Origin: Zygnema cylindricum
Taxonomy: Eukaryota > Streptophyta > Zygnematophyceae > Zygnematales > Zygnemataceae
Direction: 5' to 3'
NCBI GenBank assembly: GCA_037447655.1
Contig: JBBHKE010000028.1
Coordinates: 1 to 64,000 of the forward strand
DNA: 64,000 bases
Below, one piece after another: positions 1 through 64,000 of the stretch (within the stretch, counting starts at the first letter, position 1; each line of letters opens with the position of its first letter). The translations under genes were made by a program, and so were the position numbers. Below the pieces are notes generated by a model. That model was not told the origin of the DNA, searched no databases, and worked only from the letters and a program-made list of their open reading frames with translations.

Positions 1-1107
1 CCTCTCCCTCTCTCTCCCTCTCCCTCTCCCTCTCCCTCTAATCTGCCAAATCGAATAGTGGTGGCTTACAACTAGACAAGAGAGAGGGAGAGTGGGAGTG
101 GGAGTTTATTTCGGATTGAAAACGATATGGATGTAACTGACATTATTTACTAGCCAGCAAAAAAAAAAAAAAATTGTCCACCAAGACAAGTTGAAAAAAA
201 TAATGACTAAACAAATATCTCTTTCTGGTAAATGCAGGTGGCATGTAAAATTCAATAGTGTTCGTAGTACTCATATGAGTATTCACGTAGTATTCATGTA
301 GCATTGACATAGTATTTATACACTGTTCATGTAGAATTCATTTAATATTCACATGGTGTCCATATAGTATTCACGTTTTATTCGCATAAATTCATGTAGA
401 ATTCACATATTATTCATGTACTGTAATACCCATAATAATGCACTTTTAATAATTATTGATGGACTCGTTCAATAATTATCACGGGTAAGGTTCAAAATAC
501 GCTAAATTACAAGCTCCCAAGTACAAATGGCTATTAATTTGGGCAAGTCATTCTGGATTTTCTGGTCACTGTAGCGTACGGTGTTTTCGGTACTAACGAC
601 ATGATTTTTTATATGATAAATGTCATGTATTCTAAAAGCTATCGCAATTGAATGGCTTTCGAGACATGTACCTGTAAGTACTGAGGCTTGTAATTAAGGG
701 TCGTAATATAGTGTTCAATTGGTGTGGTAAAAATCGTTTCGGGTTACCGTAGAGGAAGCGCCATTGTTTTCCTCACTTGACCTCAAGTGTGTAATTTTTT
801 TTTTTGTTTTTTTTTTGTTTTAGAGGTCATTGTACATATCCTTACATAAATTATGGTCATTGTGAGGCTGTTCAAGTATTAATCAGCAGTTTAGATGTAT
901 TTCCTTTTATACCACATGTATTACATATATTACATATATTACATATATTATATATATTATATTATCCATTACGTCATTCCTTCAATGTTATATGAGGGGT
1001 TGAGCAGGCTTTAGAGATCAACGTAATTTGTGAATGGAGAGTAAAAAAACATGGGAAAGATCTGGAAAGTGAAATCTTTTTGTGCTTGCTCCTCAATGCT
1101 TTTGCAG
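1..1107. other. Intron or upstream part of the golgin gene, no exon recognised
   Basis: No coding segment could be supported here. The first 40 bases are a CT-rich simple repeat. About 262-425 holds a degenerate repeat built on ATTCATGTAG-like units. The next recognisable exon starts at 1108 after a TTTTGCAG acceptor, so this is probably intron and the 5' exons of the gene lie left of the window. Confidence 0.55.
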
Positions 1108-4100
1108 GCAGAAAAGGATGTATTGGAGGTAACATTGAGAGAGTGTCGTGCGACAAATGAGATGTTGAAGGCTGAGAGAGAGAATTCTGTGGAGCTCACA
1201 CGCAGCGATGAAGAGTATAATGCAATAAAGGCTCAAGCCGATTCTCTCGCAGACGAGGTAATTTATGACAAAATAAGTTCAGTAATTTTTGTCATTCTGA
1301 TCGTCCTCGCCAGAGAATATTTTTATAATTGCAGTTCATTATACTGAGCCAATAGAAAGCTTTTTATGTTTTTATGTTTATAATTTGCAGGTGAAACGGA
1401 CGGCTGAAAGATTGAGAGTGACAGAAGAAATGCTTGAACTTCAAAAGTCACAGCTTGGAGCTGAAATTACCATTGCTAAAGGAGAAAGAGAAAAGGCTGT
1501 GAGAGACTTGGCAAGACTGAAACAACATCTTCTAGAGATTGTATGTTTGCCAGCTTTTTCTGCCTTTTCTGGTTCCTTTGTCTTCTGACTTATCCTTGCG
1601 TAGGATTTGGGACTTGCTGAATATACAATGTGCCATATTAAAAGACGAGACATTTTCATTACATGGCATCAAATTAACCTTATAGGAACGTTTTATGCAT
1701 GCAGTAAGCGTTTCCCCGAAAGGAGTATCCAGTGTAAAGACACGAAGTTTCCTCGTCAATGATCTAATCATGAAGAGAAATATGCTGTGAATTGCTCAAA
1801 TGAAAACTTTTTATATTGTATCCAAATACTGCAGTAATATGTTAATACTGCAGTTGTATATGTTTATGATCGGGGTTTGCTGATTCTATCATCTGATTTT
1901 TTGTGTGGGACTGTTAACCTCTTTTTGCTCCTTGGGTCGTGAAAACTTTTCTTCTAAGACTTCATCGAAAATCAACACCACAGATGGAATTCAAGGAAAG
2001 TTTGATAACCACAAAAGTGAGACACACGTGTTTTTTTAACACTTTCTCACTGTAGAGAGGCAGAGATTGAGGGATGGGGACAGGAAATGGCCGAGTCAGA
2101 AAAGATGGAGAAAGACTTTGAAAAGCTCGAAGATCTGGAGACGAGAGCACGAGTTGGAGAAGAAAGAGTTTTTGTTTTAGGAGAAGCTTTGAGTAAAGCT
2201 CAAGCAGAAGCTGACGAAGCAAATTTAAGAGCAGAGAAAGTAATTGCAGGGACAGAAGAGGAACTGGGCCAGTTAAGAACGGAGGTAGTATCTTGTCAGG
2301 CAGCTTTGGAGGCAAAAGATATTGAGTTGAACAACTTGCAAATTGCTCTCGGGCAGTATTATGCAGAGAGCGAAGCACAGGTGAAAAACTGTGACTCTCT
2401 GTCTTTAGGGTTTTCGAGGTTTATTACTTTGAAAAGCTTCTGATTTGGATTTTTATTGCGTTGTTGTTTTCAACAAAGGTTTCGTCTAGATCGGGTTCGT
2501 TTTCTCGCTATGGGTGTTTAAGCGTAATATATTGTAATGCTGTGATGCAGCAATAACTGACCTTTTTTTGTAAATTGAGCAGGAGAAGCTTCATGGGGAA
2601 CTTGCATCCGCAAGGGAAGCTCTGGCAAGGTTGGGAGAAGAGCTCAGGGTAAGACTTTTATTTCTTATGTTTTAATTGTCATAAGGTATGCTGGGAGAAA
2701 ATGGAAACAAGTGGGAACTTGTATGCATGTATGAGTGACAACGGTATATGCTTGCCCGTTTTTCTATTATTTTTTCCTATTCACTCTTGTGACTCGTGTA
2801 TGAGATTAGAATCCGAGAACCTTTTGAAAAATACTGCCCTTAAGCCTCTTTTTACTGCAATTGTGAACTGAAGGCTCTTTTTATATATATATATATATAT
2901 ATTTGCCTTTTCTGTTGCTCCAGAATGCCAAAACGATGGTCGCGACGAGGGAGGAAGAGAAAGAAAAGGCACTCAGCAAAAATTCATTTATGGAGCAAAA
3001 AACATCTGAGGGTCATGATAAGAATCAACCGTATGTCTACAGATTCAGATTTTTATGTTGACAGGTGAGCATCTGTAACTATGTTGTGTGCTTTTTTACT
3101 CTTCGTATACTATTTTATGCACTATTTTACTAATTGTGTACTAATTTGAATGCTATTTTACTATTTTGAATGCATTGCATTTGTAACTGTGGATGTGGAT
3201 TGCCTGTCTTGTTTGGCTACTGAAAATATCGTTACCGGATTCATGCATGTGGTCCTCTGAAGTCAGGACCCAGTTTTCTGGCTTAAGTTAGACTAAGAGA
3301 TCTCCTAGAGCTGTGGACATTTTTGTAGAATGCTTTTTTTTTTTTTTATGTTGCCTTCACTTAGTCTTTCTTCCTTATAATTTTATTTTTGTGCATTCTT
3401 GTATCAATGGGGATGGGCGTTGCAGGCGGATAGTAATTAAGCTTCTAGTAACATATTTTCAGAAGAACCACAGTCGGGAGGTACGTTTTTTTGTCTCTCC
3501 CTGGTCCATATTATTCCGTATGTTATCTGTTCTATGTTCCATTTCTTTTGTATTGTGGTTCTCTGTTTAATCTTCTCTTCTGTTCCATTTTGTGCATATC
3601 ATGTTTGAATGAGAGGTTACCAGCTGTTTTGATGGTCTCAAGCATGAGACTTTTTGTAGCTCAAATCATAGTTTTAATGTGTGAAAATAATTGGAAACTC
3701 CATATTTGGTTACCCAATACTACATGTTCATTGTATGCAAAAAACCCGTTAAATATGCATATAATATGGGGTCACTGCATACAGCTCTTTTTTTTGTTTT
3801 CACAAATGTATGCCAGTTTGATCTTTATTGACCTAGTGATGCTTTGATATATTTTGAGTTTTCGTTTAACTACTGAAATAAGTGCAATAGACCAATCAGG
3901 AAGTACAGAGACTGTACCACTCTTAAATGCATTATTACTGCAATTTCATTGATTGTAACCCTGGAGCTATACACCGTTTGTGGTTATTAGAGTTGAGAAG
4001 ACTATATCGGTGCCCCTAAATTCTAGCCCTTCAACCTAAAACAGTATTGATACTCAATCAAATTAGAATGTTATCTTTAGTAGCAGTGAGCAGTGTACTG

Positions 4101-5350
4101 GTTTCGACGCAGCAATTTTTAGAGCAGAGGGATACTGTAGTCCTACTACAGTCGTCCTATGTATGTATATTGCACATCTGAAATGTGCATAATTTCCATG
4201 GTTACCTCATTATGGCAGGATAAAAATGCAGTATAATTCCTTATTAGTGATGTTGTTTTACACATGTGACAAAGAAACGGGAGAAACGGCCGTACCTATT
4301 AGCAACTTATGGGACTATCCTTTTTTTAACGGTGTTTAATGTAGTGAAAGATGGCAACCTGCTCTCTGGTCCCAGTTTTCAGTAGGATGTAACAGCAACA
4401 GTGGGTCCAAAAACTTTGGAGGCAGTTTTAGTTGAGAATGTACCCCAGGTACCCTTTAAGTGAAAGCTTACAGCTAAAAAAAGACATTTTTAGGACATAA
4501 ATATTTTTCTTTGGAGACCTTGTCATCTGGCATATTCTTCGCAATAACCTGTTTTTAGAACTATATGTCTATATTTCAGTTCGTTTTGTTTCAAGATAAC
4601 CTTTGAAAGAGATAAGTACCGGTTGTCTCTGCTAGTTTCCAAATAAACTTCTGCTGTAGACTGCCCATCCCAAATAGTGTAAAGGAATTATTAGTGTGAA
4701 AGCCAAAATCTATCATTAACACTAATTTGGGGCAGAGAGTGACGTGGCCGATTTAAGGTCACTCCTTTAAATGGTGTTATCAACATTACTTTATGATTTT
4801 CGACCAGAAAAAGTTGCAGGCAAATTAGTGTTTATCAACACTTATAGCGAACACTAATAGCGATGGGCAGTGTAGTTCTTTTCAAATTCACAACACGTCA
4901 AATCATTGTCCTTTTAGCACCTTCAATTCCTTAACATTGGTCATTTTGTGATGGTTATACTCCACATTCATCTTTATACAAGTCCAATTTCACAGCATGT
5001 TGGGTTTTTTAAGGTTTTTTACAGTTTCTTAGGGTTTTTAAGATAATTTGTGAAGACATGAGCTGAAAGGCATTGTATTGTTTAAATGGGGTTTTGCAGG
5101 TTTTAGACCTCATGTCTCGCATGCTTGGTTTTTCAGAAGAGGAGAAACAGAGAGTAGGTTTGGCTCAACAGGGAGGGCAGGGAGGAGTAGTGAGAGGAGT
5201 GCTAGGTTTCTCGGGGCGGCTGATGGGAGGACTACTCAAAGGGGTGGCCCAAGAAACGGAGCCAACGCTTCCACCAGACGAGAATATGGTGAGTGCATTT
5301 TTGTCTTACGTGGGAGGGAAAGGGAGAGAGAGAGAGAGGGAGGGGGAGGG

Positions 5351-5398
<48 letters not shown>

Positions 5399-6514
5399 GG
5401 GGGAGGGTTTGCTTACGGAGCTTTTGGCAGCATAGTTCAAATGTGTGAAACAATTGGAAACGCTATTTGTGAATACCTCATGCTATACACTTACAGATGT
5501 ACACGTGTCACGATGTAATTACTTGTATCTTATCAGGTAACCACATATAGTGTTTCCAATGGTTTTCACACATTTGGACTATGCTTGAGGCTTGAAGCTG
5601 TGGGATGCTGATTGGGGGCCTTCATAGACTGTGTTGGGATTTAGTCATGTTTTTTGTAAATAAATTGCTTTCATATGGTTTTACAAGTAACTTGATGTTC
5701 ACTCACAAAACTGTAAACTACCCATAAAATGTTAGTAACTTCCTGTTAATGTACACCATCAGTTGCTATTCGAGTTAGTGCACTAATAGTGTCCACACTT
5801 TGTTACAGTTAACTACGCTAAAGTATGTCCTCCACGTGGTTCTTTGTGCCACGAAACTAAAATTATTAACACCAACTTATGATTTTGGCAAAAAAACCAG
5901 TCCCTGGAGTTAAGAGTGATTAACTCCAATAGCGACAGGTGGTGCAGTTTTCCTGTCATTGAACTTAAAACCGCTTTACACTTCCTATTGTTTCGCAGTC
6001 TTTTGGCGACCTCTGGATTGACTTCTTACTGAAAGAGTCAGAAGAGAGAGAACGGAGGGAGAAAGCGGACCAGGCAAGGAAACTGGTGATGGCATCATCG
6101 TCAAATCCTATACTAGGCTCTCCAAAAACTCCACGAGGGACTGGACTTTCTTCTTCCCCACCACCACCTTCTTTCTACTCCAGTCTTTCTCCTAGGTCTT
6201 CACCCTCGAAGCCTTATGCTTTGACTCCGAGAACTCCGAGGAGTCCGGTACGAAATCCGAGCCTTTCAGGTATGCCAGAAATGTATACTCCAATAGAAGT
6301 TCGAGAGGAATCAAAACGTGAAAGTCTTGCCAATGGTTTCGGTTCACCGAATACTTCTCATTCAAATCTTCCCCAATCTCTCATGTTGACCTCCGATCCA
6401 AACTATATGAGTGGAGGTGACTTCTCTCCAGTACCCTTGAATGCATCCACACTCACCACAAATGCATTGCCGTACGGTTTATCCCAGTCAAGATCGTTGC
6501 CGTACCCTTTGTAA
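1108..6514 (+). CDS. GC3/GC4: Golgin candidate 3/4-like coiled-coil protein with GRAB domain (3' part of gene)
   Basis: Predicted Golgi tethering protein. Plant golgin candidates 3/4 are coiled-coil proteins whose C-terminal GRAB domain is thought to bind ARF-type GTPases at the Golgi. Exons joined by GT-AG introns: 1108-1257, 1391-1540, about 2060-2380, 2583-2648, 2924-3030, 3426-3480, 5100-5288, 5999-6514; about 517 residues are visible. Residues 1 to about 260 are charged heptad coiled coil, including the family-typical LQIALGQYYAE. About 265-370 is the GRAB region, with LLVTYFQKNHSREVLDLM, LGFSEEEKQRVGLAQQ, a Gly-rich VVRGVLG segment and DLWIDFLLKESEERERRE. Reading phase is consistent across all junctions; the exon 3 acceptor (2060) is the least certain. 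The last about 145 residues form a Ser/Pro-rich tail with many SP/TP sites, longer than I recall for the family. The 5' exons are missing from the window. The assignment is by remembered family motifs, not alignment. Confidence 0.88.
4656..4875. repeat. MITE in golgin intron 6
   Basis: The left end (GTAGACTGCCCATCCCAAAT, followed by AGTGT) is an imperfect inverted copy of the right end (ACACTAATAGCGATGGGCAG, followed by TGTAG). At about 220 bp with no ORF it fits a miniature inverted-repeat element. The TAGCGAT core links it to the other dispersed copies in this window. Confidence 0.65.
5354..5397 (+). repeat. 44-nt poly-G run in golgin intron 7
   Basis: An uninterrupted G run as written, flanked by GAGAG and GGGAG repeats. 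It begins about 65 bp after the exon 7 donor. The true length is likely uncertain because such runs sequence and assemble poorly. Confidence 0.8.
5751..5947. repeat. MITE in golgin intron 7
   Basis: Left end GTACACCATCAGTTGCTATT and right end AATAGCGACAGGTGGTGCAG are imperfect inverted repeats. Length is about 197 bp with no ORF. It ends about 50 bp before the exon 8 acceptor. Confidence 0.6.
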
Positions 6515-8376
6515 AAGAATAGCCTGCAAATTCGCCAGGTTTTTTGGATACATTTTTTTTTTCGGATAAAGTTTTCGGTTACGTTTTTGGATACGTTTTT
6601 GGATAAGTTTTTGGATAAGTTTTGGGACAAATTTTTGGACAAGTTTTTGGACAAGGAAGCCTATTTTGGTAGTAGTCAGTAAGCGTGAATGCAATTCACG
6701 AAATAATGGAGGTTTAGTTGTTGATGTTGTGTAATTCATATTAATGATGTCTTCTATTTACGTTTTTAAAAGTTAACTTCTCACGCCTTGTTATAACGCT
6801 TGTATACTGTTCATAGATTTGCAAAGAACATGACGTTCGTATCAAAAATTATTTGAAGAAAGTTAGGATAGTCAATATGTTATTTCGACCGTCTCATGAA
6901 TTCGGGACACATGACAAGTATGTAAACGCTATATACTCTTATACTCTTTGAAAACAGCCTCTAAGCAACAAACGTTGCATGGAGCATGTTAATGAGTTAA
7001 TTTCAAGACTCGGGTCAGTTGTAAAACTTTGGATTTCTTGGAACTCGGGTTTCTTTTCGTTTTTTTTGGTTTTCATTTTTTTTTGGTTTTTAAGTGTTGG
7101 ATATCGCAAGCCTTTGAAATCCTCTCTCTGAAACGGGCGTGGATGCATGTTATTGTCCTCTCTTTTGACTCCTAAACCTTGGAAAGAAGTAATTGTTGTC
7201 GAGGGTTATGGTTATCGTCTGTGGTTTTGTTAACATTTTTTATACACGGTTTTTAGATCCATAATACGGTGTTAGTTGTCTTAATCTATACCATATTTGC
7301 AATGGATATCCAATGTTTAGAGTAGTAGTTGGAGTTGGAGTTGGAGTCGGAGGCTTTTTTTGTATTTTCCAAAAAAAAAAAAAACACAGAAAAAAAAAAC
7401 CAAAAACATCTTTTCTTTCCAAAATTTGTGGATGGTTTTTAATGATGCGATTTTCACTTACGAGTTTTTCACAGTGAAGATTACTATGATAACAAAAACT
7501 GCGATGGACCAATACGGTGGACTATCCAACTGTCGTTATTTATATTAATGTTTTTTTCGTCATTTAAATTAATTCCCCTCTAATCGTTTCTGTTATTTGT
7601 TTGGCGACTGTTTATTGGAAAGAAAAAACGTACCTTTCCTCGCGGCCGTTGGACTCTTGGATTTATATACTGAGAAGTGTGCACAGAGAAAAGTTCATTA
7701 AAGTGGTGAAAATGACATTAACGCTATTAACAATGCACGGTGTGGCTCTAATATGTCATGAACAGTTTTGACGCTCAGTTTGGTAGCAATAACGGACAGT
7801 TTGAGTGAATATGTAGCATCGATGGGAAGTATACCGGAAGGTACACCGAGAAGTACACCAGGAAGTACACAGAGAAAGTACAGCTTGCCAACCCGGAAAG
7901 ACTGGATTGGCACAAGAGGGAACTTCACTTCGACCCGATGGGAAGAGGCATGTCGTGCTTGTATCCGATAATATCGTGAAAAACGTATTCTGTATGATCG
8001 AAGAATCCCCAATTGTGTTTCCACAACTCTCCTTGTTCTTTTCTAAATTCTCGCGTTCCTTATCTTTCATCGAACCCACAAAAGACGAGGGTTATCCACT
8101 TTCTGTTTCTCTTTTTTTTTGGCTGTTTGAAACACATAACGAAGTGTAATTTTGTAAGTATTTCCTTCATAATATACGTACTTGTGTACAGTACGACGTA
8201 TGTACCATACCTTACAGCAAGACCTTATGGCAAGATATAATTTATTACCTTTTGCTATTGATCGTGACTGATTTGTTGTCGGTTTTCTTTGTTTTTTGTG
8301 TGTGCGTCCATTCACAACACTACTTTCGAAACGAACAACAAGTAGGAACCCTAATTTTTAAACTTTGTAACGTATG
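6515..8376. other. Intergenic, downstream of golgin
   Basis: No supported gene. About 6555-6655 holds a 12-bp-period repeat (TTTTTGGATAAG/TTTTTGGACAAG type) just after the golgin stop. About 7828-7885 holds a roughly 14-bp AGTACACCGAG-like repeat. The remainder is AT-rich sequence without recognisable features. Confidence 0.5.
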
Positions 8377-8922
8377 GTACACCGCCAATCGTTATTAGCG
8401 TGTAAGTTTTTTTAGCGTATAAAAATAATTACCGTGGTGTACGCTATTTAAGAATTTGAAAATTTTGGAAAAAATCATACATTCTAATTGTTTGGTTATT
8501 GTAATTTGGATCTTTGAAAAAAAAAATGAAGGTCGCAAACATGCTTACACTAATATAGGTCTTCGTACAAAATCTGATAAATTGTACACAAATCGTACAT
8601 TCACACGGTCGAAACGCGGCTGTCGGACGAATATGTGCGAGCGGGATTTTTTACGACCTGGTTTTTTTTCCTTTTTAGAACGCACATTCTCATGCGTCCG
8701 TGGTTACTAAAACTAATTTATTGTACTTTTTAACTTAAAAAGGTACATTCATGTACGGTCTGACACTAACCGTACACCACTCTATTTAAGAGACAACGTA
8801 CTGAAAATAACCCTAAATAGAATAAAGAAAAAAATAGAATGAACTACACTAATGGAGAATAAAAAAGAAAAAAAGCGGGACGGAATTAGTGTACACAACG
8901 CTAATAACGATTGGCGGTGTAG
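8377..8922. repeat. Inverted-repeat element (MITE family, long copy)
   Basis: Left end GTACACCGCCAATCGTTATT and right end AATAACGATTGGCGGTGTAG are near-perfect inverted repeats enclosing about 500 bp without a protein. It shares the CACCG..ATCG.TATTAG terminal consensus with the elements near 10.0 and 54.5 kb. Confidence 0.7.
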
Positions 8923-9057
8923 TTCCAAGGTAGCGTGAGTTGCTTCAGTCAGCACTGAGCTGCCGTAAACACTATTTCATGTGTGAATATCCTATCCTGG
9001 CAGCATCTGCCGGATGACACGTGAGTTTGTTAATTGAACGAGACATACAAATTAGTA

Positions 9058-9893
9058 GTGTTGGGTATCGGGTAAATTCATATCGCGATGATTTCGATAT
9101 TCGATATATCGAATATCGATCGAGCAGACTCCTCGATATATCGTACCGAGACCAACATAAATCATCGCGATATATATTGCGATATATAGTATTTTTTAAA
9201 TTTAATATTTTATATTTTAATATAATATGTTATTTTAGCGAAAAAAACAAATTTTCTGATACGCCACGTACGACGTGATTTTCGTTCCGTGACTTAGAGG
9301 TAGACGCCACAAAATGTAACCGACTAAAAAGTACAAATTCTGTAATTCATATGATTACTTATTTGGGGTATGGTTACATGAGGAGGTATCTGTAATAGTA
9401 CGGACATCAAAAATGCTGTATTACAGAGGCCTCCGTTAACATCGCGTATCTTCTGTAAACAGGTTTTTACATACGTGTTTTGATTTGAGTGGTCCTTGGA
9501 AGTTGACGATCAAATCTCTAAAATCGTCAAAGATTTGAGAACCGACCATTTTCGTATGGAAATCCGTACTTGCGTATTACGTACGTGTACTTCGCAAGTG
9601 TATCGCGTCAATGTACCTCAAAGATCTCCTTCACTCTGCTGACTTTCAGGAAAAAACCGTATTTCTTTTCGGCAAAGATTTTACAGTCATCTTGTCCGAA
9701 GGCTCGTGACTTTGGAGACCTGTGAAAATTTTCATTTTTTTTTTTTAAAAGCCTCGATATATCGACGATACGATATATCGGTTAAATATCGCGATATTTC
9801 GATAATCGATATATCGAGGCGATATATCGATTATCGGGTACCTAAAATTCGGTACATATCGAATATCGACAATTGGTCCTCGATACCCTACAC
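9058..9893. mobile_element. hAT-like nonautonomous element rich in CGATATATCG palindromes
   Basis: The left end GTGTTGGGTATCG is matched inverted at the right by CGATACCCTACAC. Subterminal regions are packed with CGATAT/ATATCG palindromes on both sides. AATTAGTA is present at 9050-9057 and again at 9898-9905, four bases beyond the apparent right end; an 8-bp duplication would fit the hAT superfamily. No transposase is visible. A related end (TTGGGTATCAAGG with TATATCG) occurs near 17880. Confidence 0.55.
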
Positions 9894-10009
9894 TATTAAT
9901 TAGTATATATGTTTTTTTTTGATTTTTTTTTTCCCAATTAACGTTAATAACACTATTTTTTTTTTACGCTATTTATTCTTTTACTCTAATAGCGATTCAC
10001 GGTGTACAG

Positions 10010-10216
10010 TAGTCCGTTTATCGCTATTAGTGTTAATGTTTTTTTTGCCACTTAAAACATCTGTTTTCCGTACACAATTGTCCGATTTTCAATTTGCGAC
10101 TGCAAATCGAAAGCTGGTAAGCTTACCTTTCAATCGCAACCGTCAGATCCACAATCTGACATGTGTGTACGGGTGGCTAAAAAAACATTAACACTAATAG
10201 CGATACATGGTGTACT
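10010..10216. repeat. Hairpin MITE related to the 54.5-kb copy
   Basis: Starts with a TATCGCTATTAGTGTTAATG-type end and finishes with CATTAACACTAATAGCGATA plus CATGGTGTAC. Internal inverted segments (CCGTACAC..TTGTCCGATT versus CAATCTGACATGTGTGTACGG) mean the whole element can fold as one hairpin. The same internal phrases recur at 54524-54754. Confidence 0.6.
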
Positions 10217-10335
10217 GCACTGTACTGAAGTAGAGATACATGGAGTACTTTACTGCACTGTAGTAGAGATTCACGGTGTACTGCACTGTACTGTATTGAG
10301 ATACACGGTGTACTGTCCTGTAGTGTTGTTTATCG
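10205..10335 (+). repeat. Small tandem array derived from a MITE end
   Basis: Three to four degenerate copies of a roughly 35-43 bp unit containing GAGATACATGGTGTACTGCA and TGTACTGTAGTA. The first copy coincides with the right end of the neighbouring MITE, so the array seems to have grown from its terminal repeat. Confidence 0.55.
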
Positions 10336-10710
10336 TTTGGTGAGACTTGCCCCCAAATGTTTCGATAGGTTTTCAATGTTGGAATTTGCATACGTGGGCT
10401 CCCCACGTGATTCCCGAAAGATGCGGAGGACGATACAGTCGGCGCAAGGACCATGTACGGATGTTAAAAGTTTTAACCCCATCGGACCGCTAAATCCAAG
10501 TTCAACGGCGGATTCTCGAACGTGAAGAGATCGTATGCGCCAGCTAGACCATCACTTATTGTAGTCATTAGGACACGTGGAAAAGTATAACATTGTGAAA
10601 GCTCGACGAATGACTCGCTCTGACAGACGTTCCGAAGATCACGCTAGTTCTCAAAACTCGAATAATGGCAGACTTTCATTGGTCCCGTAGAAATGAATCA
10701 TTTTGTCGTC

Positions 10711-10718
10711 TATAAATA
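10711..10718 (+). promoter_or_regulatory. TATA box of the multicopper oxidase gene
   Basis: TATAAATA lies 186 bp upstream of the ATG at 10897. It is followed by a CT-rich stretch (about 10815-10870) resembling a plant pyrimidine patch. G-box-like CACGTG occurs further upstream near 10404 (CCCCACGTGATT) and 10574 (GACACGTGGA). Function is inferred from position only. Confidence 0.5.
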
Positions 10719-10896
10719 CAGTTTCACTTTCCCGACTTTCATAACTAAAACTAGGGCAATCTTTTTCATACTACATACAGTATCCAATTCCTAATTTTAG
10801 ATTTTTAACCTAATTCCTCGCCCACTCTCTCTCCTCGTGTCCTTCCTCTCGCTCTCTCCCTTCCCTCTTTTCGACTGCCCAAGCTGGTTACACCTC

Positions 10897-13800
10897 ATGG
10901 CGTCATTTTCCCTCTTTTCTCTCTTTTTTCTCTCCTCTCTCCTCTCCCTCATTATTTTAGTTTCCGCAAGGTCTCGGGGTGGATTCAGGCGGCGGCTCGG
11001 AATCCATCCAGGTAAACCTCTTTTGCTTTTTCTTTTTAAACTGGCTAGAAATTTTTCGAAATTTTAACGTAATATATAAGAAAGAGGTCAAACTATTCAA
11101 TAAAGAAGAGATTTGTTACAGACGCATCGGTTCAAATTTGTGTTTTTACTCGTGAATTATGTGCAAGAAAGAGCAAAACCTTATAAAATTTGAATTTTTC
11201 TGTTTCTCTTATGCAGATATTAATGGAATTAAGGATCCCATAATAGCTAATGATTGCGTTTCGGCGTTTCCCAATTATTGTCTTTTTGTGGATCCGTTGC
11301 CGATTCCGCCTTCCATTAACGGATCAACCGGAGAAACCATCCATTTGGGAGCTTATATCATTAATCAAGTGAGATTTTAATTCCAATTTTTCTATTTTAT
11401 TCGATTAAGCATTCACTTTTGCACATGCTGCACTAAATTTGGTCTGTAATTGAACAGAAAGGTACCTGTTTTAACCTGTTTTAACCTGTTTTTACCTGTT
11501 TTTACCTATTTTGCCTGTTTTAACTTCAACCTTTAATTTTTCTTTTACATACCCATTTTTTTTTTAATTGCGTGACAAGAATTACATTGTCTCCCTTCTT
11601 CCCTCCCTTCTTTTTCCTGTGTTCTTTTTTTATTTCGATTTTAGAACAATTTCCGGTAGTGTTTGGCTCACATAAGGTGTTAATAAAACTTACCTCTCTC
11701 CCTCCCTCCATCCCTCCATCCAGTGTTTTGTTTCTCATTTTGGGTTTGGAACAATTTCCGGTACTGTTTCCCTCACCTGGGTGTTACTAAATCTTCTCAA
11801 CCTTTCTCTCACGCCCTCCTTCTCTCTCGCCCTCCTTTCTCTCGCCCTCCTCTCGCGCCCGCCCCCTTATCTCATTCTCTCATTTGATTTTGTTATTTTT
11901 TTCGCAGCAACTCCATCGTGACATTCCGGCCACAAAACTTTACGGTTACGGAACGTCGAAAAAAACCGCCACAACTCCCGGACCTGTCATAAAAGCGGAA
12001 AGGGGTATTCCGACAAAAATTCAATGGGCCAATTATATTACCGATGAAGAATATTTCTTACCCGCTGTCCTTTTTCAAGCAAAGTTTGCAAGAGCCAAAG
12101 ACGGAGGCATCCCAATAGGTGATTTTTCGAACTCGAAACCCATTTTTTTCCAATTGTTTCCCATAAACTTTCATCCAAGTTTTAGAAACTGGTGGCACTC
12201 CGTGGGTGAATTTCCAAAGTCCGTAACAAACCTTTTCATAAATTGACACCCGAGTTTCCGCCTCAGTATTGACCATTGGTAAAAGTTAAAAAGAAAGACC
12301 AAGCGTCGTTTCAAAGCCCTTGACATCCCAATTCAAACCATTGCTTAGAAATTTTTTAAGCTAAAACTTTTCCTTAACCACATGTAAACCAAACTTTATA
12401 CGTCAATACAAAATTATCGCCATATATTCTAGCTCCTTTCCGTCCCATTCCCAACAACTTGAAAAAGCAAAGCATGAAAATTCAAACCATAATCTGTCCC
12501 TTGCCACGTTTCCTTACCACATCTCATGCCACGTGTCACCAAATCTCATAGCAAGCTCTCCACAGGCTTTCCTAATTATCACCCAGTCTACCAATACCCT
12601 TACTCCTTGGCACCTGTTTCTCCACTTGTTAGCAGTCATTACCACCAACCTTCATGTGTGGTGCCACATGTCATGGCTTTATCCTGCCACGTCAGCAAGT
12701 ACGAAACCAATACCTTGTGTCTTGCCACGTGTCGGCAAGTCTCAAACACCAGTCCTTATGTGTGGTGCCACGTGTCATTGCGCTGTATCATCCTAAGTTT
12801 CAGCAACTCTCGAAGACCAGCCTGGCAATGCTTTGTGTTTTGCCACGTGTCAGCAACTCTCCACACCAGTCTGTGTGTACGGTATCACGTGGCGATGTCT
12901 TACCGTGCCACGTCAGCAAGTCCGACCGTACTGTGTTTCCACGTGGCAGTGATTACCTTGCCACGTCAGCAAGTTTGACCGTACTGTGTTTCCACGTGGC
13001 AGTGATGCATCTCCATGGAGGAGAAACTGAGCCGGCATCCGACGGTCATCCGGACGCATGGTTTACCGCCAAGGGAGAGACCGGTCCCACGTATAAGAAA
13101 TCCCTTTATACCTATTTGAACACCCAACCTCCCGCGACTCTTTGGTATCACGACCACACCAAGGGCCTAACACGCCTCAGCATCTACATGGGTGAGAGGG
13201 AGGGGAGGGAGCGAGAGGGAGAGGGAGAGGGAGGGAGGGAGGGTGGGGAGGTGGGGAGAAGGGAATCTCTCTAGCTAGGCGACACAAGGGCATTCCGAAT
13301 GTGAGAGCGGGACAGGGACAGGGAGAGGTAGGGAGAAGGATAGAGAGAGGGAGATGGAATGGGAGTGGGATGGATAGATTGAGGGCTTCACCAAGACTTG
13401 GCATCTATATGGGTGAGAAGGACTATGGGATTGGGATTTTGTAAAGAGGGATATGGATAGAGAGAAGGGGAAGGAGAGAACAAAATTCTCAAGTCAGATT
13501 TTGAAAACCATTGACACAAGAGCGTTAACAATGCAGGTCTTATTGGACAATACCACATTCACGATTCCCATGGAGAAGATTTTCAGAAGGATTTACCCAC
13601 GGGTGATTACGATATTCCACTTGTTTTCACAAATCAAGTTGTTAATTACACTGGGCAATTGTTTTGGAGTGACTATACTACGCACAATTCGGATTACCAA
13701 GAGTTTGTCGCAATTAACGGAAAGGTGGGATCTATGCTCTGGTTTTGCTGGTTTTTCTCGACGTTTCATACTTTCTTTTTGTATTTTTTTTATGTTTTCC

Positions 13801-15179
13801 GTCTCCCTGTTTTTCTTTTTGTTTTATTATATTTGTTTGTTTCCTTCCAGTCGAAATGACCTGATTTTTCATACTAGTTTGGCAGTTAATTTTGTAATTT
13901 ATGAAAATTAAGAAATTCAGATTCGCAGTGATACTTGCTAACAATTACTGAACTCGGAAGGACTCCATATGTTAAACTGGGAGCTCGGGGTCGCAGCCGA
14001 TTTTTTAACAACTTTTTTCTTCTTTTTTTTCCTTTTTTTTTCCTTTTTGGGTTGGAAACAGGCGTTTCCGTACCTAAATGTCGATAGAACTAAGTATCGA
14101 TTTCGATTTCTGGATTCATGTAATCTACTACAAGTTTCTTTCCGTTTTCTTTATGTTGAAAAGCCTGATCTTTCTGCCATTGGTTCCAATAGTACGGCAG
14201 TTCCTGATGGAGAATTTTTGAATTTCACACAAATTTCGACCGATGGAGGATATCTACAAACACCAGTAGATTTAGCCGAAGTGATGATTTCACCCGGCGA
14301 AAGGATGGACATTATTTTCGATTTTGGAGTTAAAGTGAAAGCCGGAGGAACAATTTTTCTTGTAAATGATGATAATTCTAATTTATCATTATTGATGGCA
14401 TTTCACGTGGGTGATAAATTTGTAAATTCATTACCAGTTCCTTCCATTCTTACTAATATAAGTCTCATTGAAATTCCTCCGGTGATAACTGAGAGAGATT
14501 TGCAAATTGTTGCTCAATTTCTGGATCTACCTGCAAATGAAACTTTTGAAGTCGAGGGATTGCCGACCTCGGTAGGAGGAATTCGAACGACGGTCGATAA
14601 CCTTATATTTGACGATCCCGCAACAGAAATTGTGACTGTGGTGCGTTTTCCTTTCCAATTTCCATTAAATTTTCTGATACGCTAGCAGATTAAAGTATAA
14701 AAAAATGGTTAACATCACACATATTTGGCTTATTCTTTCAAAAAAATGTTTCTACTTATCGACTGTTTCTTATGTTGTGTTTTTTAAATTGAATTGTCAA
14801 GTTGCTTTTTTATCCTTTACAGCTGCACTATGCATATTTTACGATCCATATATTTTGCAAACTAACACGATAGTACTATTTCTTGGCCTTTTTCGTGCGC
14901 ACAAATGAACAGGGAGACACTGAGATTTGGAACATCATTAATTTTTCGGCTTCCGAGCACACTATCCATCTCCATGCGGTTAAATTCCGTATTTTGAGTC
15001 GACAAGCTTTCGATCTCGAGTCTTACATTGCGGGCACGTGTGGTTTAAAATCCGGAACAACACAATGTTATACGGAAAATGTGAGGCCTCCGTTGCCTAA
15101 TGAGAACGGATGGAAGGACACCGCTCTTGTAAATTCTATGGCGGTTCTCCGTATTCTCGTGCGGTTTCTTCCTGTGGTA

Positions 15180-15215
<36 letters not shown>

Positions 15216-15724
15216 TATCCATCGAATTGAGAGGAAGTTGTGACGAAAACATTCGGGAGCTATACGCATGATCTAAAGGCAAATGTCTTTTTTGGGTCTT
15301 TATGAGATTGTTGAATGGTTTCGGATGACTGTGGTCTTGGAGAAAACAAAAATTCAACACTGTCAGTTGCTGAAAGTTGCAATAACAGTTTGTCTCAATT
15401 TTGTATCACTTTGATGACAGCTATTAGAGTTGCGTGCACTGAAAACATCCCTGTGAAGAGTGTCTGTTTGTACGACTAAACGAGTTTTTTTTTGTAGTAA
15501 TGTGCAAACATTTGGAATTTGGTGACTATGTATTTTGCGAAACTGCTGGAGAATCCTGACGGTTTTGCTTGTTTGTGTTGTGTTTCTATGTGAAGGATGG
15601 AGGAGTTTTTCCTTTTGATCCATCCCATTCTCCGGGATACGTGTGGCATTGTCACATGCATGATCATGAAGATTACGAAATGATGCGACCGCTTCTTTTT
15701 GTCCAAAGAACAGCAGCCGACTAG
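10897..15724 (+). CDS. Secreted CotA/LPR1-type multicopper oxidase
   Basis: Predicted copper oxidase of the CotA-like family that includes plant LPR1/LPR2 ferroxidases; it would oxidise Fe(II) or phenolics while reducing oxygen to water. Exons: 10897-11011, 11217-11368, 11908-12118, 13003-13191, 13537-13724, 14062-14640, 14913-15176, 15596-15724, all GT-AG and phase-consistent, giving 608 residues. An N-terminal hydrophobic signal peptide (about 1-24) indicates secretion. All four copper motifs are present: HLHGG (about 162-166), WYHDH (about 207-211), HTIHLH (about 494-499) and HCHMHDHEDYEMM (about 584-596). Together they carry the T1, T2 and T3 ligands and the axial Met. Several N-glycosylation sequons (NYT, NST, NFT, NIS, NET) fit a secreted protein. 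The start is the first ATG before the signal peptide. Substrate cannot be decided from sequence. Confidence 0.9.
12500..13010 (+). repeat. ACGT-core repeat array in intron 3, reaching the splice acceptor
   Basis: Roughly ten copies of GCCACGT-type motifs, as GCCACGTGTC, GCCACGTCAGC or CCACGTGGC, spaced about 30-60 bp. The last two units (about 12907-12959 and 12960-13012) are near-identical 53-bp repeats. The second unit provides the acceptor CCACGTGGCAG used by exon 4, so the first unit holds an identical decoy acceptor. ACGT-core sites are known targets of plant bZIP and bHLH factors; a regulatory role here is inference. Confidence 0.7.
15183..15214 (+). repeat. About 32-nt poly-T run in multicopper oxidase intron 7
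   Basis: A homopolymer just downstream of the exon 7 donor (GTAAG). Length may be unreliable. Confidence 0.75.
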
Positions 15725-16787
15725 TCGAAAGAAAAAGTGTTTGTCATAAAATAATGGCAATACTTTGTTGTATATTCGTCAAAACCCTATATACTGAGAT
15801 GTAGCCAGCAAGTAATATTTTTTTACGTAGGATAGTTTATTTTACCTTTTTTCGTTTATGAGGCAAGCACTTTGTATAGTGACTACAGGAAAGTTGTCGG
15901 GAACTCCAATGATGTAGGCGTAATTCCTGACCTTTGGATGTTTCACTTTGAGAGTTGCGAAGCAATCGCGCCCACTGGAAGATTACCATTGGTACACGTG
16001 AAAAAGCAAAAAATATCTACTTTGAACAAGCGACCACAGGGGAACACGTCGTACATGCCATGTGACTCTTGCCACGCTGAATACAGGTCACGTGAAAATA
16101 TCCTCGCACGCTCCGTCTAACATCCACTGACATTCAAAGTTTGACGCGACCTTCAAAGTTTGCCTCGTCTTTTTGCCGTTCCGTTTCGAAATTTTGATTT
16201 CCATTTTCAAAATCAAAATCTGGCCGAAAACTTTACGTACGAATCATTAACTTCCTCGGGTCGAACAAATATTTCGTATAGATATTCCGTTTGTAGATTT
16301 TTTAAGATTTTTAGAATATGGACTCTAACCTATGTGGCGCCAATCATAATTAAGGAAAATTTGTTACTGGCTCGACACAATAGAGCGAACTTCCATGAAT
16401 GCGGTCGATAGACTTGTCCGTACATTTACTGGAACCGCCTAATGGAATGTTACCCTAAGTCTGTGAAACAGTTCTACCTGTGATTACAAATAGTGAAAAA
16501 ATTATTTTTTTTAGTGCTCGAATCTTACATTTAAGTCCGTGAACCAATTTTTAGTTGTCATTAGAAATATCGAAACTGTTTCAACAACAAATGCTTAGTA
16601 CATTTTAGATCTAATCGTACAATATATTTGATCAGAGTGACCACATGAAAAGGTTTAGGAATGTAATTCAAAACTTTTTTATGAAACGTGTTGGTTCCCT
16701 AATTTTAATTTTAAGGAAAATGTGTTTTGGATGTGCAATGTGTTTTTGGATGTGCCGATAACATTTGCTTCGGAGGTTTATGAAATA
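15725..16787. other. Intergenic, 3' of the multicopper oxidase
   Basis: AT-rich sequence with no coding or RNA gene that I can support. It presumably includes the 3' UTR of the oxidase in the first few hundred bases. Confidence 0.45.
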
Positions 16788-17262
16788 GTAATTCCGATGT
16801 TTTAATGGTAAAGTTAAATTTCGTTTTTGTTCTCAAGTGTAGTTAATTTGTCTTCTCCGAAGAGTATGAATGAAGAAGGGTGATGAGGACAGGGACGAGA
16901 GAGAGGAGAGAAGAGGTGTGCGAGGAAGATTGCTGGATTAAATTCCTTACAGACCGTACAAATGTTGAACGCTCCATCGCAATTCAGTCAAAACGTTCAA
17001 AGGAAAAGAAAAGCTGAAATCAAATTGGCACGGATGTTGTAAATTCTAATGAAGTCAAAATCCGTTGAAGGAATTTATCGTTTAAACATAGTTTTAACTA
17101 ATAATTGAATAAACGAACTTTTTACCTTTCACAGTCTTGTAACAGTTGACACTACACCGTGAATCGTTACTAGCGTTTATAAATTACAAGACAAAATGAG
17201 CCCGTTACACGGGCAAGGTTCGTGTTGTTTGTGTTTAACTGTTTATGCTTGTATAGAGTTTT
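16788..17262 (+). repeat. Direct repeat, left copy
   Basis: It starts ATTCCGATGTTTTAATGG and contains TTACAGACCGTACAAATGTT. It is repeated with high identity from 17928. The end of this copy (about 17203-17262) carries GCCCGTTACACGGGC, a perfect hairpin, followed by GTTTATGCTTGTATAGAG. A MITE end (CACCGTGAATCGTTACTAGC) is inserted near 17155 in this copy only. Confidence 0.75.
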
Positions 17263-17389
17263 TAGCCAATGTAATGGTTTGAGCCCTTATTGTCCAATTC
17301 GTACGGATTTGGATTTTTTTTTCTGAATTTAACGTTGTCTTCGCGACTTTCATACTTTTCTTAAAATCCGTTTAGTTTGCGCTGTACGA

Positions 17390-17870
17390 ACATATACGAA
17401 AATGTACGAAGTGCGTAATCACATAAAATCCTTAAAAACTCTAAAATTGTACGGAAAATTAACAGAATTGTACAGTAATATACGGAAATTGTACCATATC
17501 AAACCTAATGGTACAGCATTTTTTTGGCAGTCGTACTCAAATATATAGGAATGTACGACAATGTACCTTAGAAACCCTAAAATCCCCCCTTTAATTACCC
17601 TAATATATACGAAAATGTACGACCACTATACGTAACTGCACGAAAAGTGTAGCGCAGTTGTATTGAAATATACGGGAATGTACGGAAATGTACCCTACAA
17701 AACCTAAAATATATAACCCTAACATGTCAAAAAACTACGAACGATGTACTTACATGTATGAAAAGTGTGGGGCAGTTATACTCAAACATACGGAATGTGA
17801 AGAAATGTACTATAAAGCCCGAAAAATCCCTTAAATAACCCTTAAAGGTGCAAAATGTAGGGACATTGTC
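17390..17870 (+). repeat. GTAC-rich degenerate tandem repeat
   Basis: About three to four degenerate units of roughly 120 bp. Each contains TCAAATATACGGGAATGTAC-like, AAAACCCTAAAAT-like and GAAAAGTGTAGCGCAGT-like segments. No ORF. A fragment resembling the hAT-like element end (TTGGGTATCAAGG with TATATCG) follows at about 17878-17925. Confidence 0.6.
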
Positions 17871-17927
17871 AGTAATGTTGGGTATCAAGGGCCTGTTGCC
17901 GATATTCGGTATATATCGAATTTCTGG

Positions 17928-18310
17928 ATTCCGATGTTTTAATGGTAAAGTTAAATTTCGTTTTTGTTCTCAAGTGCAGTTAATTTGTCTTTTTCGAATT
18001 CTTCGAAGAGTATGAATGAACAACAGTGATGAGGACAAGGACAAGAGATAGGAGAAGAGGCGTGAGAGGAAGATTGTTGAATTAAATTCCTTACAGACCG
18101 TACAAATGTTGAACGCTCGATCGCAATTCAGTCAAAACGTTCAAAGGAAAAGATAAGCTGAAATCAAATTGACACGGATGTTGTAAATTCTAATGAAGGC
18201 AGAATCCGCTGATGGACTTTATCGTTTATTCATCGACTTAACTAACAAGACCAAAAATGCCTTTTACACGGGCAAGGTTCATGTTGTGTGTGTTTATGCT
18301 TGTATAGAGT
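17928..18310 (+). repeat. Direct repeat, right copy
   Basis: Second copy of the 16788-17262 repeat. It also ends in a TTTTACACGGGCAAGGTTC segment followed by TTTATGCTTGTATAGAG. On the minus strand that end may be the 3' terminal region of the Helitron (hairpin GCCCGTGTAA..), because the Helitron coding remnants run toward it. The hairpin is imperfect in this copy and perfect in the left copy. Confidence 0.6.
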
Positions 18311-18844
18311 TTTTGTACACTATATTTGGGAACAACTACAAGTGGGTTTTTTGATGAACTATACAAATGTAAATTATAGTTGGGAATAACAACCATAGGG
18401 TGTTTGATTTACAACACAAATATAGACAATTTTAAACCGAGAGAATGTCCTATGTTAGATGTCATCATGTGCAAACAAATATGTTTTGAAGTTCATAATC
18501 ATATTTAGTCTACTTCACAACAGGAACGTCGTAGTTGAGATTAAACGAGTTAATTGATGACTAAGTGTCACCTTTGTAATACGTTTAATAGTGTGTTGCT
18601 CTAGCAATTTCAATAGACTAAATATACTTAACTAACAATTCTCCGCCTATATTTATGTGTAACTGCTGAAAATCAAATGTTATTTTTTAGATACAGATTT
18701 CATGTTGATGTGTTTTATTACACAAATATGCATTTGAAATCATAACCTTGGCATATCATTTGCCTACTTCTGTCACTTATGATCTACACTGCATTAATAA
18801 CACTTTTGTAAACAACATTCTTGGTATACGTTCGGTTTTCATCC

Positions 18845-19845
18845 TCAAGTATCAATTATCCAATCAACACTTTTACATTGGCCCGTGAAGTGACCTGCAA
18901 CAATGCCACATAGTTGTCCCTGTGCAAACACTAATTGGGCAAAATACAGACCCAAGTGGGGTATTGATTGTCCTTGTGCTTTGTTGATTGTCATAGCAAA
19001 TCCTACTTGTAGAAATTGTCGCCGTTTGATTTGGAATGGCAAAGTTTTTTCGTTGCTGATCGTCGATATATGCGGAATGAAAATTTTGGTGTTTTGTGTA
19101 ACACCTATGAGTATTTTTGCGTGAATGCAGTTTTTGGAAAGACCCACCACTTGGAGTTTGGTTCCGTTAAAAGTCCCTTTTCACCGTTGATATTACGCAA
19201 TAGAATGATTGGTGTACCTGTTTCAGATTGATAAATGTTAATTGATATGTATTCAATATCTGGTTATCTGTTTTCCATTAATATGATTTAAATTATTGAA
19301 ATTACAGATTGTGGTTTGTGTTTAAATGCATATTTATCTTGGTGTTTAAACATATAAACAACCATGTGAACTTGCATTAATTTGATTTATGTTAAAGAAA
19401 ATGTATTTAATATATAATTATGTTATTTAAGTAAACTTTGATTTAATTATAGGCATTATGGATTGTGGATAACTGTTTATATAAATTTTCATATTGATAG
19501 TTGGAGACTTAAATAACTTTGTGATAAACAAAGTTCGGAGAATAATTGGTGTACATGTTTTTAGGTTGAGGTTGTTCGGTGGGATGTCACTTTAAGAGTT
19601 GAGGAATTCTTGTTGCAACAATAATTGTTGATCAAGTTCTTCGATTGCCATTGAGTCTATAGAAATGTACTCATGCTCTTGTTATGGTATTTTTCTCATT
19701 ACCAAGTTGTTGACAATGTTAACATCTAGATTGCGAGGAGATAGTATAGCAGGATTTGAGAAGTATGCATCGCAAATGTATTGCGTTGTTACGTTTGGAA
19801 AGGTGTATTGAATGAAGTTCTCCAAATTTGTATTTGTGTCATTGC
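18845..19845 (-). pseudogene. Helitron Pif1 helicase, C-terminal remnant
   Basis: Minus-strand motifs typical of Pif1-like Helitron helicases: YICDAYFSNPAILSPRNLDV near 19.7-19.8 kb, then GTPIILLRNINGEKG and FAMTINKAQGQS near 18.95-19.2 kb, followed by the GLYFAQLVFAQGQL segment. The TPII segment occurs twice, near 19200 and near 19545, separated by about 320 bp of AT-rich noncoding DNA. This suggests a small insertion or rearrangement flanked by a roughly 20-bp imperfect duplication. Stops and frameshifts are present. Confidence 0.75.
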
Positions 19846-20152
19846 TGTTGATATTTGTGTATTTTCTAGGTATGAATTTATTCTATGTGTCTGTCAGATG
19901 GTATTCAAAAGTCATCCATACTTGTCGTAGTCACTAGAAGACAGAGATAGCCATGGCCGCCGCCATAGTCAGAAAGTAAGATGACCTAATTGTTAGCCTA
20001 AACCGGATTTGATCCTAAGTCTTTTAGTTGTGTGACGCATGGCATAGTTGGCCGCCTTATCCCTTAGGTCTTAATGAAAAACTATAATCGTATAGATTGA
20101 TAACTAATTAAAGTGTAACGCTACGGAGAAGAAGACATTTAACATAAATATT

Positions 20153-20226
20153 CCCAATGCCGGATTCGAACCTGCGTCTGTAATTGCAATATAGGCAAAC
20201 GACATATCCACTAAACCGTTAACGAA
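20153..20226 (-). other. tRNA-like segment in solo LTR S1
   Basis: On the minus strand: A-box-like TTTAGTGGATAT, an anticodon-like arm TTGC-CTATATT-GCAA with a 7-nt loop and T at position 33, and a perfect B-box GGTTCGAATCC. A-to-B spacing is that of a tRNA. D-stem and acceptor pairing are weak, so it is unlikely to be a working tRNA. It runs antisense to the LTR. Confidence 0.65.
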
Positions 20227-20763
20227 ACGATACATATATTTTCATCGAAACGTATATAAACGTGGTTGTAATCTACATAATCTATTCATGGATTACAAAA
20301 CGAAGCGACGTAGAGATTCAACGGTCAACACGGAATGGCAACCGTTGAATTTCAACGGTCAACATTTTTCGACGCACCGTCAGATCGAACGACCGACATT
20401 GATCGCCGAATTACGAACGGAAGGCACACGTGAGTGCCGGCATGCCGGAAAGGTTTTTGGCCGTACTTCGCGAATATGGAGGAAAATGACACGTGGCATC
20501 ATCCTATATGATGCCGGAGAAGAAAGGGACAGAATGGCGTTGACTAGTCTGCCACGTGGCGGACCGAGAGTGGTGCCGAATATTTCCGTACATAAAGTAC
20601 GGCGGCTACCGTACTTTGTATGTACACTGTTTAGCGTACGATGTTTTGATTGGTCTAGAGTAGTTATGAGTAGGTTCTTAGGACTTAGACATATTTTTTG
20701 AAAGTCCTCTCTCCCAAAGGCCATATGTAAAAATATGTTGTCTTTGAACAACCATAACTTAAT

Positions 20764-20906
20764 GCTCAGGGGAGCAAATTTAGTGATTTTTTTTGTTGCG
20801 GACTCAGGGGAAATTCAAATTGGGGAATGTTATCCAAAACTCATATTCTAAATTTGCATTCTGTGGTGGAACTGAACACACAAAAGTCTTATTTCACAAG
20901 GGTGAA
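20764..20906 (+). other. AGGG-loop hairpin module in S1
   Basis: GCTC-AGGG-GAGC at 20764-20775 is perfect. The middle GACTCAGGGGA hairpin is damaged on its 3' side. TTCAC-AAGG-GTGAA at 20893-20906 is perfect. Confidence 0.65.
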
Positions 20907-21034
20907 GCTTTAATGGGGTTCTAATTGTCAAGGGGTCAATCATTTGGGTTTATGTAAACTTGGAGTCGGCACAATCTAGATTAGCTTCTTTGGATCTACG
21001 AATTCTGTGTGGCAATGGAGCCCATAGAATTTCA

Positions 21035-22985
21035 ATTGCTTCTGTGTAGCACTGTATCTTTTGGGAGCTTTACGTACTCTGGTACTTATTGTGGGTGTGG
21101 TTCGTGTCGCCCCTCCCCAACTTGAAGCAAGAAGTCGGCGAATTCCTAAAGTGTTGAGGCGGCAATGTCATTTTGAGTTGTGCAAACGCGCATATTTATA
21201 TTCAGACGAACCTGTTTGAATTTTTGCCATAAGGGGTTGTTTTTTACGCATGCTACGATGACTTGAGCAACTGTGGCTTTTTGAATGACTAAGAGGCATT
21301 GATGAAAGTCGCCCGTTATGAAAAACACTACATTCACAAATGGTTTGTGATCTCTTCGTAAATTTTGCAATGTTCTATCCACTGCCTCAAGTAGATGTCG
21401 ACGAGCCATAGAAATTTCTTCCCAAACGATTAGAGAGGTTTGACGAAATAACTCTGCAAGATCTGATTGAGAAGAGATATTGCATGTAGATTGAGCATCT
21501 ATATCTAATGGAAGCTTAAATCTTGGGTGCGCTATCTTTTCTTATGTCAATAACAATGCTGCTACCTCACTTACATCAACAACGATAGCTTTTTTGTCGT
21601 TAGTATGCACTTTTGCCAAAATCTTCTCTATGAAAAATGATTTTTTCTGTTCCTCAAAGTCCATTAAGAAAAAAACAAGTTTCGACCTTTGAGGTACCTT
21701 GTACCGCATTTGTAACTACGTAATTATGCTTCTTTCTGTTCCATATTGAGTGTGGAAACCGAAGATAACACCCGTGTCATGTCTTGAAGATTGTAGGATT
21801 TTTCAACATCTATTAATGGATTTCGGTTTTGTATTTTACGAATGAGATGCTCTGGATAGTGTGCCAATTAGGGTAGAGCTGGATAGTCTATAATTGATTT
21901 AACGCCGCCACGTAGGAATTGTTTGGGTTCCAATAAAGTCTCGTATACTTGTTCTCGTTGAAGATTCTCATTATTACGGGACTTGTGAGCTTTGTAATTC
22001 GCGCGATTTCTATGGTGGATATCCTTAGACCTATCTTGGAAGTGTTTTGCCCATAAGGATTTTGCGGATTGAAAATTAGCACAGAGGAGGATTGTGGCAA
22101 ATAGGTGTCAAAGTTGTTTTGGCGTTTGGAATGTTACTGCTTCTTCTATGCATTTTTCCCACTCTACATGATCATCGCGAAGTCCCATTGCACTTGCAGC
22201 TTTGGCAAATGTGGCATATTCGACACCTTTGATAGTACACAAATCTTTGAATGACAAAGGTCCTTGTCTATAGCAAAGTAAAAAACGCATGTAATAACGT
22301 TCGGGTTCAACTGGTGAGCAAGTAACCATTCTCCCTATGACACTCTAATTAACACTTAATCAATTTTTCCAAAGTTAATTCGTCCAAATGTAATATTTAG
22401 GGATTTCGGGATACAAAAGGGATCGTGCGGTCTCATCATTGGCACATAAGTCGAAGTAACTTGTAAGTTTGGTAGATAAAGCACAATTCAAAACTGTTGA
22501 CACATTATCTGTTGAATGAAACACGACAATCTGTTGATGAGGTAAATACATTATCTGTTGAATGAAACACGACAATCTGTTGATGAGGTAAATACACGGG
22601 AAGCTTTTCTACAATTTGAGACTTAGCTTGTAAGGGGATCTCAAACAATCGCCAACATGATTCCAATGCGAACACATATCAAGCATCTAACTATTGTTGA
22701 ATTTCGTCTCTGGGCTCTTTGTTTCCCAATAACATTGCGACGCGATCATGCCTTTTGTACACATAGTTGTACATATATTTGGCCAATGTTATTGTTGAGC
22801 ACACTTTGACGTTAATATGACAATTGAGTTTGTGCGAAAACCAAAAATGTATGGTACCACAAATTGATTATCAAGTGTTTGACCATATTTTTTTAACACG
22901 ACTGTTATTTTGTCTCCTGTACATAGGATATCCCTTACCGTCCTCTTGAGTCTCCGCACAAAATACTTTTGGAAATCCTTTCTTG
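21035..22985 (-). pseudogene. Helitron replication/Pif1 helicase central remnant
   Basis: Minus-strand order from 22985 down: GKCKKGFPKVFCAETQ and GYPMYRRQ; LDNQFVVPY; a frameshift; CHINVKVCS and KYMYNYVYKRHDR; CWRLFEIPLQ; YFDLCANDETARSLLYPEIP; SPVEPERYYMRFLL; then the Pif1 part. The Walker A region is degraded (GTEK where GTGKT is expected, with a stop). Walker B reads LIVWEE, followed by LLEAVDRTLQNL, VVFFITGDFHQ and NMRVC. These are the expected Helitron blocks in the expected order. A 46-bp tandem duplication lies at 22502-22593. Confidence 0.8.
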
Positions 22986-23720
22986 CATTTACCCTCATGT
23001 AAACAACAGACGTCAGAGATCGCAAAAGTAAAACATTTACATAACCGAAACCGACCGTTTTTTTTTTTTTTAAACTTGAGTAACCGACGACCGACCGGGT
23101 TATGTCACGCTCCAAAATTGTTAACCGTTAACCGACCGGCGTTTACGAAAATAAAAGTTAACCAAAACTTGATTTTTTGCGACTAAGCGTGCCCGACCGT
23201 TACCGAAAAAGTACAAAATTACAAAGCTCGTTGTTTTTAGCGGAAAGCATTTATTCCACAACAAATCGTAATTATCATAATCTGACAAACGTACAATTTT
23301 ATATCATTATGACGTTGCACTACGCGGGTTGTGAAAACGTAGTTACATCATAATGGCATGTATTAAATCATTTTTTTTTACTTTTTTCGTTAATATGGTA
23401 CAATTTTGCATGGTCAGACACCGATAGTAAACCACACTATTTAAAAAGGTACTATACTACAACGCCAATAATTATGATTTGTCGCCTTCCCTACGATTTG
23501 CGAAATGAATAGTCTTACTACCGTGTCAGATTTGCGATGGTAATCATGATGTCAAATACTTCCACGATACCAAAGAGTACAAAGTACAATAATGTTGGAT
23601 TGTATGGACAGTACAAAATTTTCAGTTTTTTTTTGTTTTTTTGCTTGACCGACCGTAACCAACTTTTTTTTCCTGGTGAATTAACCGACTGCGACCGCCC
23701 GACCCCCAAATTTGGCAACC
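22986..23720. mobile_element. AT-rich insertion with ACCGACCG-type ends inside the Helitron
   Basis: Between Helitron blocks YVAYRL (right) and GKCKKGFPK (left) lies about 735 bp unlike either. ACCGACCG motifs are clustered at both margins (about 23045-23210 and 23645-23705), with poly-T and AT-rich DNA between. The Helitron segment expected here, which carries the catalytic HUH and tyrosine region, is missing. The junction therefore combines insertion with deletion. Family unknown. Confidence 0.45.
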
Positions 23721-23889
23721 GATAGGCTACATATGCTCTTGGAGACACACGTCTTCCATTTTCCATTGTCAAACCAAAATGCCACCCTAGTTCGCCATAT
23801 GGAAATAGAAGTGGGTATTGGAGAAGGTCATATAATGCATGAGACTCAAAGATGCGCATCATTCAATTGCCTCCTCTTACATTTAAAAC
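23721..23889 (-). pseudogene. Helitron Rep fragment left of copia-B
   Basis: The minus strand reads MRIFESHALYDLLQYPLLFP, YGELGWH and RRVSPRAYVAYRL, the conserved block before the Helitron catalytic region. It joins the fragment right of copia-B after removal of that element, with AAAAC on both sides. Confidence 0.75.
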
Positions 23890-24014
23890 TTCAATTCTGT
23901 GGTCTCCATTGACCCAGAGAATGAGCAGCCTATGTAAAACCTCTAGGATAATATTTGCCCCTTTTACTTTCCCGCTGAATAAGCGCCGACCAGGCACACA
24001 AATATTCTGACCAC

Positions 24015-24085
24015 TCTCACCCCTGTGAGGAGAAGACTCCTTTGAGTCAAACGCAAAAAGAATCACTGAATTTGCTCCCCTAAGC
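24015..24085 (-). other. Triple hairpin module, copia-B 3' LTR
   Basis: On the element strand: GCTTAGGGGAGC (one wobble pair), GACTC-AAAG-GAGTC and CTCAC-AGGG-GTGAG, in that order. Confidence 0.65.
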
Positions 24086-24563
24086 AGTAAGTTATGGTTG
24101 GTCAAAGATGACATTTATAGTTACAAGCTCTCTTAGAGAGAGGTACCTAACTTTCACTAAGTCCTGGTCTGCCTACTCACAACTGCCTACTACTAAACCC
24201 TAGTCCAATGGAAACACTATATAATACAAGAAGGTACATTAGGCGATATACTTATTGTACGGACATTGTACGACATGGCTTTCAAAGTGATGCCTGTCAA
24301 AACGGGAGCCATGGTTCCTCCTCCCATCTTCTCCGGTATCCAATAGTATGGTGCCACGTGGCGTCGCGTGACGGTATCCCCAAAAGCCGCCGAAAGTTAT
24401 TGCGGGTGGCGGCTGCAATTGTGGTCGTCCGATCATTTGTATTTATGCGGCTTCGATTCGCTTCCATGCATGAATTGACTAATGCGTGTTTTCGTTAGTC
24501 TTGTGCAAATTAGTCCGTTTAACAAATAGATAAATATGCGTGAAACGTAATACGTATATCGTT

Positions 24564-24638
24564 TCGCTAGTGCCTTAATGGATAAGGCTAAGGTCTAAAT
24601 AGTATTCCGTAGACCCCGGTTCAAATCCGGCTAGAGGC
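24564..24638 (+). other. tRNA-like segment, copia-B 3' LTR (antisense to the element)
   Basis: D-arm-like CCTT-AATGGAT-AAGG, an extended middle stem GGTCTA..TAGACC, T-arm CCGG-TTCAAAT-CCGG with B-box GGTTCAAATCC, and acceptor-like pairing CGCTAG with CTAGAGG. The middle arm lacks a normal 7-nt anticodon loop. Confidence 0.7.
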
Positions 24639-24801
24639 AGTATTTTGCTACAAATAGTAAAATACGTTCTATTTCATTCTCCCTCCTAAATGACGCGGCA
24701 GCCATTGCGTGCCTTTGGTTCTCTCTTTCTCTCTCTTTACATTCTAACTAAACTATAAAAGTGAACTGTTAATTACCTCTTTTCAACACTCCCCTTAATT
24801 C

Positions 24802-27800
24802 TTAGTCACTTTTCAATTTTAATCCACAGTTTTCTCTACAATAAATCAACTTAGGGGAAGGTACTGGTTTTGTCATCATGTCTGCAATAATTTCTTTATC
24901 AGTTTTATGAACCAGTTTAATGATTTTATTTTCAACCTTCTCTCTGACAAAGCTTAGTCTAATATCCATATGCTTAGCTTTGAAGTGATGTTTCGGATTA
25001 GCTGCAATAGAGATTGCAGCTTGATTATCACAAAAAACATTCTGAGTTCCTGTCTTCATGAACCCAAGTCCTTCAAGAAGAGATTTCACCCACATTAATT
25101 CTTTGGTAGCAGCACAGGAAGCCATGTATTGAGCCTCCATAGTGGACTGAGCAACTACTTTCTGTTGCTTGCTACTCCAACAGCATGCACCGGATTCAAT
25201 ATGCAACACATATCTAGTCGTACACCGCCTTAAAGGCACATCTCCATAACTGGCATCACTCCATGTTGTGATGTCAGTGTGCTCCCCTCCCAAATGGAAC
25301 CAGAATTCCCTTGTCCCCACCAGATACCTCATCACCCTTTAGGCAGCCTCCTAGGTTCTCTTTCTGGTTCATTAAGACTCTTGCTGAGGACTCCTACGGC
25401 TGCAGCTATATCCGGCCGCGTACAATTCATAAAATATATTAAACTGCCTACAATATGTCGATAAGGGATATTTTTCATAAATCTTCTTTCTATCTCATCT
25501 ATCTCATCATTTATGATCAATATTCCTCCCTCTTCACTCCCCTCACTCACTTTCTTCAAATCCATGAGAGTAGTACATCCGTTAGCTTTCTCCATTTGAA
25601 ATTTTTCTAGCATATTACCAATTGCTTCTTTCTAAGTGAGTCTTATAATCCTATTCCCTTTATCTCTCTCCATTTGAATTCCCAAAATGTACATTGCTTC
25701 GCCGAGATCTTTCATGTCAAAGCGGCTTCTAAGATCCCGTTTTAGTTTGTTAATTTTATTTAAGGACTTGCTTAAGACCAACAAATCATCCACATAAATA
25801 GCAATAAATATTACTCCATCCTCATCCTCAAATAAATATATGGAGTGATCTGAACTAATTCTGATATACCCGAAACAGGTCAGAAATTCGTCGAGCTTTA
25901 TATTCCACTGTCGCGGGGCTTGCTTAAGCCCATAAAGTGATTTTATCAGTTTGCAAACTTTGTTTTCTTCCCCACTTTCCACGAATCCTTCCGGTTGCCT
26001 CATGTAAACTTCTTCTTCCAACTCTCCGTGCAAAAAGCCCGTTTTAATATCCATCTGGTGGAATTCCATATCATCCGCTACAGCTACACTTAAAAGGATT
26101 CTAACAGAAGGAAATGTGACAACAGGTGCAAAGGTTTGTTCGTAGTCTATCCCCTCTTTGTGAGTATATCATTTTGCAACTAACCTAGCTTTGTACCTCT
26201 CAATGGTATTATCCGGGTTTAATTTAAGTTTAAAAACCCACTTACATCCGATCGGTTTTCGATCCGATGGACAATCTACCAACTCCCATGTATTGGCTTC
26301 CATGATAGAGGCCATTTCTTCATTTACAGCTGTGATCCACCGGCTACTTTCTACAGTGTTTATGGCCTCTAAGTACGTCTGAGGTTTATCTGGGTGAGAC
26401 ATCTTTCTTAGTTGGTTATTTACTTGTCTTTTTTGAAGTTGTTTACTACTTCTTCTTCCCCTTTCAAAATCAGACGCCGGTATGGAAGGCATCCTTGGGT
26501 TTCGTTTAGGGAGATTTTCAGCTCTTCTATCTTCCAATTCCGGTGTCTCATCAAGTTCCTCTTCGGTTTCCACTTCGTATTGTGGCGTTGCCTGGGATGC
26601 TGTCCTTTCCTCCTTCTTTGGTAAATCTGCAGATTTTCTTTTTTCTCCCTTTTCCTTCTCTTCATTTTCAAAGTCAAAGTCAGAAAACTGATCCGTTTCA
26701 AATCTGATTTTGACTTCCTTATTATATTTGAATGGATCAATGGACTTCTCTTCATTACTTGACTTCCGAACACTCTCAAACTAGACAAATTAGGCTTTCT
26801 TCCTGTCCACCTCTCATACGGAGTTTCCTCCTAATTTGTTGAAGTTAGAACTCTATTTTTGATGAAATTAGCATAGTTCATAGACTCCGCCCAAAAGTGC
26901 AACCCTATCCTCTTATCAGTTAACATACTTTTGGACATATCTCCAAAAGTTCTATTCACTCTTTTTGCTACTCCATTTTGTTTCGGATTATATGAAACAG
27001 TTTTCTCATGATGAATTCCTTCTTCTTTGAGATATTTTTCAAATTCCTTTGAGGTGTATTCTTTCCCATTATCACTTCTTATCTCTTTTATTGAGGTTTC
27101 GTGTAGTTTTTCACTCCATACTTTATACTCTTTCAAACATCTCAATACCTCTCACTTATGTCTGAGAAAGTATACCTTCGTGTATCTAGACCAATCATTT
27201 GTGATAGTTAACATCCACCTCTTCCCCCCATGTGAAGCATATCTAGCAGGTCCCCAAACATCAGTGTGAATTAGATCCAATACTTTCTCTCTCTTATATG
27301 TGGTTGCCTTTGGAAATGGATGTCTATGAATCTTCCTTTAGGCACATCCACTGCAATCATCAAAGGTCTCATCATCCTCAAAAGTAATACCCTCCACTAT
27401 TCCCTTTTTCTTCACTTTCTTTCATCTATCTAGATGCACATGCCCTAACCTTTTGTGCCAAAGGATCATCTCACTTGCACACGAGTAGAGAACACTCTTT
27501 TCATTACAAAGCACAATTCCGAACATTCCCTGACTGCCCTTATCAGCTATGAAATAAACCTCATTATCAAAGCTTGCTGTGGAGATTCCTTTCCTAGTTC
27601 CTGTTTCAAACTCCTTTTCATTTAGGACAGATGTTGAGACCAAGTTCTTACTAACCTGTGGAATGTAAAGAACCTCTCAAAGTGTTACAATTGAGGCCTT
27701 TCCATTAACTAGAACCTTCAAGTCAACAGTTCCAACAAAACTTGTGGTTTCTACTCTACCATCTCCGTACTCTATCACAGATGTTGGGATCTTTCTCAGT

Positions 27801-29063
27801 TTAGTGAACCACCTTTTATCTTTGCACATATTTATTGAGGCCCCTGAGTCAATGATCCACCCATCTTCAGGTGGATCCCTCTTACCTCCGAAAGCACACT
27901 TTTGTCTCCGTGGAATGTCGACATGCTTTTCAGTGTTTTTCGGATTAAGAAGAAGCTCCTCAAGCTCCTCAAGCTCCTCTTCCAGTTCGGTTTCTTTGTT
28001 CTCTTGCTCATCATGAACTTGAGTTTGGAAAACCTTTTTCTTTCCTCCATTTCTTGAGTTCCCTTGCCCATCTTTTTGTGGAAGATCAGCAAGTTTGCCA
28101 CAATATGTCATATAGTGTCCCAGTTTCTTACAAAAGTGACATAATCCTCATCGAGAAGTTCCTCTCCCCTGTCTATCAAATCTGCCACCTCCTTGTCCTC
28201 TTCCTACAAATTTTCGATAAGGATCATTCTCTCTCTCCTCATCACGCTTCCGCCAATCAGCTCTTGTAGACAATGCTTCAACACTTGGACTCTCTCTCCT
28301 AAGCTCTATGGTTCTTTCTTTCACTAAAATCATTCCCACTGTGTCATCCCAATTCCAATTGCTATCTCCTATGTCCTGCGATCGATTAATGATATTCTCA
28401 TACTCTTCAGGAGTTTCATCATTAATGTGTTCACTCTTTGTCTCTCAGACCATGAGTTACCTGCACTCTCTAGCTCTCCAAATAATGCTCCTAAATCATT
28501 GCAATAATTATTCATGCTTCCTCCCTTATAAGTATAAGTTACAACCTTGTTTTCTGTCAACTGTTGCTACTGCAATGATCCACTCTTATATTTGTTAACT
28601 AGTGATATCCAAATCTGAGATGAAAATTTGACGTGCATAAGGGAAATGGGAATGCCTTTTGCTACAATTTTAAGAATTAAGTGCTTAGCAACCTTGTCTT
28701 TGAAGTTCCACTTTTCATACTGCGATCTTTCGATCTGAACCCTTGTTGCCGTTGCTAGTGGTGCTGCTGCCGTATCGCCTTCGGCAATGGTGTCACTTGA
28801 GTTGCAACTCCTCCCATTTCTCTTTCCATGACAATCTCCTCTCCTTCCTCTTCATCCTCAGTGATGGTGGCACCTGTTCTACCTACTGTAGAGGCGGAGG
28901 TGCCAAAAAAACGCTTTCCTCCAAACCCAGGTGGAGGTGGGTATCGAACTTGTCCAAACACTATGCCCCATAGGTGTTTCTCAAATAGTTCTCCCTCCAT
29001 CATCATTCTCCAATAAAGAAAGTCTGATCCATCAAATATGGGCACCGTAGAGGGTGGGCCCAT
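24802..29063 (-). pseudogene. copia-B gag-pol polyprotein remnant
   Basis: Gag starts at the ATG complementary to 29061-29063 (MGPPSTVPIFDGSDFLYW). A zinc knuckle CHFCKKLGHYMTYC lies near 28.1 kb. Protease WIIDSGASINMC lies near 27.85 kb, and integrase fragments (WHKRLGHV, RSDNGKEYTS) at about 26.8-27.5 kb. RT has QMDIKTGFLHGELEEEVYMR and an intact YVDD near 25.8 kb. RNase H (WSDASYGD, STMEAQYMASC, FCDNQAAISIA) runs to 24802. Multiple frameshifts and stops separate the pieces. Confidence 0.88.
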
Positions 29064-29067
29064 AACC
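29055..29067 (-). other. PBS of copia-B, complementary to initiator tRNA-Met anticodon arm
   Basis: GGTTATGGGCCCACC directly follows the 5' LTR. It is the reverse complement of the GGTGGGCCCATAACC anticodon arm of plant initiator tRNA. The gag ATG is inside it. Confidence 0.85.
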
Positions 29068-29190
29068 TGAAATTCTGTGGTCTCCTTTGACCCAAAGAAT
29101 GAGCTACCTATGTAAAGCCTCTAGGATAATAATTGCCCCTTCTACTTTCCCGCTGAATAAACGTCGCCCATGCACACAAATATTCTGACC

Positions 29191-29263
29191 GCTCTCACCC
29201 CTGTGAGGACAAGACTCCCTTGAGTCAAACGCAAAAGGAATCAATGAATTTGCTCCCCTGAGC
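29191..29263 (-). other. Triple hairpin module, copia-B 5' LTR
   Basis: On the element strand: GCTC-AGGG-GAGC (29252-29263), GACTC-AAGG-GAGTC (29213-29226), CTCAC-AGGG-GTGAG (29193-29206). All three stems are perfect. Confidence 0.75.
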
Positions 29264-29743
29264 AGTAAGTTATGGTTGGTCAAAGATGACCTTCATAGTT
29301 ACAAGCTCTCTTAGAGAGAGGTACCTAAATTTCACTAAGTCTTGGTCTGCCTACTTACGACTGCCTACTACTAAACCCTATTCCAATAGAAACACTATAT
29401 AGTACAAAAAGGTACATTTGGCGATGTACTTATTGTACGGCTATTGTACGACATGACTTTCAAAGTGACGCTTGTCAAAACGGGAGCCATGGTTCCTCCT
29501 CCTATCTTCTCCGGTATCCAATAGTATGGTGCCACGTGGCGTCGCGTGACGGTATCCCCAAAGGCCGCCGAAAGTTTATTGCGGGTGGCGGATGCAATTG
29601 TAGCCGTCTGATCATTTGCATTTATGCGGCTTCGATTCGTTTCCATGCATGAATTGAATAATGCGTGTTTTCGTTAGTCTTCGGCAAATTAGCCCGTTTA
29701 CCAAATAGATAAATATGCGTGAAACGTAATACCTATATCGTTT

Positions 29744-29818
29744 TGCTAGTGCCGTAATGGATACGGTTAAGGTCTAAATAGCATTCCGTAGACCCCGGTT
29801 CAAATCCGGCTAGAGGCA
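29744..29818 (+). other. tRNA-like segment, copia-B 5' LTR (antisense to the element)
   Basis: Same design as the left copy, but the D stem is CCGT..ACGG instead of CCTT..AAGG, a compensated pair change. B-box GGTTCAAATCC and the CCGG/CCGG T-stem are unchanged. Confidence 0.7.
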
Positions 29819-29967
29819 GTATTTTGCTACAAATAGTAAAATACCTTCTATTTCATTCTCCCTCCTAAATGACGCGGCAGCCATTGCGTGCCTTTGGTTC
29901 TCTCTTTCTCTCTCTTTACATTCTAACTAAACTATAAAAGTGAACTATTAATTACCTCTTTTCAACA

Positions 29968-31700
29968 AAAACTTTATCTTTTCTATCAGTATTGTCTGTT
30001 GGATTAACCAAAATTGCTGCCAATTTTTTTGCTTGTGGTCGATTGTAACGTTGTTGGTCTAAATTTTGAACATTATCTTTTAGTACTAAACGTAATTTAG
30101 GGCCTTCATGGATTCGTTCTCCTGCTGAAATAAATTGTTGCGCCAAAGGGTTATGTTTGTTCATCATATTTTGAATCATTATCACTACATCGTGGTCTAA
30201 TCCATCCATAATACTCATTCACCTGCTTACTTACGTATCCATTGATGTGTCAAATACGTATATTTGTGCAAATGCAGCTTGGTTTTCTTGAGGCATTAGT
30301 TGACCTATTCGATGACATATTGTTCTTTGAATATGGATATTGAAATGACTATTACTTGCTCTAATCCATTGGTCATTGAGAGGTAGTGTTGTGGATACAC
30401 CAAGTGATGTAAACAAAAACACCATGTTGTACGAACAAATTTTATTTAAGAAATTAGTATTGTTATACAAAGTTAAAAGCTCCGACGGATACGTTTAATA
30501 TTGAGCAAGTTGTATTTTGTCACCTACACAACAAACTCGTACAGTCTCTCCTACCCATTTTTGTGCGTTGCAATGAGTGCATGTAATTTCTATTAGTGGA
30601 AGTAAATATCGTTCTGGACGGGTGTCATGTTCATGAAGTCCCAAAGCAATTTTCTATATCCTTGCGCGACGTCGTGTGAACGTTGACGTTGACGGTCACC
30701 TTTTGTGCGTCTTCGATCGTCACGTTGTTCTTCTATCAAATTTTGTTGTTGTCTAGTGTGTTGTCTAACCCCAGGCTCTTCGAAGGATTCATGAATACAT
30801 TCGATGTTGTATTGAATAACATTAGTTTCTTGTCCAACAACATTTGTTCTTTCATCCTAATATTGTTGCTGTGCAAAATTTTCTTCGACATAAATAGTAC
30901 GTATTTCTGAGGTGCATTCCTCATTCTCCTTTAATCTTAAATTCTTCGTATGTTGCGCCTCTACGTTTTGAAGGTTTTTCCTTTCCACCTTACTTGCAAT
31001 ATTGTCTTTTAGCGCACGTTTCGCTCATTTTCTTTCACGGTTTTTTTGTAGTCGCTCCTCAGGTTTTTCGGGGTCTCTTGTGCTCGTTTTCTTGCACGTT
31101 CTTAACGCAATTGTTCATTGCGTTGATTAATAGTTTCTTTCGTCGATGTGGGTCTTACTGCATCCACATGTTTAATATGGTAATTATGTATACAATTTTG
31201 CGTTTTATGTTAATGCTAAAGCAAAAATACATCTATAATTTCTTTAAGTTTGAAAAGAATAAGATTCTTTTTAAGTTGGGCAGTACACCTTCTCTATTTT
31301 CAAAACATACTTCTCCATTTAAGAATTCAAATGCATACAATCACGTTCAAAGCATTTTTGTGCTATAAATGTGACTATAGTGTATTTAGAAACAACAATT
31401 ACAACGTGGTTTTATAAACCACACAAACAAACCTATTTCTTGTTTTCTTTCACGATCTAGAAACCGGTGTTGTTTTCGTTGTTTTGAGGTTTCCAGCGCG
31501 CGTTTCGCAGCTGCTCATTGTGCGTCATTGCGTTGTGATTATGTTGGTACACCATCGTCTCGTCTTTGTTCTTTTGCACGTGTAACTTTTTTTCTTTCAC
31601 GATCTTTGCGCAATCGTTCTTCGCATTGATTTGATGTATTTTGAGCCGTCGTAAGAGTGTGTGTAGCGAGTGTTAGTCCATGTGGTGGATTAGACCATGC
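29968..31700 (-). pseudogene. Helitron Rep N-terminal remnant
   Basis: Minus strand: an Arg-rich charged region (about 30.7-31.7 kb, for example RLRKDRERKKVTRAKEQRR), then ITCTHCNAQKW and CCVGDKIQLAQ (about 30.5-30.6 kb). Next come VFLFTSLGV, ICHRIGQLMP and AFAQIYVFDT (about 30.25-30.45 kb), then HNPLAQQFISAGERI (about 30.1 kb). This matches the N-terminal order of plant Helitron proteins. It is interrupted by stops and ends where copia-B inserted. Confidence 0.7.
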
Positions 31701-32175
31701 GTCCACGCATAAATATGCTCAATTTTTGTCTTTTTATTCATACTGGCATGTCTCATGCTATATTTTATTAAGCATTTATTTGCCACGTGAACAAAAGGTA
31801 CAAGGATAATGTGTACGTCAAAAAAATCTAATTATGTTTTTATTCATCTTAACTCACTTTCGTTAGATTTTTCCAACTCAAACCCATCATAAAAACTTTC
31901 AATGGAAGAGTAATTTGGCATGCATCTATCGCACATAAATATTTTACGACATTTTCATGAAACTATTGTAGAAACTAATGGTTTTATTAGTATTTTCTAG
32001 GTCTGAAAAGAAATATAGAAGTCGAGGCAGTCTATCTCTAACTTCTCTCTCCAACTCTCAAACTTGTCGCAGTCACTGAGAAATTGGAGAGGAAGCTAGA
32101 GCCATGGCTACCTTGGCTATCCTGAGGTTTACGGGAATTTTATGTTAGGGTTTATTTATTTAATTAAAAGGTATG

Positions 32176-32256
32176 TGCCGGCGGCAGGATTTGATCCATA
32201 TACCTACCGGCCGGCAGATAGGAAATAGCCGGTAGCCTTAGCCGTTAGGTCTAGGA
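32176..32256 (-). other. tRNA-like segment, copia-A 5' LTR
   Basis: Minus strand: A-box-like CCTAACGGCTAAGG, a strong GC stem CTACCGGC..GCCGGTAG in the anticodon-arm position, and B-box-like GGATCAAATCC. The middle arm is longer than in a standard tRNA. Confidence 0.6.
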
Positions 32257-32820
32257 GTAGTATTACGTACTACATAGTTTGATATTTATTTAAATGGTTA
32301 TGCGCGCGATAAACCATTTAACTGCAATGAATTACGGGATACATAGATCCAGTAAAATGTAAATGTACGACTTACAGTACGGACACAAATCAGTACCGCG
32401 CATTTGTTTCGTAAATGAAACAAATACCGCGCATGTATTTATTACGGCTAAGATTAAAGCAGACTTTAATCGGACGGACGAGATTAGCGCCGAGATCGCG
32501 GAGGAAGATTTCGGCGGTTTGTGGCCATCGCCACATCGGATGACACGTGGCGAAATTCCGTTGGATTGTGGAATCTCCGGAGATTATGGCACCGAATCCG
32601 GATTTGACATGTGTCGACATTTTGGCCATGTCGTACAATGTTCATACATAAAGTACACCGGCAGATGTACTTTTGCGTAAGGAACTCAATTCTGATTGGT
32701 TCCGTACATCAGTAGATAGAGTTTGTGAGAGAGATAGGACTTAGAAAAATTAGAAGATAGGACCCTCTCTCCCAGAGAGCTTCTGTACAAAAGGTCAACT
32801 TTGACCCTCCATAACTTACT

Positions 32821-32891
32821 GCTCAGGGGAGCAAATTCAGAGATTCTTTTTGCTATCGACTCAGGGGAGTCTTGCCTTCACAGGGGTGAAG
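32821..32891 (+). other. Triple AGGG-loop hairpin module, copia-A 5' LTR
   Basis: GCTC-AGGG-GAGC (32821-32832), GACTC-AGGG-GAGTC (32858-32871) and CTTCAC-AGGG-GTGAAG (32876-32891), all perfect. They lie 125-200 bp upstream of the PBS, so they would be in the 5' leader of the genomic RNA if transcription starts upstream. Confidence 0.8.
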
Positions 32892-33016
32892 TTGGTCAGT
32901 GTTTTTGTCTGCCGGGGTGGCAGTTATTTTTGCTTAAACACAAAGGGGTCAGGATTATCCTAGAGGCTTCTTGGAAGCTGTCCACTCTGAGGACTTATGG
33001 AGGTCTCAGAGTTACA

Positions 33017-33029
33017 GGTTATGGGCCCA
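33017..33029 (+). other. PBS of copia-A overlapping the gag start codon
   Basis: GGTTATGGGCCCACC starts immediately after the LTR. It matches the anticodon-arm priming known for Drosophila copia (half-tRNA initiator Met). The ATG at 33021-33023 lies opposite the CAU anticodon. Confidence 0.88.
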
Positions 33030-34016
33030 CCCTCTAGGGTACCAATCTTTAATGGAACTGGCTTCATATACTGGGAAAGTATGATGATAGGAGCTCTATG
33101 CGAAAAAAGGTTTTGGGGGATAGTGAGTGGACGATTGGGGCGTCCATCAAGTCTTGGAATTCCTCCAGGGTTTGGAGGAAGCAGATTCACTAGGAAAGAG
33201 GATTCACCTTCAACGGAGGAAACAAAGGAAGGAGAGGTGGTGGACAAAGGAAAGGAGAAGGAGGCGACCACACCAATAGCAACTGGTTTAGCATTCATGT
33301 CACCTATTCCGAGGAACGAGGAGAATGATACTGAAACCTGGGACTTCAACAATATGGCGGCAAAGCACTTCATCCTACGCCATCTCACTGAAGGACTTGC
33401 ATGTCCTCATTTGCAGGTAGAAAGGGCATCCGATCTTTGGATGGCTCTTATAGAGATGTACCGAAGTGGTACGATTCAGCAACAACAGTTGGCTGATCAG
33501 AAAGTTAAGGAGTATGTATACAAAGGGGGAAATATGTTGGATTTTTGCAATGAGCTAGCTACACTCTTCATGGAGCTACAGAGTGCGGGAAAAGATTTTA
33601 GTGAAAAAGAAAAGGTTAACTGTTTACTGATGAAGTTACCTGATGAGTTCGTGAACATAGTTTACCGTGTGCAGGACTTGCCTGACTCAAGGTGGATATG
33701 GAACTCAGTGGTAGGGATGATTCTCGTTCAAGAGAATACAATTGAGATCCGAAGGGGAGGAAAGAGTGGCAAAGCCTTGGCAACAGCGACTGATTGGAGG
33801 AACAGGGATTCCCGAAAACCGGTCGGAAACTATGGGGGTAGGGAGCAGAAAAAACAGGCCGATGAGTTCGAACCAAGGGCTCCCAAAGGACTATGTCATT
33901 TTTGTAAGAAACCGGGGCACTATATGGCAGAGTGCACTAAGCTAACCGAGCTTCGGTTAAAGGAGGGGCAGACCGGTGGTACCCCGAGAGGAAAGAAAAA
34001 GGCCCTTGTCACATAG
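33021..34016 (+). CDS. gag: copia-A Gag
   Basis: Capsid/nucleocapsid part of the retrotransposon, 331 codons plus stop, starting MGPPSRVPIFNG within the PBS. An upstream in-frame ATG at 32997 lies inside the LTR; 33021 is preferred because B and D start at the same site. It contains the copia gag helical region (VKEYVYKGGNMLDFCNELA, FVNIVYRVQDLPDS) and a zinc knuckle CHFCKKPGHYMAEC near 33894-33935 that would bind RNA. It ends at an in-frame TAG. Homologous positions read CAA in copia-B and TGT in copia-D, so the stop looks like a CAG-to-TAG change. Confidence 0.92.
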   Translation: MGPPSRVPIFNGTGFIYWESMMIGALCEKRFWGIVSGRLGRPSSLGIPPGFGGSRFTRKEDSPSTEETKEGEVVDKGKEKEATTPIATGLAFMSPIPRNEENDTETWDFNNMAAKHFILRHLTEGLACPHLQVERASDLWMALIEMYRSGTIQQQQLADQKVKEYVYKGGNMLDFCNELATLFMELQSAGKDFSEKEKVNCLLMKLPDEFVNIVYRVQDLPDSRWIWNSVVGMILVQENTIEIRRGGKSGKALATATDWRNRDSRKPVGNYGGREQKKQADEFEPRAPKGLCHFCKKPGHYMAECTKLTELRLKEGQTGGTPRGKKKALVT

Positions 34017-35732
34017 GTACTTGAGGCTGAATCCGAGGACGAGGACGATGAGCTCCTTTTGGATGAGGAGTTGGAGGCGAAAAATGAGGTCGAAATTCCA
34101 CGAAGGCAGAAATGTGCTTACGGTGGATTGAAAGGTGAAGCAGGCTGGATTGTAGATTCAGGTGCCTCCATGCACATGTGTAAGGATAGACACCTGTTCA
34201 CTAAGATAAGAAAGATTCCCACCGTAGAGATAGAGTACGGGGATGGGAGGATAGTCACCACTACTCTTGTAGGATCGGTAGATCTAAAAGTGTTAGTAGA
34301 AGGAAAGACATCCATATTAACATTCTCCGATGTATTGTTTATTCCGGAGCTGAACAAAAATCTTATCTCTACATCAGTATTAGATGATAAGGGTTTTTTT
34401 ACTAGCACTAGGGAAGGAGTCTTTACTGCTAGTTTTGAGGATGATGTCTATTTCATTGCTGAGAAAGGTAGCCATGGGATGTTTAGGCTGATCTTAAGTA
34501 ATGAAAAGAAGAAACTTTATTATGCTGGTGTTCATGATATTATGATGTGGCATAAGAGGCTTGGGCATGTGAATCTAGATAAGTTAAGAGAGATGAAAAA
34601 GATGGGAGTGGTGGAAGGGATTCAGTTCAGTGAGAGTGATGATATAAGTGATTGTAGTGGATGTGCTCAAGGTAAAGCACACAGATTACCCTTTCCTAAG
34701 TCAGCCACCTATAAGGGAGAAAAAATTCTAGATCTAGTACACACGGATATTTGGGGACCGGCTAAAGTGCCCTCACCGGGGGGGAAGAGATTTATGATGA
34801 CTATAACTGATGATTGGTCTCGGTATTCCCGGGTATATTTTTTGAAAAACAAGTCCGAAGCTGAGGATTGTTTTAGACAATATAAAGCATGGAGCGAAAA
34901 ACTCCATGAAACTCCAATCAAGAGAGTAAGGAGTGACAATGGTGGAGAGTATACTTCTAACCAGTTTGAGGATTTTCTGAGGGAAGATGGGGTTCAACAC
35001 CAAAAGACAGTTCCAGAAAATCCTGAACAGAATGGGGTAGCTGAGAGGTTAAATAGAACACTAAGTGATAGTGCTAGAAGTATGTTGTCAGATAAAAGGA
35101 TAGGGAAAAGGTTTTGGGCAGAAGCAATGAACTGTGCTAATTACCTCAAGAATAGAGTTCTTACTTCAGCTATAAAAGATCAAACACCTTATGAGAGATG
35201 GACAGGTCGGAAACCAGACATATCACACTTAAAGGTTTTCGGCAGTCAAGTGTTCAGTCTAGATACTGATCGGTCCAATTGGAAGCTAGATCCTAAAGGA
35301 AAACCAGGATACTTATTAGGATATGATGAAGATGTTAAAGGATATAGAGTTTATGATCTAAAAAGGGAAGATATAATCTTAGTAAAGCATCTAGTAGTTA
35401 TGGATGAAGGAAAGTCTGTAGATCCCTTCAAATATACGAAGTCAGTAAAAATCAGATTTGAGTCAGAAAATTCCGATAACTTTGAGCTTCCTAACTATCC
35501 AGGTTTTAGAGAAGATGACATTCTTGCAGGAACAAATCAGACTAAAAAGGACTCGGCTGTGGAAACTCCAATGACAACTCTACTCGAAGCGGAAGACGTG
35601 GTGGAAATTGATTCGGAATCAAGGGATAGGGGAGAAGCCGAGTTTGTTCGAAAGAATCCACGAGAACCATCTATTCCGGCCTCAGATTTTGAGGGGGGGA
35701 GGAGAAGTAGCAAAAGACTGCAAGAAAAATAG
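34017..35732 (+). CDS. pol: copia-A protease and integrase
   Basis: Continues in the same frame as Gag after the TAG at 34014-34016. An acidic linker precedes the aspartic protease motif WIVDSGASMHMC (34146-34181). Then come the pre-integrase zinc finger (WHKRLGHVN to CSGCAQGKAHRLPF, about 34548-34695) and an integrase core with HTDIWGP, TDDWSRYSRVYF, RSDNGGEYTS and NGVAERLNRTL. These hold the acidic triad that inserts cDNA into chromosomes. A GKPGYLLGYDEDVKGYRVYD segment follows. It ends at a second TAG (35730-35732), where B reads CAG-type Gln. Confidence 0.9.
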   Translation, partial: VLEAESEDEDDELLLDEELEAKNEVEIPRRQKCAYGGLKGEAGWIVDSGASMHMCKDRHLFTKIRKIPTVEIEYGDGRIVTTTLVGSVDLKVLVEGKTSILTFSDVLFIPELNKNLISTSVLDDKGFFTSTREGVFTASFEDDVYFIAEKGSHGMFRLILSNEKKKLYYAGVHDIMMWHKRLGHVNLDKLREMKKMGVVEGIQFSESDDISDCSGCAQGKAHRLPFPKSATYKGEKILDLVHTDIWGPAKVPSPGGKRFMMTITDDWSRYSRVYFLKNKSEAEDCFRQYKAWSEKLHETPIKRVRSDNGGEYTSNQFEDFLREDGVQHQKTVPENPEQNGVAERLNRTLSDSARSMLSDKRIGKRFWAEAMNCANYLKNRVLTSAIKDQTPYERWTGRKPDISHLKVFGSQVFSLDTDRSNWKLDPKGKPGYLLGYDEDVKGYRVYDLKREDIILVKHLVVMDEGKSVDPFKYTKSVKIRFESENSDNFELPNYPGFREDDILAGTNQTKKDSAVETPMTTLLEAEDVVEIDSESRDRGEAEFVRKNPREPSIPASDFEGGRRSSKRLQEK

Positions 35733-37354
35733 GTTAATAACAAGGTAACTAAACTATCTCATCAAGATGAACCTCAAACTTATGGAGAGGCGATGACTTG
35801 TCCAGAAAGAAACCGGTGGAAGACAGCCATCAATGAGGAGATGGCTTCAATCATGGCAGCCGATACTTGGGAGCTGGTGGACTGTCCACCTAACCGAAAA
35901 CCAATCGGTTGTAAGTGGGTTTCAAACTAAAACTGAACCCAGATAACACAATCGAGCGCTACAAGGCCAGATTAGTGGCAAAGGGATTTACACAAAAGGA
36001 AGGAATTGACTACGAGGAAACCTTTGCCCCGGTGGTCAGATTTCCCTCCGTCCGCATACTTCTCAGTTTAGCAGCGGCGGAAGACATGGAAGTGCACCAG
36101 ATGGACATCAAAACAGCCTTTTTGCATGGAGAATTGGAAGAGGAGATCTTCATGCGACAACCCGAAGGGTTTGTGGAAGAAGGAGAGGAGAGTAAGGTAT
36201 GCCGGCTGATTAAATCTCTTTATGGTTTGAAACAGGCGCCTCGACAGTGGAATAAGAAGCTTGATGAGTTTCTTACCGGTCTAGGATATATTCGGATCAG
36301 CTCAGATCACTCAATCTATGTTTTCGAAGATGAGGAAGGTTTTATATTTATTGCAATTTATGTTGATGATTTGCTTGTTTTAAGTAAATCAATGGAAAAA
36401 ATTAATAAACCGAAAACCGATCTTAAGGGGAGATTTGAAATGAAGGATATGGGGGAAGCAAAATATATTTTGGGAATTCAAGTAGAGAGAGACCGAAAAA
36501 GGAAAATTATAAGATTGACTCAAAAGGAAGCAATAGGGAACATGCTTGAAAAATTTCAAATGGATAAAGCTAATAGTTGTACAACTCCGATGGAGTTGAA
36601 GAAGGGAAGTGAGGGGAGTGAGGAAGAAGGAGTCATAGTCTTAGACGAGGAATTTTCTCCTGATGAACAGAAGTTCATGCAGACTATTCCTTACAGGCAA
36701 GTAGTGGGAAGTCTAATCTATTTTATGAATTGTACCCGGCCGGATTTAGCTGCAGCTGTAGGAGTGCTGAGTAGAAGTCTAAATGCTCCCACTAAGAAGG
36801 ATTGGGAGGCAGCTAAGAGAGTCCTTAGATACTTGGTAGGAACTAGAGATCTATGGTTGCATTTGGGTGGGGAGAATACTGACATCACTACTTGGAGTGA
36901 TGCCAGTTATGGTGATGCTCCGATGAGGAGATGTACTTCTGGATATGTATTATATATGGGTGATGGGGCTTGCTGTTGGAGTAGCAAACAGCAAAAGGTT
37001 ATTGCTCAGTCCACCATGGAGGCTGAGTATATGGCCTCTTGCACTGCTGTAAAAGAATTGATGTGGGTCAAGTCTTTGCTTGGTGAGCTTGGTCACCTTA
37101 AGAGTGGTGTGCAGAAAATATTTTGTGATAATCAGGCAGCAATCGCTATTTCTGCCAATCCTAAACACCATTTTAAAGCCAAACACATGGACATCAGACT
37201 CAGCTTTGTTAGAGAGAAAGTAGAAAACAAAATAATCAGTTTAGAGTACAGACCAGATAGTGAGATGGTAGCAGATATGATGACCAAACCTGTGCCTTCC
37301 CCTAAGCTAATTTTTTGCAGGGAGAAGTGTGGTCTGAAATTAAAGATTGACTAG
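35733..37354 (+). CDS. pol: copia-A reverse transcriptase and RNase H
   Basis: The coding frame from the TAG to about 35917 reads VNNKVTKLSHQDEPQTY to KPIGCKWV. A 1-nt deletion within GTGGGTTTCAAAC then shifts the frame, and an open frame of about 480 codons runs to the stop at 37352-37354. RT motifs: [42 protein letters not shown] and YVDD (36359-36370). RNase H motifs: WSDASYGDAPMRRCTSGY, QSTMEAEYMASC, FCDNQAAIAIS and HMDIRLSFVRE. All catalytic motifs look intact. It would copy element RNA into DNA from the tRNA fragment primer. Confidence 0.9.
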
Positions 37355-37367
37355 AAAATAAGGGGAG
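37355..37367 (+). other. Polypurine tract of copia-A
   Basis: AAAATAAGGGGAG lies directly before the TG of the 3' LTR and primes plus-strand DNA synthesis. B and C have AATTAAGGGGAG and AAAATAAGGGGAA; E has TTATGGGGAG. Confidence 0.85.
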
Positions 37368-37576
37368 TGTAGAAACTAATGGTTTTATTAGTATTTTCTA
37401 GGTTTGAAAAGAAATATAGAAGTCGAGGCAGTCTATCTCTAACTTCTCTCTCCAACTCTCAAACTTGTCGCAGTCACTGAGAAATTGGAGAGGAAGCTAG
37501 AGCCATGGCTACCTTGGCTATCCTGAGGTTTACGGGAATTTTATGTTAGGGTTTATTTATTTAATTAAAAGGTATG

Positions 37577-37657
37577 TGCCGGCGGCAGGATTTGATCCAT
37601 ATACCTACCGGCCGGCAGATAGGAAATAGCCGGTAGCCTTAGCCGTTAGGTCTAGGA
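37577..37657 (-). other. tRNA-like segment, copia-A 3' LTR
   Basis: Identical in design to the 5' LTR copy: A-box-like CCTAACGGCTAAGG, GC-rich middle stem and B-box-like GGATCAAATCC on the minus strand. Confidence 0.6.
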
Positions 37658-38221
37658 GTAGTATTACGTACTACATAGTTTGATATTTATTTAAATGGTT
37701 ATGCGCGCGATAAACCATTTAACTGCAATGAATTACGGGATACATAGACCCAGTAAAATGTAAATGTACGACTTACAGTACGGACACAAATCAGTACCGC
37801 GCATTTGTTTCGTAAATGAAACAAATACCGCGCATGTATTTATTACGGCTAAGATTAAAGCCGACTTTAATCGGACGGACGAGATTAGCGCCGAGATCGC
37901 GGAGGAAGATTTCGGCGGTTTGTGGCCATCGCCACATCGGATGACACGTGGCGAAATTCCGTTGGATTGTGGAATCTCCGGAGATTATGGCACCGAATCC
38001 GGATTTGACATGTGTCGACATTTTGGCCATGTCGTACAATGTCCGTACATAAAGTACACCGGCAGATGTACTTTTGCGTACGGAACTCAATTCTGATTGG
38101 TTCCGTACATCAGTAAATAGAGTTTGTGAGAGAGATAGGACTTAGAAAAATTAGAAGATAGGACCCTCTCTCCCAGAGAGCTTCTGTACAAAAGGTCAAC
38201 TTTGACCCTCCATAACTTACT

Positions 38222-38292
38222 GCTCAGGGGAGCAAATTCAGAGATTCTTTTTGCTATCGACTCAAGGGAGTCTTGCCTTCACAGGGGTGAAG
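38222..38292 (+). other. Triple hairpin module, copia-A 3' LTR
   Basis: The same three stems as in the 5' LTR. The middle loop reads AAGG instead of AGGG, and no stem base is changed. Confidence 0.8.
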
Positions 38293-38671
38293 TTGGTCAG
38301 AGTTTTTGTCTGCGAGGGTGGCAGTTATTTTTGCTTAAACACAAAGGGGTCAGGATTATCCTAGAGGCTTCTTGGAAGCTGTCCACTCTGAGGACTTATG
38401 GAGGTCTCAGAGTTACAACTATTTTACTTGAAGATCTCAATCATACCAACATATCCAAAGACTTCACAGGATAACCAATAATCTCATTTCATAAAGTTTT
38501 TTAACAGTACCTCTACTTTTTACATGTAGCAATACCACAGTGTGATTTGTTTAGGTTGCAATTTTGTGTACTCTATTGGACTTCAGAATTCACGAAGCCT
38601 CAAGGTAGCTTTTAACTAACCCACTTTCAACCCCAACCACTGCTGCCTAAGCAAACAACTTGACAATCTGA

Positions 38672-38706
38672 CTCCACCCTTGTGGAGCATGGACTCCCTT
38701 TAGTCC
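38672..38706 (-). other. Hairpin module, copia-C 3' LTR
   Basis: Element strand: GGACT-AAAGGG-AGTCC (38691-38706) and CTCCAC-AAGG-GTGGAG (38672-38687). Relative to copia-A the last stem changes a T-A pair to C-G on both sides. The first hairpin is altered (GGC..GCC) and lies in the duplicated segment. Confidence 0.65.
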
Positions 38707-39332
38707 ATAGCAAAAGAAGTCACTGAAAAAGGCCAACGAGCCAATAAGTTATGAGGTGGTATCTTGATGTCACTGAAAAAGGCCAACCAGCCGATAAGTT
38801 ATGAGGTGGCAAAGATACCAGTTTATACAAACTCTCAAAGAGAGAGGTGACGGTCTACTGAAAAATTGCTAAGTCCAAATCCCCCCTCACAACACCTATC
38901 TAGTGCAGTACGATCCAATCAAAAAACTGTACAGTACCAAAAGGTACTATGGTCGATAATCTTTCTGTACGGCTTGTGTAGGACAAGGCCATTAAGTGGA
39001 CGCGTGTCCACATTTTACTCGTCCTTATGTTCTTTGGAATTCTACCGACCAAATGTTATCTCTCCACGTGGCGTCAGGTCATGCCACGTCAAAAACCGCC
39101 AAAGTGACCATTCCGAGATCTCGACGGTGTTATGTGTTGTTGGATCAAAAATCGAGATTTAATGTTAGCCGTCGAAACAAATGTCTGATTCATTTGTTTC
39201 GTGCGGGGTCATGTTCGCGCTGTATATCAACTAGTTCTATGTCCCCTCATTTGTAATTCCGTTAATCGGATGAAAGATGATAACACAGTTTAAGTATTTA
39301 TCATATCCTATGTAATTTAACGAACTCCTACG

Positions 39333-39402
39333 ACAGACCGGTTAGAGTTGACTGCTACGCCTCGCTCTGCCAGTCGGAGGTTAGAGTCTTGCAAGACTCA
39401 AC
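39333..39402 (+). other. tRNA-like segment, copia-C LTR (antisense to the element)
   Basis: CCGGTTAGAGTTGACTGC resembles an A-box arm, and GGTTAGAGTC about 27 bases later resembles a B-box, followed by a GAGTCTTGCAAGACTC palindrome. It occupies the same LTR position as in the other families but is the most diverged. Confidence 0.45.
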
Positions 39403-39612
39403 CTTTTATTGAGAGTGACTATTTTCGCTCTTTAGTCTTGCCTATAGAGTTGAGGCAGCCATGGCTCCACTTATCTCTCTCCCCTTCAATGACTACAACA
39501 AGTATGGGCGATTGAGGAAAGAGGTGGAAGCAGACTACCTGCGCTTTTCCTTTCTTTTTCTACCAAGCTATTCAGACCTAGAAAATGCTTCATAAATCTA
39601 GTGATTTCAACA

Positions 39613-42487
39613 TTCCCCTTATTTTCTAGTCTAATTATAACTTTTCTTTCAATCCACATTTTTTCCCTACAATATTTTAACTTGGGAGAGGGCACAAGTT
39701 TGGTCATCAAGTCAGCCACCATTTCTTCATCAGACCTATGCACAAGATTCACAATTTTATTTTCAGCTTTTTCACTCACGAAGCTTAATCTTATGTCCAT
39801 ATGTTTAGCTTTGAAATGATATTTTGGATTGGCTACAATTTCAACGGCAGCTTGATTATCACAAAAGACTTCATGCACTCCCTCTTTCATATACCCAAGT
39901 TTTTGCAACAAGGACTTGACCCACATCAACTCTTTCACAGCAGAACAAGAGGCCATATACTCACCCTCCATAGTAGACTGAGCAACCACTTTTTTCTGCT
40001 TGCTGCTCCAACAGCAAGCACCTTCCCCCACATACAACACATACCCAGAAGTGCATCTTCTCATAGGTGCATCCCCATAATTGGCATCATTCCAAGTAGT
40101 GATATCTGTGTGCTCCCCCCCCCAAATGCAACCATAACTTTTGGTTCCCACCAGATATGTCATGACTCTCTTAGCTGCCTCCCAGTCTCTCTTTCTAAGA
40201 TCATTAACACTCCTACTGAGTACTCTAACCGCTGCTGCTATGTTTAGCCTGGTACAGTTCATAAAGTATATTAGACTTCCTACAACCTACTGGTAAGGGA
40301 TAGACTTCATAAACTCTCTCTCTTCTGGACTAATTTGATCATCTAAGATTATCACGCCTCCTTCTACATTTCTATGACTTACTTTCTTCAAGACCATGGG
40401 AGTGGTACAACTGTTTCCCTTTTCCATCTGGAATTTCTTAAGCATATTACCTATTGTGTCTTTTTGAGTGAGCCTAATGATCCTTTTCCCCCTATCTCTC
40501 TCCATTTGGATTCCCAATATATATCTTGCCTCCCCTAAATCCTTCATGTCAAATTTGCTTCTAAGATCTTTCTTTAACTTATTGATATTTTCCAAAGACT
40601 TACTTAACACCAAGAGATTATCCACATAAATTGTAATAAAAATCACACCATTTTTATCTTCAAACATATAGATAGAATGGTTAAAGCTGATCCGGATTTA
40701 TCCCAGACTGGTGAGAAACTCATCTAGTTTCTTATTCCATTGTCGGGAGCCTGCTTCAGTCCATATAAGGACTTTTTGAGCTTGCAGACTTTGCTCTCTT
40801 CTCCTTCCTCCACAATCCCCTTTGGTTGCCGCTTGAAAATTTCTTCCTCTTACTCACCATTGAGAAAGGCAGTCTTACTTTCAATCTGGTGTATTTCCAT
40901 GTCCTCCACTGCCGCTAGATTGAGGAGAATCCTTACTAATGGGAAGCAAATAACTGGAGCAAAAGTCTCCTCATAGTCAAATCCCTTCTTTCGGGTGAAC
41001 CCAACTCTTACCAACCGAGCCATATATCTTTCAATGGTATTATATGGGTTCAGTTTTAGCTTAAACACCCATTTACAGCCAATCGGTTTTTTGTCCGGGG
41101 GACAGTTCGCTAGTTCCCAAGTATTTGCTTCTTTGATGGAGGCCATCTCATCATTTATGGCTCTAATCCAACTGGCTTTCTTCGGACTGTTCACTGCCTC
41201 CAAGTATGAGTGAGGCTTATGAGGGTGAGATAACTTAGTTACCTTATGAGCGACCTGTTTTTCTTGTGTACTTTTGCTGCTCTTTCTCCTTCCCTCAAAC
41301 TCCGAAGTTGAAATGGAGGGAAGTCTTGGATTTCTCCTTACTGTCTCATCGGCTCCCCTATCAATGGAAACCAGTTCCGATTTGTATTTTTCTATCTCCT
41401 CGAAGTCCATATGAGATGTCCCTTTTGGGAAAAACCGAGTTCTCCTCACTTTCAGACTCAAAACTGAGTCTTATCTTTTTGGTATATTTGAAGGGGCAAA
41501 ATGACTTCCCTTCATCCATGAGAACTTGGTGTTTGACTAGAATGATATCTTGCTTTGCTAAGTCATAGACTCTATATCCCTTGACATCCAAATCATATCC
41601 TACAAAGTATCCAGGTTTTCCCTTAGCATCTAGTTTCCAGTTTTTCCTAATGTATCAAAATTGTAAACTTGGCTATCGAATACTTTAAGGTGAGAGATAT
41701 CAAGTTTCTTTCCAACCCGTCTCTCATAAGGTGTCATTTCTTTTACGGCTGAGGTAGAGACTCTCTTTCTAATGTTGTAGGCACAGTTCATGGCTTCTGC
41801 CCAAAATCTCTTTCCTCTTTTCTTGTCGGCCAACATACTGCATACACTATTTCTTAGTGTAAGGTTCAACCTCTCAGCTACACCATTTTTTTCCGGTTTA
41901 TATGGTACAGTTTTCTGGTGCTGAACTCCCTCATTTCTCAAGTATTCCTCAAACTGGTTAGAGGTATATTCTTCCCAATTATCACTTTTTATTCTCTTAA
42001 TGGGGGTTCCATGCAACTTCTCACTCCATGTTTTATATTATTTGAAGTAAGTTGGTGTTTCAGACTTTGTTTTTAGGAAGTAGACTCTAGAGTAACTAGA
42101 CTAGTTTTTGGTTATTGTCAACATAAACCTCTTCCCTCCGACCGAAGGTACTTTGCTCGTCACCAGATATCTTTGTGGACCAAATCTAGTACTTTTTCAC
42201 CCATATATGTGGCGGCTTTGGGAAAGGGAAGTCTGTGAGCCTTACATTGAGCACAACCAATAAAATTATCCACCATTTAGTTACCCCCAAATTGAAGCCT
42301 TCCACTACACCAAGATTCTTCATTTCCCTTAGCCTATCAAAATGCACATGCCCCTACCCCTTATGCCAAATCATCAACTTTGGAACACCAACTTAGTAAG
42401 CGTTCTTCTTTTCATTAATCAAGTTAAGCCTAAACATTCTTTGGATACCCTTATCTGCCGTGAAGTAGACTTCATCCCCATACTTAG
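39613..42487 (-). pseudogene. copia-C pol remnant
   Basis: From right to left: broken integrase (SDNWEEYTSNQFEEYL, NGVAERLNLTL), linker (RRNPRLPSISTSEFEGRRKSS), RT with YVDN at the catalytic box (about 40.62 kb), then RNase H (DITTWNDANYGD, STMEGEYMASC, FCDNQAAVEIV). The YVDD-to-YVDN change, numerous frameshifts and missing gag show that it is inactive. Confidence 0.85.
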
Positions 42488-42631
42488 TGTTGAAAAGACG
42501 TAATTAATAGCTCTCTTCTCTTTTTTAGTTGTACTTTAAAGAGAGAGAGTGAGGATCAAAGGCACGCCATGGCTGCCACCATATTCAGAAAGAGGCAGAT
42601 TTTGAAGTGAAGGGTATTATACCAAAACAAT

Positions 42632-42706
42632 ACGTAAGTCCATTTTTGAACCTGGGTCTGTGGACCACTATGTAGTCCTTAGTCTTAACTACTAAGGCGT
42701 TATCGA
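42632..42706 (-). other. tRNA-like segment, copia-D LTR
   Basis: Minus strand: CCTT-AGTAGTT-AAGA D-arm, extended middle arm GGAC..GTCC, then GGTTCAAAAATGG, a mutated B-box. Homologous to the copia-B segment. Confidence 0.55.
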
Positions 42707-43179
42707 AGCGATACACGTGATGGGTTTTAAAGATATATAAACCTTAACGCGACGGCTAATTAACACTAGACTAACGGAAACGAACAATTCATGCATGCAC
42801 GCAAATCTGAACCGTGTAAAATATGTTTTGATCGGACGACCAGCATTGTAGCGGCCACGCGAAGTGAGATTTTGGCGGCATTTGGAGATAGATTTACGCG
42901 GTGCCACGTGGCGCCACATTATTTGATACCGGAGAAGATGGGAAGAGGAACCATGGCTCTTGATTTGACATGTGTTACCTTGTAGATCATGTTGTACAAT
43001 GGCCGTACAATAAGTACATCTCCCATTGTACCTTCTTGTACTACATAGTGTTCCTATTGGACTAGGGTTTAGTAGTAGGTAGTCGTGAGTAGGCAGACTA
43101 AGACTAAGTGATATTTAGGTACCTCTCTCTAAGAGAGCTTGTAACTATAAAGGTCATATTTGACAAACCATAACTAACT

Positions 43180-43247
43180 GCTCAGGGGAGCAAATTCAGT
43201 GATTCTTTTTGCGTTTGACTCGAGGGAGTCTTGTCTTCACTGGTGGT
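43180..43247 (+). other. Hairpin module, copia-D LTR
   Basis: GCTC-AGGG-GAGC (43180-43191) and GACTC-GAGG-GAGTC (43217-43230) are intact. The third (CTTCACTGGTGGTAG) has lost pairing. Confidence 0.65.
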
Positions 43248-43367
43248 AGGAATATTTGTGTTCCTAGGCGGCACTTATTCAGTGGGAAAGTGGAAGGGGC
43301 AAATATTATCTTAGAGACTTTACATAGGCTGCTCATTCTGTGGGCTAATGAAGACCATATAATTTCA

Positions 43368-43380
43368 GGTTATGGGCCCA
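43368..43380 (+). other. PBS of copia-D overlapping gag ATG
   Basis: GGTTATGGGCCCACC directly after the LTR, the same 15-nt initiator tRNA complement as A and B. Gag ATG is at 43372-43374. Confidence 0.85.
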
Positions 43381-46316
43381 CCCACTAAGGTGCCCATATT
43401 TGATGGATCAAACTTTTTGTATTGGAAAATGATGATGGAGGGAGAAATATTTGAGAATCATCTATGTGGCATAGTGTCTAGACAAATTCGATGCCCACCT
43501 CCACCTGGGTTTGGAGGGACACGTTTTTCTGGCACCTCCGCCTCTACAGTTGGTAGAACAGCTGCCACCATCACCGAGGATGATGATGAGGAAGGCGAGG
43601 AGATTGTCACGGAAGGAGAAAAGGGAGGAGTTGCAACTCAAGTGACACTATTGCCGAAGGTGATACCGGCAGCAGCACCACCAAAAACGACGACAAGGGT
43701 TCAGACCAAAAGATTGGAGTATGAAAAGTGGAACTACATAGACAAGGTTTCTATGCTCTTAATTTTTGAAAGTAGAGCAAAAGGCATTGCCATTTTCCTT
43801 ATGCATGTCAATTCTTAATCTCAGATTTGGATATCACTAGTTAACAAATATAAGAGTGGATCATTGCAAGAGCAACAGTTGGTAGAAAATAAGATTGCAG
43901 CTTATACTTATAAGGGAGGATGCATGAATAATTATTGCAATGATTTAGGAGAATTATTTGGAGAGCTAGAGAGTGCAGGTAACTCATGGTCTGAGAGACA
44001 AAGAGTGAACACATTAATTATGAAACCGCCCGAGGAGTATGAGAATTTCATAAACCCTTTGCAGGACATGGGAGATAGCAATTGGAATTGGGATGACACA
44101 GTGGGAATAATTTTAGTGAAAGAAAGCACGATAAAGCTTAGGAGAGGGAGTCCAAGTGTTCAAGGATTGTCTGAGCTGATTGGCAGAAGCATGATGAGGA
44201 GAGAGGGGATGATCCCTATCGAAACTTTGGTGGAAGAGGACAAGGAGGTGGCACATTTGATAGACAGGGGAGAGGACCTTCTCGAGGAGGATTATGTCAC
44301 TTCTGCAAGAAATCGGGACACTATATGGCAGATTGTGTCAAATTTGTAGATCTTTGACTGAGAGATGTGCAAGGAACCTCAAAAGATGGAGGAAAGAAAA
44401 AGGCTTTCCTGACTTGTGTTCATAATGAGGAAGTGGAAGCAAAAACTAAACTGAAAGTGGAGCTTTAGAGCTTCTTCTTAATCCGAAAAACACCGAAAAG
44501 CATATCGACAATCCACGGAGACAAAAGAGTGCTTTCAGTGGTAAGAGGGATCCACCCGAGGATGGGTGGATCATAGACTCAAGGGCTTCAATGCATCTGT
44601 GCAAAGATAAGAGGTGGTTCACCAACTGAGAAAGATCCCAGCAATTGAGATAGTGTACGGAGAAGGTAGAGTAAAAACTACAAGTCTTGTTAGAATTGTT
44701 GACTTGAAGGTTCTAGTTGATGGAAAGTCCTCAATTGTAACACTCTCAGACGTTCTTTGTATTCCACATCTTAGCAAGAACCTAGTCTCAACAGTTGTCC
44801 CAGATGAAATGAAGTTTGAAACAGGAACTATAAAAGGAATCTTCACAGGAAGCTTTGATAATGAGGTTTATTTCATAGCTGAGAAAGAGAGTCAAAGAAT
44901 GTTCAGAATTGTTCTTTGCAATGAAAAGAGTGTTCTCTACTCGTGTGCAATTGAGATGATTATTTGGCACAAAAGGTTGGGATATGTGGATCTAGATCGA
45001 TTAAAAGAAAATGGAATAGTGAAGGGTATTACTTTTGAGGATGATGAGACCTTTGATGATTGTAGTGGATGTGCCCAAGGGAGGGTTCATAGACTTCCAT
45101 TTCCAAAGGCAACCACACTTAAAAGAGAGAAAGTATTGGATCTAATTTACACTGATGTTTGGAGACCTGCTAGGTATGCTTCATATGGGGGGAAGAGATG
45201 GATGTTAACCATCACAGATGATTAGTCTAGATACACAAAGGTATACTTTCTCAGACATAAGTAAAAAGGGATTAAGATGTTTCAAAGATATAAAGTATAG
45301 AGTGAAAAACTACATGAAACCTCAATAAAAGAGATGCGCGTTACAATGGTTAAATCAGCAAAATAGAGAATATCTTAAAGAAGAAAAAAGTTCATCATGA
45401 GAAAATTGTTACCTATAATCCGGAACAGAATGGAGTAGCAGAAAAAGTGAATAGAAATTTAGGAGATATAACCAACAGTAAGCTAACTAATTAGAGGATA
45501 GGGTTGCAGTTTAGGGGGGAGTCTATGAGCTATGCTAATTTCATCAAAAATAGAGTCATAACTTCAGCAAATAAGGAAGAACTCCGTATGAGAGGTTGAC
45601 AGGAAGAAAACTTAATTTGTCTAGTTTGAGAGTGTTTAGAAGTCAAGTCTACAGTTTGGATTCCGATAAGACTAAATGGAAGTTAGAGGGTAGAGGGAAA
45701 CTAGGATATCTTGTAAGATATGATGAGAGCACAAAAGGATATGACTTGAAAAAAAGAGATATAACTTTGGTAAAACACATAGTGGTGATGAATGAAGTGA
45801 AGTCTATTGATCCATTCAAATAGAATAAAGAAGTTAAAATCAAATTTGAAACGGATCAGTTTTCTGACTTTGAATCTGAAAATGAAGAGAAGGAAGATGG
45901 AGAAACAAAAATATTCATATCAACCAAAAGAGAAAAAGGAAAAGAGAACATCTGAGGCAACGCCACAATACAAAGTGGAAATCTATGAGGAACTTGATGA
46001 GACATTGGAATTGGAAGATAGGGGAGCTGATATTCTTTCTAAAAAAAAACCAATGATGCCTTCCATACCGGCGTCCGATTTTGAAAGGGGAAGAAGAAGT
46101 AGTAAACGACTTCAAAAAAGACAGGTAAATAACCAACTCACAAAGATGTCTCACCCAGATGAACCTCATACATACTTAGAGGCCATAAATACCCTAAAAT
46201 GTAGCCGGTGGATCACTGCTATACATGAAAAAATGGCCTCCATCATGGAAGCCAATACATGGGAGTTGGTAGATTGTCCACCGGACCGAAAACCGATCGG
46301 ATGTAAGTGGGTTTTT
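43372..46316 (+). pseudogene. copia-D gag-pol remnant
   Basis: MGPPTKVPIFDGSNFLYW starts gag. A stop at about 43816 and later frameshifts break it. The gag core YTYKGGCMNNYCNDLGELF is at 43.9 kb and a shifted zinc knuckle near 44.29 kb. Protease WIIDSRASMHLC (DSG changed to DSR) is near 44.57 kb. Pre-integrase WHKRLGYVDLDRL and CSGCAQG are near 45.0 kb, and a decayed integrase with many stops at 45.2-45.6 kb. It ends in the linker to RT. Confidence 0.85.
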
Positions 46317-46935
46317 ACCTAGCTAGGAATTCTCCATTTCGGAATTCTAACAACTAAGCTACTTTAAACTTCCGCACCAGACAGACACTTTCTGCCTTCT
46401 CATACTTTCCACCTAGTTTGACTCACAAGCTAGAATTTTATTAGAACTAAGAAGATCTTGTAGCTCTAACAGCTCACAAAATTTCACATCAAATGCATAC
46501 AAAATAAGAAAGTTATACTCAATGAAAACTACATTTTGATGTAAAAATTGTTGTACAATCGCTACTGAACTTTGCCAAGTCCTAGATGTGTTATTTATAC
46601 CTCATGGCATTAAGTATTGAACACCAGATAAACACTATATATCTAAGTGACGTACGGTCGTACATTTTCTAAGTAAAAAGCCAAGTTTTAGCCCGTATCA
46701 CTAATTTTGTCACGTACACTATAAAGTAATGTACAAAACAACAATTCCGAAATTTGTAGCGACAAAAATATCTACGTCTTTTTTACGTAGGACTTTTAAT
46801 CAAATGATCCTAAAAAAGTCCTTGAAACTCTGAGACCTCCATAAGTCCTCAGAGTGGACAGCTTCCAAGAAGCCTCTAAGATAATCCTGACCCCTTTGTG
46901 TTTAAGCAAAAATAACTGCCACCCTGGCAGACAAA

Positions 46936-47673
46936 TGTTGTTCTGAGACAACTGCTGGTACTGAAGATGAAGATGATGCAGCAGTAGTCATCGTAGAACA
47001 AATCAAGAGAGGAAGCTTCCACAAATTCCGATGGTTGAAAAGCAACTTTGACAGACTATAACTTTCAGAAAAACGCTCTAAACGTCCTGAAAATTTTTCA
47101 CAATGTAGATAACATACAAAGAAACACACACATAAAATTTCAATCAATTCCGCTCACAAATCTGTGAGATATGTAGAAAAGAAATTACATAAAACTGAGT
47201 GTACAGTTTTCATATCATTTGTTCCTAAAAATCAAATTCACTAAGTCCTACTTTTATACACCAAAACTACACTAAGATGTACGGAGGCATTCCAGCCGTA
47301 CATCTAACATTCTATCACAAATATTTACACCGAAGTTCAGACAACGTAAAGTGATAATGATCTAGTCACGCCTCGTCACTATTTGTTGGCGGCGGCTGTC
47401 AGCGATCCGATTAGAGGATTTGGCACCGTAGAATTGACTTCACGAAGTCCAGTGGTCCTGCCGAATTTCCGTACGTCCACGGAGGACATACTCACGCATT
47501 CTCCCAAGTGACGACACGTGTTCCAAGTGTGAATGAACCGTGACTTCCCAACTTCACTGTCACACCAATTTCGGTAAGTACTGAACCGAACTCAACCAAA
47601 AATAGCTTAAGTCTTGAAAAACTCTCTCTCACAGTTGAGGCATAAAGAGGACTAAAGATTTCTAAAAACAACA
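46936..47673 (-). mobile_element. Solo LTR S3 nested in S2
   Basis: 738 bp with TGTTG..CAACA ends and a perfect ACAAA duplication (46931-46935 and 47674-47678). It contains CACGTG at 47515-47520. Orientation is inferred from the CTCAACTGTGAGAGAG-like start shared with the other LTRs. No tRNA-like segment was seen. Confidence 0.8.
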
Positions 47674-47698
47674 ACAAATACTCTAACCACCTGCACCC

Positions 47699-47761
47699 TT
47701 GTGAAGGCAAGACTCCCCTGAGTCGATAGCAAAAAGTATCTCTGAATTTGCTCCCCTGAGC
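47699..47761 (-). other. Triple hairpin module, solo LTR S2
   Basis: Element strand: GCTC-AGGG-GAGC (47750-47761), GACTC-AGGG-GAGTC (47711-47724) and a CTTCACAAGGGTG third hairpin with a shortened stem. Confidence 0.65.
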
Positions 47762-48325
47762 AGTAAGTTATGGAGGGTCAAAGTTGACCTTTTGTACAGA
47801 AGCTCTCTGGGAGAGAGGGTCCTATCTTCTAATTTTTCTAAGTCCTATCTCTCTCACAGACTCTATCTACTGATGTACGGAACCAATCAGAATTGAGTTC
47901 CGTACGCAAAAGTACAGCTGCCGGTGTACTTTATGTACGGACATTGTACGACATGACCTAAATGTCCACACGTGGAATATCCGGATTCGCTCCTTTAATC
48001 CTCGGAGATGCCGCGCTCCAATGTAACATCGCCACGTGTCATCCGATGTGGCGATGCCCACAAACCGCCGAATTCTTCTTCCGCAATCTCGGCGCTGATT
48101 CCGGCCGTCCGATTAAACTCGCATTTGATCGTAGCCGTAATAAATACATACGCGGTATTTGTTTCGCTTACGAAATCAATGCGCGGTATTGATTTCTTAT
48201 CCGCACCGCAATTCGTACTTTTACACTACCATATCTATGTATCCCGTTAACTGTTATAGTTAAATGATTTATCCCACGTGTACATGTTTAAATCATTATC
48301 GTACTATATACTATGTAAGACTACT

Positions 48326-48406
48326 TCTAGACTTAACGGCTAAGGCTACCGGCTATCTACTCTCTGTCGGCCGGCAGGTACCAGGATCAAATCCTGTCGC
48401 CGGCAC
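48326..48406 (+). other. tRNA-like segment, solo LTR S2 (antisense to the LTR)
   Basis: CTTAACGGCTAAGG A-box arm, GC-rich middle stem, and T-arm CAGG-ATCAAAT-CCTG with a perfect 4-bp stem that is incomplete in copia-A. Confidence 0.6.
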
Positions 48407-48613
48407 ATACCTTTTAGTAATTAATCCCCTAACCAATATAAATTTCCCGTAAACCTCAGGATAGCCTAGGTAGCCATGGCTCTAGCTTCCTCTCCAATTT
48501 CTCAGTGACTGCGACAAGTTTGAGAGTTGGAGAGAGAAGTTAGAGGTAGACTGCCTCGGCTTCTTTATTTCTATTCAGACCAAGAAAATACTTAAAAACC
48601 ATTAATTTCTACA

Positions 48614-51600
48614 GTCTTCGTCGCGTAATCTAATGAATATACGTATAAAAAGTCTACGTCTGTACTTTACGTAATCTTGTGCAGACAAAAATATCCATAT
48701 CTGAAAATTTCCACGCTTGTACTTTATGCGAAAAAATGTACTTTTTACGCCTGTACTTCACGTAAACAAATGTACGCGAATTTCACCTGAAATGTCAGAA
48801 CATACTAATCGTCACCAATATATCTTTCCAAAAATGCCAGAGCATATCGTGGTCGTACGATCTAGCGCCTTAATACCTGTTATAATACCTGCAGGTGTAT
48901 TCGCAGTGTTGTTTTGATGCCGTAACTCTTACCGCAATATCCGTCGTAATATCCGTGGTTGTTTTCTAGATCCTAATCCCCTATTTTTTTTCTTTTCACT
49001 CTAATTAGGGTACATAAAAAATATATTCTTAGTTGCTAGATAAAAATTACTATTCTACACTCCCCATAACTTTTATCTATTAACTAGGTAATAATGAACT
49101 CTCTTTTCTACAATAAGTGAGTTTAGGGGTTGGTAGGGCCTTGGTGAGCATGTCGGCTATCATAAATGCATTTGGTAAATGGTGCATTTTGATGACTCTA
49201 TTCTGAATGGCCTCTGGCACAAAACTTAGCCTGATATCTATATGCTTACTTTTGAAATGATGTCTAGGATTTGTAGACACAGCAATGGCTGCCTGATTAT
49301 CACAAAATAATATTTGAGGTCCTCTTTGCATTAACCCTAATTCTTGATGTAATGCTTTTACCCAAATGATCTATTTCTCTGCAAGACTTACTGCCAATTT
49401 TTTTGATTCCATAGTAGATTGAGCCGTCACCCTTTGGAGCTTGCTGCTACAGCAACATGACCCACTCCCAACCTTTAAAATGTATCCACTCCCAACCTTT
49501 AAAATGTATCCAGAGGTAGACTTCCTTGATATTTCATCCCCATAACTTGCGGCGATCCAGGTACGTATATTGATTTCTTCTCCTCCAAGGTGGAGCCATA
49601 ATTCCCTAGTTCCAATCAAATACCTTAGCACACGCTTAGCGGCATCCCAATGCTTCTTCTTAGGTTTTTGTAGACTTCGACTAAGTATCCCGACGGCCAC
49701 AGCTATATCTAAACGTGTACAATTTATGAAATATATGAGACGTCCTACGACCTCTCTATAAGGAACATTTAACATGATTTTTTCGTCTTCAAAATTTCTT
49801 GTTCTGTCATCTTCTATATCTAACTTCCTTTTAGTATCGAATGGAGTTGTACAACTGTTGGCTGGGCTAAAACCAAATTTTTCCAACATATTTTTTATAA
49901 CCTCCTTTTAAGTCAACTTAATGATTATTTTTGTCCTATCTCTTTCCATTTGGATACCTAAAATATATCCAGCCTCCCGTATGTCTTTTATGTCAAATTC
50001 TTTATTCAATGCTTCCTTCAAATCCTATATTCTTTTTTTACATTTGCTATGATGAGTAAATCATCCACATAAACTGCAATGTATACAACTCCTTCTCTGT
50101 CATTTGGATTGAGTACATAACTGAGTGATCCGAGCTTATTCTTTGATACCCTAACTTTGTTAAAAACTCATCTAATTTTAAGTTCCACTGTCGAGGAGCC
50201 TGTTTTCAGCCGTATAGTGATTTAATTAATATGCAAACCAAGTGTTCTTTTCCAGGCTCTTCAATTCCTCTGGTTCTTTCATACAGATCTCTTCCTTCAA
50301 CTCCCCATTTAAAAATGCAGTCTTTGCGTCCATCTGGTGGATTTCCATATCCTTTGATGCAGCTATACTTAAAAAGATTCATACAGATGGAAATCTAACC
50401 ACTGGGGAAAATGTTTCATCATAATCTATACCTTCCTTTTTAGTATACCCTTTTGCAACCAATCTCGCTTTATACCATTCAATCGTATTATCCAGATTGA
50501 GCTTGAGTTTGAAGACCCATTTACACCCGATTGTTTTCATGTCTTTGGGTAACTTGACCAATTCCTAAGTTCGTGCTTCCATGATAGAGGCTATTTCGTC
50601 GTTCACCGCTTCTCTCCATTTGTCTCTTTTTTCGTATTCCAGTGCCTCTTGAAGTGTTAATAGTTTCCCTGAGTGAGCTGAGAAAGCATATACCATATTA
50701 TTTTCTTGTAGCCGTGGACTAAACATTCTTCCTCCAGGAAAAGCTGAAACTGGAATACTAGGTCTAGTGTCTATTCTTCCTCTTTCACTTACAACAATTT
50801 CCTCTTGATTTTGAGTTTATTCTACCATATCCTCTTTCTTTTCCTCCTCATTTTCTATGATATTTTCTCTTTTTCCTTGATTACTCTAGATTTTAGTTTG
50901 ATCTAAGTCTAGTAATATAAATTTCCATATCCTCTTTCTTTTCCTCCTCATTTTCTATGATATTTTCTCTTTTTCCTTGATTACTCTAGATTTTAGTTTG
51001 ATCTAAGTCTAATAATATAAATTCTGGGGCAAGGGGTTTTTTTGATTGCTTAAATACATCAACTGATCTCCCCTCATCTTTTACTATTATATTCCGTACT
51101 ACTTTAACATCTTGTTTAATTAAGTCAAATACTTTATATCCTTTAGTATGGTCATTATACCCAACTAACATCTCGAGTCTTCCCTTAAGATCCAATTTCC
51201 ATTTCATTTGATCGTTATCTAAGCAGAATACTTTACTACCAAAGACTTTGTGGTGACCTACTTCTGGTTTTCTTCCGGTCCAAAGTTCAAATGGTGTTTT
51301 GCCTCCTTCTATTGCCCTGGTACTTACTCGGTTTTTAATGTAGGTTGCACAATTAAATGCCTCTCCCCAAAATTTTGGGTCTACTCCTTGGTCAACCATC
51401 ATACTTATTACGGACTCTGCAAGTGTCTTGTTCACTCGTTCTGCAACTCCATTTTGCTCATGTGTATAGGGAACAATTTTGCTCATGTGTATAGGGAACA
51501 ATCAACTGGCGATGAATCCCTTCCACCTTTAAATACTCCTCAAATTCTTTTGACATGTATTCACCTCCATTATCGGTTCTGAGCTCTAGAATGGGAACAC

Positions 51601-53248
51601 TGTGTAGCTTTTCGCTCCATGCCTTGTATTCTTTAAACAGATGAAAAACTTCGTTCTTCGTTTTCATAAAGTAAACTTTGCTGTACCGAGACCAATCGTC
51701 AGTAAATGTGAGCATGTACCTTTTACCACTAAGAGACTCTTTCTTAGACGGACCCCAAACATCTGAGTGGATTAATTCTAATACCCTAGTTGCTCTATTA
51801 GCTCCATCCTTTGGAAAAGGTAATCTTTGTATTTTACCAAGTGCACATCCATCACATACGTTTGAATCCCTTTTGGAAGTGATAGACATCCCTTCTACGA
51901 CCCTATTTTCATGCATTTTATCTAGTTTCTCATAGTGCACATGTCCCATGCGTTTATGCCACAGTTCACGATCAGAGACAACACTGGAGTACAGCCCAAA
52001 GGTAGTTTTTTCATTCTCTCCCAAAGTTAGTTTAAACATATTGGTAGGACCATGACTCCTTCTACTATGATTTTCCCATCTTTGCTAAAAATTTTGTTTG
52101 TCTCCCTCCATCACAATTCTATATCATTTCTTAACTACAACAGCGGTTGAAAACAATTTTTTAGTGAATCTCGAAACATACAAAACATTTTCTTACATCC
52201 TGGGAATAATTGATCCATCTACCTTCGCCATTAGAATAACCTTCCCATTTGCCGAAGATACTTCACTGGATCCATTTGCACAGTAGATTTTTATCAGAGA
52301 GATTTCCTCGAGCGATACAAATTGATCACGGTCCTTACACATGTGGGCTGAAGCGCCTGAGTCCATGATCCAACCAAAGTCAAGTGATCCGTTGGTGGCC
52401 TGTGTAAGGCAAACATCTCCTCGGGAAAAGTAGTCACTTCCGGTTTTTCTTCCTTTGAAGAGATTTCACTCAACATTACTTTGTGTTCCTGGACAGATTT
52501 ATTTGCAAATTTTCCTCCATTTTCTGCATTGATTTTAAGGCGAACCGGACACTCGTTTTTCCAATGTCCATGCTTGTTGCAGATAAAGCATGGAAACCTG
52601 TCCTTATCTTTTCTTCCTTTCCCACCATTGCTTTTCGAGTTAGTACTCCACGGTTTTTTAAACTGAGAATTTAATGCCTGAGCTGTAGGATTGTTTCCCA
52701 TCAATTTAATATTTGACTCTTCCACTAGTATCATCCCAACAGCCTGGGACCATTTCCACGTACTCTGATCTGACATTTATAACTGCTGCAGTACACACTT
52801 GTAATATACAGGTAGCCTAGTTACTAGTTGAAATACCTGCTCATGTGATTTATAATTTTTTCCAGTCCATGCAACTTCTGTATATAGCTTCTGAAAACCT
52901 TTAATGTAGTCTGTCATGGGACCACCATTGTATCTATAATTTGCAATCAGCTGACTAAATACCGTTTGCTGTTGCAAATTTGACACTTGATACATTTCTT
53001 TTAACTCATTCCAAATGTCTACTGCACTCTGAAATCTGATACATGACAAAATAATGTCCTCAGTCATACACATGAACAACAAATTTCTAGTACGTGTATT
53101 CTCCATTGCTGTCTCACCCGGAGTAACGGATGATGATGATCCTTTTCCTTTTGTTGAGGCCTCTTCCTCTTGTTTTTGCTTCATCGGCCTCGAAACGGTT
53201 TTGTCCACGACATGGAGAAGTCCCTCTCCTCAAGATGTCCGATCATGA
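48614..53248 (-). mobile_element. Ty1/copia retrotransposon copia-E (divergent family, 5' truncated)
   Basis: Minus-strand element with PPT TTATGGGGAG next to its 3' LTR end (49059), and RNase H, RT, integrase, protease and gag reading leftwards to rightwards in reverse. Gag loses its N-terminus near 53.24 kb and no PBS or 5' LTR follows. The range given starts after S2; the other part of its LTR lies at 46317-46822. Confidence 0.82.
49080..53240 (-). pseudogene. copia-E gag-pol remnant
   Basis: Gag core (WNELKEMYQVSNLQQQ, YNGGPMTDYIKGFQKLY), zinc knuckle CFICNKHGHWKNEC near 52.57 kb, protease region WIMDSGASAHMC near 52.35 kb in another frame. Integrase has WHKRMGHVHYEKL, HSDVWGP, TDDWSRYSKVYF, RTDNGGEYMS and NGVAERVNKTLAES. 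RT carries YVDD near 50.07 kb, and RNase H FCDNQAAIAVS near 49.29 kb. Three tandem duplications sit inside the coding region: 24 bp at about 49463 and about 51453, and 101 bp at 50825-51024. Confidence 0.85.
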
Positions 53249-53742
53249 GCATCTTCCACATAAGGAATTTTGTTCCATTGAACACTTTTTGATCACTTTA
53301 TTACGTGGACAAATCAGAGTGTGCCCCGCAAATAAAATGTCGTTTTCTAACCCGACACAATGGAACGGTCTCTTCAGTGATTTTTTGACGTTTACTTAGA
53401 CCGCCTAATGGGAAACGCTCTAATCGTCGAAAGTTTAATAGTCGGCTTCAATTGTCACAAGTTGTACTTACGTCTACAACCGTCACATTTTGGCACATAA
53501 GGACGCTCTTCAAAGTAGTACGGGGAATCTTTACTACAGTCCAAAATACTTTATCTATGTACCGATTACATGGGGACGTACCCTAATAGTAATAGCGATT
53601 CACGGTGTACTATAATTGTGAAAAAAAGTCGGTGAGACTTCTTGTCGACGTTGCACGTACGTCATGTACATGTCATGTGGACGCGTCACTTGTTATACAG
53701 GCATGACTCCTCGCCATCTTCGCGTCGAATCTTTTCGATTGC
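53249..53742. other. Noncoding region right of the copia nest
   Basis: No gene supported. It contains a MITE-type terminal sequence AATAGCGATTCACGGTGTAC at about 53591-53610 facing right, with no clear partner assigned. Confidence 0.45.
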
Positions 53743-54378
53743 ATTGTACATTTGAAGTACAATTTCGTACAGGCTACGTACCTTTAATTTCAGATCTGAC
53801 GGTCAATCCGTCGAACAACTTTGACTGGCGGAATATTGTACCGGCGGTTAAAAAAGTGTCGCGCTTGCAAACGTCGACCGTCATAAAAAAAAAAAAAATT
53901 CACACGGCCGGCGCAGGTTTACTGTAACCAAACTGCGGCAGCCACATATAAATAAAATGGCTGCGCGCAGGTACACCGCGCATCGTTATTAGTGTCAAAG
54001 TTTAAATAGTGTGGAAGTAAATATACCGTCATTGACGCTAATTAAGATTTTTTTATTTTTTTTAAAAAGGTGTATTCTAATTTCGGCGTTTATGCTAATT
54101 TGGGAACAGCAAAAATGGAATATTCGCTGTACGATTATATACATTAATATATGTATCCGTACAAAATATTAAAAATCGTACGCCGTCGTGAAATTTAAAT
54201 ATCCGTACATGTAAGACTAATTTACGTGTTGTTCTTATGACGGTCGACGTTTGCAAGCGCGACACTTTTTTAACCGCCGGTACAATATTCCGCCAGTCAA
54301 AGTTGTTCGACGGATTGACCGTCAGATCTGAAATTAAAGGTACGTAGATTGTACGAAATTGTACTTCAAATGTACAAT
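53743..54378. repeat. Foldback element with 144-bp inverted arms
   Basis: Arms 53743-53886 and 54235-54378 are inverted copies differing at about two positions, separated by a 348-bp spacer. The spacer contains another MITE-type end (GTACACCGCGCATCGTTATT near 53971). Transcription through it would give a long hairpin RNA. Confidence 0.85.
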
Positions 54379-54523
54379 TTCTGACAACTACCTGCACGCA
54401 GTAAAAATCGTCTCTGCGATTAGCAATTCCCTAGATTTAACGTCCCAACGGCGTAATAATAATTTTTCTATTACGATGGAACGTTGCCCTAGTTGTTGCC
54501 TAACGCTTACAGCGATTCTCGGA

Positions 54524-54754
54524 GTACAGCACACCGTGAATCGCTATTAGGGTTAATGTTTTTTTTGCCGCTTAAAACGTCTTTTCTCCGTACACACATG
54601 TCGGATTGTGGATCCGACGGTTGCGATCGAAATGTAAGATATTAGCTTCCGTTTGGCGGTCTCAAATTAAGAATCGGACAGGTGTGTACGGAGAAAATAT
54701 GGTTTAAGCGGCGTAAAAATTATTAACACTAGTAGCGATCTACGGTGTACTGTA
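54524..54754. repeat. Hairpin MITE upstream of the LysM gene
   Basis: Ends GTACAGCACACCGTGAATCG and CGATCTACGGTGTACTGTAC are inverted repeats. Internal CCGCTTAAA..CTCCGTACACA pairs with TGTGTACGGAG..TTTAAGCGG. Closely related to the copy at 10010-10216. Its right end is 82 bp before the LysM gene ATG. Confidence 0.7.
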
Positions 54755-54835
54755 CTTTGTGAACAAGCCACTTGGCATCCTCTTACGAATGATTCCTTGC
54801 TACCAAGTTTTGGTTTCTTCTCTTCAGCAGACTGA

Positions 54836-57800
54836 ATGGCTGTTGTAGCTTCTCTGCCTGCCTCATTTGGCCTTCAGAACTTGCGACTTCGGACAAATTT
54901 TAAGGCAAAGCACATAGCTCCTGCTGAACCAGATATAGTGACTTGGCATTCCTGGATTTGACGTTTTTTTCTGGTTAAAATGCTGGACTTTTATCGGAGT
55001 TGCATATGATGAGAACAAAATAAATGCTTCATCTGAATATTTTTTTTGCATTGAGCTTTATTTCAGTTTGTTTAGCTCAATTTTTTTTCAATTCACGTTT
55101 CTGGAGCACCATTTGACATATAGAAATAGAGGATGTAGTACTTTGTTTTCCTAGTCCAATGTGTTTGCATACAAATTAAAGAAAGCTAACTGATGTGTTT
55201 TACGTCACTAAATTTCTGACATAAATGAGCTTGTTCTAAAGAAGTAAACCTAAACAAAATTGTTTAACAAGATCATGAAGTCACTTGTGTTAAAATATCC
55301 GAATCTCTATGATTTCGTGTGCTTACCAGAGCCTCTTTCTTTTTTTATGGTGTTTTAAACTTAGTCAATTCAATAGCAGGGAACGAAATGCTTGCAGCAG
55401 AACTACGTATGCATGTGTATCTTCGTAGTGAAAATTGCGCGAATAGTGCATAAACTGAAGGAAGTATTTAAACTGAATTCAGGGAACTTGTTATTTCGGG
55501 AAGCAGCGCTGTATATTCAATACAGTATCCTTGGTAAGCATCCAAATATTTTCTAATATCGCTCGCGTTATCAAGTGAGCATATAGCATGAAAGCTTCTG
55601 ATTCTGCTTGTTAATTGTGTTTATCTTCAAAATGAATTTGGAAAAAGTACTGGACTGCGCCATATTAAAATAATGTCCTGCAATTTGTGAAGTAAGGCCC
55701 ACTCATATAATTTTGACAAAAATGCTGAGTCAAGTGTTTGAAAGACCTGATATTGGTGGCTCGCATTGAACTCATATCGCGGGAATTACATCGACAACGC
55801 TGTTCAAGTTGTGTGCAATTTATCGTCTTTAAGCCTACATGTTGCTTGACGTGTTTCATTTCACCTTTTTGCGCGTCTTCAAAATATTATTTTTGTCATT
55901 CGGTTTCTTGAGCTCTCTTTTTTTTCTGTTCCTTTGATATCCTAATAATTGACAAGCAACCACTTTATTTTTAAATAAAATTATTGTGAACAGATAAGAA
56001 ACTCCGGTTGTTTGGGCAGGCACTTTAATTTTGTGATGTTTTACCATTAAGCCATTGGACCTCCCTTAAGTTTTGGAATGCTAGACAGTTAATTACCTGA
56101 TAAGAAGAATAGAATTATATATGTAATAGACTAGTATTTTGAGAGCGGTTGACTCTAAAATTACTGCTTAACAATGTTCTTTTTCAAACTAACTCTTCAA
56201 ATGGGCATATTTTAAACTTCCCGGAACAAGCTTGTCTGTGGATATCCATCGGCCGTCCTTGAAATTCCCATCAACACACATTTAATGTTCTTTGATTTTC
56301 TTATTAAATTAGACCTGTATATGTGTATCAAATTGAATCGGTGACTGACAACTGCATTGACAGTCTTTTTCATTCTTTCCCGCTTTTGAATGATTTACTA
56401 TTACTGATTGAATTTGACTTTTACCCAATTCAGTTTTTGATTTTTTTTTTGTTTGCTATCATATAAGGACCAATGCATTTATTACACATATTACCTTATA
56501 TGCTGTAATAAGGCCCCATCATTTCCAAATTTTTGGACTTAATGCTTGTATATATCAGTTGTTTGGAGTTTTTAATCTCTGTTCTTAAAAAATTCTCATG
56601 TTAATATATGTTTTTGGCCTCCTAGTTGACCACATATGAAGGAAAACTCTGTGTAACTAAGTTGCTGGGGAGCAGATAATTACTCTTGTACTGTTAACGA
56701 CAGCAACAATCTGTTCTGTATCGGCGTCTGATTTGGGAACTTGTGGAACTCTACCTCCTAACAGGTTTTTCTAAGCACCTGTTTTCCTTTTACTTTTGGT
56801 GCTTTACATTTTGTACAGAAAAAACACCAGAGGAGGTTGTTTGTAACGCATATTTCAGCTATGGCAGGAAGAGAAGGGTGAGCAATGCACACCTGTATTT
56901 GAAGTAGTATGTTTACTATTGGCTGTTTTTTTCAATGGGATTCTTCAGCGAAACACGTCCATTAAGTTTTGATTGTCAAATTTGGCAGTCGTTGCCTTAT
57001 TGAAATGAAGTGAAAGTGCACTTTTTTTTTATATATGTAAAATAGATTTTCGTGTCATCGGATATTTGTTATATGTCATGTATATGTCACGTTTTTACTT
57101 AAAAATAAAAAAAACTATAAGTTACTGCTCTGCTTCGTTCTTTGCACCAATGAGAGAAAATGGCCGTGTGTATTATCTGACTGGTTTAGCAAATCTAAAG
57201 GCCATAGATGTGTTTTTAAGAAGTTATAAGGACGTGTATAGAGGACTTCTTGTAACATTTGGGACGCGGGCAAAAGTACTAGTATTCCATGTTTTGGCTG
57301 ACCAAAAATATTGCTTTATATGTGACACTGATGCTAGAAAATGTAGACAATCAAATACTTCATACTCGTTGTTGTTTAATTATGCCGAATGTTCACTGCA
57401 TTTCCAGATTCTCAAATGATGTGGCATTGTTTGTTTTTGGACGATCCAAATGGTCGTTTAATTTTTTTTTTTCAATGTTGCTCCTGAAGTTTTGTACTGT
57501 CCTTTGCCACTTTTTGTCTGTGACATGACGTACAGAAATATGTAAGTTGGACACTTGAAAATTTACATCATAATCAGAATTGCAACGGATTTTAAACTTT
57601 GTTCGATTCGTTACAGTCGGGAAATTGCATTGCCAGTTAGAGAGCGATACAATCAAGAGTTTTTAGGAACTTATTGTCTTTGCTTGGTCTCTGTTTTTCC
57701 TTTGTTATCCTATTCAATGCTCCGATGTGGGATTCTATATCATAAGGTAATTGGTAATTCGAAGTTCACTGTGAAATAACAAATGGTAAACTTTATTCTC

Positions 57801-59606
57801 TTTGGATTTTCAGGGAAAGTCCTTTTCGGTTTCTGCAATGGTTTCGAAATAATCAGCCTCCTCCTGCTCAGCATGCTAAACCAGGTCAGTAAGAACTTTG
57901 TAAGGGTTTTATAGGGCCGTGTTTGAAATTAACAGTTTGGAATCTTGAATGTTTGTGATACTGAAGTCAGGTCAAATGAGTGAGAAGCTCCAAATGTTTA
58001 CAAAACTCTGTTTGGAATTAACAATCTGGAGTTTTAAACTTTACTCCAAAACCTATACACGATATAGTGAGCTCAGCCTTGTTCGATATCTAGACGCAAC
58101 TCCTGGTTGGTATCCGGCGGTTGTCGATGAATACTTGAACTTGGCAGTAGTCCAAAAATACTTCAATCACATTATGTGATTTTACTGCAATTTGTGTAAC
58201 TATTTGTTCTTAACCAGTCAGAAACTTTTTCTGCCAGAAATTTGTTAAATCCGGTTTGTTACAGGCGCAATCAGATTATTGAGGCCAGCCTTTCGGCTAG
58301 ACTGCCGTTTTAGTTGTTAATTTGACAATTTTAATTTCTTGCTCGGCTTAAATATTGATCTTATTGTAAGTATGTGATAGCTGAAAGATAATCTCTTTTT
58401 TAATTCTGTTTTTGCAGGGACATTGCATGGACCTATAGTCCATAAAGTAATGCGTGGAGACACTATTGCCATTATTGCAGAAAAATATCACCAGGATCCT
58501 CAGGTCATTCTTGAGGTGCGATTTTTAAGGAGATTCTCTTAGCAAATATTAAAACCTTTTGTAACACTCCAAAATTTAATTTCAAACAGCCTTCAGTACT
58601 GCATCTGGGATATATCTACAAGAGGTCTCCAGCTGTTTTTAAATACTTGAGTTCTGTTAGTTGAGTTCTATTGACTTCATCTCTGAGAATAGTTTATGAA
58701 ATTGCGTACATGTTGTTGATATTCCTCGATTGATTAGCTAATCAATTTGTTTTTGTCGTTTTTTCCATTTGCAGTCTAATGATATTGCCTTCGCAGACAA
58801 TCTTGCCATCGGTCAACTTGTATTCGTACCGCTAACTTACACAATTAAGAAGGTATGATTCTTCTTTACTAGTACAAAAGGATTCACTATTTCCGGTTTT
58901 TTTACTCGGGCTGTTTTTGTTTCTATATATACCGTGGTTTCTTTGCGTTTCAGCTCAAAAAAAAAAAAAACTATTTTATTGTACGTCCTAGTTTTTGTCC
59001 TTTGCGAGCCGCTCTTCTATTTCACCTGTTTTTATTCGCATTTTTTACAGATTTGTTTTATATTGATCCAGTCGTAGTTCCTTTCATTAAACTACTTTTT
59101 CCTTTTCGGAAATATCGTCGTGACAGAAGAATGGCTTCTTGTCAATTCATTAATTTCCATATAGGCTTTCAGCTGTTTGTCTCGGTTTTCGTGGGAGGAA
59201 ATTGGTATTTTAAGCTTGTTTTTCTCTTTTAGGAACAGAAACTTTTTTTTTTTTGCAACTTAATACGAACTGGAGGAAAAAAATTTTGCAGGGAGATACT
59301 CTTTATTCACTTGCAAAAAAGTTTGGTGTTCCGATGTCGAATCTTCAAGAAGCAAATGGGATTAAAGACGCAAACAAAATTTATGAAGGTAAGTTTTTTA
59401 AGTTTTTTTCGTAGTTTATGTTTTTTTTCCGTCAAGATTCTGTCAAAAGATTTCATAACATTTGGCTTTGTCTTTGAAATGGTTTCCATTTTCAGTGTCT
59501 GAGCTGGAAAAACCCTAATAAAAATATACATTTGTCTTTTTCTGCAGGTGACGTCATTGTGATTCCTCAGGAGGCTGAAGTTTCCGGTATGGGAATGTTG
59601 AGTTGA
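54836..59606 (+). CDS. Small protein with two LysM domains, possibly plastid-targeted
   Basis: Predicted glycan-binding protein; LysM modules bind N-acetylglucosamine polymers such as peptidoglycan or chitin. Exons: 54836-54937 (tentative), 56819-56877, 57814-57884, 58418-58515, 58775-58852, 59292-59388, 59548-59606; all junctions keep phase and give about 187 residues. LysM1 is about 86-129 (HKVMRGDTIAIIAEKYHQDP to GQLVFVP). LysM2 is about 130-173 (YTIKKGDTLYSLAKKFGVPM to EGDVIVIP). The N-terminus (MAVVASLPASFGLQNLRLRT) is rich in Ser, Ala and Arg and poor in acids, like a plastid transit peptide. No membrane segment or kinase follows, so it is not a LysM receptor kinase. Exon 1 and its weak donor (GTGACT) are the least certain part; exons 4-7 are secure. 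Confidence 0.78.
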
Positions 59607-62600
59607 CTTTTTTACCTGTTGAACTTTATGTGAGTTCTTCATGTTTTAAATAGGAAATGTTTTAGTTTTGATTGAATAATGTGAATTAGGGTTTACCTTA
59701 AAGTGGGTTTTTGGTATAAAGCATCTTATTTTTGTGTAATTTTTTTCTTTCGGCTGTTTTTTGTATAGTTTTTAGGGTTTTTTAGTGTATTTTGATGTTG
59801 TTTTATTTTTTTGTAATTCAAAAAGTTTCGAGTTTGTGACATGAGAGAATGTTACTTTCACACTTGTCCTTTATTTTATTTTCTTAAATTTATGTAATTT
59901 TCTGCTGTAAATTTCCAACTCAAAAACTTTTTTTTAACTTTGGCCAATTTAGAGTGTTTGGGTGGGGTGCCAATAGACATGAGATTAATAAATAAATGGA
60001 GACAAATGATAAAATGTTTATTTTTTGAAGTTTTGAAAAGGTATGGAAACTGGAAATGTTGGAAATTGGCGTGAAAATTTATATTATATATTTTTGAATC
60101 TTCCTTTTCGGTCTTTATCATGTGATTGAAATAAAGGTAATACTGGATATAAGATAAATAATTAGGATTTGGCAAAATAGGTATGTTTATCGGCATATAA
60201 AACACGGAAATGGTCAAAGAAATGTTACTATGTCTTTTACTATGTTTTATACCACATCCACCTTTTTTCTCTAATATATACTCTTTCACAGTCATAATAT
60301 TTATATCATGGTAGTTGTGAAGACATTTTTCAATTTGTCTTATCTGATTCCTCACCAAATGAGTGTCTATTTTGACATATAAAGATGTGAAAGTCGTCAC
60401 AAATTTTGTTACAATGTCTTTCTTACCGCAACCTATGTCAAATCTTTTTTCACATCAACTTTTGCAAGATTTGAGATCAACAATCTTTCATCTTTTTGTA
60501 TACTCCTTCAAAAGTTGTACCACGTTTACCTCCATTAAATCGGTTGATACGAGTGGAACGTTTTCGGATCGCTCTCTGTCCTCTCTCCCCTTCCCTCCCT
60601 CACCTGGCAGCTCTCTCTCCCTCTCTCCCTCTGTCCCTCTCTCTTTATCCCTCTCCCCTCTCTCCCTTTCCCTTTCCCTCTCCCTCTCCCTCTCCCTCTC
60701 TCGTCCCTCTCAGATATAGTCCACTGACAAGCTTCTACAATTTTCCCTCTCTTTCTCACTCATTCTTTTTTGCACTCCCTTCTCCTCTTCCTCGCGCTCC
60801 CACTTTCTCTCCCCTCTCTACCACTGGCACCCTCTCTATCCCCCTCTCTCCTTCTCTCTACCTCTCTCTCCCATTATTTTCTTTCCTACCACCCTTAAAA
60901 GCAATACAAAGGAATTAGTCTGAACTTATATCTAGAAGGTTTGTGAGATACCCAATAGAGAAAAATATTAAAAATAATTTAACATGGAAATTACTTAAAA
61001 ATAGAAAAAGATGTATGAATTAAAGTCCAAGCGAATAAAATTAAAACACGAAAGGAAATAAATATAAGAAATTGTACCTAAACATAAATTTTTTTTTTTA
61101 ATCCTCTGCTCGGAAAAGTTATAGCGTTCGTATCCCAAGGAAAATTGTTTATTATTGGATACAGGATCCAAAATTTGCTCACTGTTTTCCAATGTTGCAT
61201 ATCAAAACTTTTTCTCTTTTCCTTTTTCTGTATTTTCTTTTTTCATTTTGTTTTTCGTACGATTTTTTTTCACTTTTCTTGTTTCGGTTTAATATTTGGA
61301 GGCAACTCTTGATATTGGTCATATATTGATTTTACCATTTAATGACAAAAATATCGATGATGGCAATATATATCCATATATACATTACATATACGTATAT
61401 TCATATATATAATTTATATATACATATATATGTATAAATTTATATATATCTTTATATACATGTATATATACATACATATGTATGTACGCATCTTCTCCCT
61501 CTCTCTCTCTCTCTCTCTTCCACTCTCTTTCACTCTCCCGTTGTTGTTTTGGCCCCATATTACTTCTAATGTACTTCACATTCATTTTCTTCTTTTTTTT
61601 GACATCTGTAAACCAAATTCCTTTTTGTCTTTTGCTTTCTTTGTGTAGGAATTGCTGAACTGTTTTTTTTTCTTTATTGGATTTCCTTTTATACTGCCGA
61701 GGAAAGCAGTTTTATAAAATCTTTACTTTTTGGTGTTGAAAATGATGTTTGCAAATCTTATCTCTCTCTCTCCTCCCTCACTCACTCTGGCCCTCTCTGT
61801 CTTACTCCCTCTTTCTATCCTTTTTTTTTTGCACCCGAGGTTATCTTACGACTTCAATTACATGTTCTTGAAATTTTTCTGAGAAGCAATATTGGGAAAG
61901 ATTAGTTTTTTTTTTGTTTCAACCGAGGTGATTGTGTGCAAAGGTGTTCACAAAAATCTGGGCTTGCATTTCAGGTGACTTGGCTGGTAAGTTTTGTTAA
62001 CAACCGGAAATGTCACAATTTCCACTTTATGGCATTTTGTGAACACTACTTTTGGTATTTTAGATGACTCGGAATGGAAGCTGCATTGAAAGGCTGCATT
62101 GAAGGCTGGGCTGTCTTCTTTTGTACAGAGATTGATAATTTGACTTCCTGCTTTTGTTCAGAGTTTAATTTAATTAGAGATTTATTTTAACTTTTATTTT
62201 TGTTGGATATTATTGAAATTAGAGTATTATTACAGAGATTTTAGCATGTACATTTTTGGCTGTGGGTGAGAAGTTGTGTCACCGGGTACAAATAAGTACA
62301 ACATAAATACAACATGTACATGTACAAATAAGTACAACATTTGTGCAACTCTAAAGACTGTTAGACAACATTTTGACGTCAATCCACATTAAACATAATG
62401 AACTTGGGGCAATCGACATCCAACATCACACATCAAAGATCGAATTTTAAACATCGAGCATGGAAGATCAAATATTTATATTTTCGTGTCAAATTTCCTA
62501 CATTATAATCAAAATCTCCTCAGAATTTATGTTTATCATACAAAAACGATGCGCATTTCCGAATGCGACATTTTCCAGATGTACATGTACCAGAAATATC

Positions 62601-62932
62601 AACAAAGGGAAACACGAATAAAAAAAGTATCTCTTGGGAAAAGAAATTGCTGAGCTTTTATGGAAAAAAATTCTCTCTCAAAATGATAGTATGTTTTTTG
62701 AAATGAACTAAAATGTGATGCGGATTATCCTGTCAATTCTCCCTTTTCTTTTACAATCCCTCTTGAGGTTGCTGCCTTGGGCCTGTTTGGACTGAAGTTG
62801 AAGATTCTAGTCAAGTTTTAAAACGACAATCGAAGAAAAGTCAAAGTTTTGACCTCCAAAGTGGCAGTTTTCTGTCCCTAAAAAGTGGTTTGCATCGCGA
62901 TGATCATCCAGACTCATCAGTGCATATTTGTC
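59607..62932. other. Intergenic, AT- and CT-rich, no gene recognised
   Basis: Contains CT-rich low-complexity DNA (about 60570-60890), a TA-rich repeat (about 61365-61485), a CT microsatellite (about 61495-61520) and a short repeat of GTACAAATAAGTACAACAT (about 62285-62345). Long open frames here fall in low-complexity sequence and are not credible proteins. Confidence 0.5.
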
Positions 62933-64000
62933 TGTTTGAACTAAAAGTTTGATTTTCAAAGAGTGTTTGAACTAAAAGTTTGATTTTCAAAGAGTGTTTG
63001 AACTAAAAGTTTGATTTTCAAAGAGTGTTTGAACTAAAAGTTTGATTTTCAAAGAGTGTTTGAACTAAAAGTTTGATTTTCAAAGAGTGTTTGAACTAAA
63101 AGTTTGATTTTCAAAGAGTGTTTGAACTAAAAGTTTGATTTTCAAAGAGTGTTTGAACTAAAAGTTTGATTTTCAAAGAGTGTTTGAACTAAAAGTTTGA
63201 TTTTCAAAGAGTGTTTGAACTACAAGTTTGATTTTCAAAGAGTGTTTGAACTAAAAGTTTGATTTTCAAAGAGTGTTTGAACTAAAAGTTTGATTTTCAA
63301 AGAGTGTTTGAACTAAAAGTTTGATTTTCAAAGAGTGTTTGAACTAAAAGTTTGATTTTCAAAGAGTGTTTGAACTAAAAGTTTGATTTTCAAAGAGTGT
63401 TTGAACTAAAAGTTTCATTTTCAAAGAGTGTTTGAACTAAAAGTTTCATTTTCAAAGAGTGTTTGAACTACAAGTTTGATTTTCAAAGAGTGTTTGAACT
63501 AAAAGTTTGATTTTCAAAGAGTGTTTGAACTAAAAGTTTGATTTTCAAAGAGTGTTTGAACTAAAAGTTTGATTTTCAAAGAGTGTTTGAACTAAAAGTT
63601 TGATTTTCAAAGAGTGTTTGAACTAAAAGTTTGATTTTCAAAGTGTGTTTGAACTAAAAGTTTGATTTTCAAAGAGTGTTTGAACTAAAAGTTTCATTTT
63701 CAAAGAGTGTTTGAAATAAAAGTTTTATTTTCAAAGAGTGTTTGAACTAAAAGTTTGATTTTTAAAGAGTGTTTGAACTAAAAGTTTGATTTTCAAAGAG
63801 TGTTTGAACTAAAAGTTTGATTTTCAAAGAGTGTTTGAACTAAAAGTTTGATTTTCAAAGTGTGTTTGAACTAAAAGTTTGATTTTCAAAGAGTGTTTGA
63901 ACTAAAAGTTTGATTTTCAAAGTGTGTTTGAACTAAAAGTTTGATTTTCAAAGAGTGTTTGAACTAAAAGTTTCATTTTCAAAGAGTGTTTGAACTAAAA
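62933..64000 (+). repeat. 31-bp minisatellite, about 34 copies, running off the window
   Basis: Tandem units beginning TGTTTGAACTAAAAGTTTGA and finishing TTTTCAAAGAG. Variants are few and recurrent: TTTCATTTT for TTTGATTTT, TACAAG for TAAAAG, AAAGTGTG for AAAGAGTG. The high similarity points to recent expansion. The right end of the array is not in the window. Confidence 0.95.

Follow-up and report, generated by a model that had tools for sequence, protein, structure and literature searches.

The LTRs of a copia lineage in Zygnema cylindricum carry a tRNA-like segment near the LTR 5' end, antisense to the element. The segment was present in subfamilies A, S2, B, C, D, and S1 within the window, the whole 64,000-nucleotide stretch of contig JBBHKE010000028.1 that was analyzed. 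It had been noticed from the letters of the window alone, and the observation proved to be real and wider than that original prediction could see. The LTRs of this large autonomous lineage on balance probably hold a degenerate antisense tRNA gene, kept as a short putative Pol III (type 2) unit. Its promoter boxes and stop signal can still be recognized in thousands of copies, which suggests that the elements employ the tRNA-making machinery in an unfamiliar way.

Module anatomy and strand

Element A occupies positions 31967-38417 on the plus strand. It has two LTRs of 1050 bp each (31967-33016 and 37368-38417), the TSD ACTAT, and a primer site at 33017-33029. Pfam matches in the internal region were to copia gag (32991-34013), integrase (34017-35729), and RVT_2 (35915-37351). 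With a copia-type gag, integrase, and RVT_2 between LTRs and a 5-bp TSD, element A was classed as Ty1/copia. The primer site at the LTR/internal junction of elements A, B, and C is GGTTATGGGCCCA, which we take to be of the half-tRNA-Met type, matching the tRNA-Met anticodon arm. No relatives of the copia RT were found among viral contigs.

The modules of element A lie on the minus strand, A5 at 32166-32260 (A box 32242-32252, B box 32187-32197) and A3 at 37567-37661 (A box 37643-37653, B box 37588-37598), both with TTTT at the 3' end. Element B is on the minus strand and its modules are on the plus strand, B3 at 24560-24646 (A box 24571-24581, B box 24618-24628, TTTT 24643-24646) and B5 at 29739-29825 (A box 29750-29760, B box 29797-29807, TTTT 29822-29825). 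S2 is an A-type LTR on the minus strand with a plus-strand module at 48321-48415 (A box 48329-48339, B box 48384-48394, TTTT at the 3' end). The solo LTR S1 spans 19846-21034 on the plus strand, with the TSD ATTGC at 19841-19845 and 21035-21039; its 3' end was matched and lies beyond the span first described. S1 contains two minus-strand modules, S1a at 20146-20229 (A box 20208-20218) and S1b at 19988-20083 (A box 20061-20071, B box 20005-20015), neither with a T-run within 60 nt. The perfect B box reported for S1 was confirmed at 20162-20172 on the minus strand in S1a, and the 7-nt anticodon-type loop beside it was recognized by eye. C5 (42624-42710, minus strand) has the decayed B box GGTTCAAAAAT at 42642-42652 and retains its TTTT. 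D3 (39321-39407, plus strand) is decayed, with the B-box-like GGTTAGAGTCT at 39379-39389 and TTTT at 39404-39407.

Eight LTRs were checked (A5, A3, B3, B5, C5, D3, S1, and S2) and the segments aligned at a homologous place in all seven that were aligned, A3 (99% like A5) being left out. Each LTR had been said to hold one segment at the same position and always antisense. The antisense strand and the homologous alignment stood, and the single copy and fixed position did not, as S1 has two modules and the offset of the B box from the LTR start differs (161 in B, 221 in A, and 317 in S1a).

Boxes were scored against the consensus TRGYNNARNGG plus GGTTCRANTCC (maximum 18) and compared with shuffles. 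The best antisense score was 17 for B3 and B5 (p ≤ 1/301) and for S1a (p = 1/301), and 15 for A5 and A3 (p =.013) and S2 (p =.010). C5 and D3 both scored 13 antisense and were not significant alone (p =.70 and.73, respectively), the best match of C5 lying off the homologous site. The best sense-strand scores of the window LTRs were at background (lowest p =.16), and the best score of D3 was higher sense (14) than antisense. For A, S2, B, and S1a, box scores exceeded those of shuffles, and did so only when the antisense strand was scored.

A run of four T residues (T4) is a Pol III stop signal. A T4 run starts 14-17 nt past the B box in six of eight window modules, the run not being required in that scan; the comparison level in the window is TTTT within 30 nt at 11.7% of antisense LTR positions. 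T4 begins 12-32 nt past the B box in 10 of the 20 host tRNA genes fetched. When boxes were combined with an obligatory T4 run, p was.0015 for A5 and S2 and.0005 for B3 and B5; S1 (p =.80), C5, and D3 were not significant. T4 in a set range was demanded in this combined test and in the S1-type, element E, and D-type scans described below, so that in these tests its presence is built in and its clustering alone carries information. It was not demanded in the A-type counts or in the opened pattern-site/A-type check.

Recurrence across the genome

The pattern GGATCAAATCC N12-20 TTTT gave 6140 matches genome-wide (352.8 Mb), a count in which a site whose T-run exceeds four enters repeatedly, compared to 18 for the reversed pattern. 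Twenty sites were opened, hand-picked for varied tails and not random, from about 100 listed (contigs C1-C46) of the 6140. All 20 were antisense within LTR sequence of this copia lineage, the best LTR match being on the opposite strand, and no free-standing SINE was found among them.

The S1-type, element E, D-type, and opened-site scans used a looser B-box consensus, GGWTCRANTCC, picked after the A-type boxes had been seen, and the window tests used the stricter GGTTCRANTCC. S1-type LTRs were fetched with a module-free query, and T4 was demanded within 10-24 nt. A score of at least 14 was reached antisense in 18/29, compared to 2/29 sense and a shuffle expectation of 1.55/29; LTR copies within a set are kin, so that these and similar counts are non-independent events, and 26 of the 30 rows of the S1-type set formed a single cluster at 72% identity. 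In the 22 LTRs with a score of at least 13, the T-runs cluster at 16-20 nt. A-type LTRs, in a set fetched without the module, had T4 at +17 in 20/20, an exact B box in 18/20, and the A box of S2 in 15/20. Several pairs of A-type LTR matches lay ~5.4 kb apart. D-type LTRs, also fetched without the module, scored at least 14 in 17/20 antisense compared to 0/20 sense; the 18 that gave a match had their T-run at +13 or +14. Because their A boxes match poorly (4-6 of 8, spacing 39-61), the D-type LTRs contribute B box and T-run only. In the related element E, the 436 nt searched close to the start of the LTR contained no module when the looser consensus was used and T4 was demanded.

Several copia subfamilies had been predicted to share an antisense tRNA-related module with Pol III promoter boxes, and the box scores and the genome-wide recurrence bear this out. 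The pattern named beforehand as a refutation, with segments unrelated from one subfamily to another, missing from most copies, or matching the boxes no better than shuffles, was not seen.

tRNA resemblance and alternative readings

The modules were compared with 20 host tRNAs, using shuffles that preserve base composition only. The best match of S1a was tRNA-Arg(CCT) and the best matches of B3 were tRNA-Gln and Arg (p ≤ 1/201 for both modules). S2 (p =.29) and S1b (p =.08) showed no likeness to the 20 tRNAs beyond shuffles, and D3 resembled them equally on both strands. Among S1-type LTRs the antisense strand of the module was nearer to host tRNAs than the sense strand in 24/29 (3 ties), the module region being placed by offsets from the S1-type scan. 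A functional tRNA gene was rejected, as ARAGORN found none in the window and Rfam tRNA matches stayed sub-threshold. B3 gave 16.6 bits with the D arm shifted and S1a gave no Rfam tRNA match. With its thresholds lowered, ARAGORN made 179-180 predictions in the window, an uninformative result that was set aside. Near-matches to the Rfam families snoR30 and SAM-SAH were sub-threshold and unrelated.

The proposed unit would consist of A and B boxes followed, at the spacing usual for tRNA genes, by a T4 terminator. TFIIIC would occupy the two boxes and TFIIIB would be positioned upstream, on the LTR-inward side. Pol III would yield an RNA of roughly 100 nt ending at the T-run ahead of the LTR edge. 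With this stop, antisense RNA would stay out of the flanking DNA and, where it starts in the 3' LTR, out of the coding region. The element would most likely gain an open, factor-bound island at the LTR's outer edge that insulates or assists its own Pol II promoter.

Another possibility is that TFIIIC/TFIIIB drawn to the boxes acts on the Pol II promoter as a boundary or enhancer and that Pol III makes little RNA or none. This is rather unlikely. It would suit boxes that recur though no common fold is kept, and assembled Pol III complexes influence neighboring Pol II transcription in yeast (PMC4228148). A site that is never transcribed needs no T4 at a narrow distance, yet one is seen in A-, S1-, and D-type LTRs. 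It is unlikely that the segment is a fossil without function, left by the insertion of a tRNA gene or SINE into an ancestral LTR and merely carried along. The decay in C5, D3, S1a, and S1b fits such an origin, as do the rates in B copies, whose boxes evolve no slower than the flanks or the LTR average. Among 30 B copies, retrieved with the module itself as query and including the window's own two, variation was 0.023 and 0.016 in the flanks, 0.021 in the A box, and 0.042 in the B box, and only the anticodon/variable part was faster (0.078). B-box divergence was 0.064 compared to an LTR average of 0.065 in the 11/29 B copies aligned, on one strand, the other 18 being dropped. The low variation of the B-copy flanks, on a par with the boxes, and the weak D-type A boxes weigh somewhat against the Pol III unit and in favor of a fossil. 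Between window subfamilies, however, the B box (0.72 conserved) and the A box (0.61) persist while the stretch between them drops to background identity (0.38, mean 0.35). A-type copies of 98-100% identity retain B box and T-run, and D-type relatives have a T-run and a better B box than the decayed window copy D3, which also argues against a fossil.

It is improbable that the conserved positions are sense-strand sites for Pol II transcription factors in the LTR promoter. By eye, GGATTTGATCC and the D-arm hairpin are near-palindromic and might bind such factors, and further conserved islands, such as CCATGGCT, are found close by. Counting against the Pol III unit, islands elsewhere in the LTR 5' half match the boxes in conservation. 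Sense-strand sites leave unexplained the antisense-only box order, the T-run spacing, and the better antisense match to tRNAs. A Pol III unit that serves as an integration target, in the way that yeast Ty1 is drawn to tRNA genes (PMC5911963), is very improbable. Two of the four insertions read as inside LTRs (L029 and L034) are at LTR positions 181 and 196, adjoining the module, but in the same rows four or five insertions were read as falling in internal regions, several LTR starts are mis-set, and the numbers are too small. An RNA-level tRNA mimic or decoy is scarcely credible. In B copies 17/21 cloverleaf pairs persist in 25-30 of 30, but 4/21 fail in at least 28 of 30. The fixed cloverleaf register pairs 58.8% of cells compared to 31-48% when slid, but in its fold controls 22-139 of 500 shuffles did as well. 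When every placement on either strand was scanned for a cloverleaf, the top eight, at B3, B5, and S1a, reached 31-32 of 40, which was not above the 30-32 peaks of 12 shuffled windows. RNAalifold yielded no consensus on the eight modules, and the cloverleaf is not retained across them. With no common fold and four failing pairs in B copies, the structural decoy first suggested was left unsupported.

Relation to known LTR promoters

tRNA-derived SINEs keep the A and B boxes and the remainder of the tRNA is degenerate. The modules resemble them in this and differ in sitting inside LTRs, as at the 20 pattern sites opened. Elements A, B, and C resemble the Osser, Bryco, and Gymco-II copia lineages in their primer site, presumably of the half-tRNA-Met type. 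Such a site is given for those lineages in Neumann 2019, and the term tRNA-like is absent from the main text of that paper (PMC6317226).

Of the known systems Helenus (TRIMp3) comes closest, ahead of Cassandra (Kojima 2024, PMC10886601). Cassandra had been offered as the precedent, and it fits insofar as these TRIMs have the Pol III promoter of a small RNA gene in their LTRs (PMC10886601). They are non-autonomous and their source is 5S rRNA. No Rfam match at gathering scores was found in the window, ruling out 5S sequence and with it a 5S/Cassandra identity. Helenus is nearer, since its LTRs, as here, hold tRNA-like sequence that includes A and B boxes, the likeness being weak for C and D. The encoded tRNA of these TRIMs was mostly judged non-functional, the box is taken as the element's own promoter, and TSDs are 5 bp in fungal and plant elements; most fungal ones have anticodon-loop primer sites, and in fungi they are copia-linked (PMC10886601). 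Helenus elements are non-autonomous and 311-1263 bp long, whereas element A measures 6.45 kb and has coding blocks for gag, integrase, and RT. The words antisense and opposite are absent from the Helenus paper (PMC10886601), whose tRNA-like unit is presumably in the sense direction, unlike the antisense modules here.

In the literature covered, Pol III promoters in LTRs belong to small non-autonomous elements. Autonomous partners were argued to need Pol II, and it was considered unlikely that they have extended LTR sequence in common with such elements (PMC10886601). The copia LTRs described here number in the thousands, bear their tRNA-type unit backward, and belong to elements coding for gag, integrase, and RT, contrary to the expectation that autonomous partners would not carry Pol III promoters. 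More tentatively, the whole autonomous copia clade, with thousands of LTRs in one genome, may have kept one or two antisense self-terminating Pol III genes per LTR through its radiation as a part of the life cycle. Such a two-polymerase LTR would have Pol III factors holding the repeat open for Pol II and a terminator keeping antisense RNA off the coding region. These LTRs offer a natural system for studying the influence of Pol III factors on LTR chromatin, silencing, and integration. The modules can also mislead B-box searches. Perfect B-box sites numbered 198 genome-wide, and of eight opened none was a tRNA gene by ARAGORN and three were LTR modules, one of them S1a.

Copia elements and LTRs in the window

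The window, which lies on one contig of a 352.8-Mb genome, contains nested copia elements. In element A (31967-38417, + strand), two 1050-bp LTRs with 99% identity flank coding blocks for copia gag, integrase and reverse transcriptase, and the TSD is ACTAT. The relatives, at 60-90% identity, are element B (LTRs at about 23886-24788 and 29064-29967, - strand), element C (from 42486, + strand), the truncated element D (- strand), the solo LTR S1 (19846-21034, TSD ATTGC) and the LTR S2, whose flanks GTCCT/GTCTT differ by a single-base mismatch. S2 contains an insert of ~740 bp (46936-47673), and the right part of this resembles sequence in LTR copy L039. The sequence GGTTATGGGCCCA is present at the LTR/internal junction in A, B and C and is a primer site of the half-tRNA-Met type. 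This type of site is reported for Osser, Bryco and part of Gymco-II (PMC6317226).

Antisense tRNA-like modules

Each element has a tRNA-like segment (the module) that runs antisense to it; counted from the start of the LTR, the B box lies at 161-317 nt. The A and B boxes were scored against a consensus (maximum 18), with dinucleotide shuffles as controls. Scores of 17/18 for B3, B5 (3' and 5' LTRs of B) and S1a, and of 15/18 for A and S2, all exceeded the shuffles. The box scores of C5 and D3 did not, and the sense strands of the LTRs were at background. When a TTTT run (T4, the Pol III stop) was also required 8-25 nt past the B box, whole-LTR shuffles gave p values of.0015 for A5 and S2 and.0005 for B3 and B5. 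This combined test failed to separate C5 (p.35), D3 (.15) and S1 (.80) from shuffles. On the scale of the tile scan A5, A3 and S2 scored 16, B3 and B5 17, C5 12, D3 13 and S1 11. Among 158 tile strands taken from the window outside the LTRs, one scored 15, six scored 14 and none reached 16. No module was seen in the 436 nt at the inferred LTR start of the related element E (48617-49052, - strand), which may mark a limit of capture or a loss.

Where it was not demanded, T4 started 14-17 nt past the B box in six of the eight modules (A5, S2, B3, B5, C5 and D3), and the chance of T4 within 30 nt is about 12%. No T4 was present within 60 nt of the B box in S1a or S1b. Among 20 host tRNA genes compared, for which a short flank was taken, 10 had T4 12-32 nt past the B box. 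A terminator at so narrow a distance suggests that the module is transcribed and that the transcript has to be ended.

The modules were also aligned to the 20 host tRNA genes, with 200 composition shuffles as control. The best alignments were with tRNA-Arg(CCT) for S1a and with tRNA-Gln and Arg for B3, and in both cases they exceeded all 200 shuffles. The p values for tRNA-likeness were.01 for A5,.015 for C5 and.04 for D3, which scored equally on both strands. Matches of S2 (p.29, strands equal) and S1b (p.08) to these tRNAs were not beyond shuffles. When every placement in the window was scored for pairs and invariant bases, the top eight cloverleaf placements were at B3, B5 and S1a. The margin was narrow (maxima of 31-32 vs 30-32 in shuffled windows) and no whole cloverleaf was retained across modules.

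One segment per LTR had been noted at first. S1 (+ strand) has two, S1a and S1b, 157 nt apart, at 19988-20229 on the antisense (-) strand. Four of six B/C-like LTRs among 20 sites opened elsewhere in the genome (L113, L114, L119 and L122) had two boxes as well: an outer GGATCAAATCC box and, 154-165 nt further into the LTR, an inner box of the GGTTCAAAT type followed by T4 at +13. We infer that an ancestral module pair with differential loss is possible, in which A kept the outer module and B and C the inner.

Genome-wide recurrence and conservation

Four sets of LTRs were drawn from first-pass matches, which are not confirmed copies (3358 S1-type, 3005 A-type, 5189 D-type and 804 B candidates). 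The sets consist of related copies, so counts are not independent events. Forty candidates were scored in each. The S1-type query was the S1 LTR minus its module, and 29 other LTRs were fetched. Scores of at least 14 were found on the antisense strand in 18/29 and on the sense strand in 2/29 (expected 1.55). Scores of at least 13 were found in 22/29 (expected 7.3), at offsets of 231-279 with T4 at +16 to +20. Against host tRNAs the antisense module strand outscored the sense strand in 24 of the 29, with 3 ties, and the antisense module region averaged a higher tRNA score than the rest of the same LTRs.

The A-type candidates scored were 98-100% identical. All 20 module regions read had T4 at +17 and 18 had the exact B box; 15 had the A box of S2, and the A5 version was seen in no region. 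Of 20 D-type LTRs read, 17 scored at least 14 on the antisense strand and none on the sense strand. T4 was at +13 or +14 in all 18 LTRs with a match. The B box, scored without the T-run demand, had 9 or 10 of 10 matches in 17/20, and the A boxes were weak. As these relatives keep good B boxes, D3 is taken as a decayed member of a good-B-box family. The B candidates scored were 94-100% identical; among 30 read, including the window's two, 18 had the exact B box and all 30 had TTTT. The refuting outcome named beforehand, with segments unrelated between subfamilies, lacking in most copies or no better than shuffles, was not seen in these sets.

The pattern GGATCAAATCC N12-20 TTTT had 6140 genome matches vs 18 for the reversed pattern, T-runs over four nt being counted repeatedly. 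Twenty sites were opened, chosen for variety and not at random among about 100 listed of the 6140. The best LTR match was on the opposite strand in all 20, and in 18 the B box itself was covered by an LTR match.

Across the window subfamilies the B-box columns had a conservation of 0.72, which ranks them second within the 5' half of the LTR and is matched by 2.0% of 11-column windows. The A box (0.61) was equalled by 5.7% of such windows, and the A-to-B stretch was at background (0.38 vs mean 0.35). In a 35-LTR alignment the box cores were again among the top islands, and other islands ranked similarly. In B copies the anticodon/variable part changed most and the flanks were as quiet as the boxes; among 11 aligned B copies the B box was no slower than the LTR average. 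Conservation between subfamilies fits a promoter and does not fit a functional tRNA, and variation within families is neutral on this question.

Among window subfamilies, conservation in the 5' half of the LTR was highest at a near-palindromic CCATGGCTGCC-like island (within 31967-32300 and homologues). The D-arm hairpin of B5 has a T-A pair changed to G-C (B D-arms at 24571-24588 and 29750-29767). L025 has a C-G pair changed to G-C in its D-arm; its contig also holds L038, at a distance of ~5.3 kb, in which only one of these two bases is changed. Such paired changes could arise from structural constraint or when a near-palindrome is repaired by template switching.

Proposed working, known relatives and other features

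TFIIIC and TFIIIB would assemble on the module and Pol III would produce a short antisense RNA ending before the LTR edge. The likely gain would be an open, insulated LTR edge beside the putative Pol II promoter.

Kojima 2024 (PMC10886601) describes Helenus elements as TRIMs whose LTRs are tRNA-like, and remarks that a fair number of LTRs in Repbase show partial resemblance to a tRNA. All Helenus are non-autonomous there, with one plant family, in Selaginella; autonomous partners are argued to use Pol II and probably not to have long stretches of LTR in common with Helenus. The words "antisense" and "opposite" are absent from the main text. In contrast to Helenus, element A combines gag, integrase and reverse transcriptase with an antisense module. 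No autonomous copia family with an antisense module was found among the listed titles and abstract openings of open-licence papers on tRNA-like or tRNA-derived LTR sequences, Pol III and copia, which is not proof of absence.

Elsewhere in the window, inverted repeats at 53743-54763 and 8376-10221 share sequence and are perhaps a fold-back element. A 31-bp unit is repeated in tandem at 62778-64000, to near the window end. Reading frames at 12633-14685 appear to resemble a multicopper oxidase.
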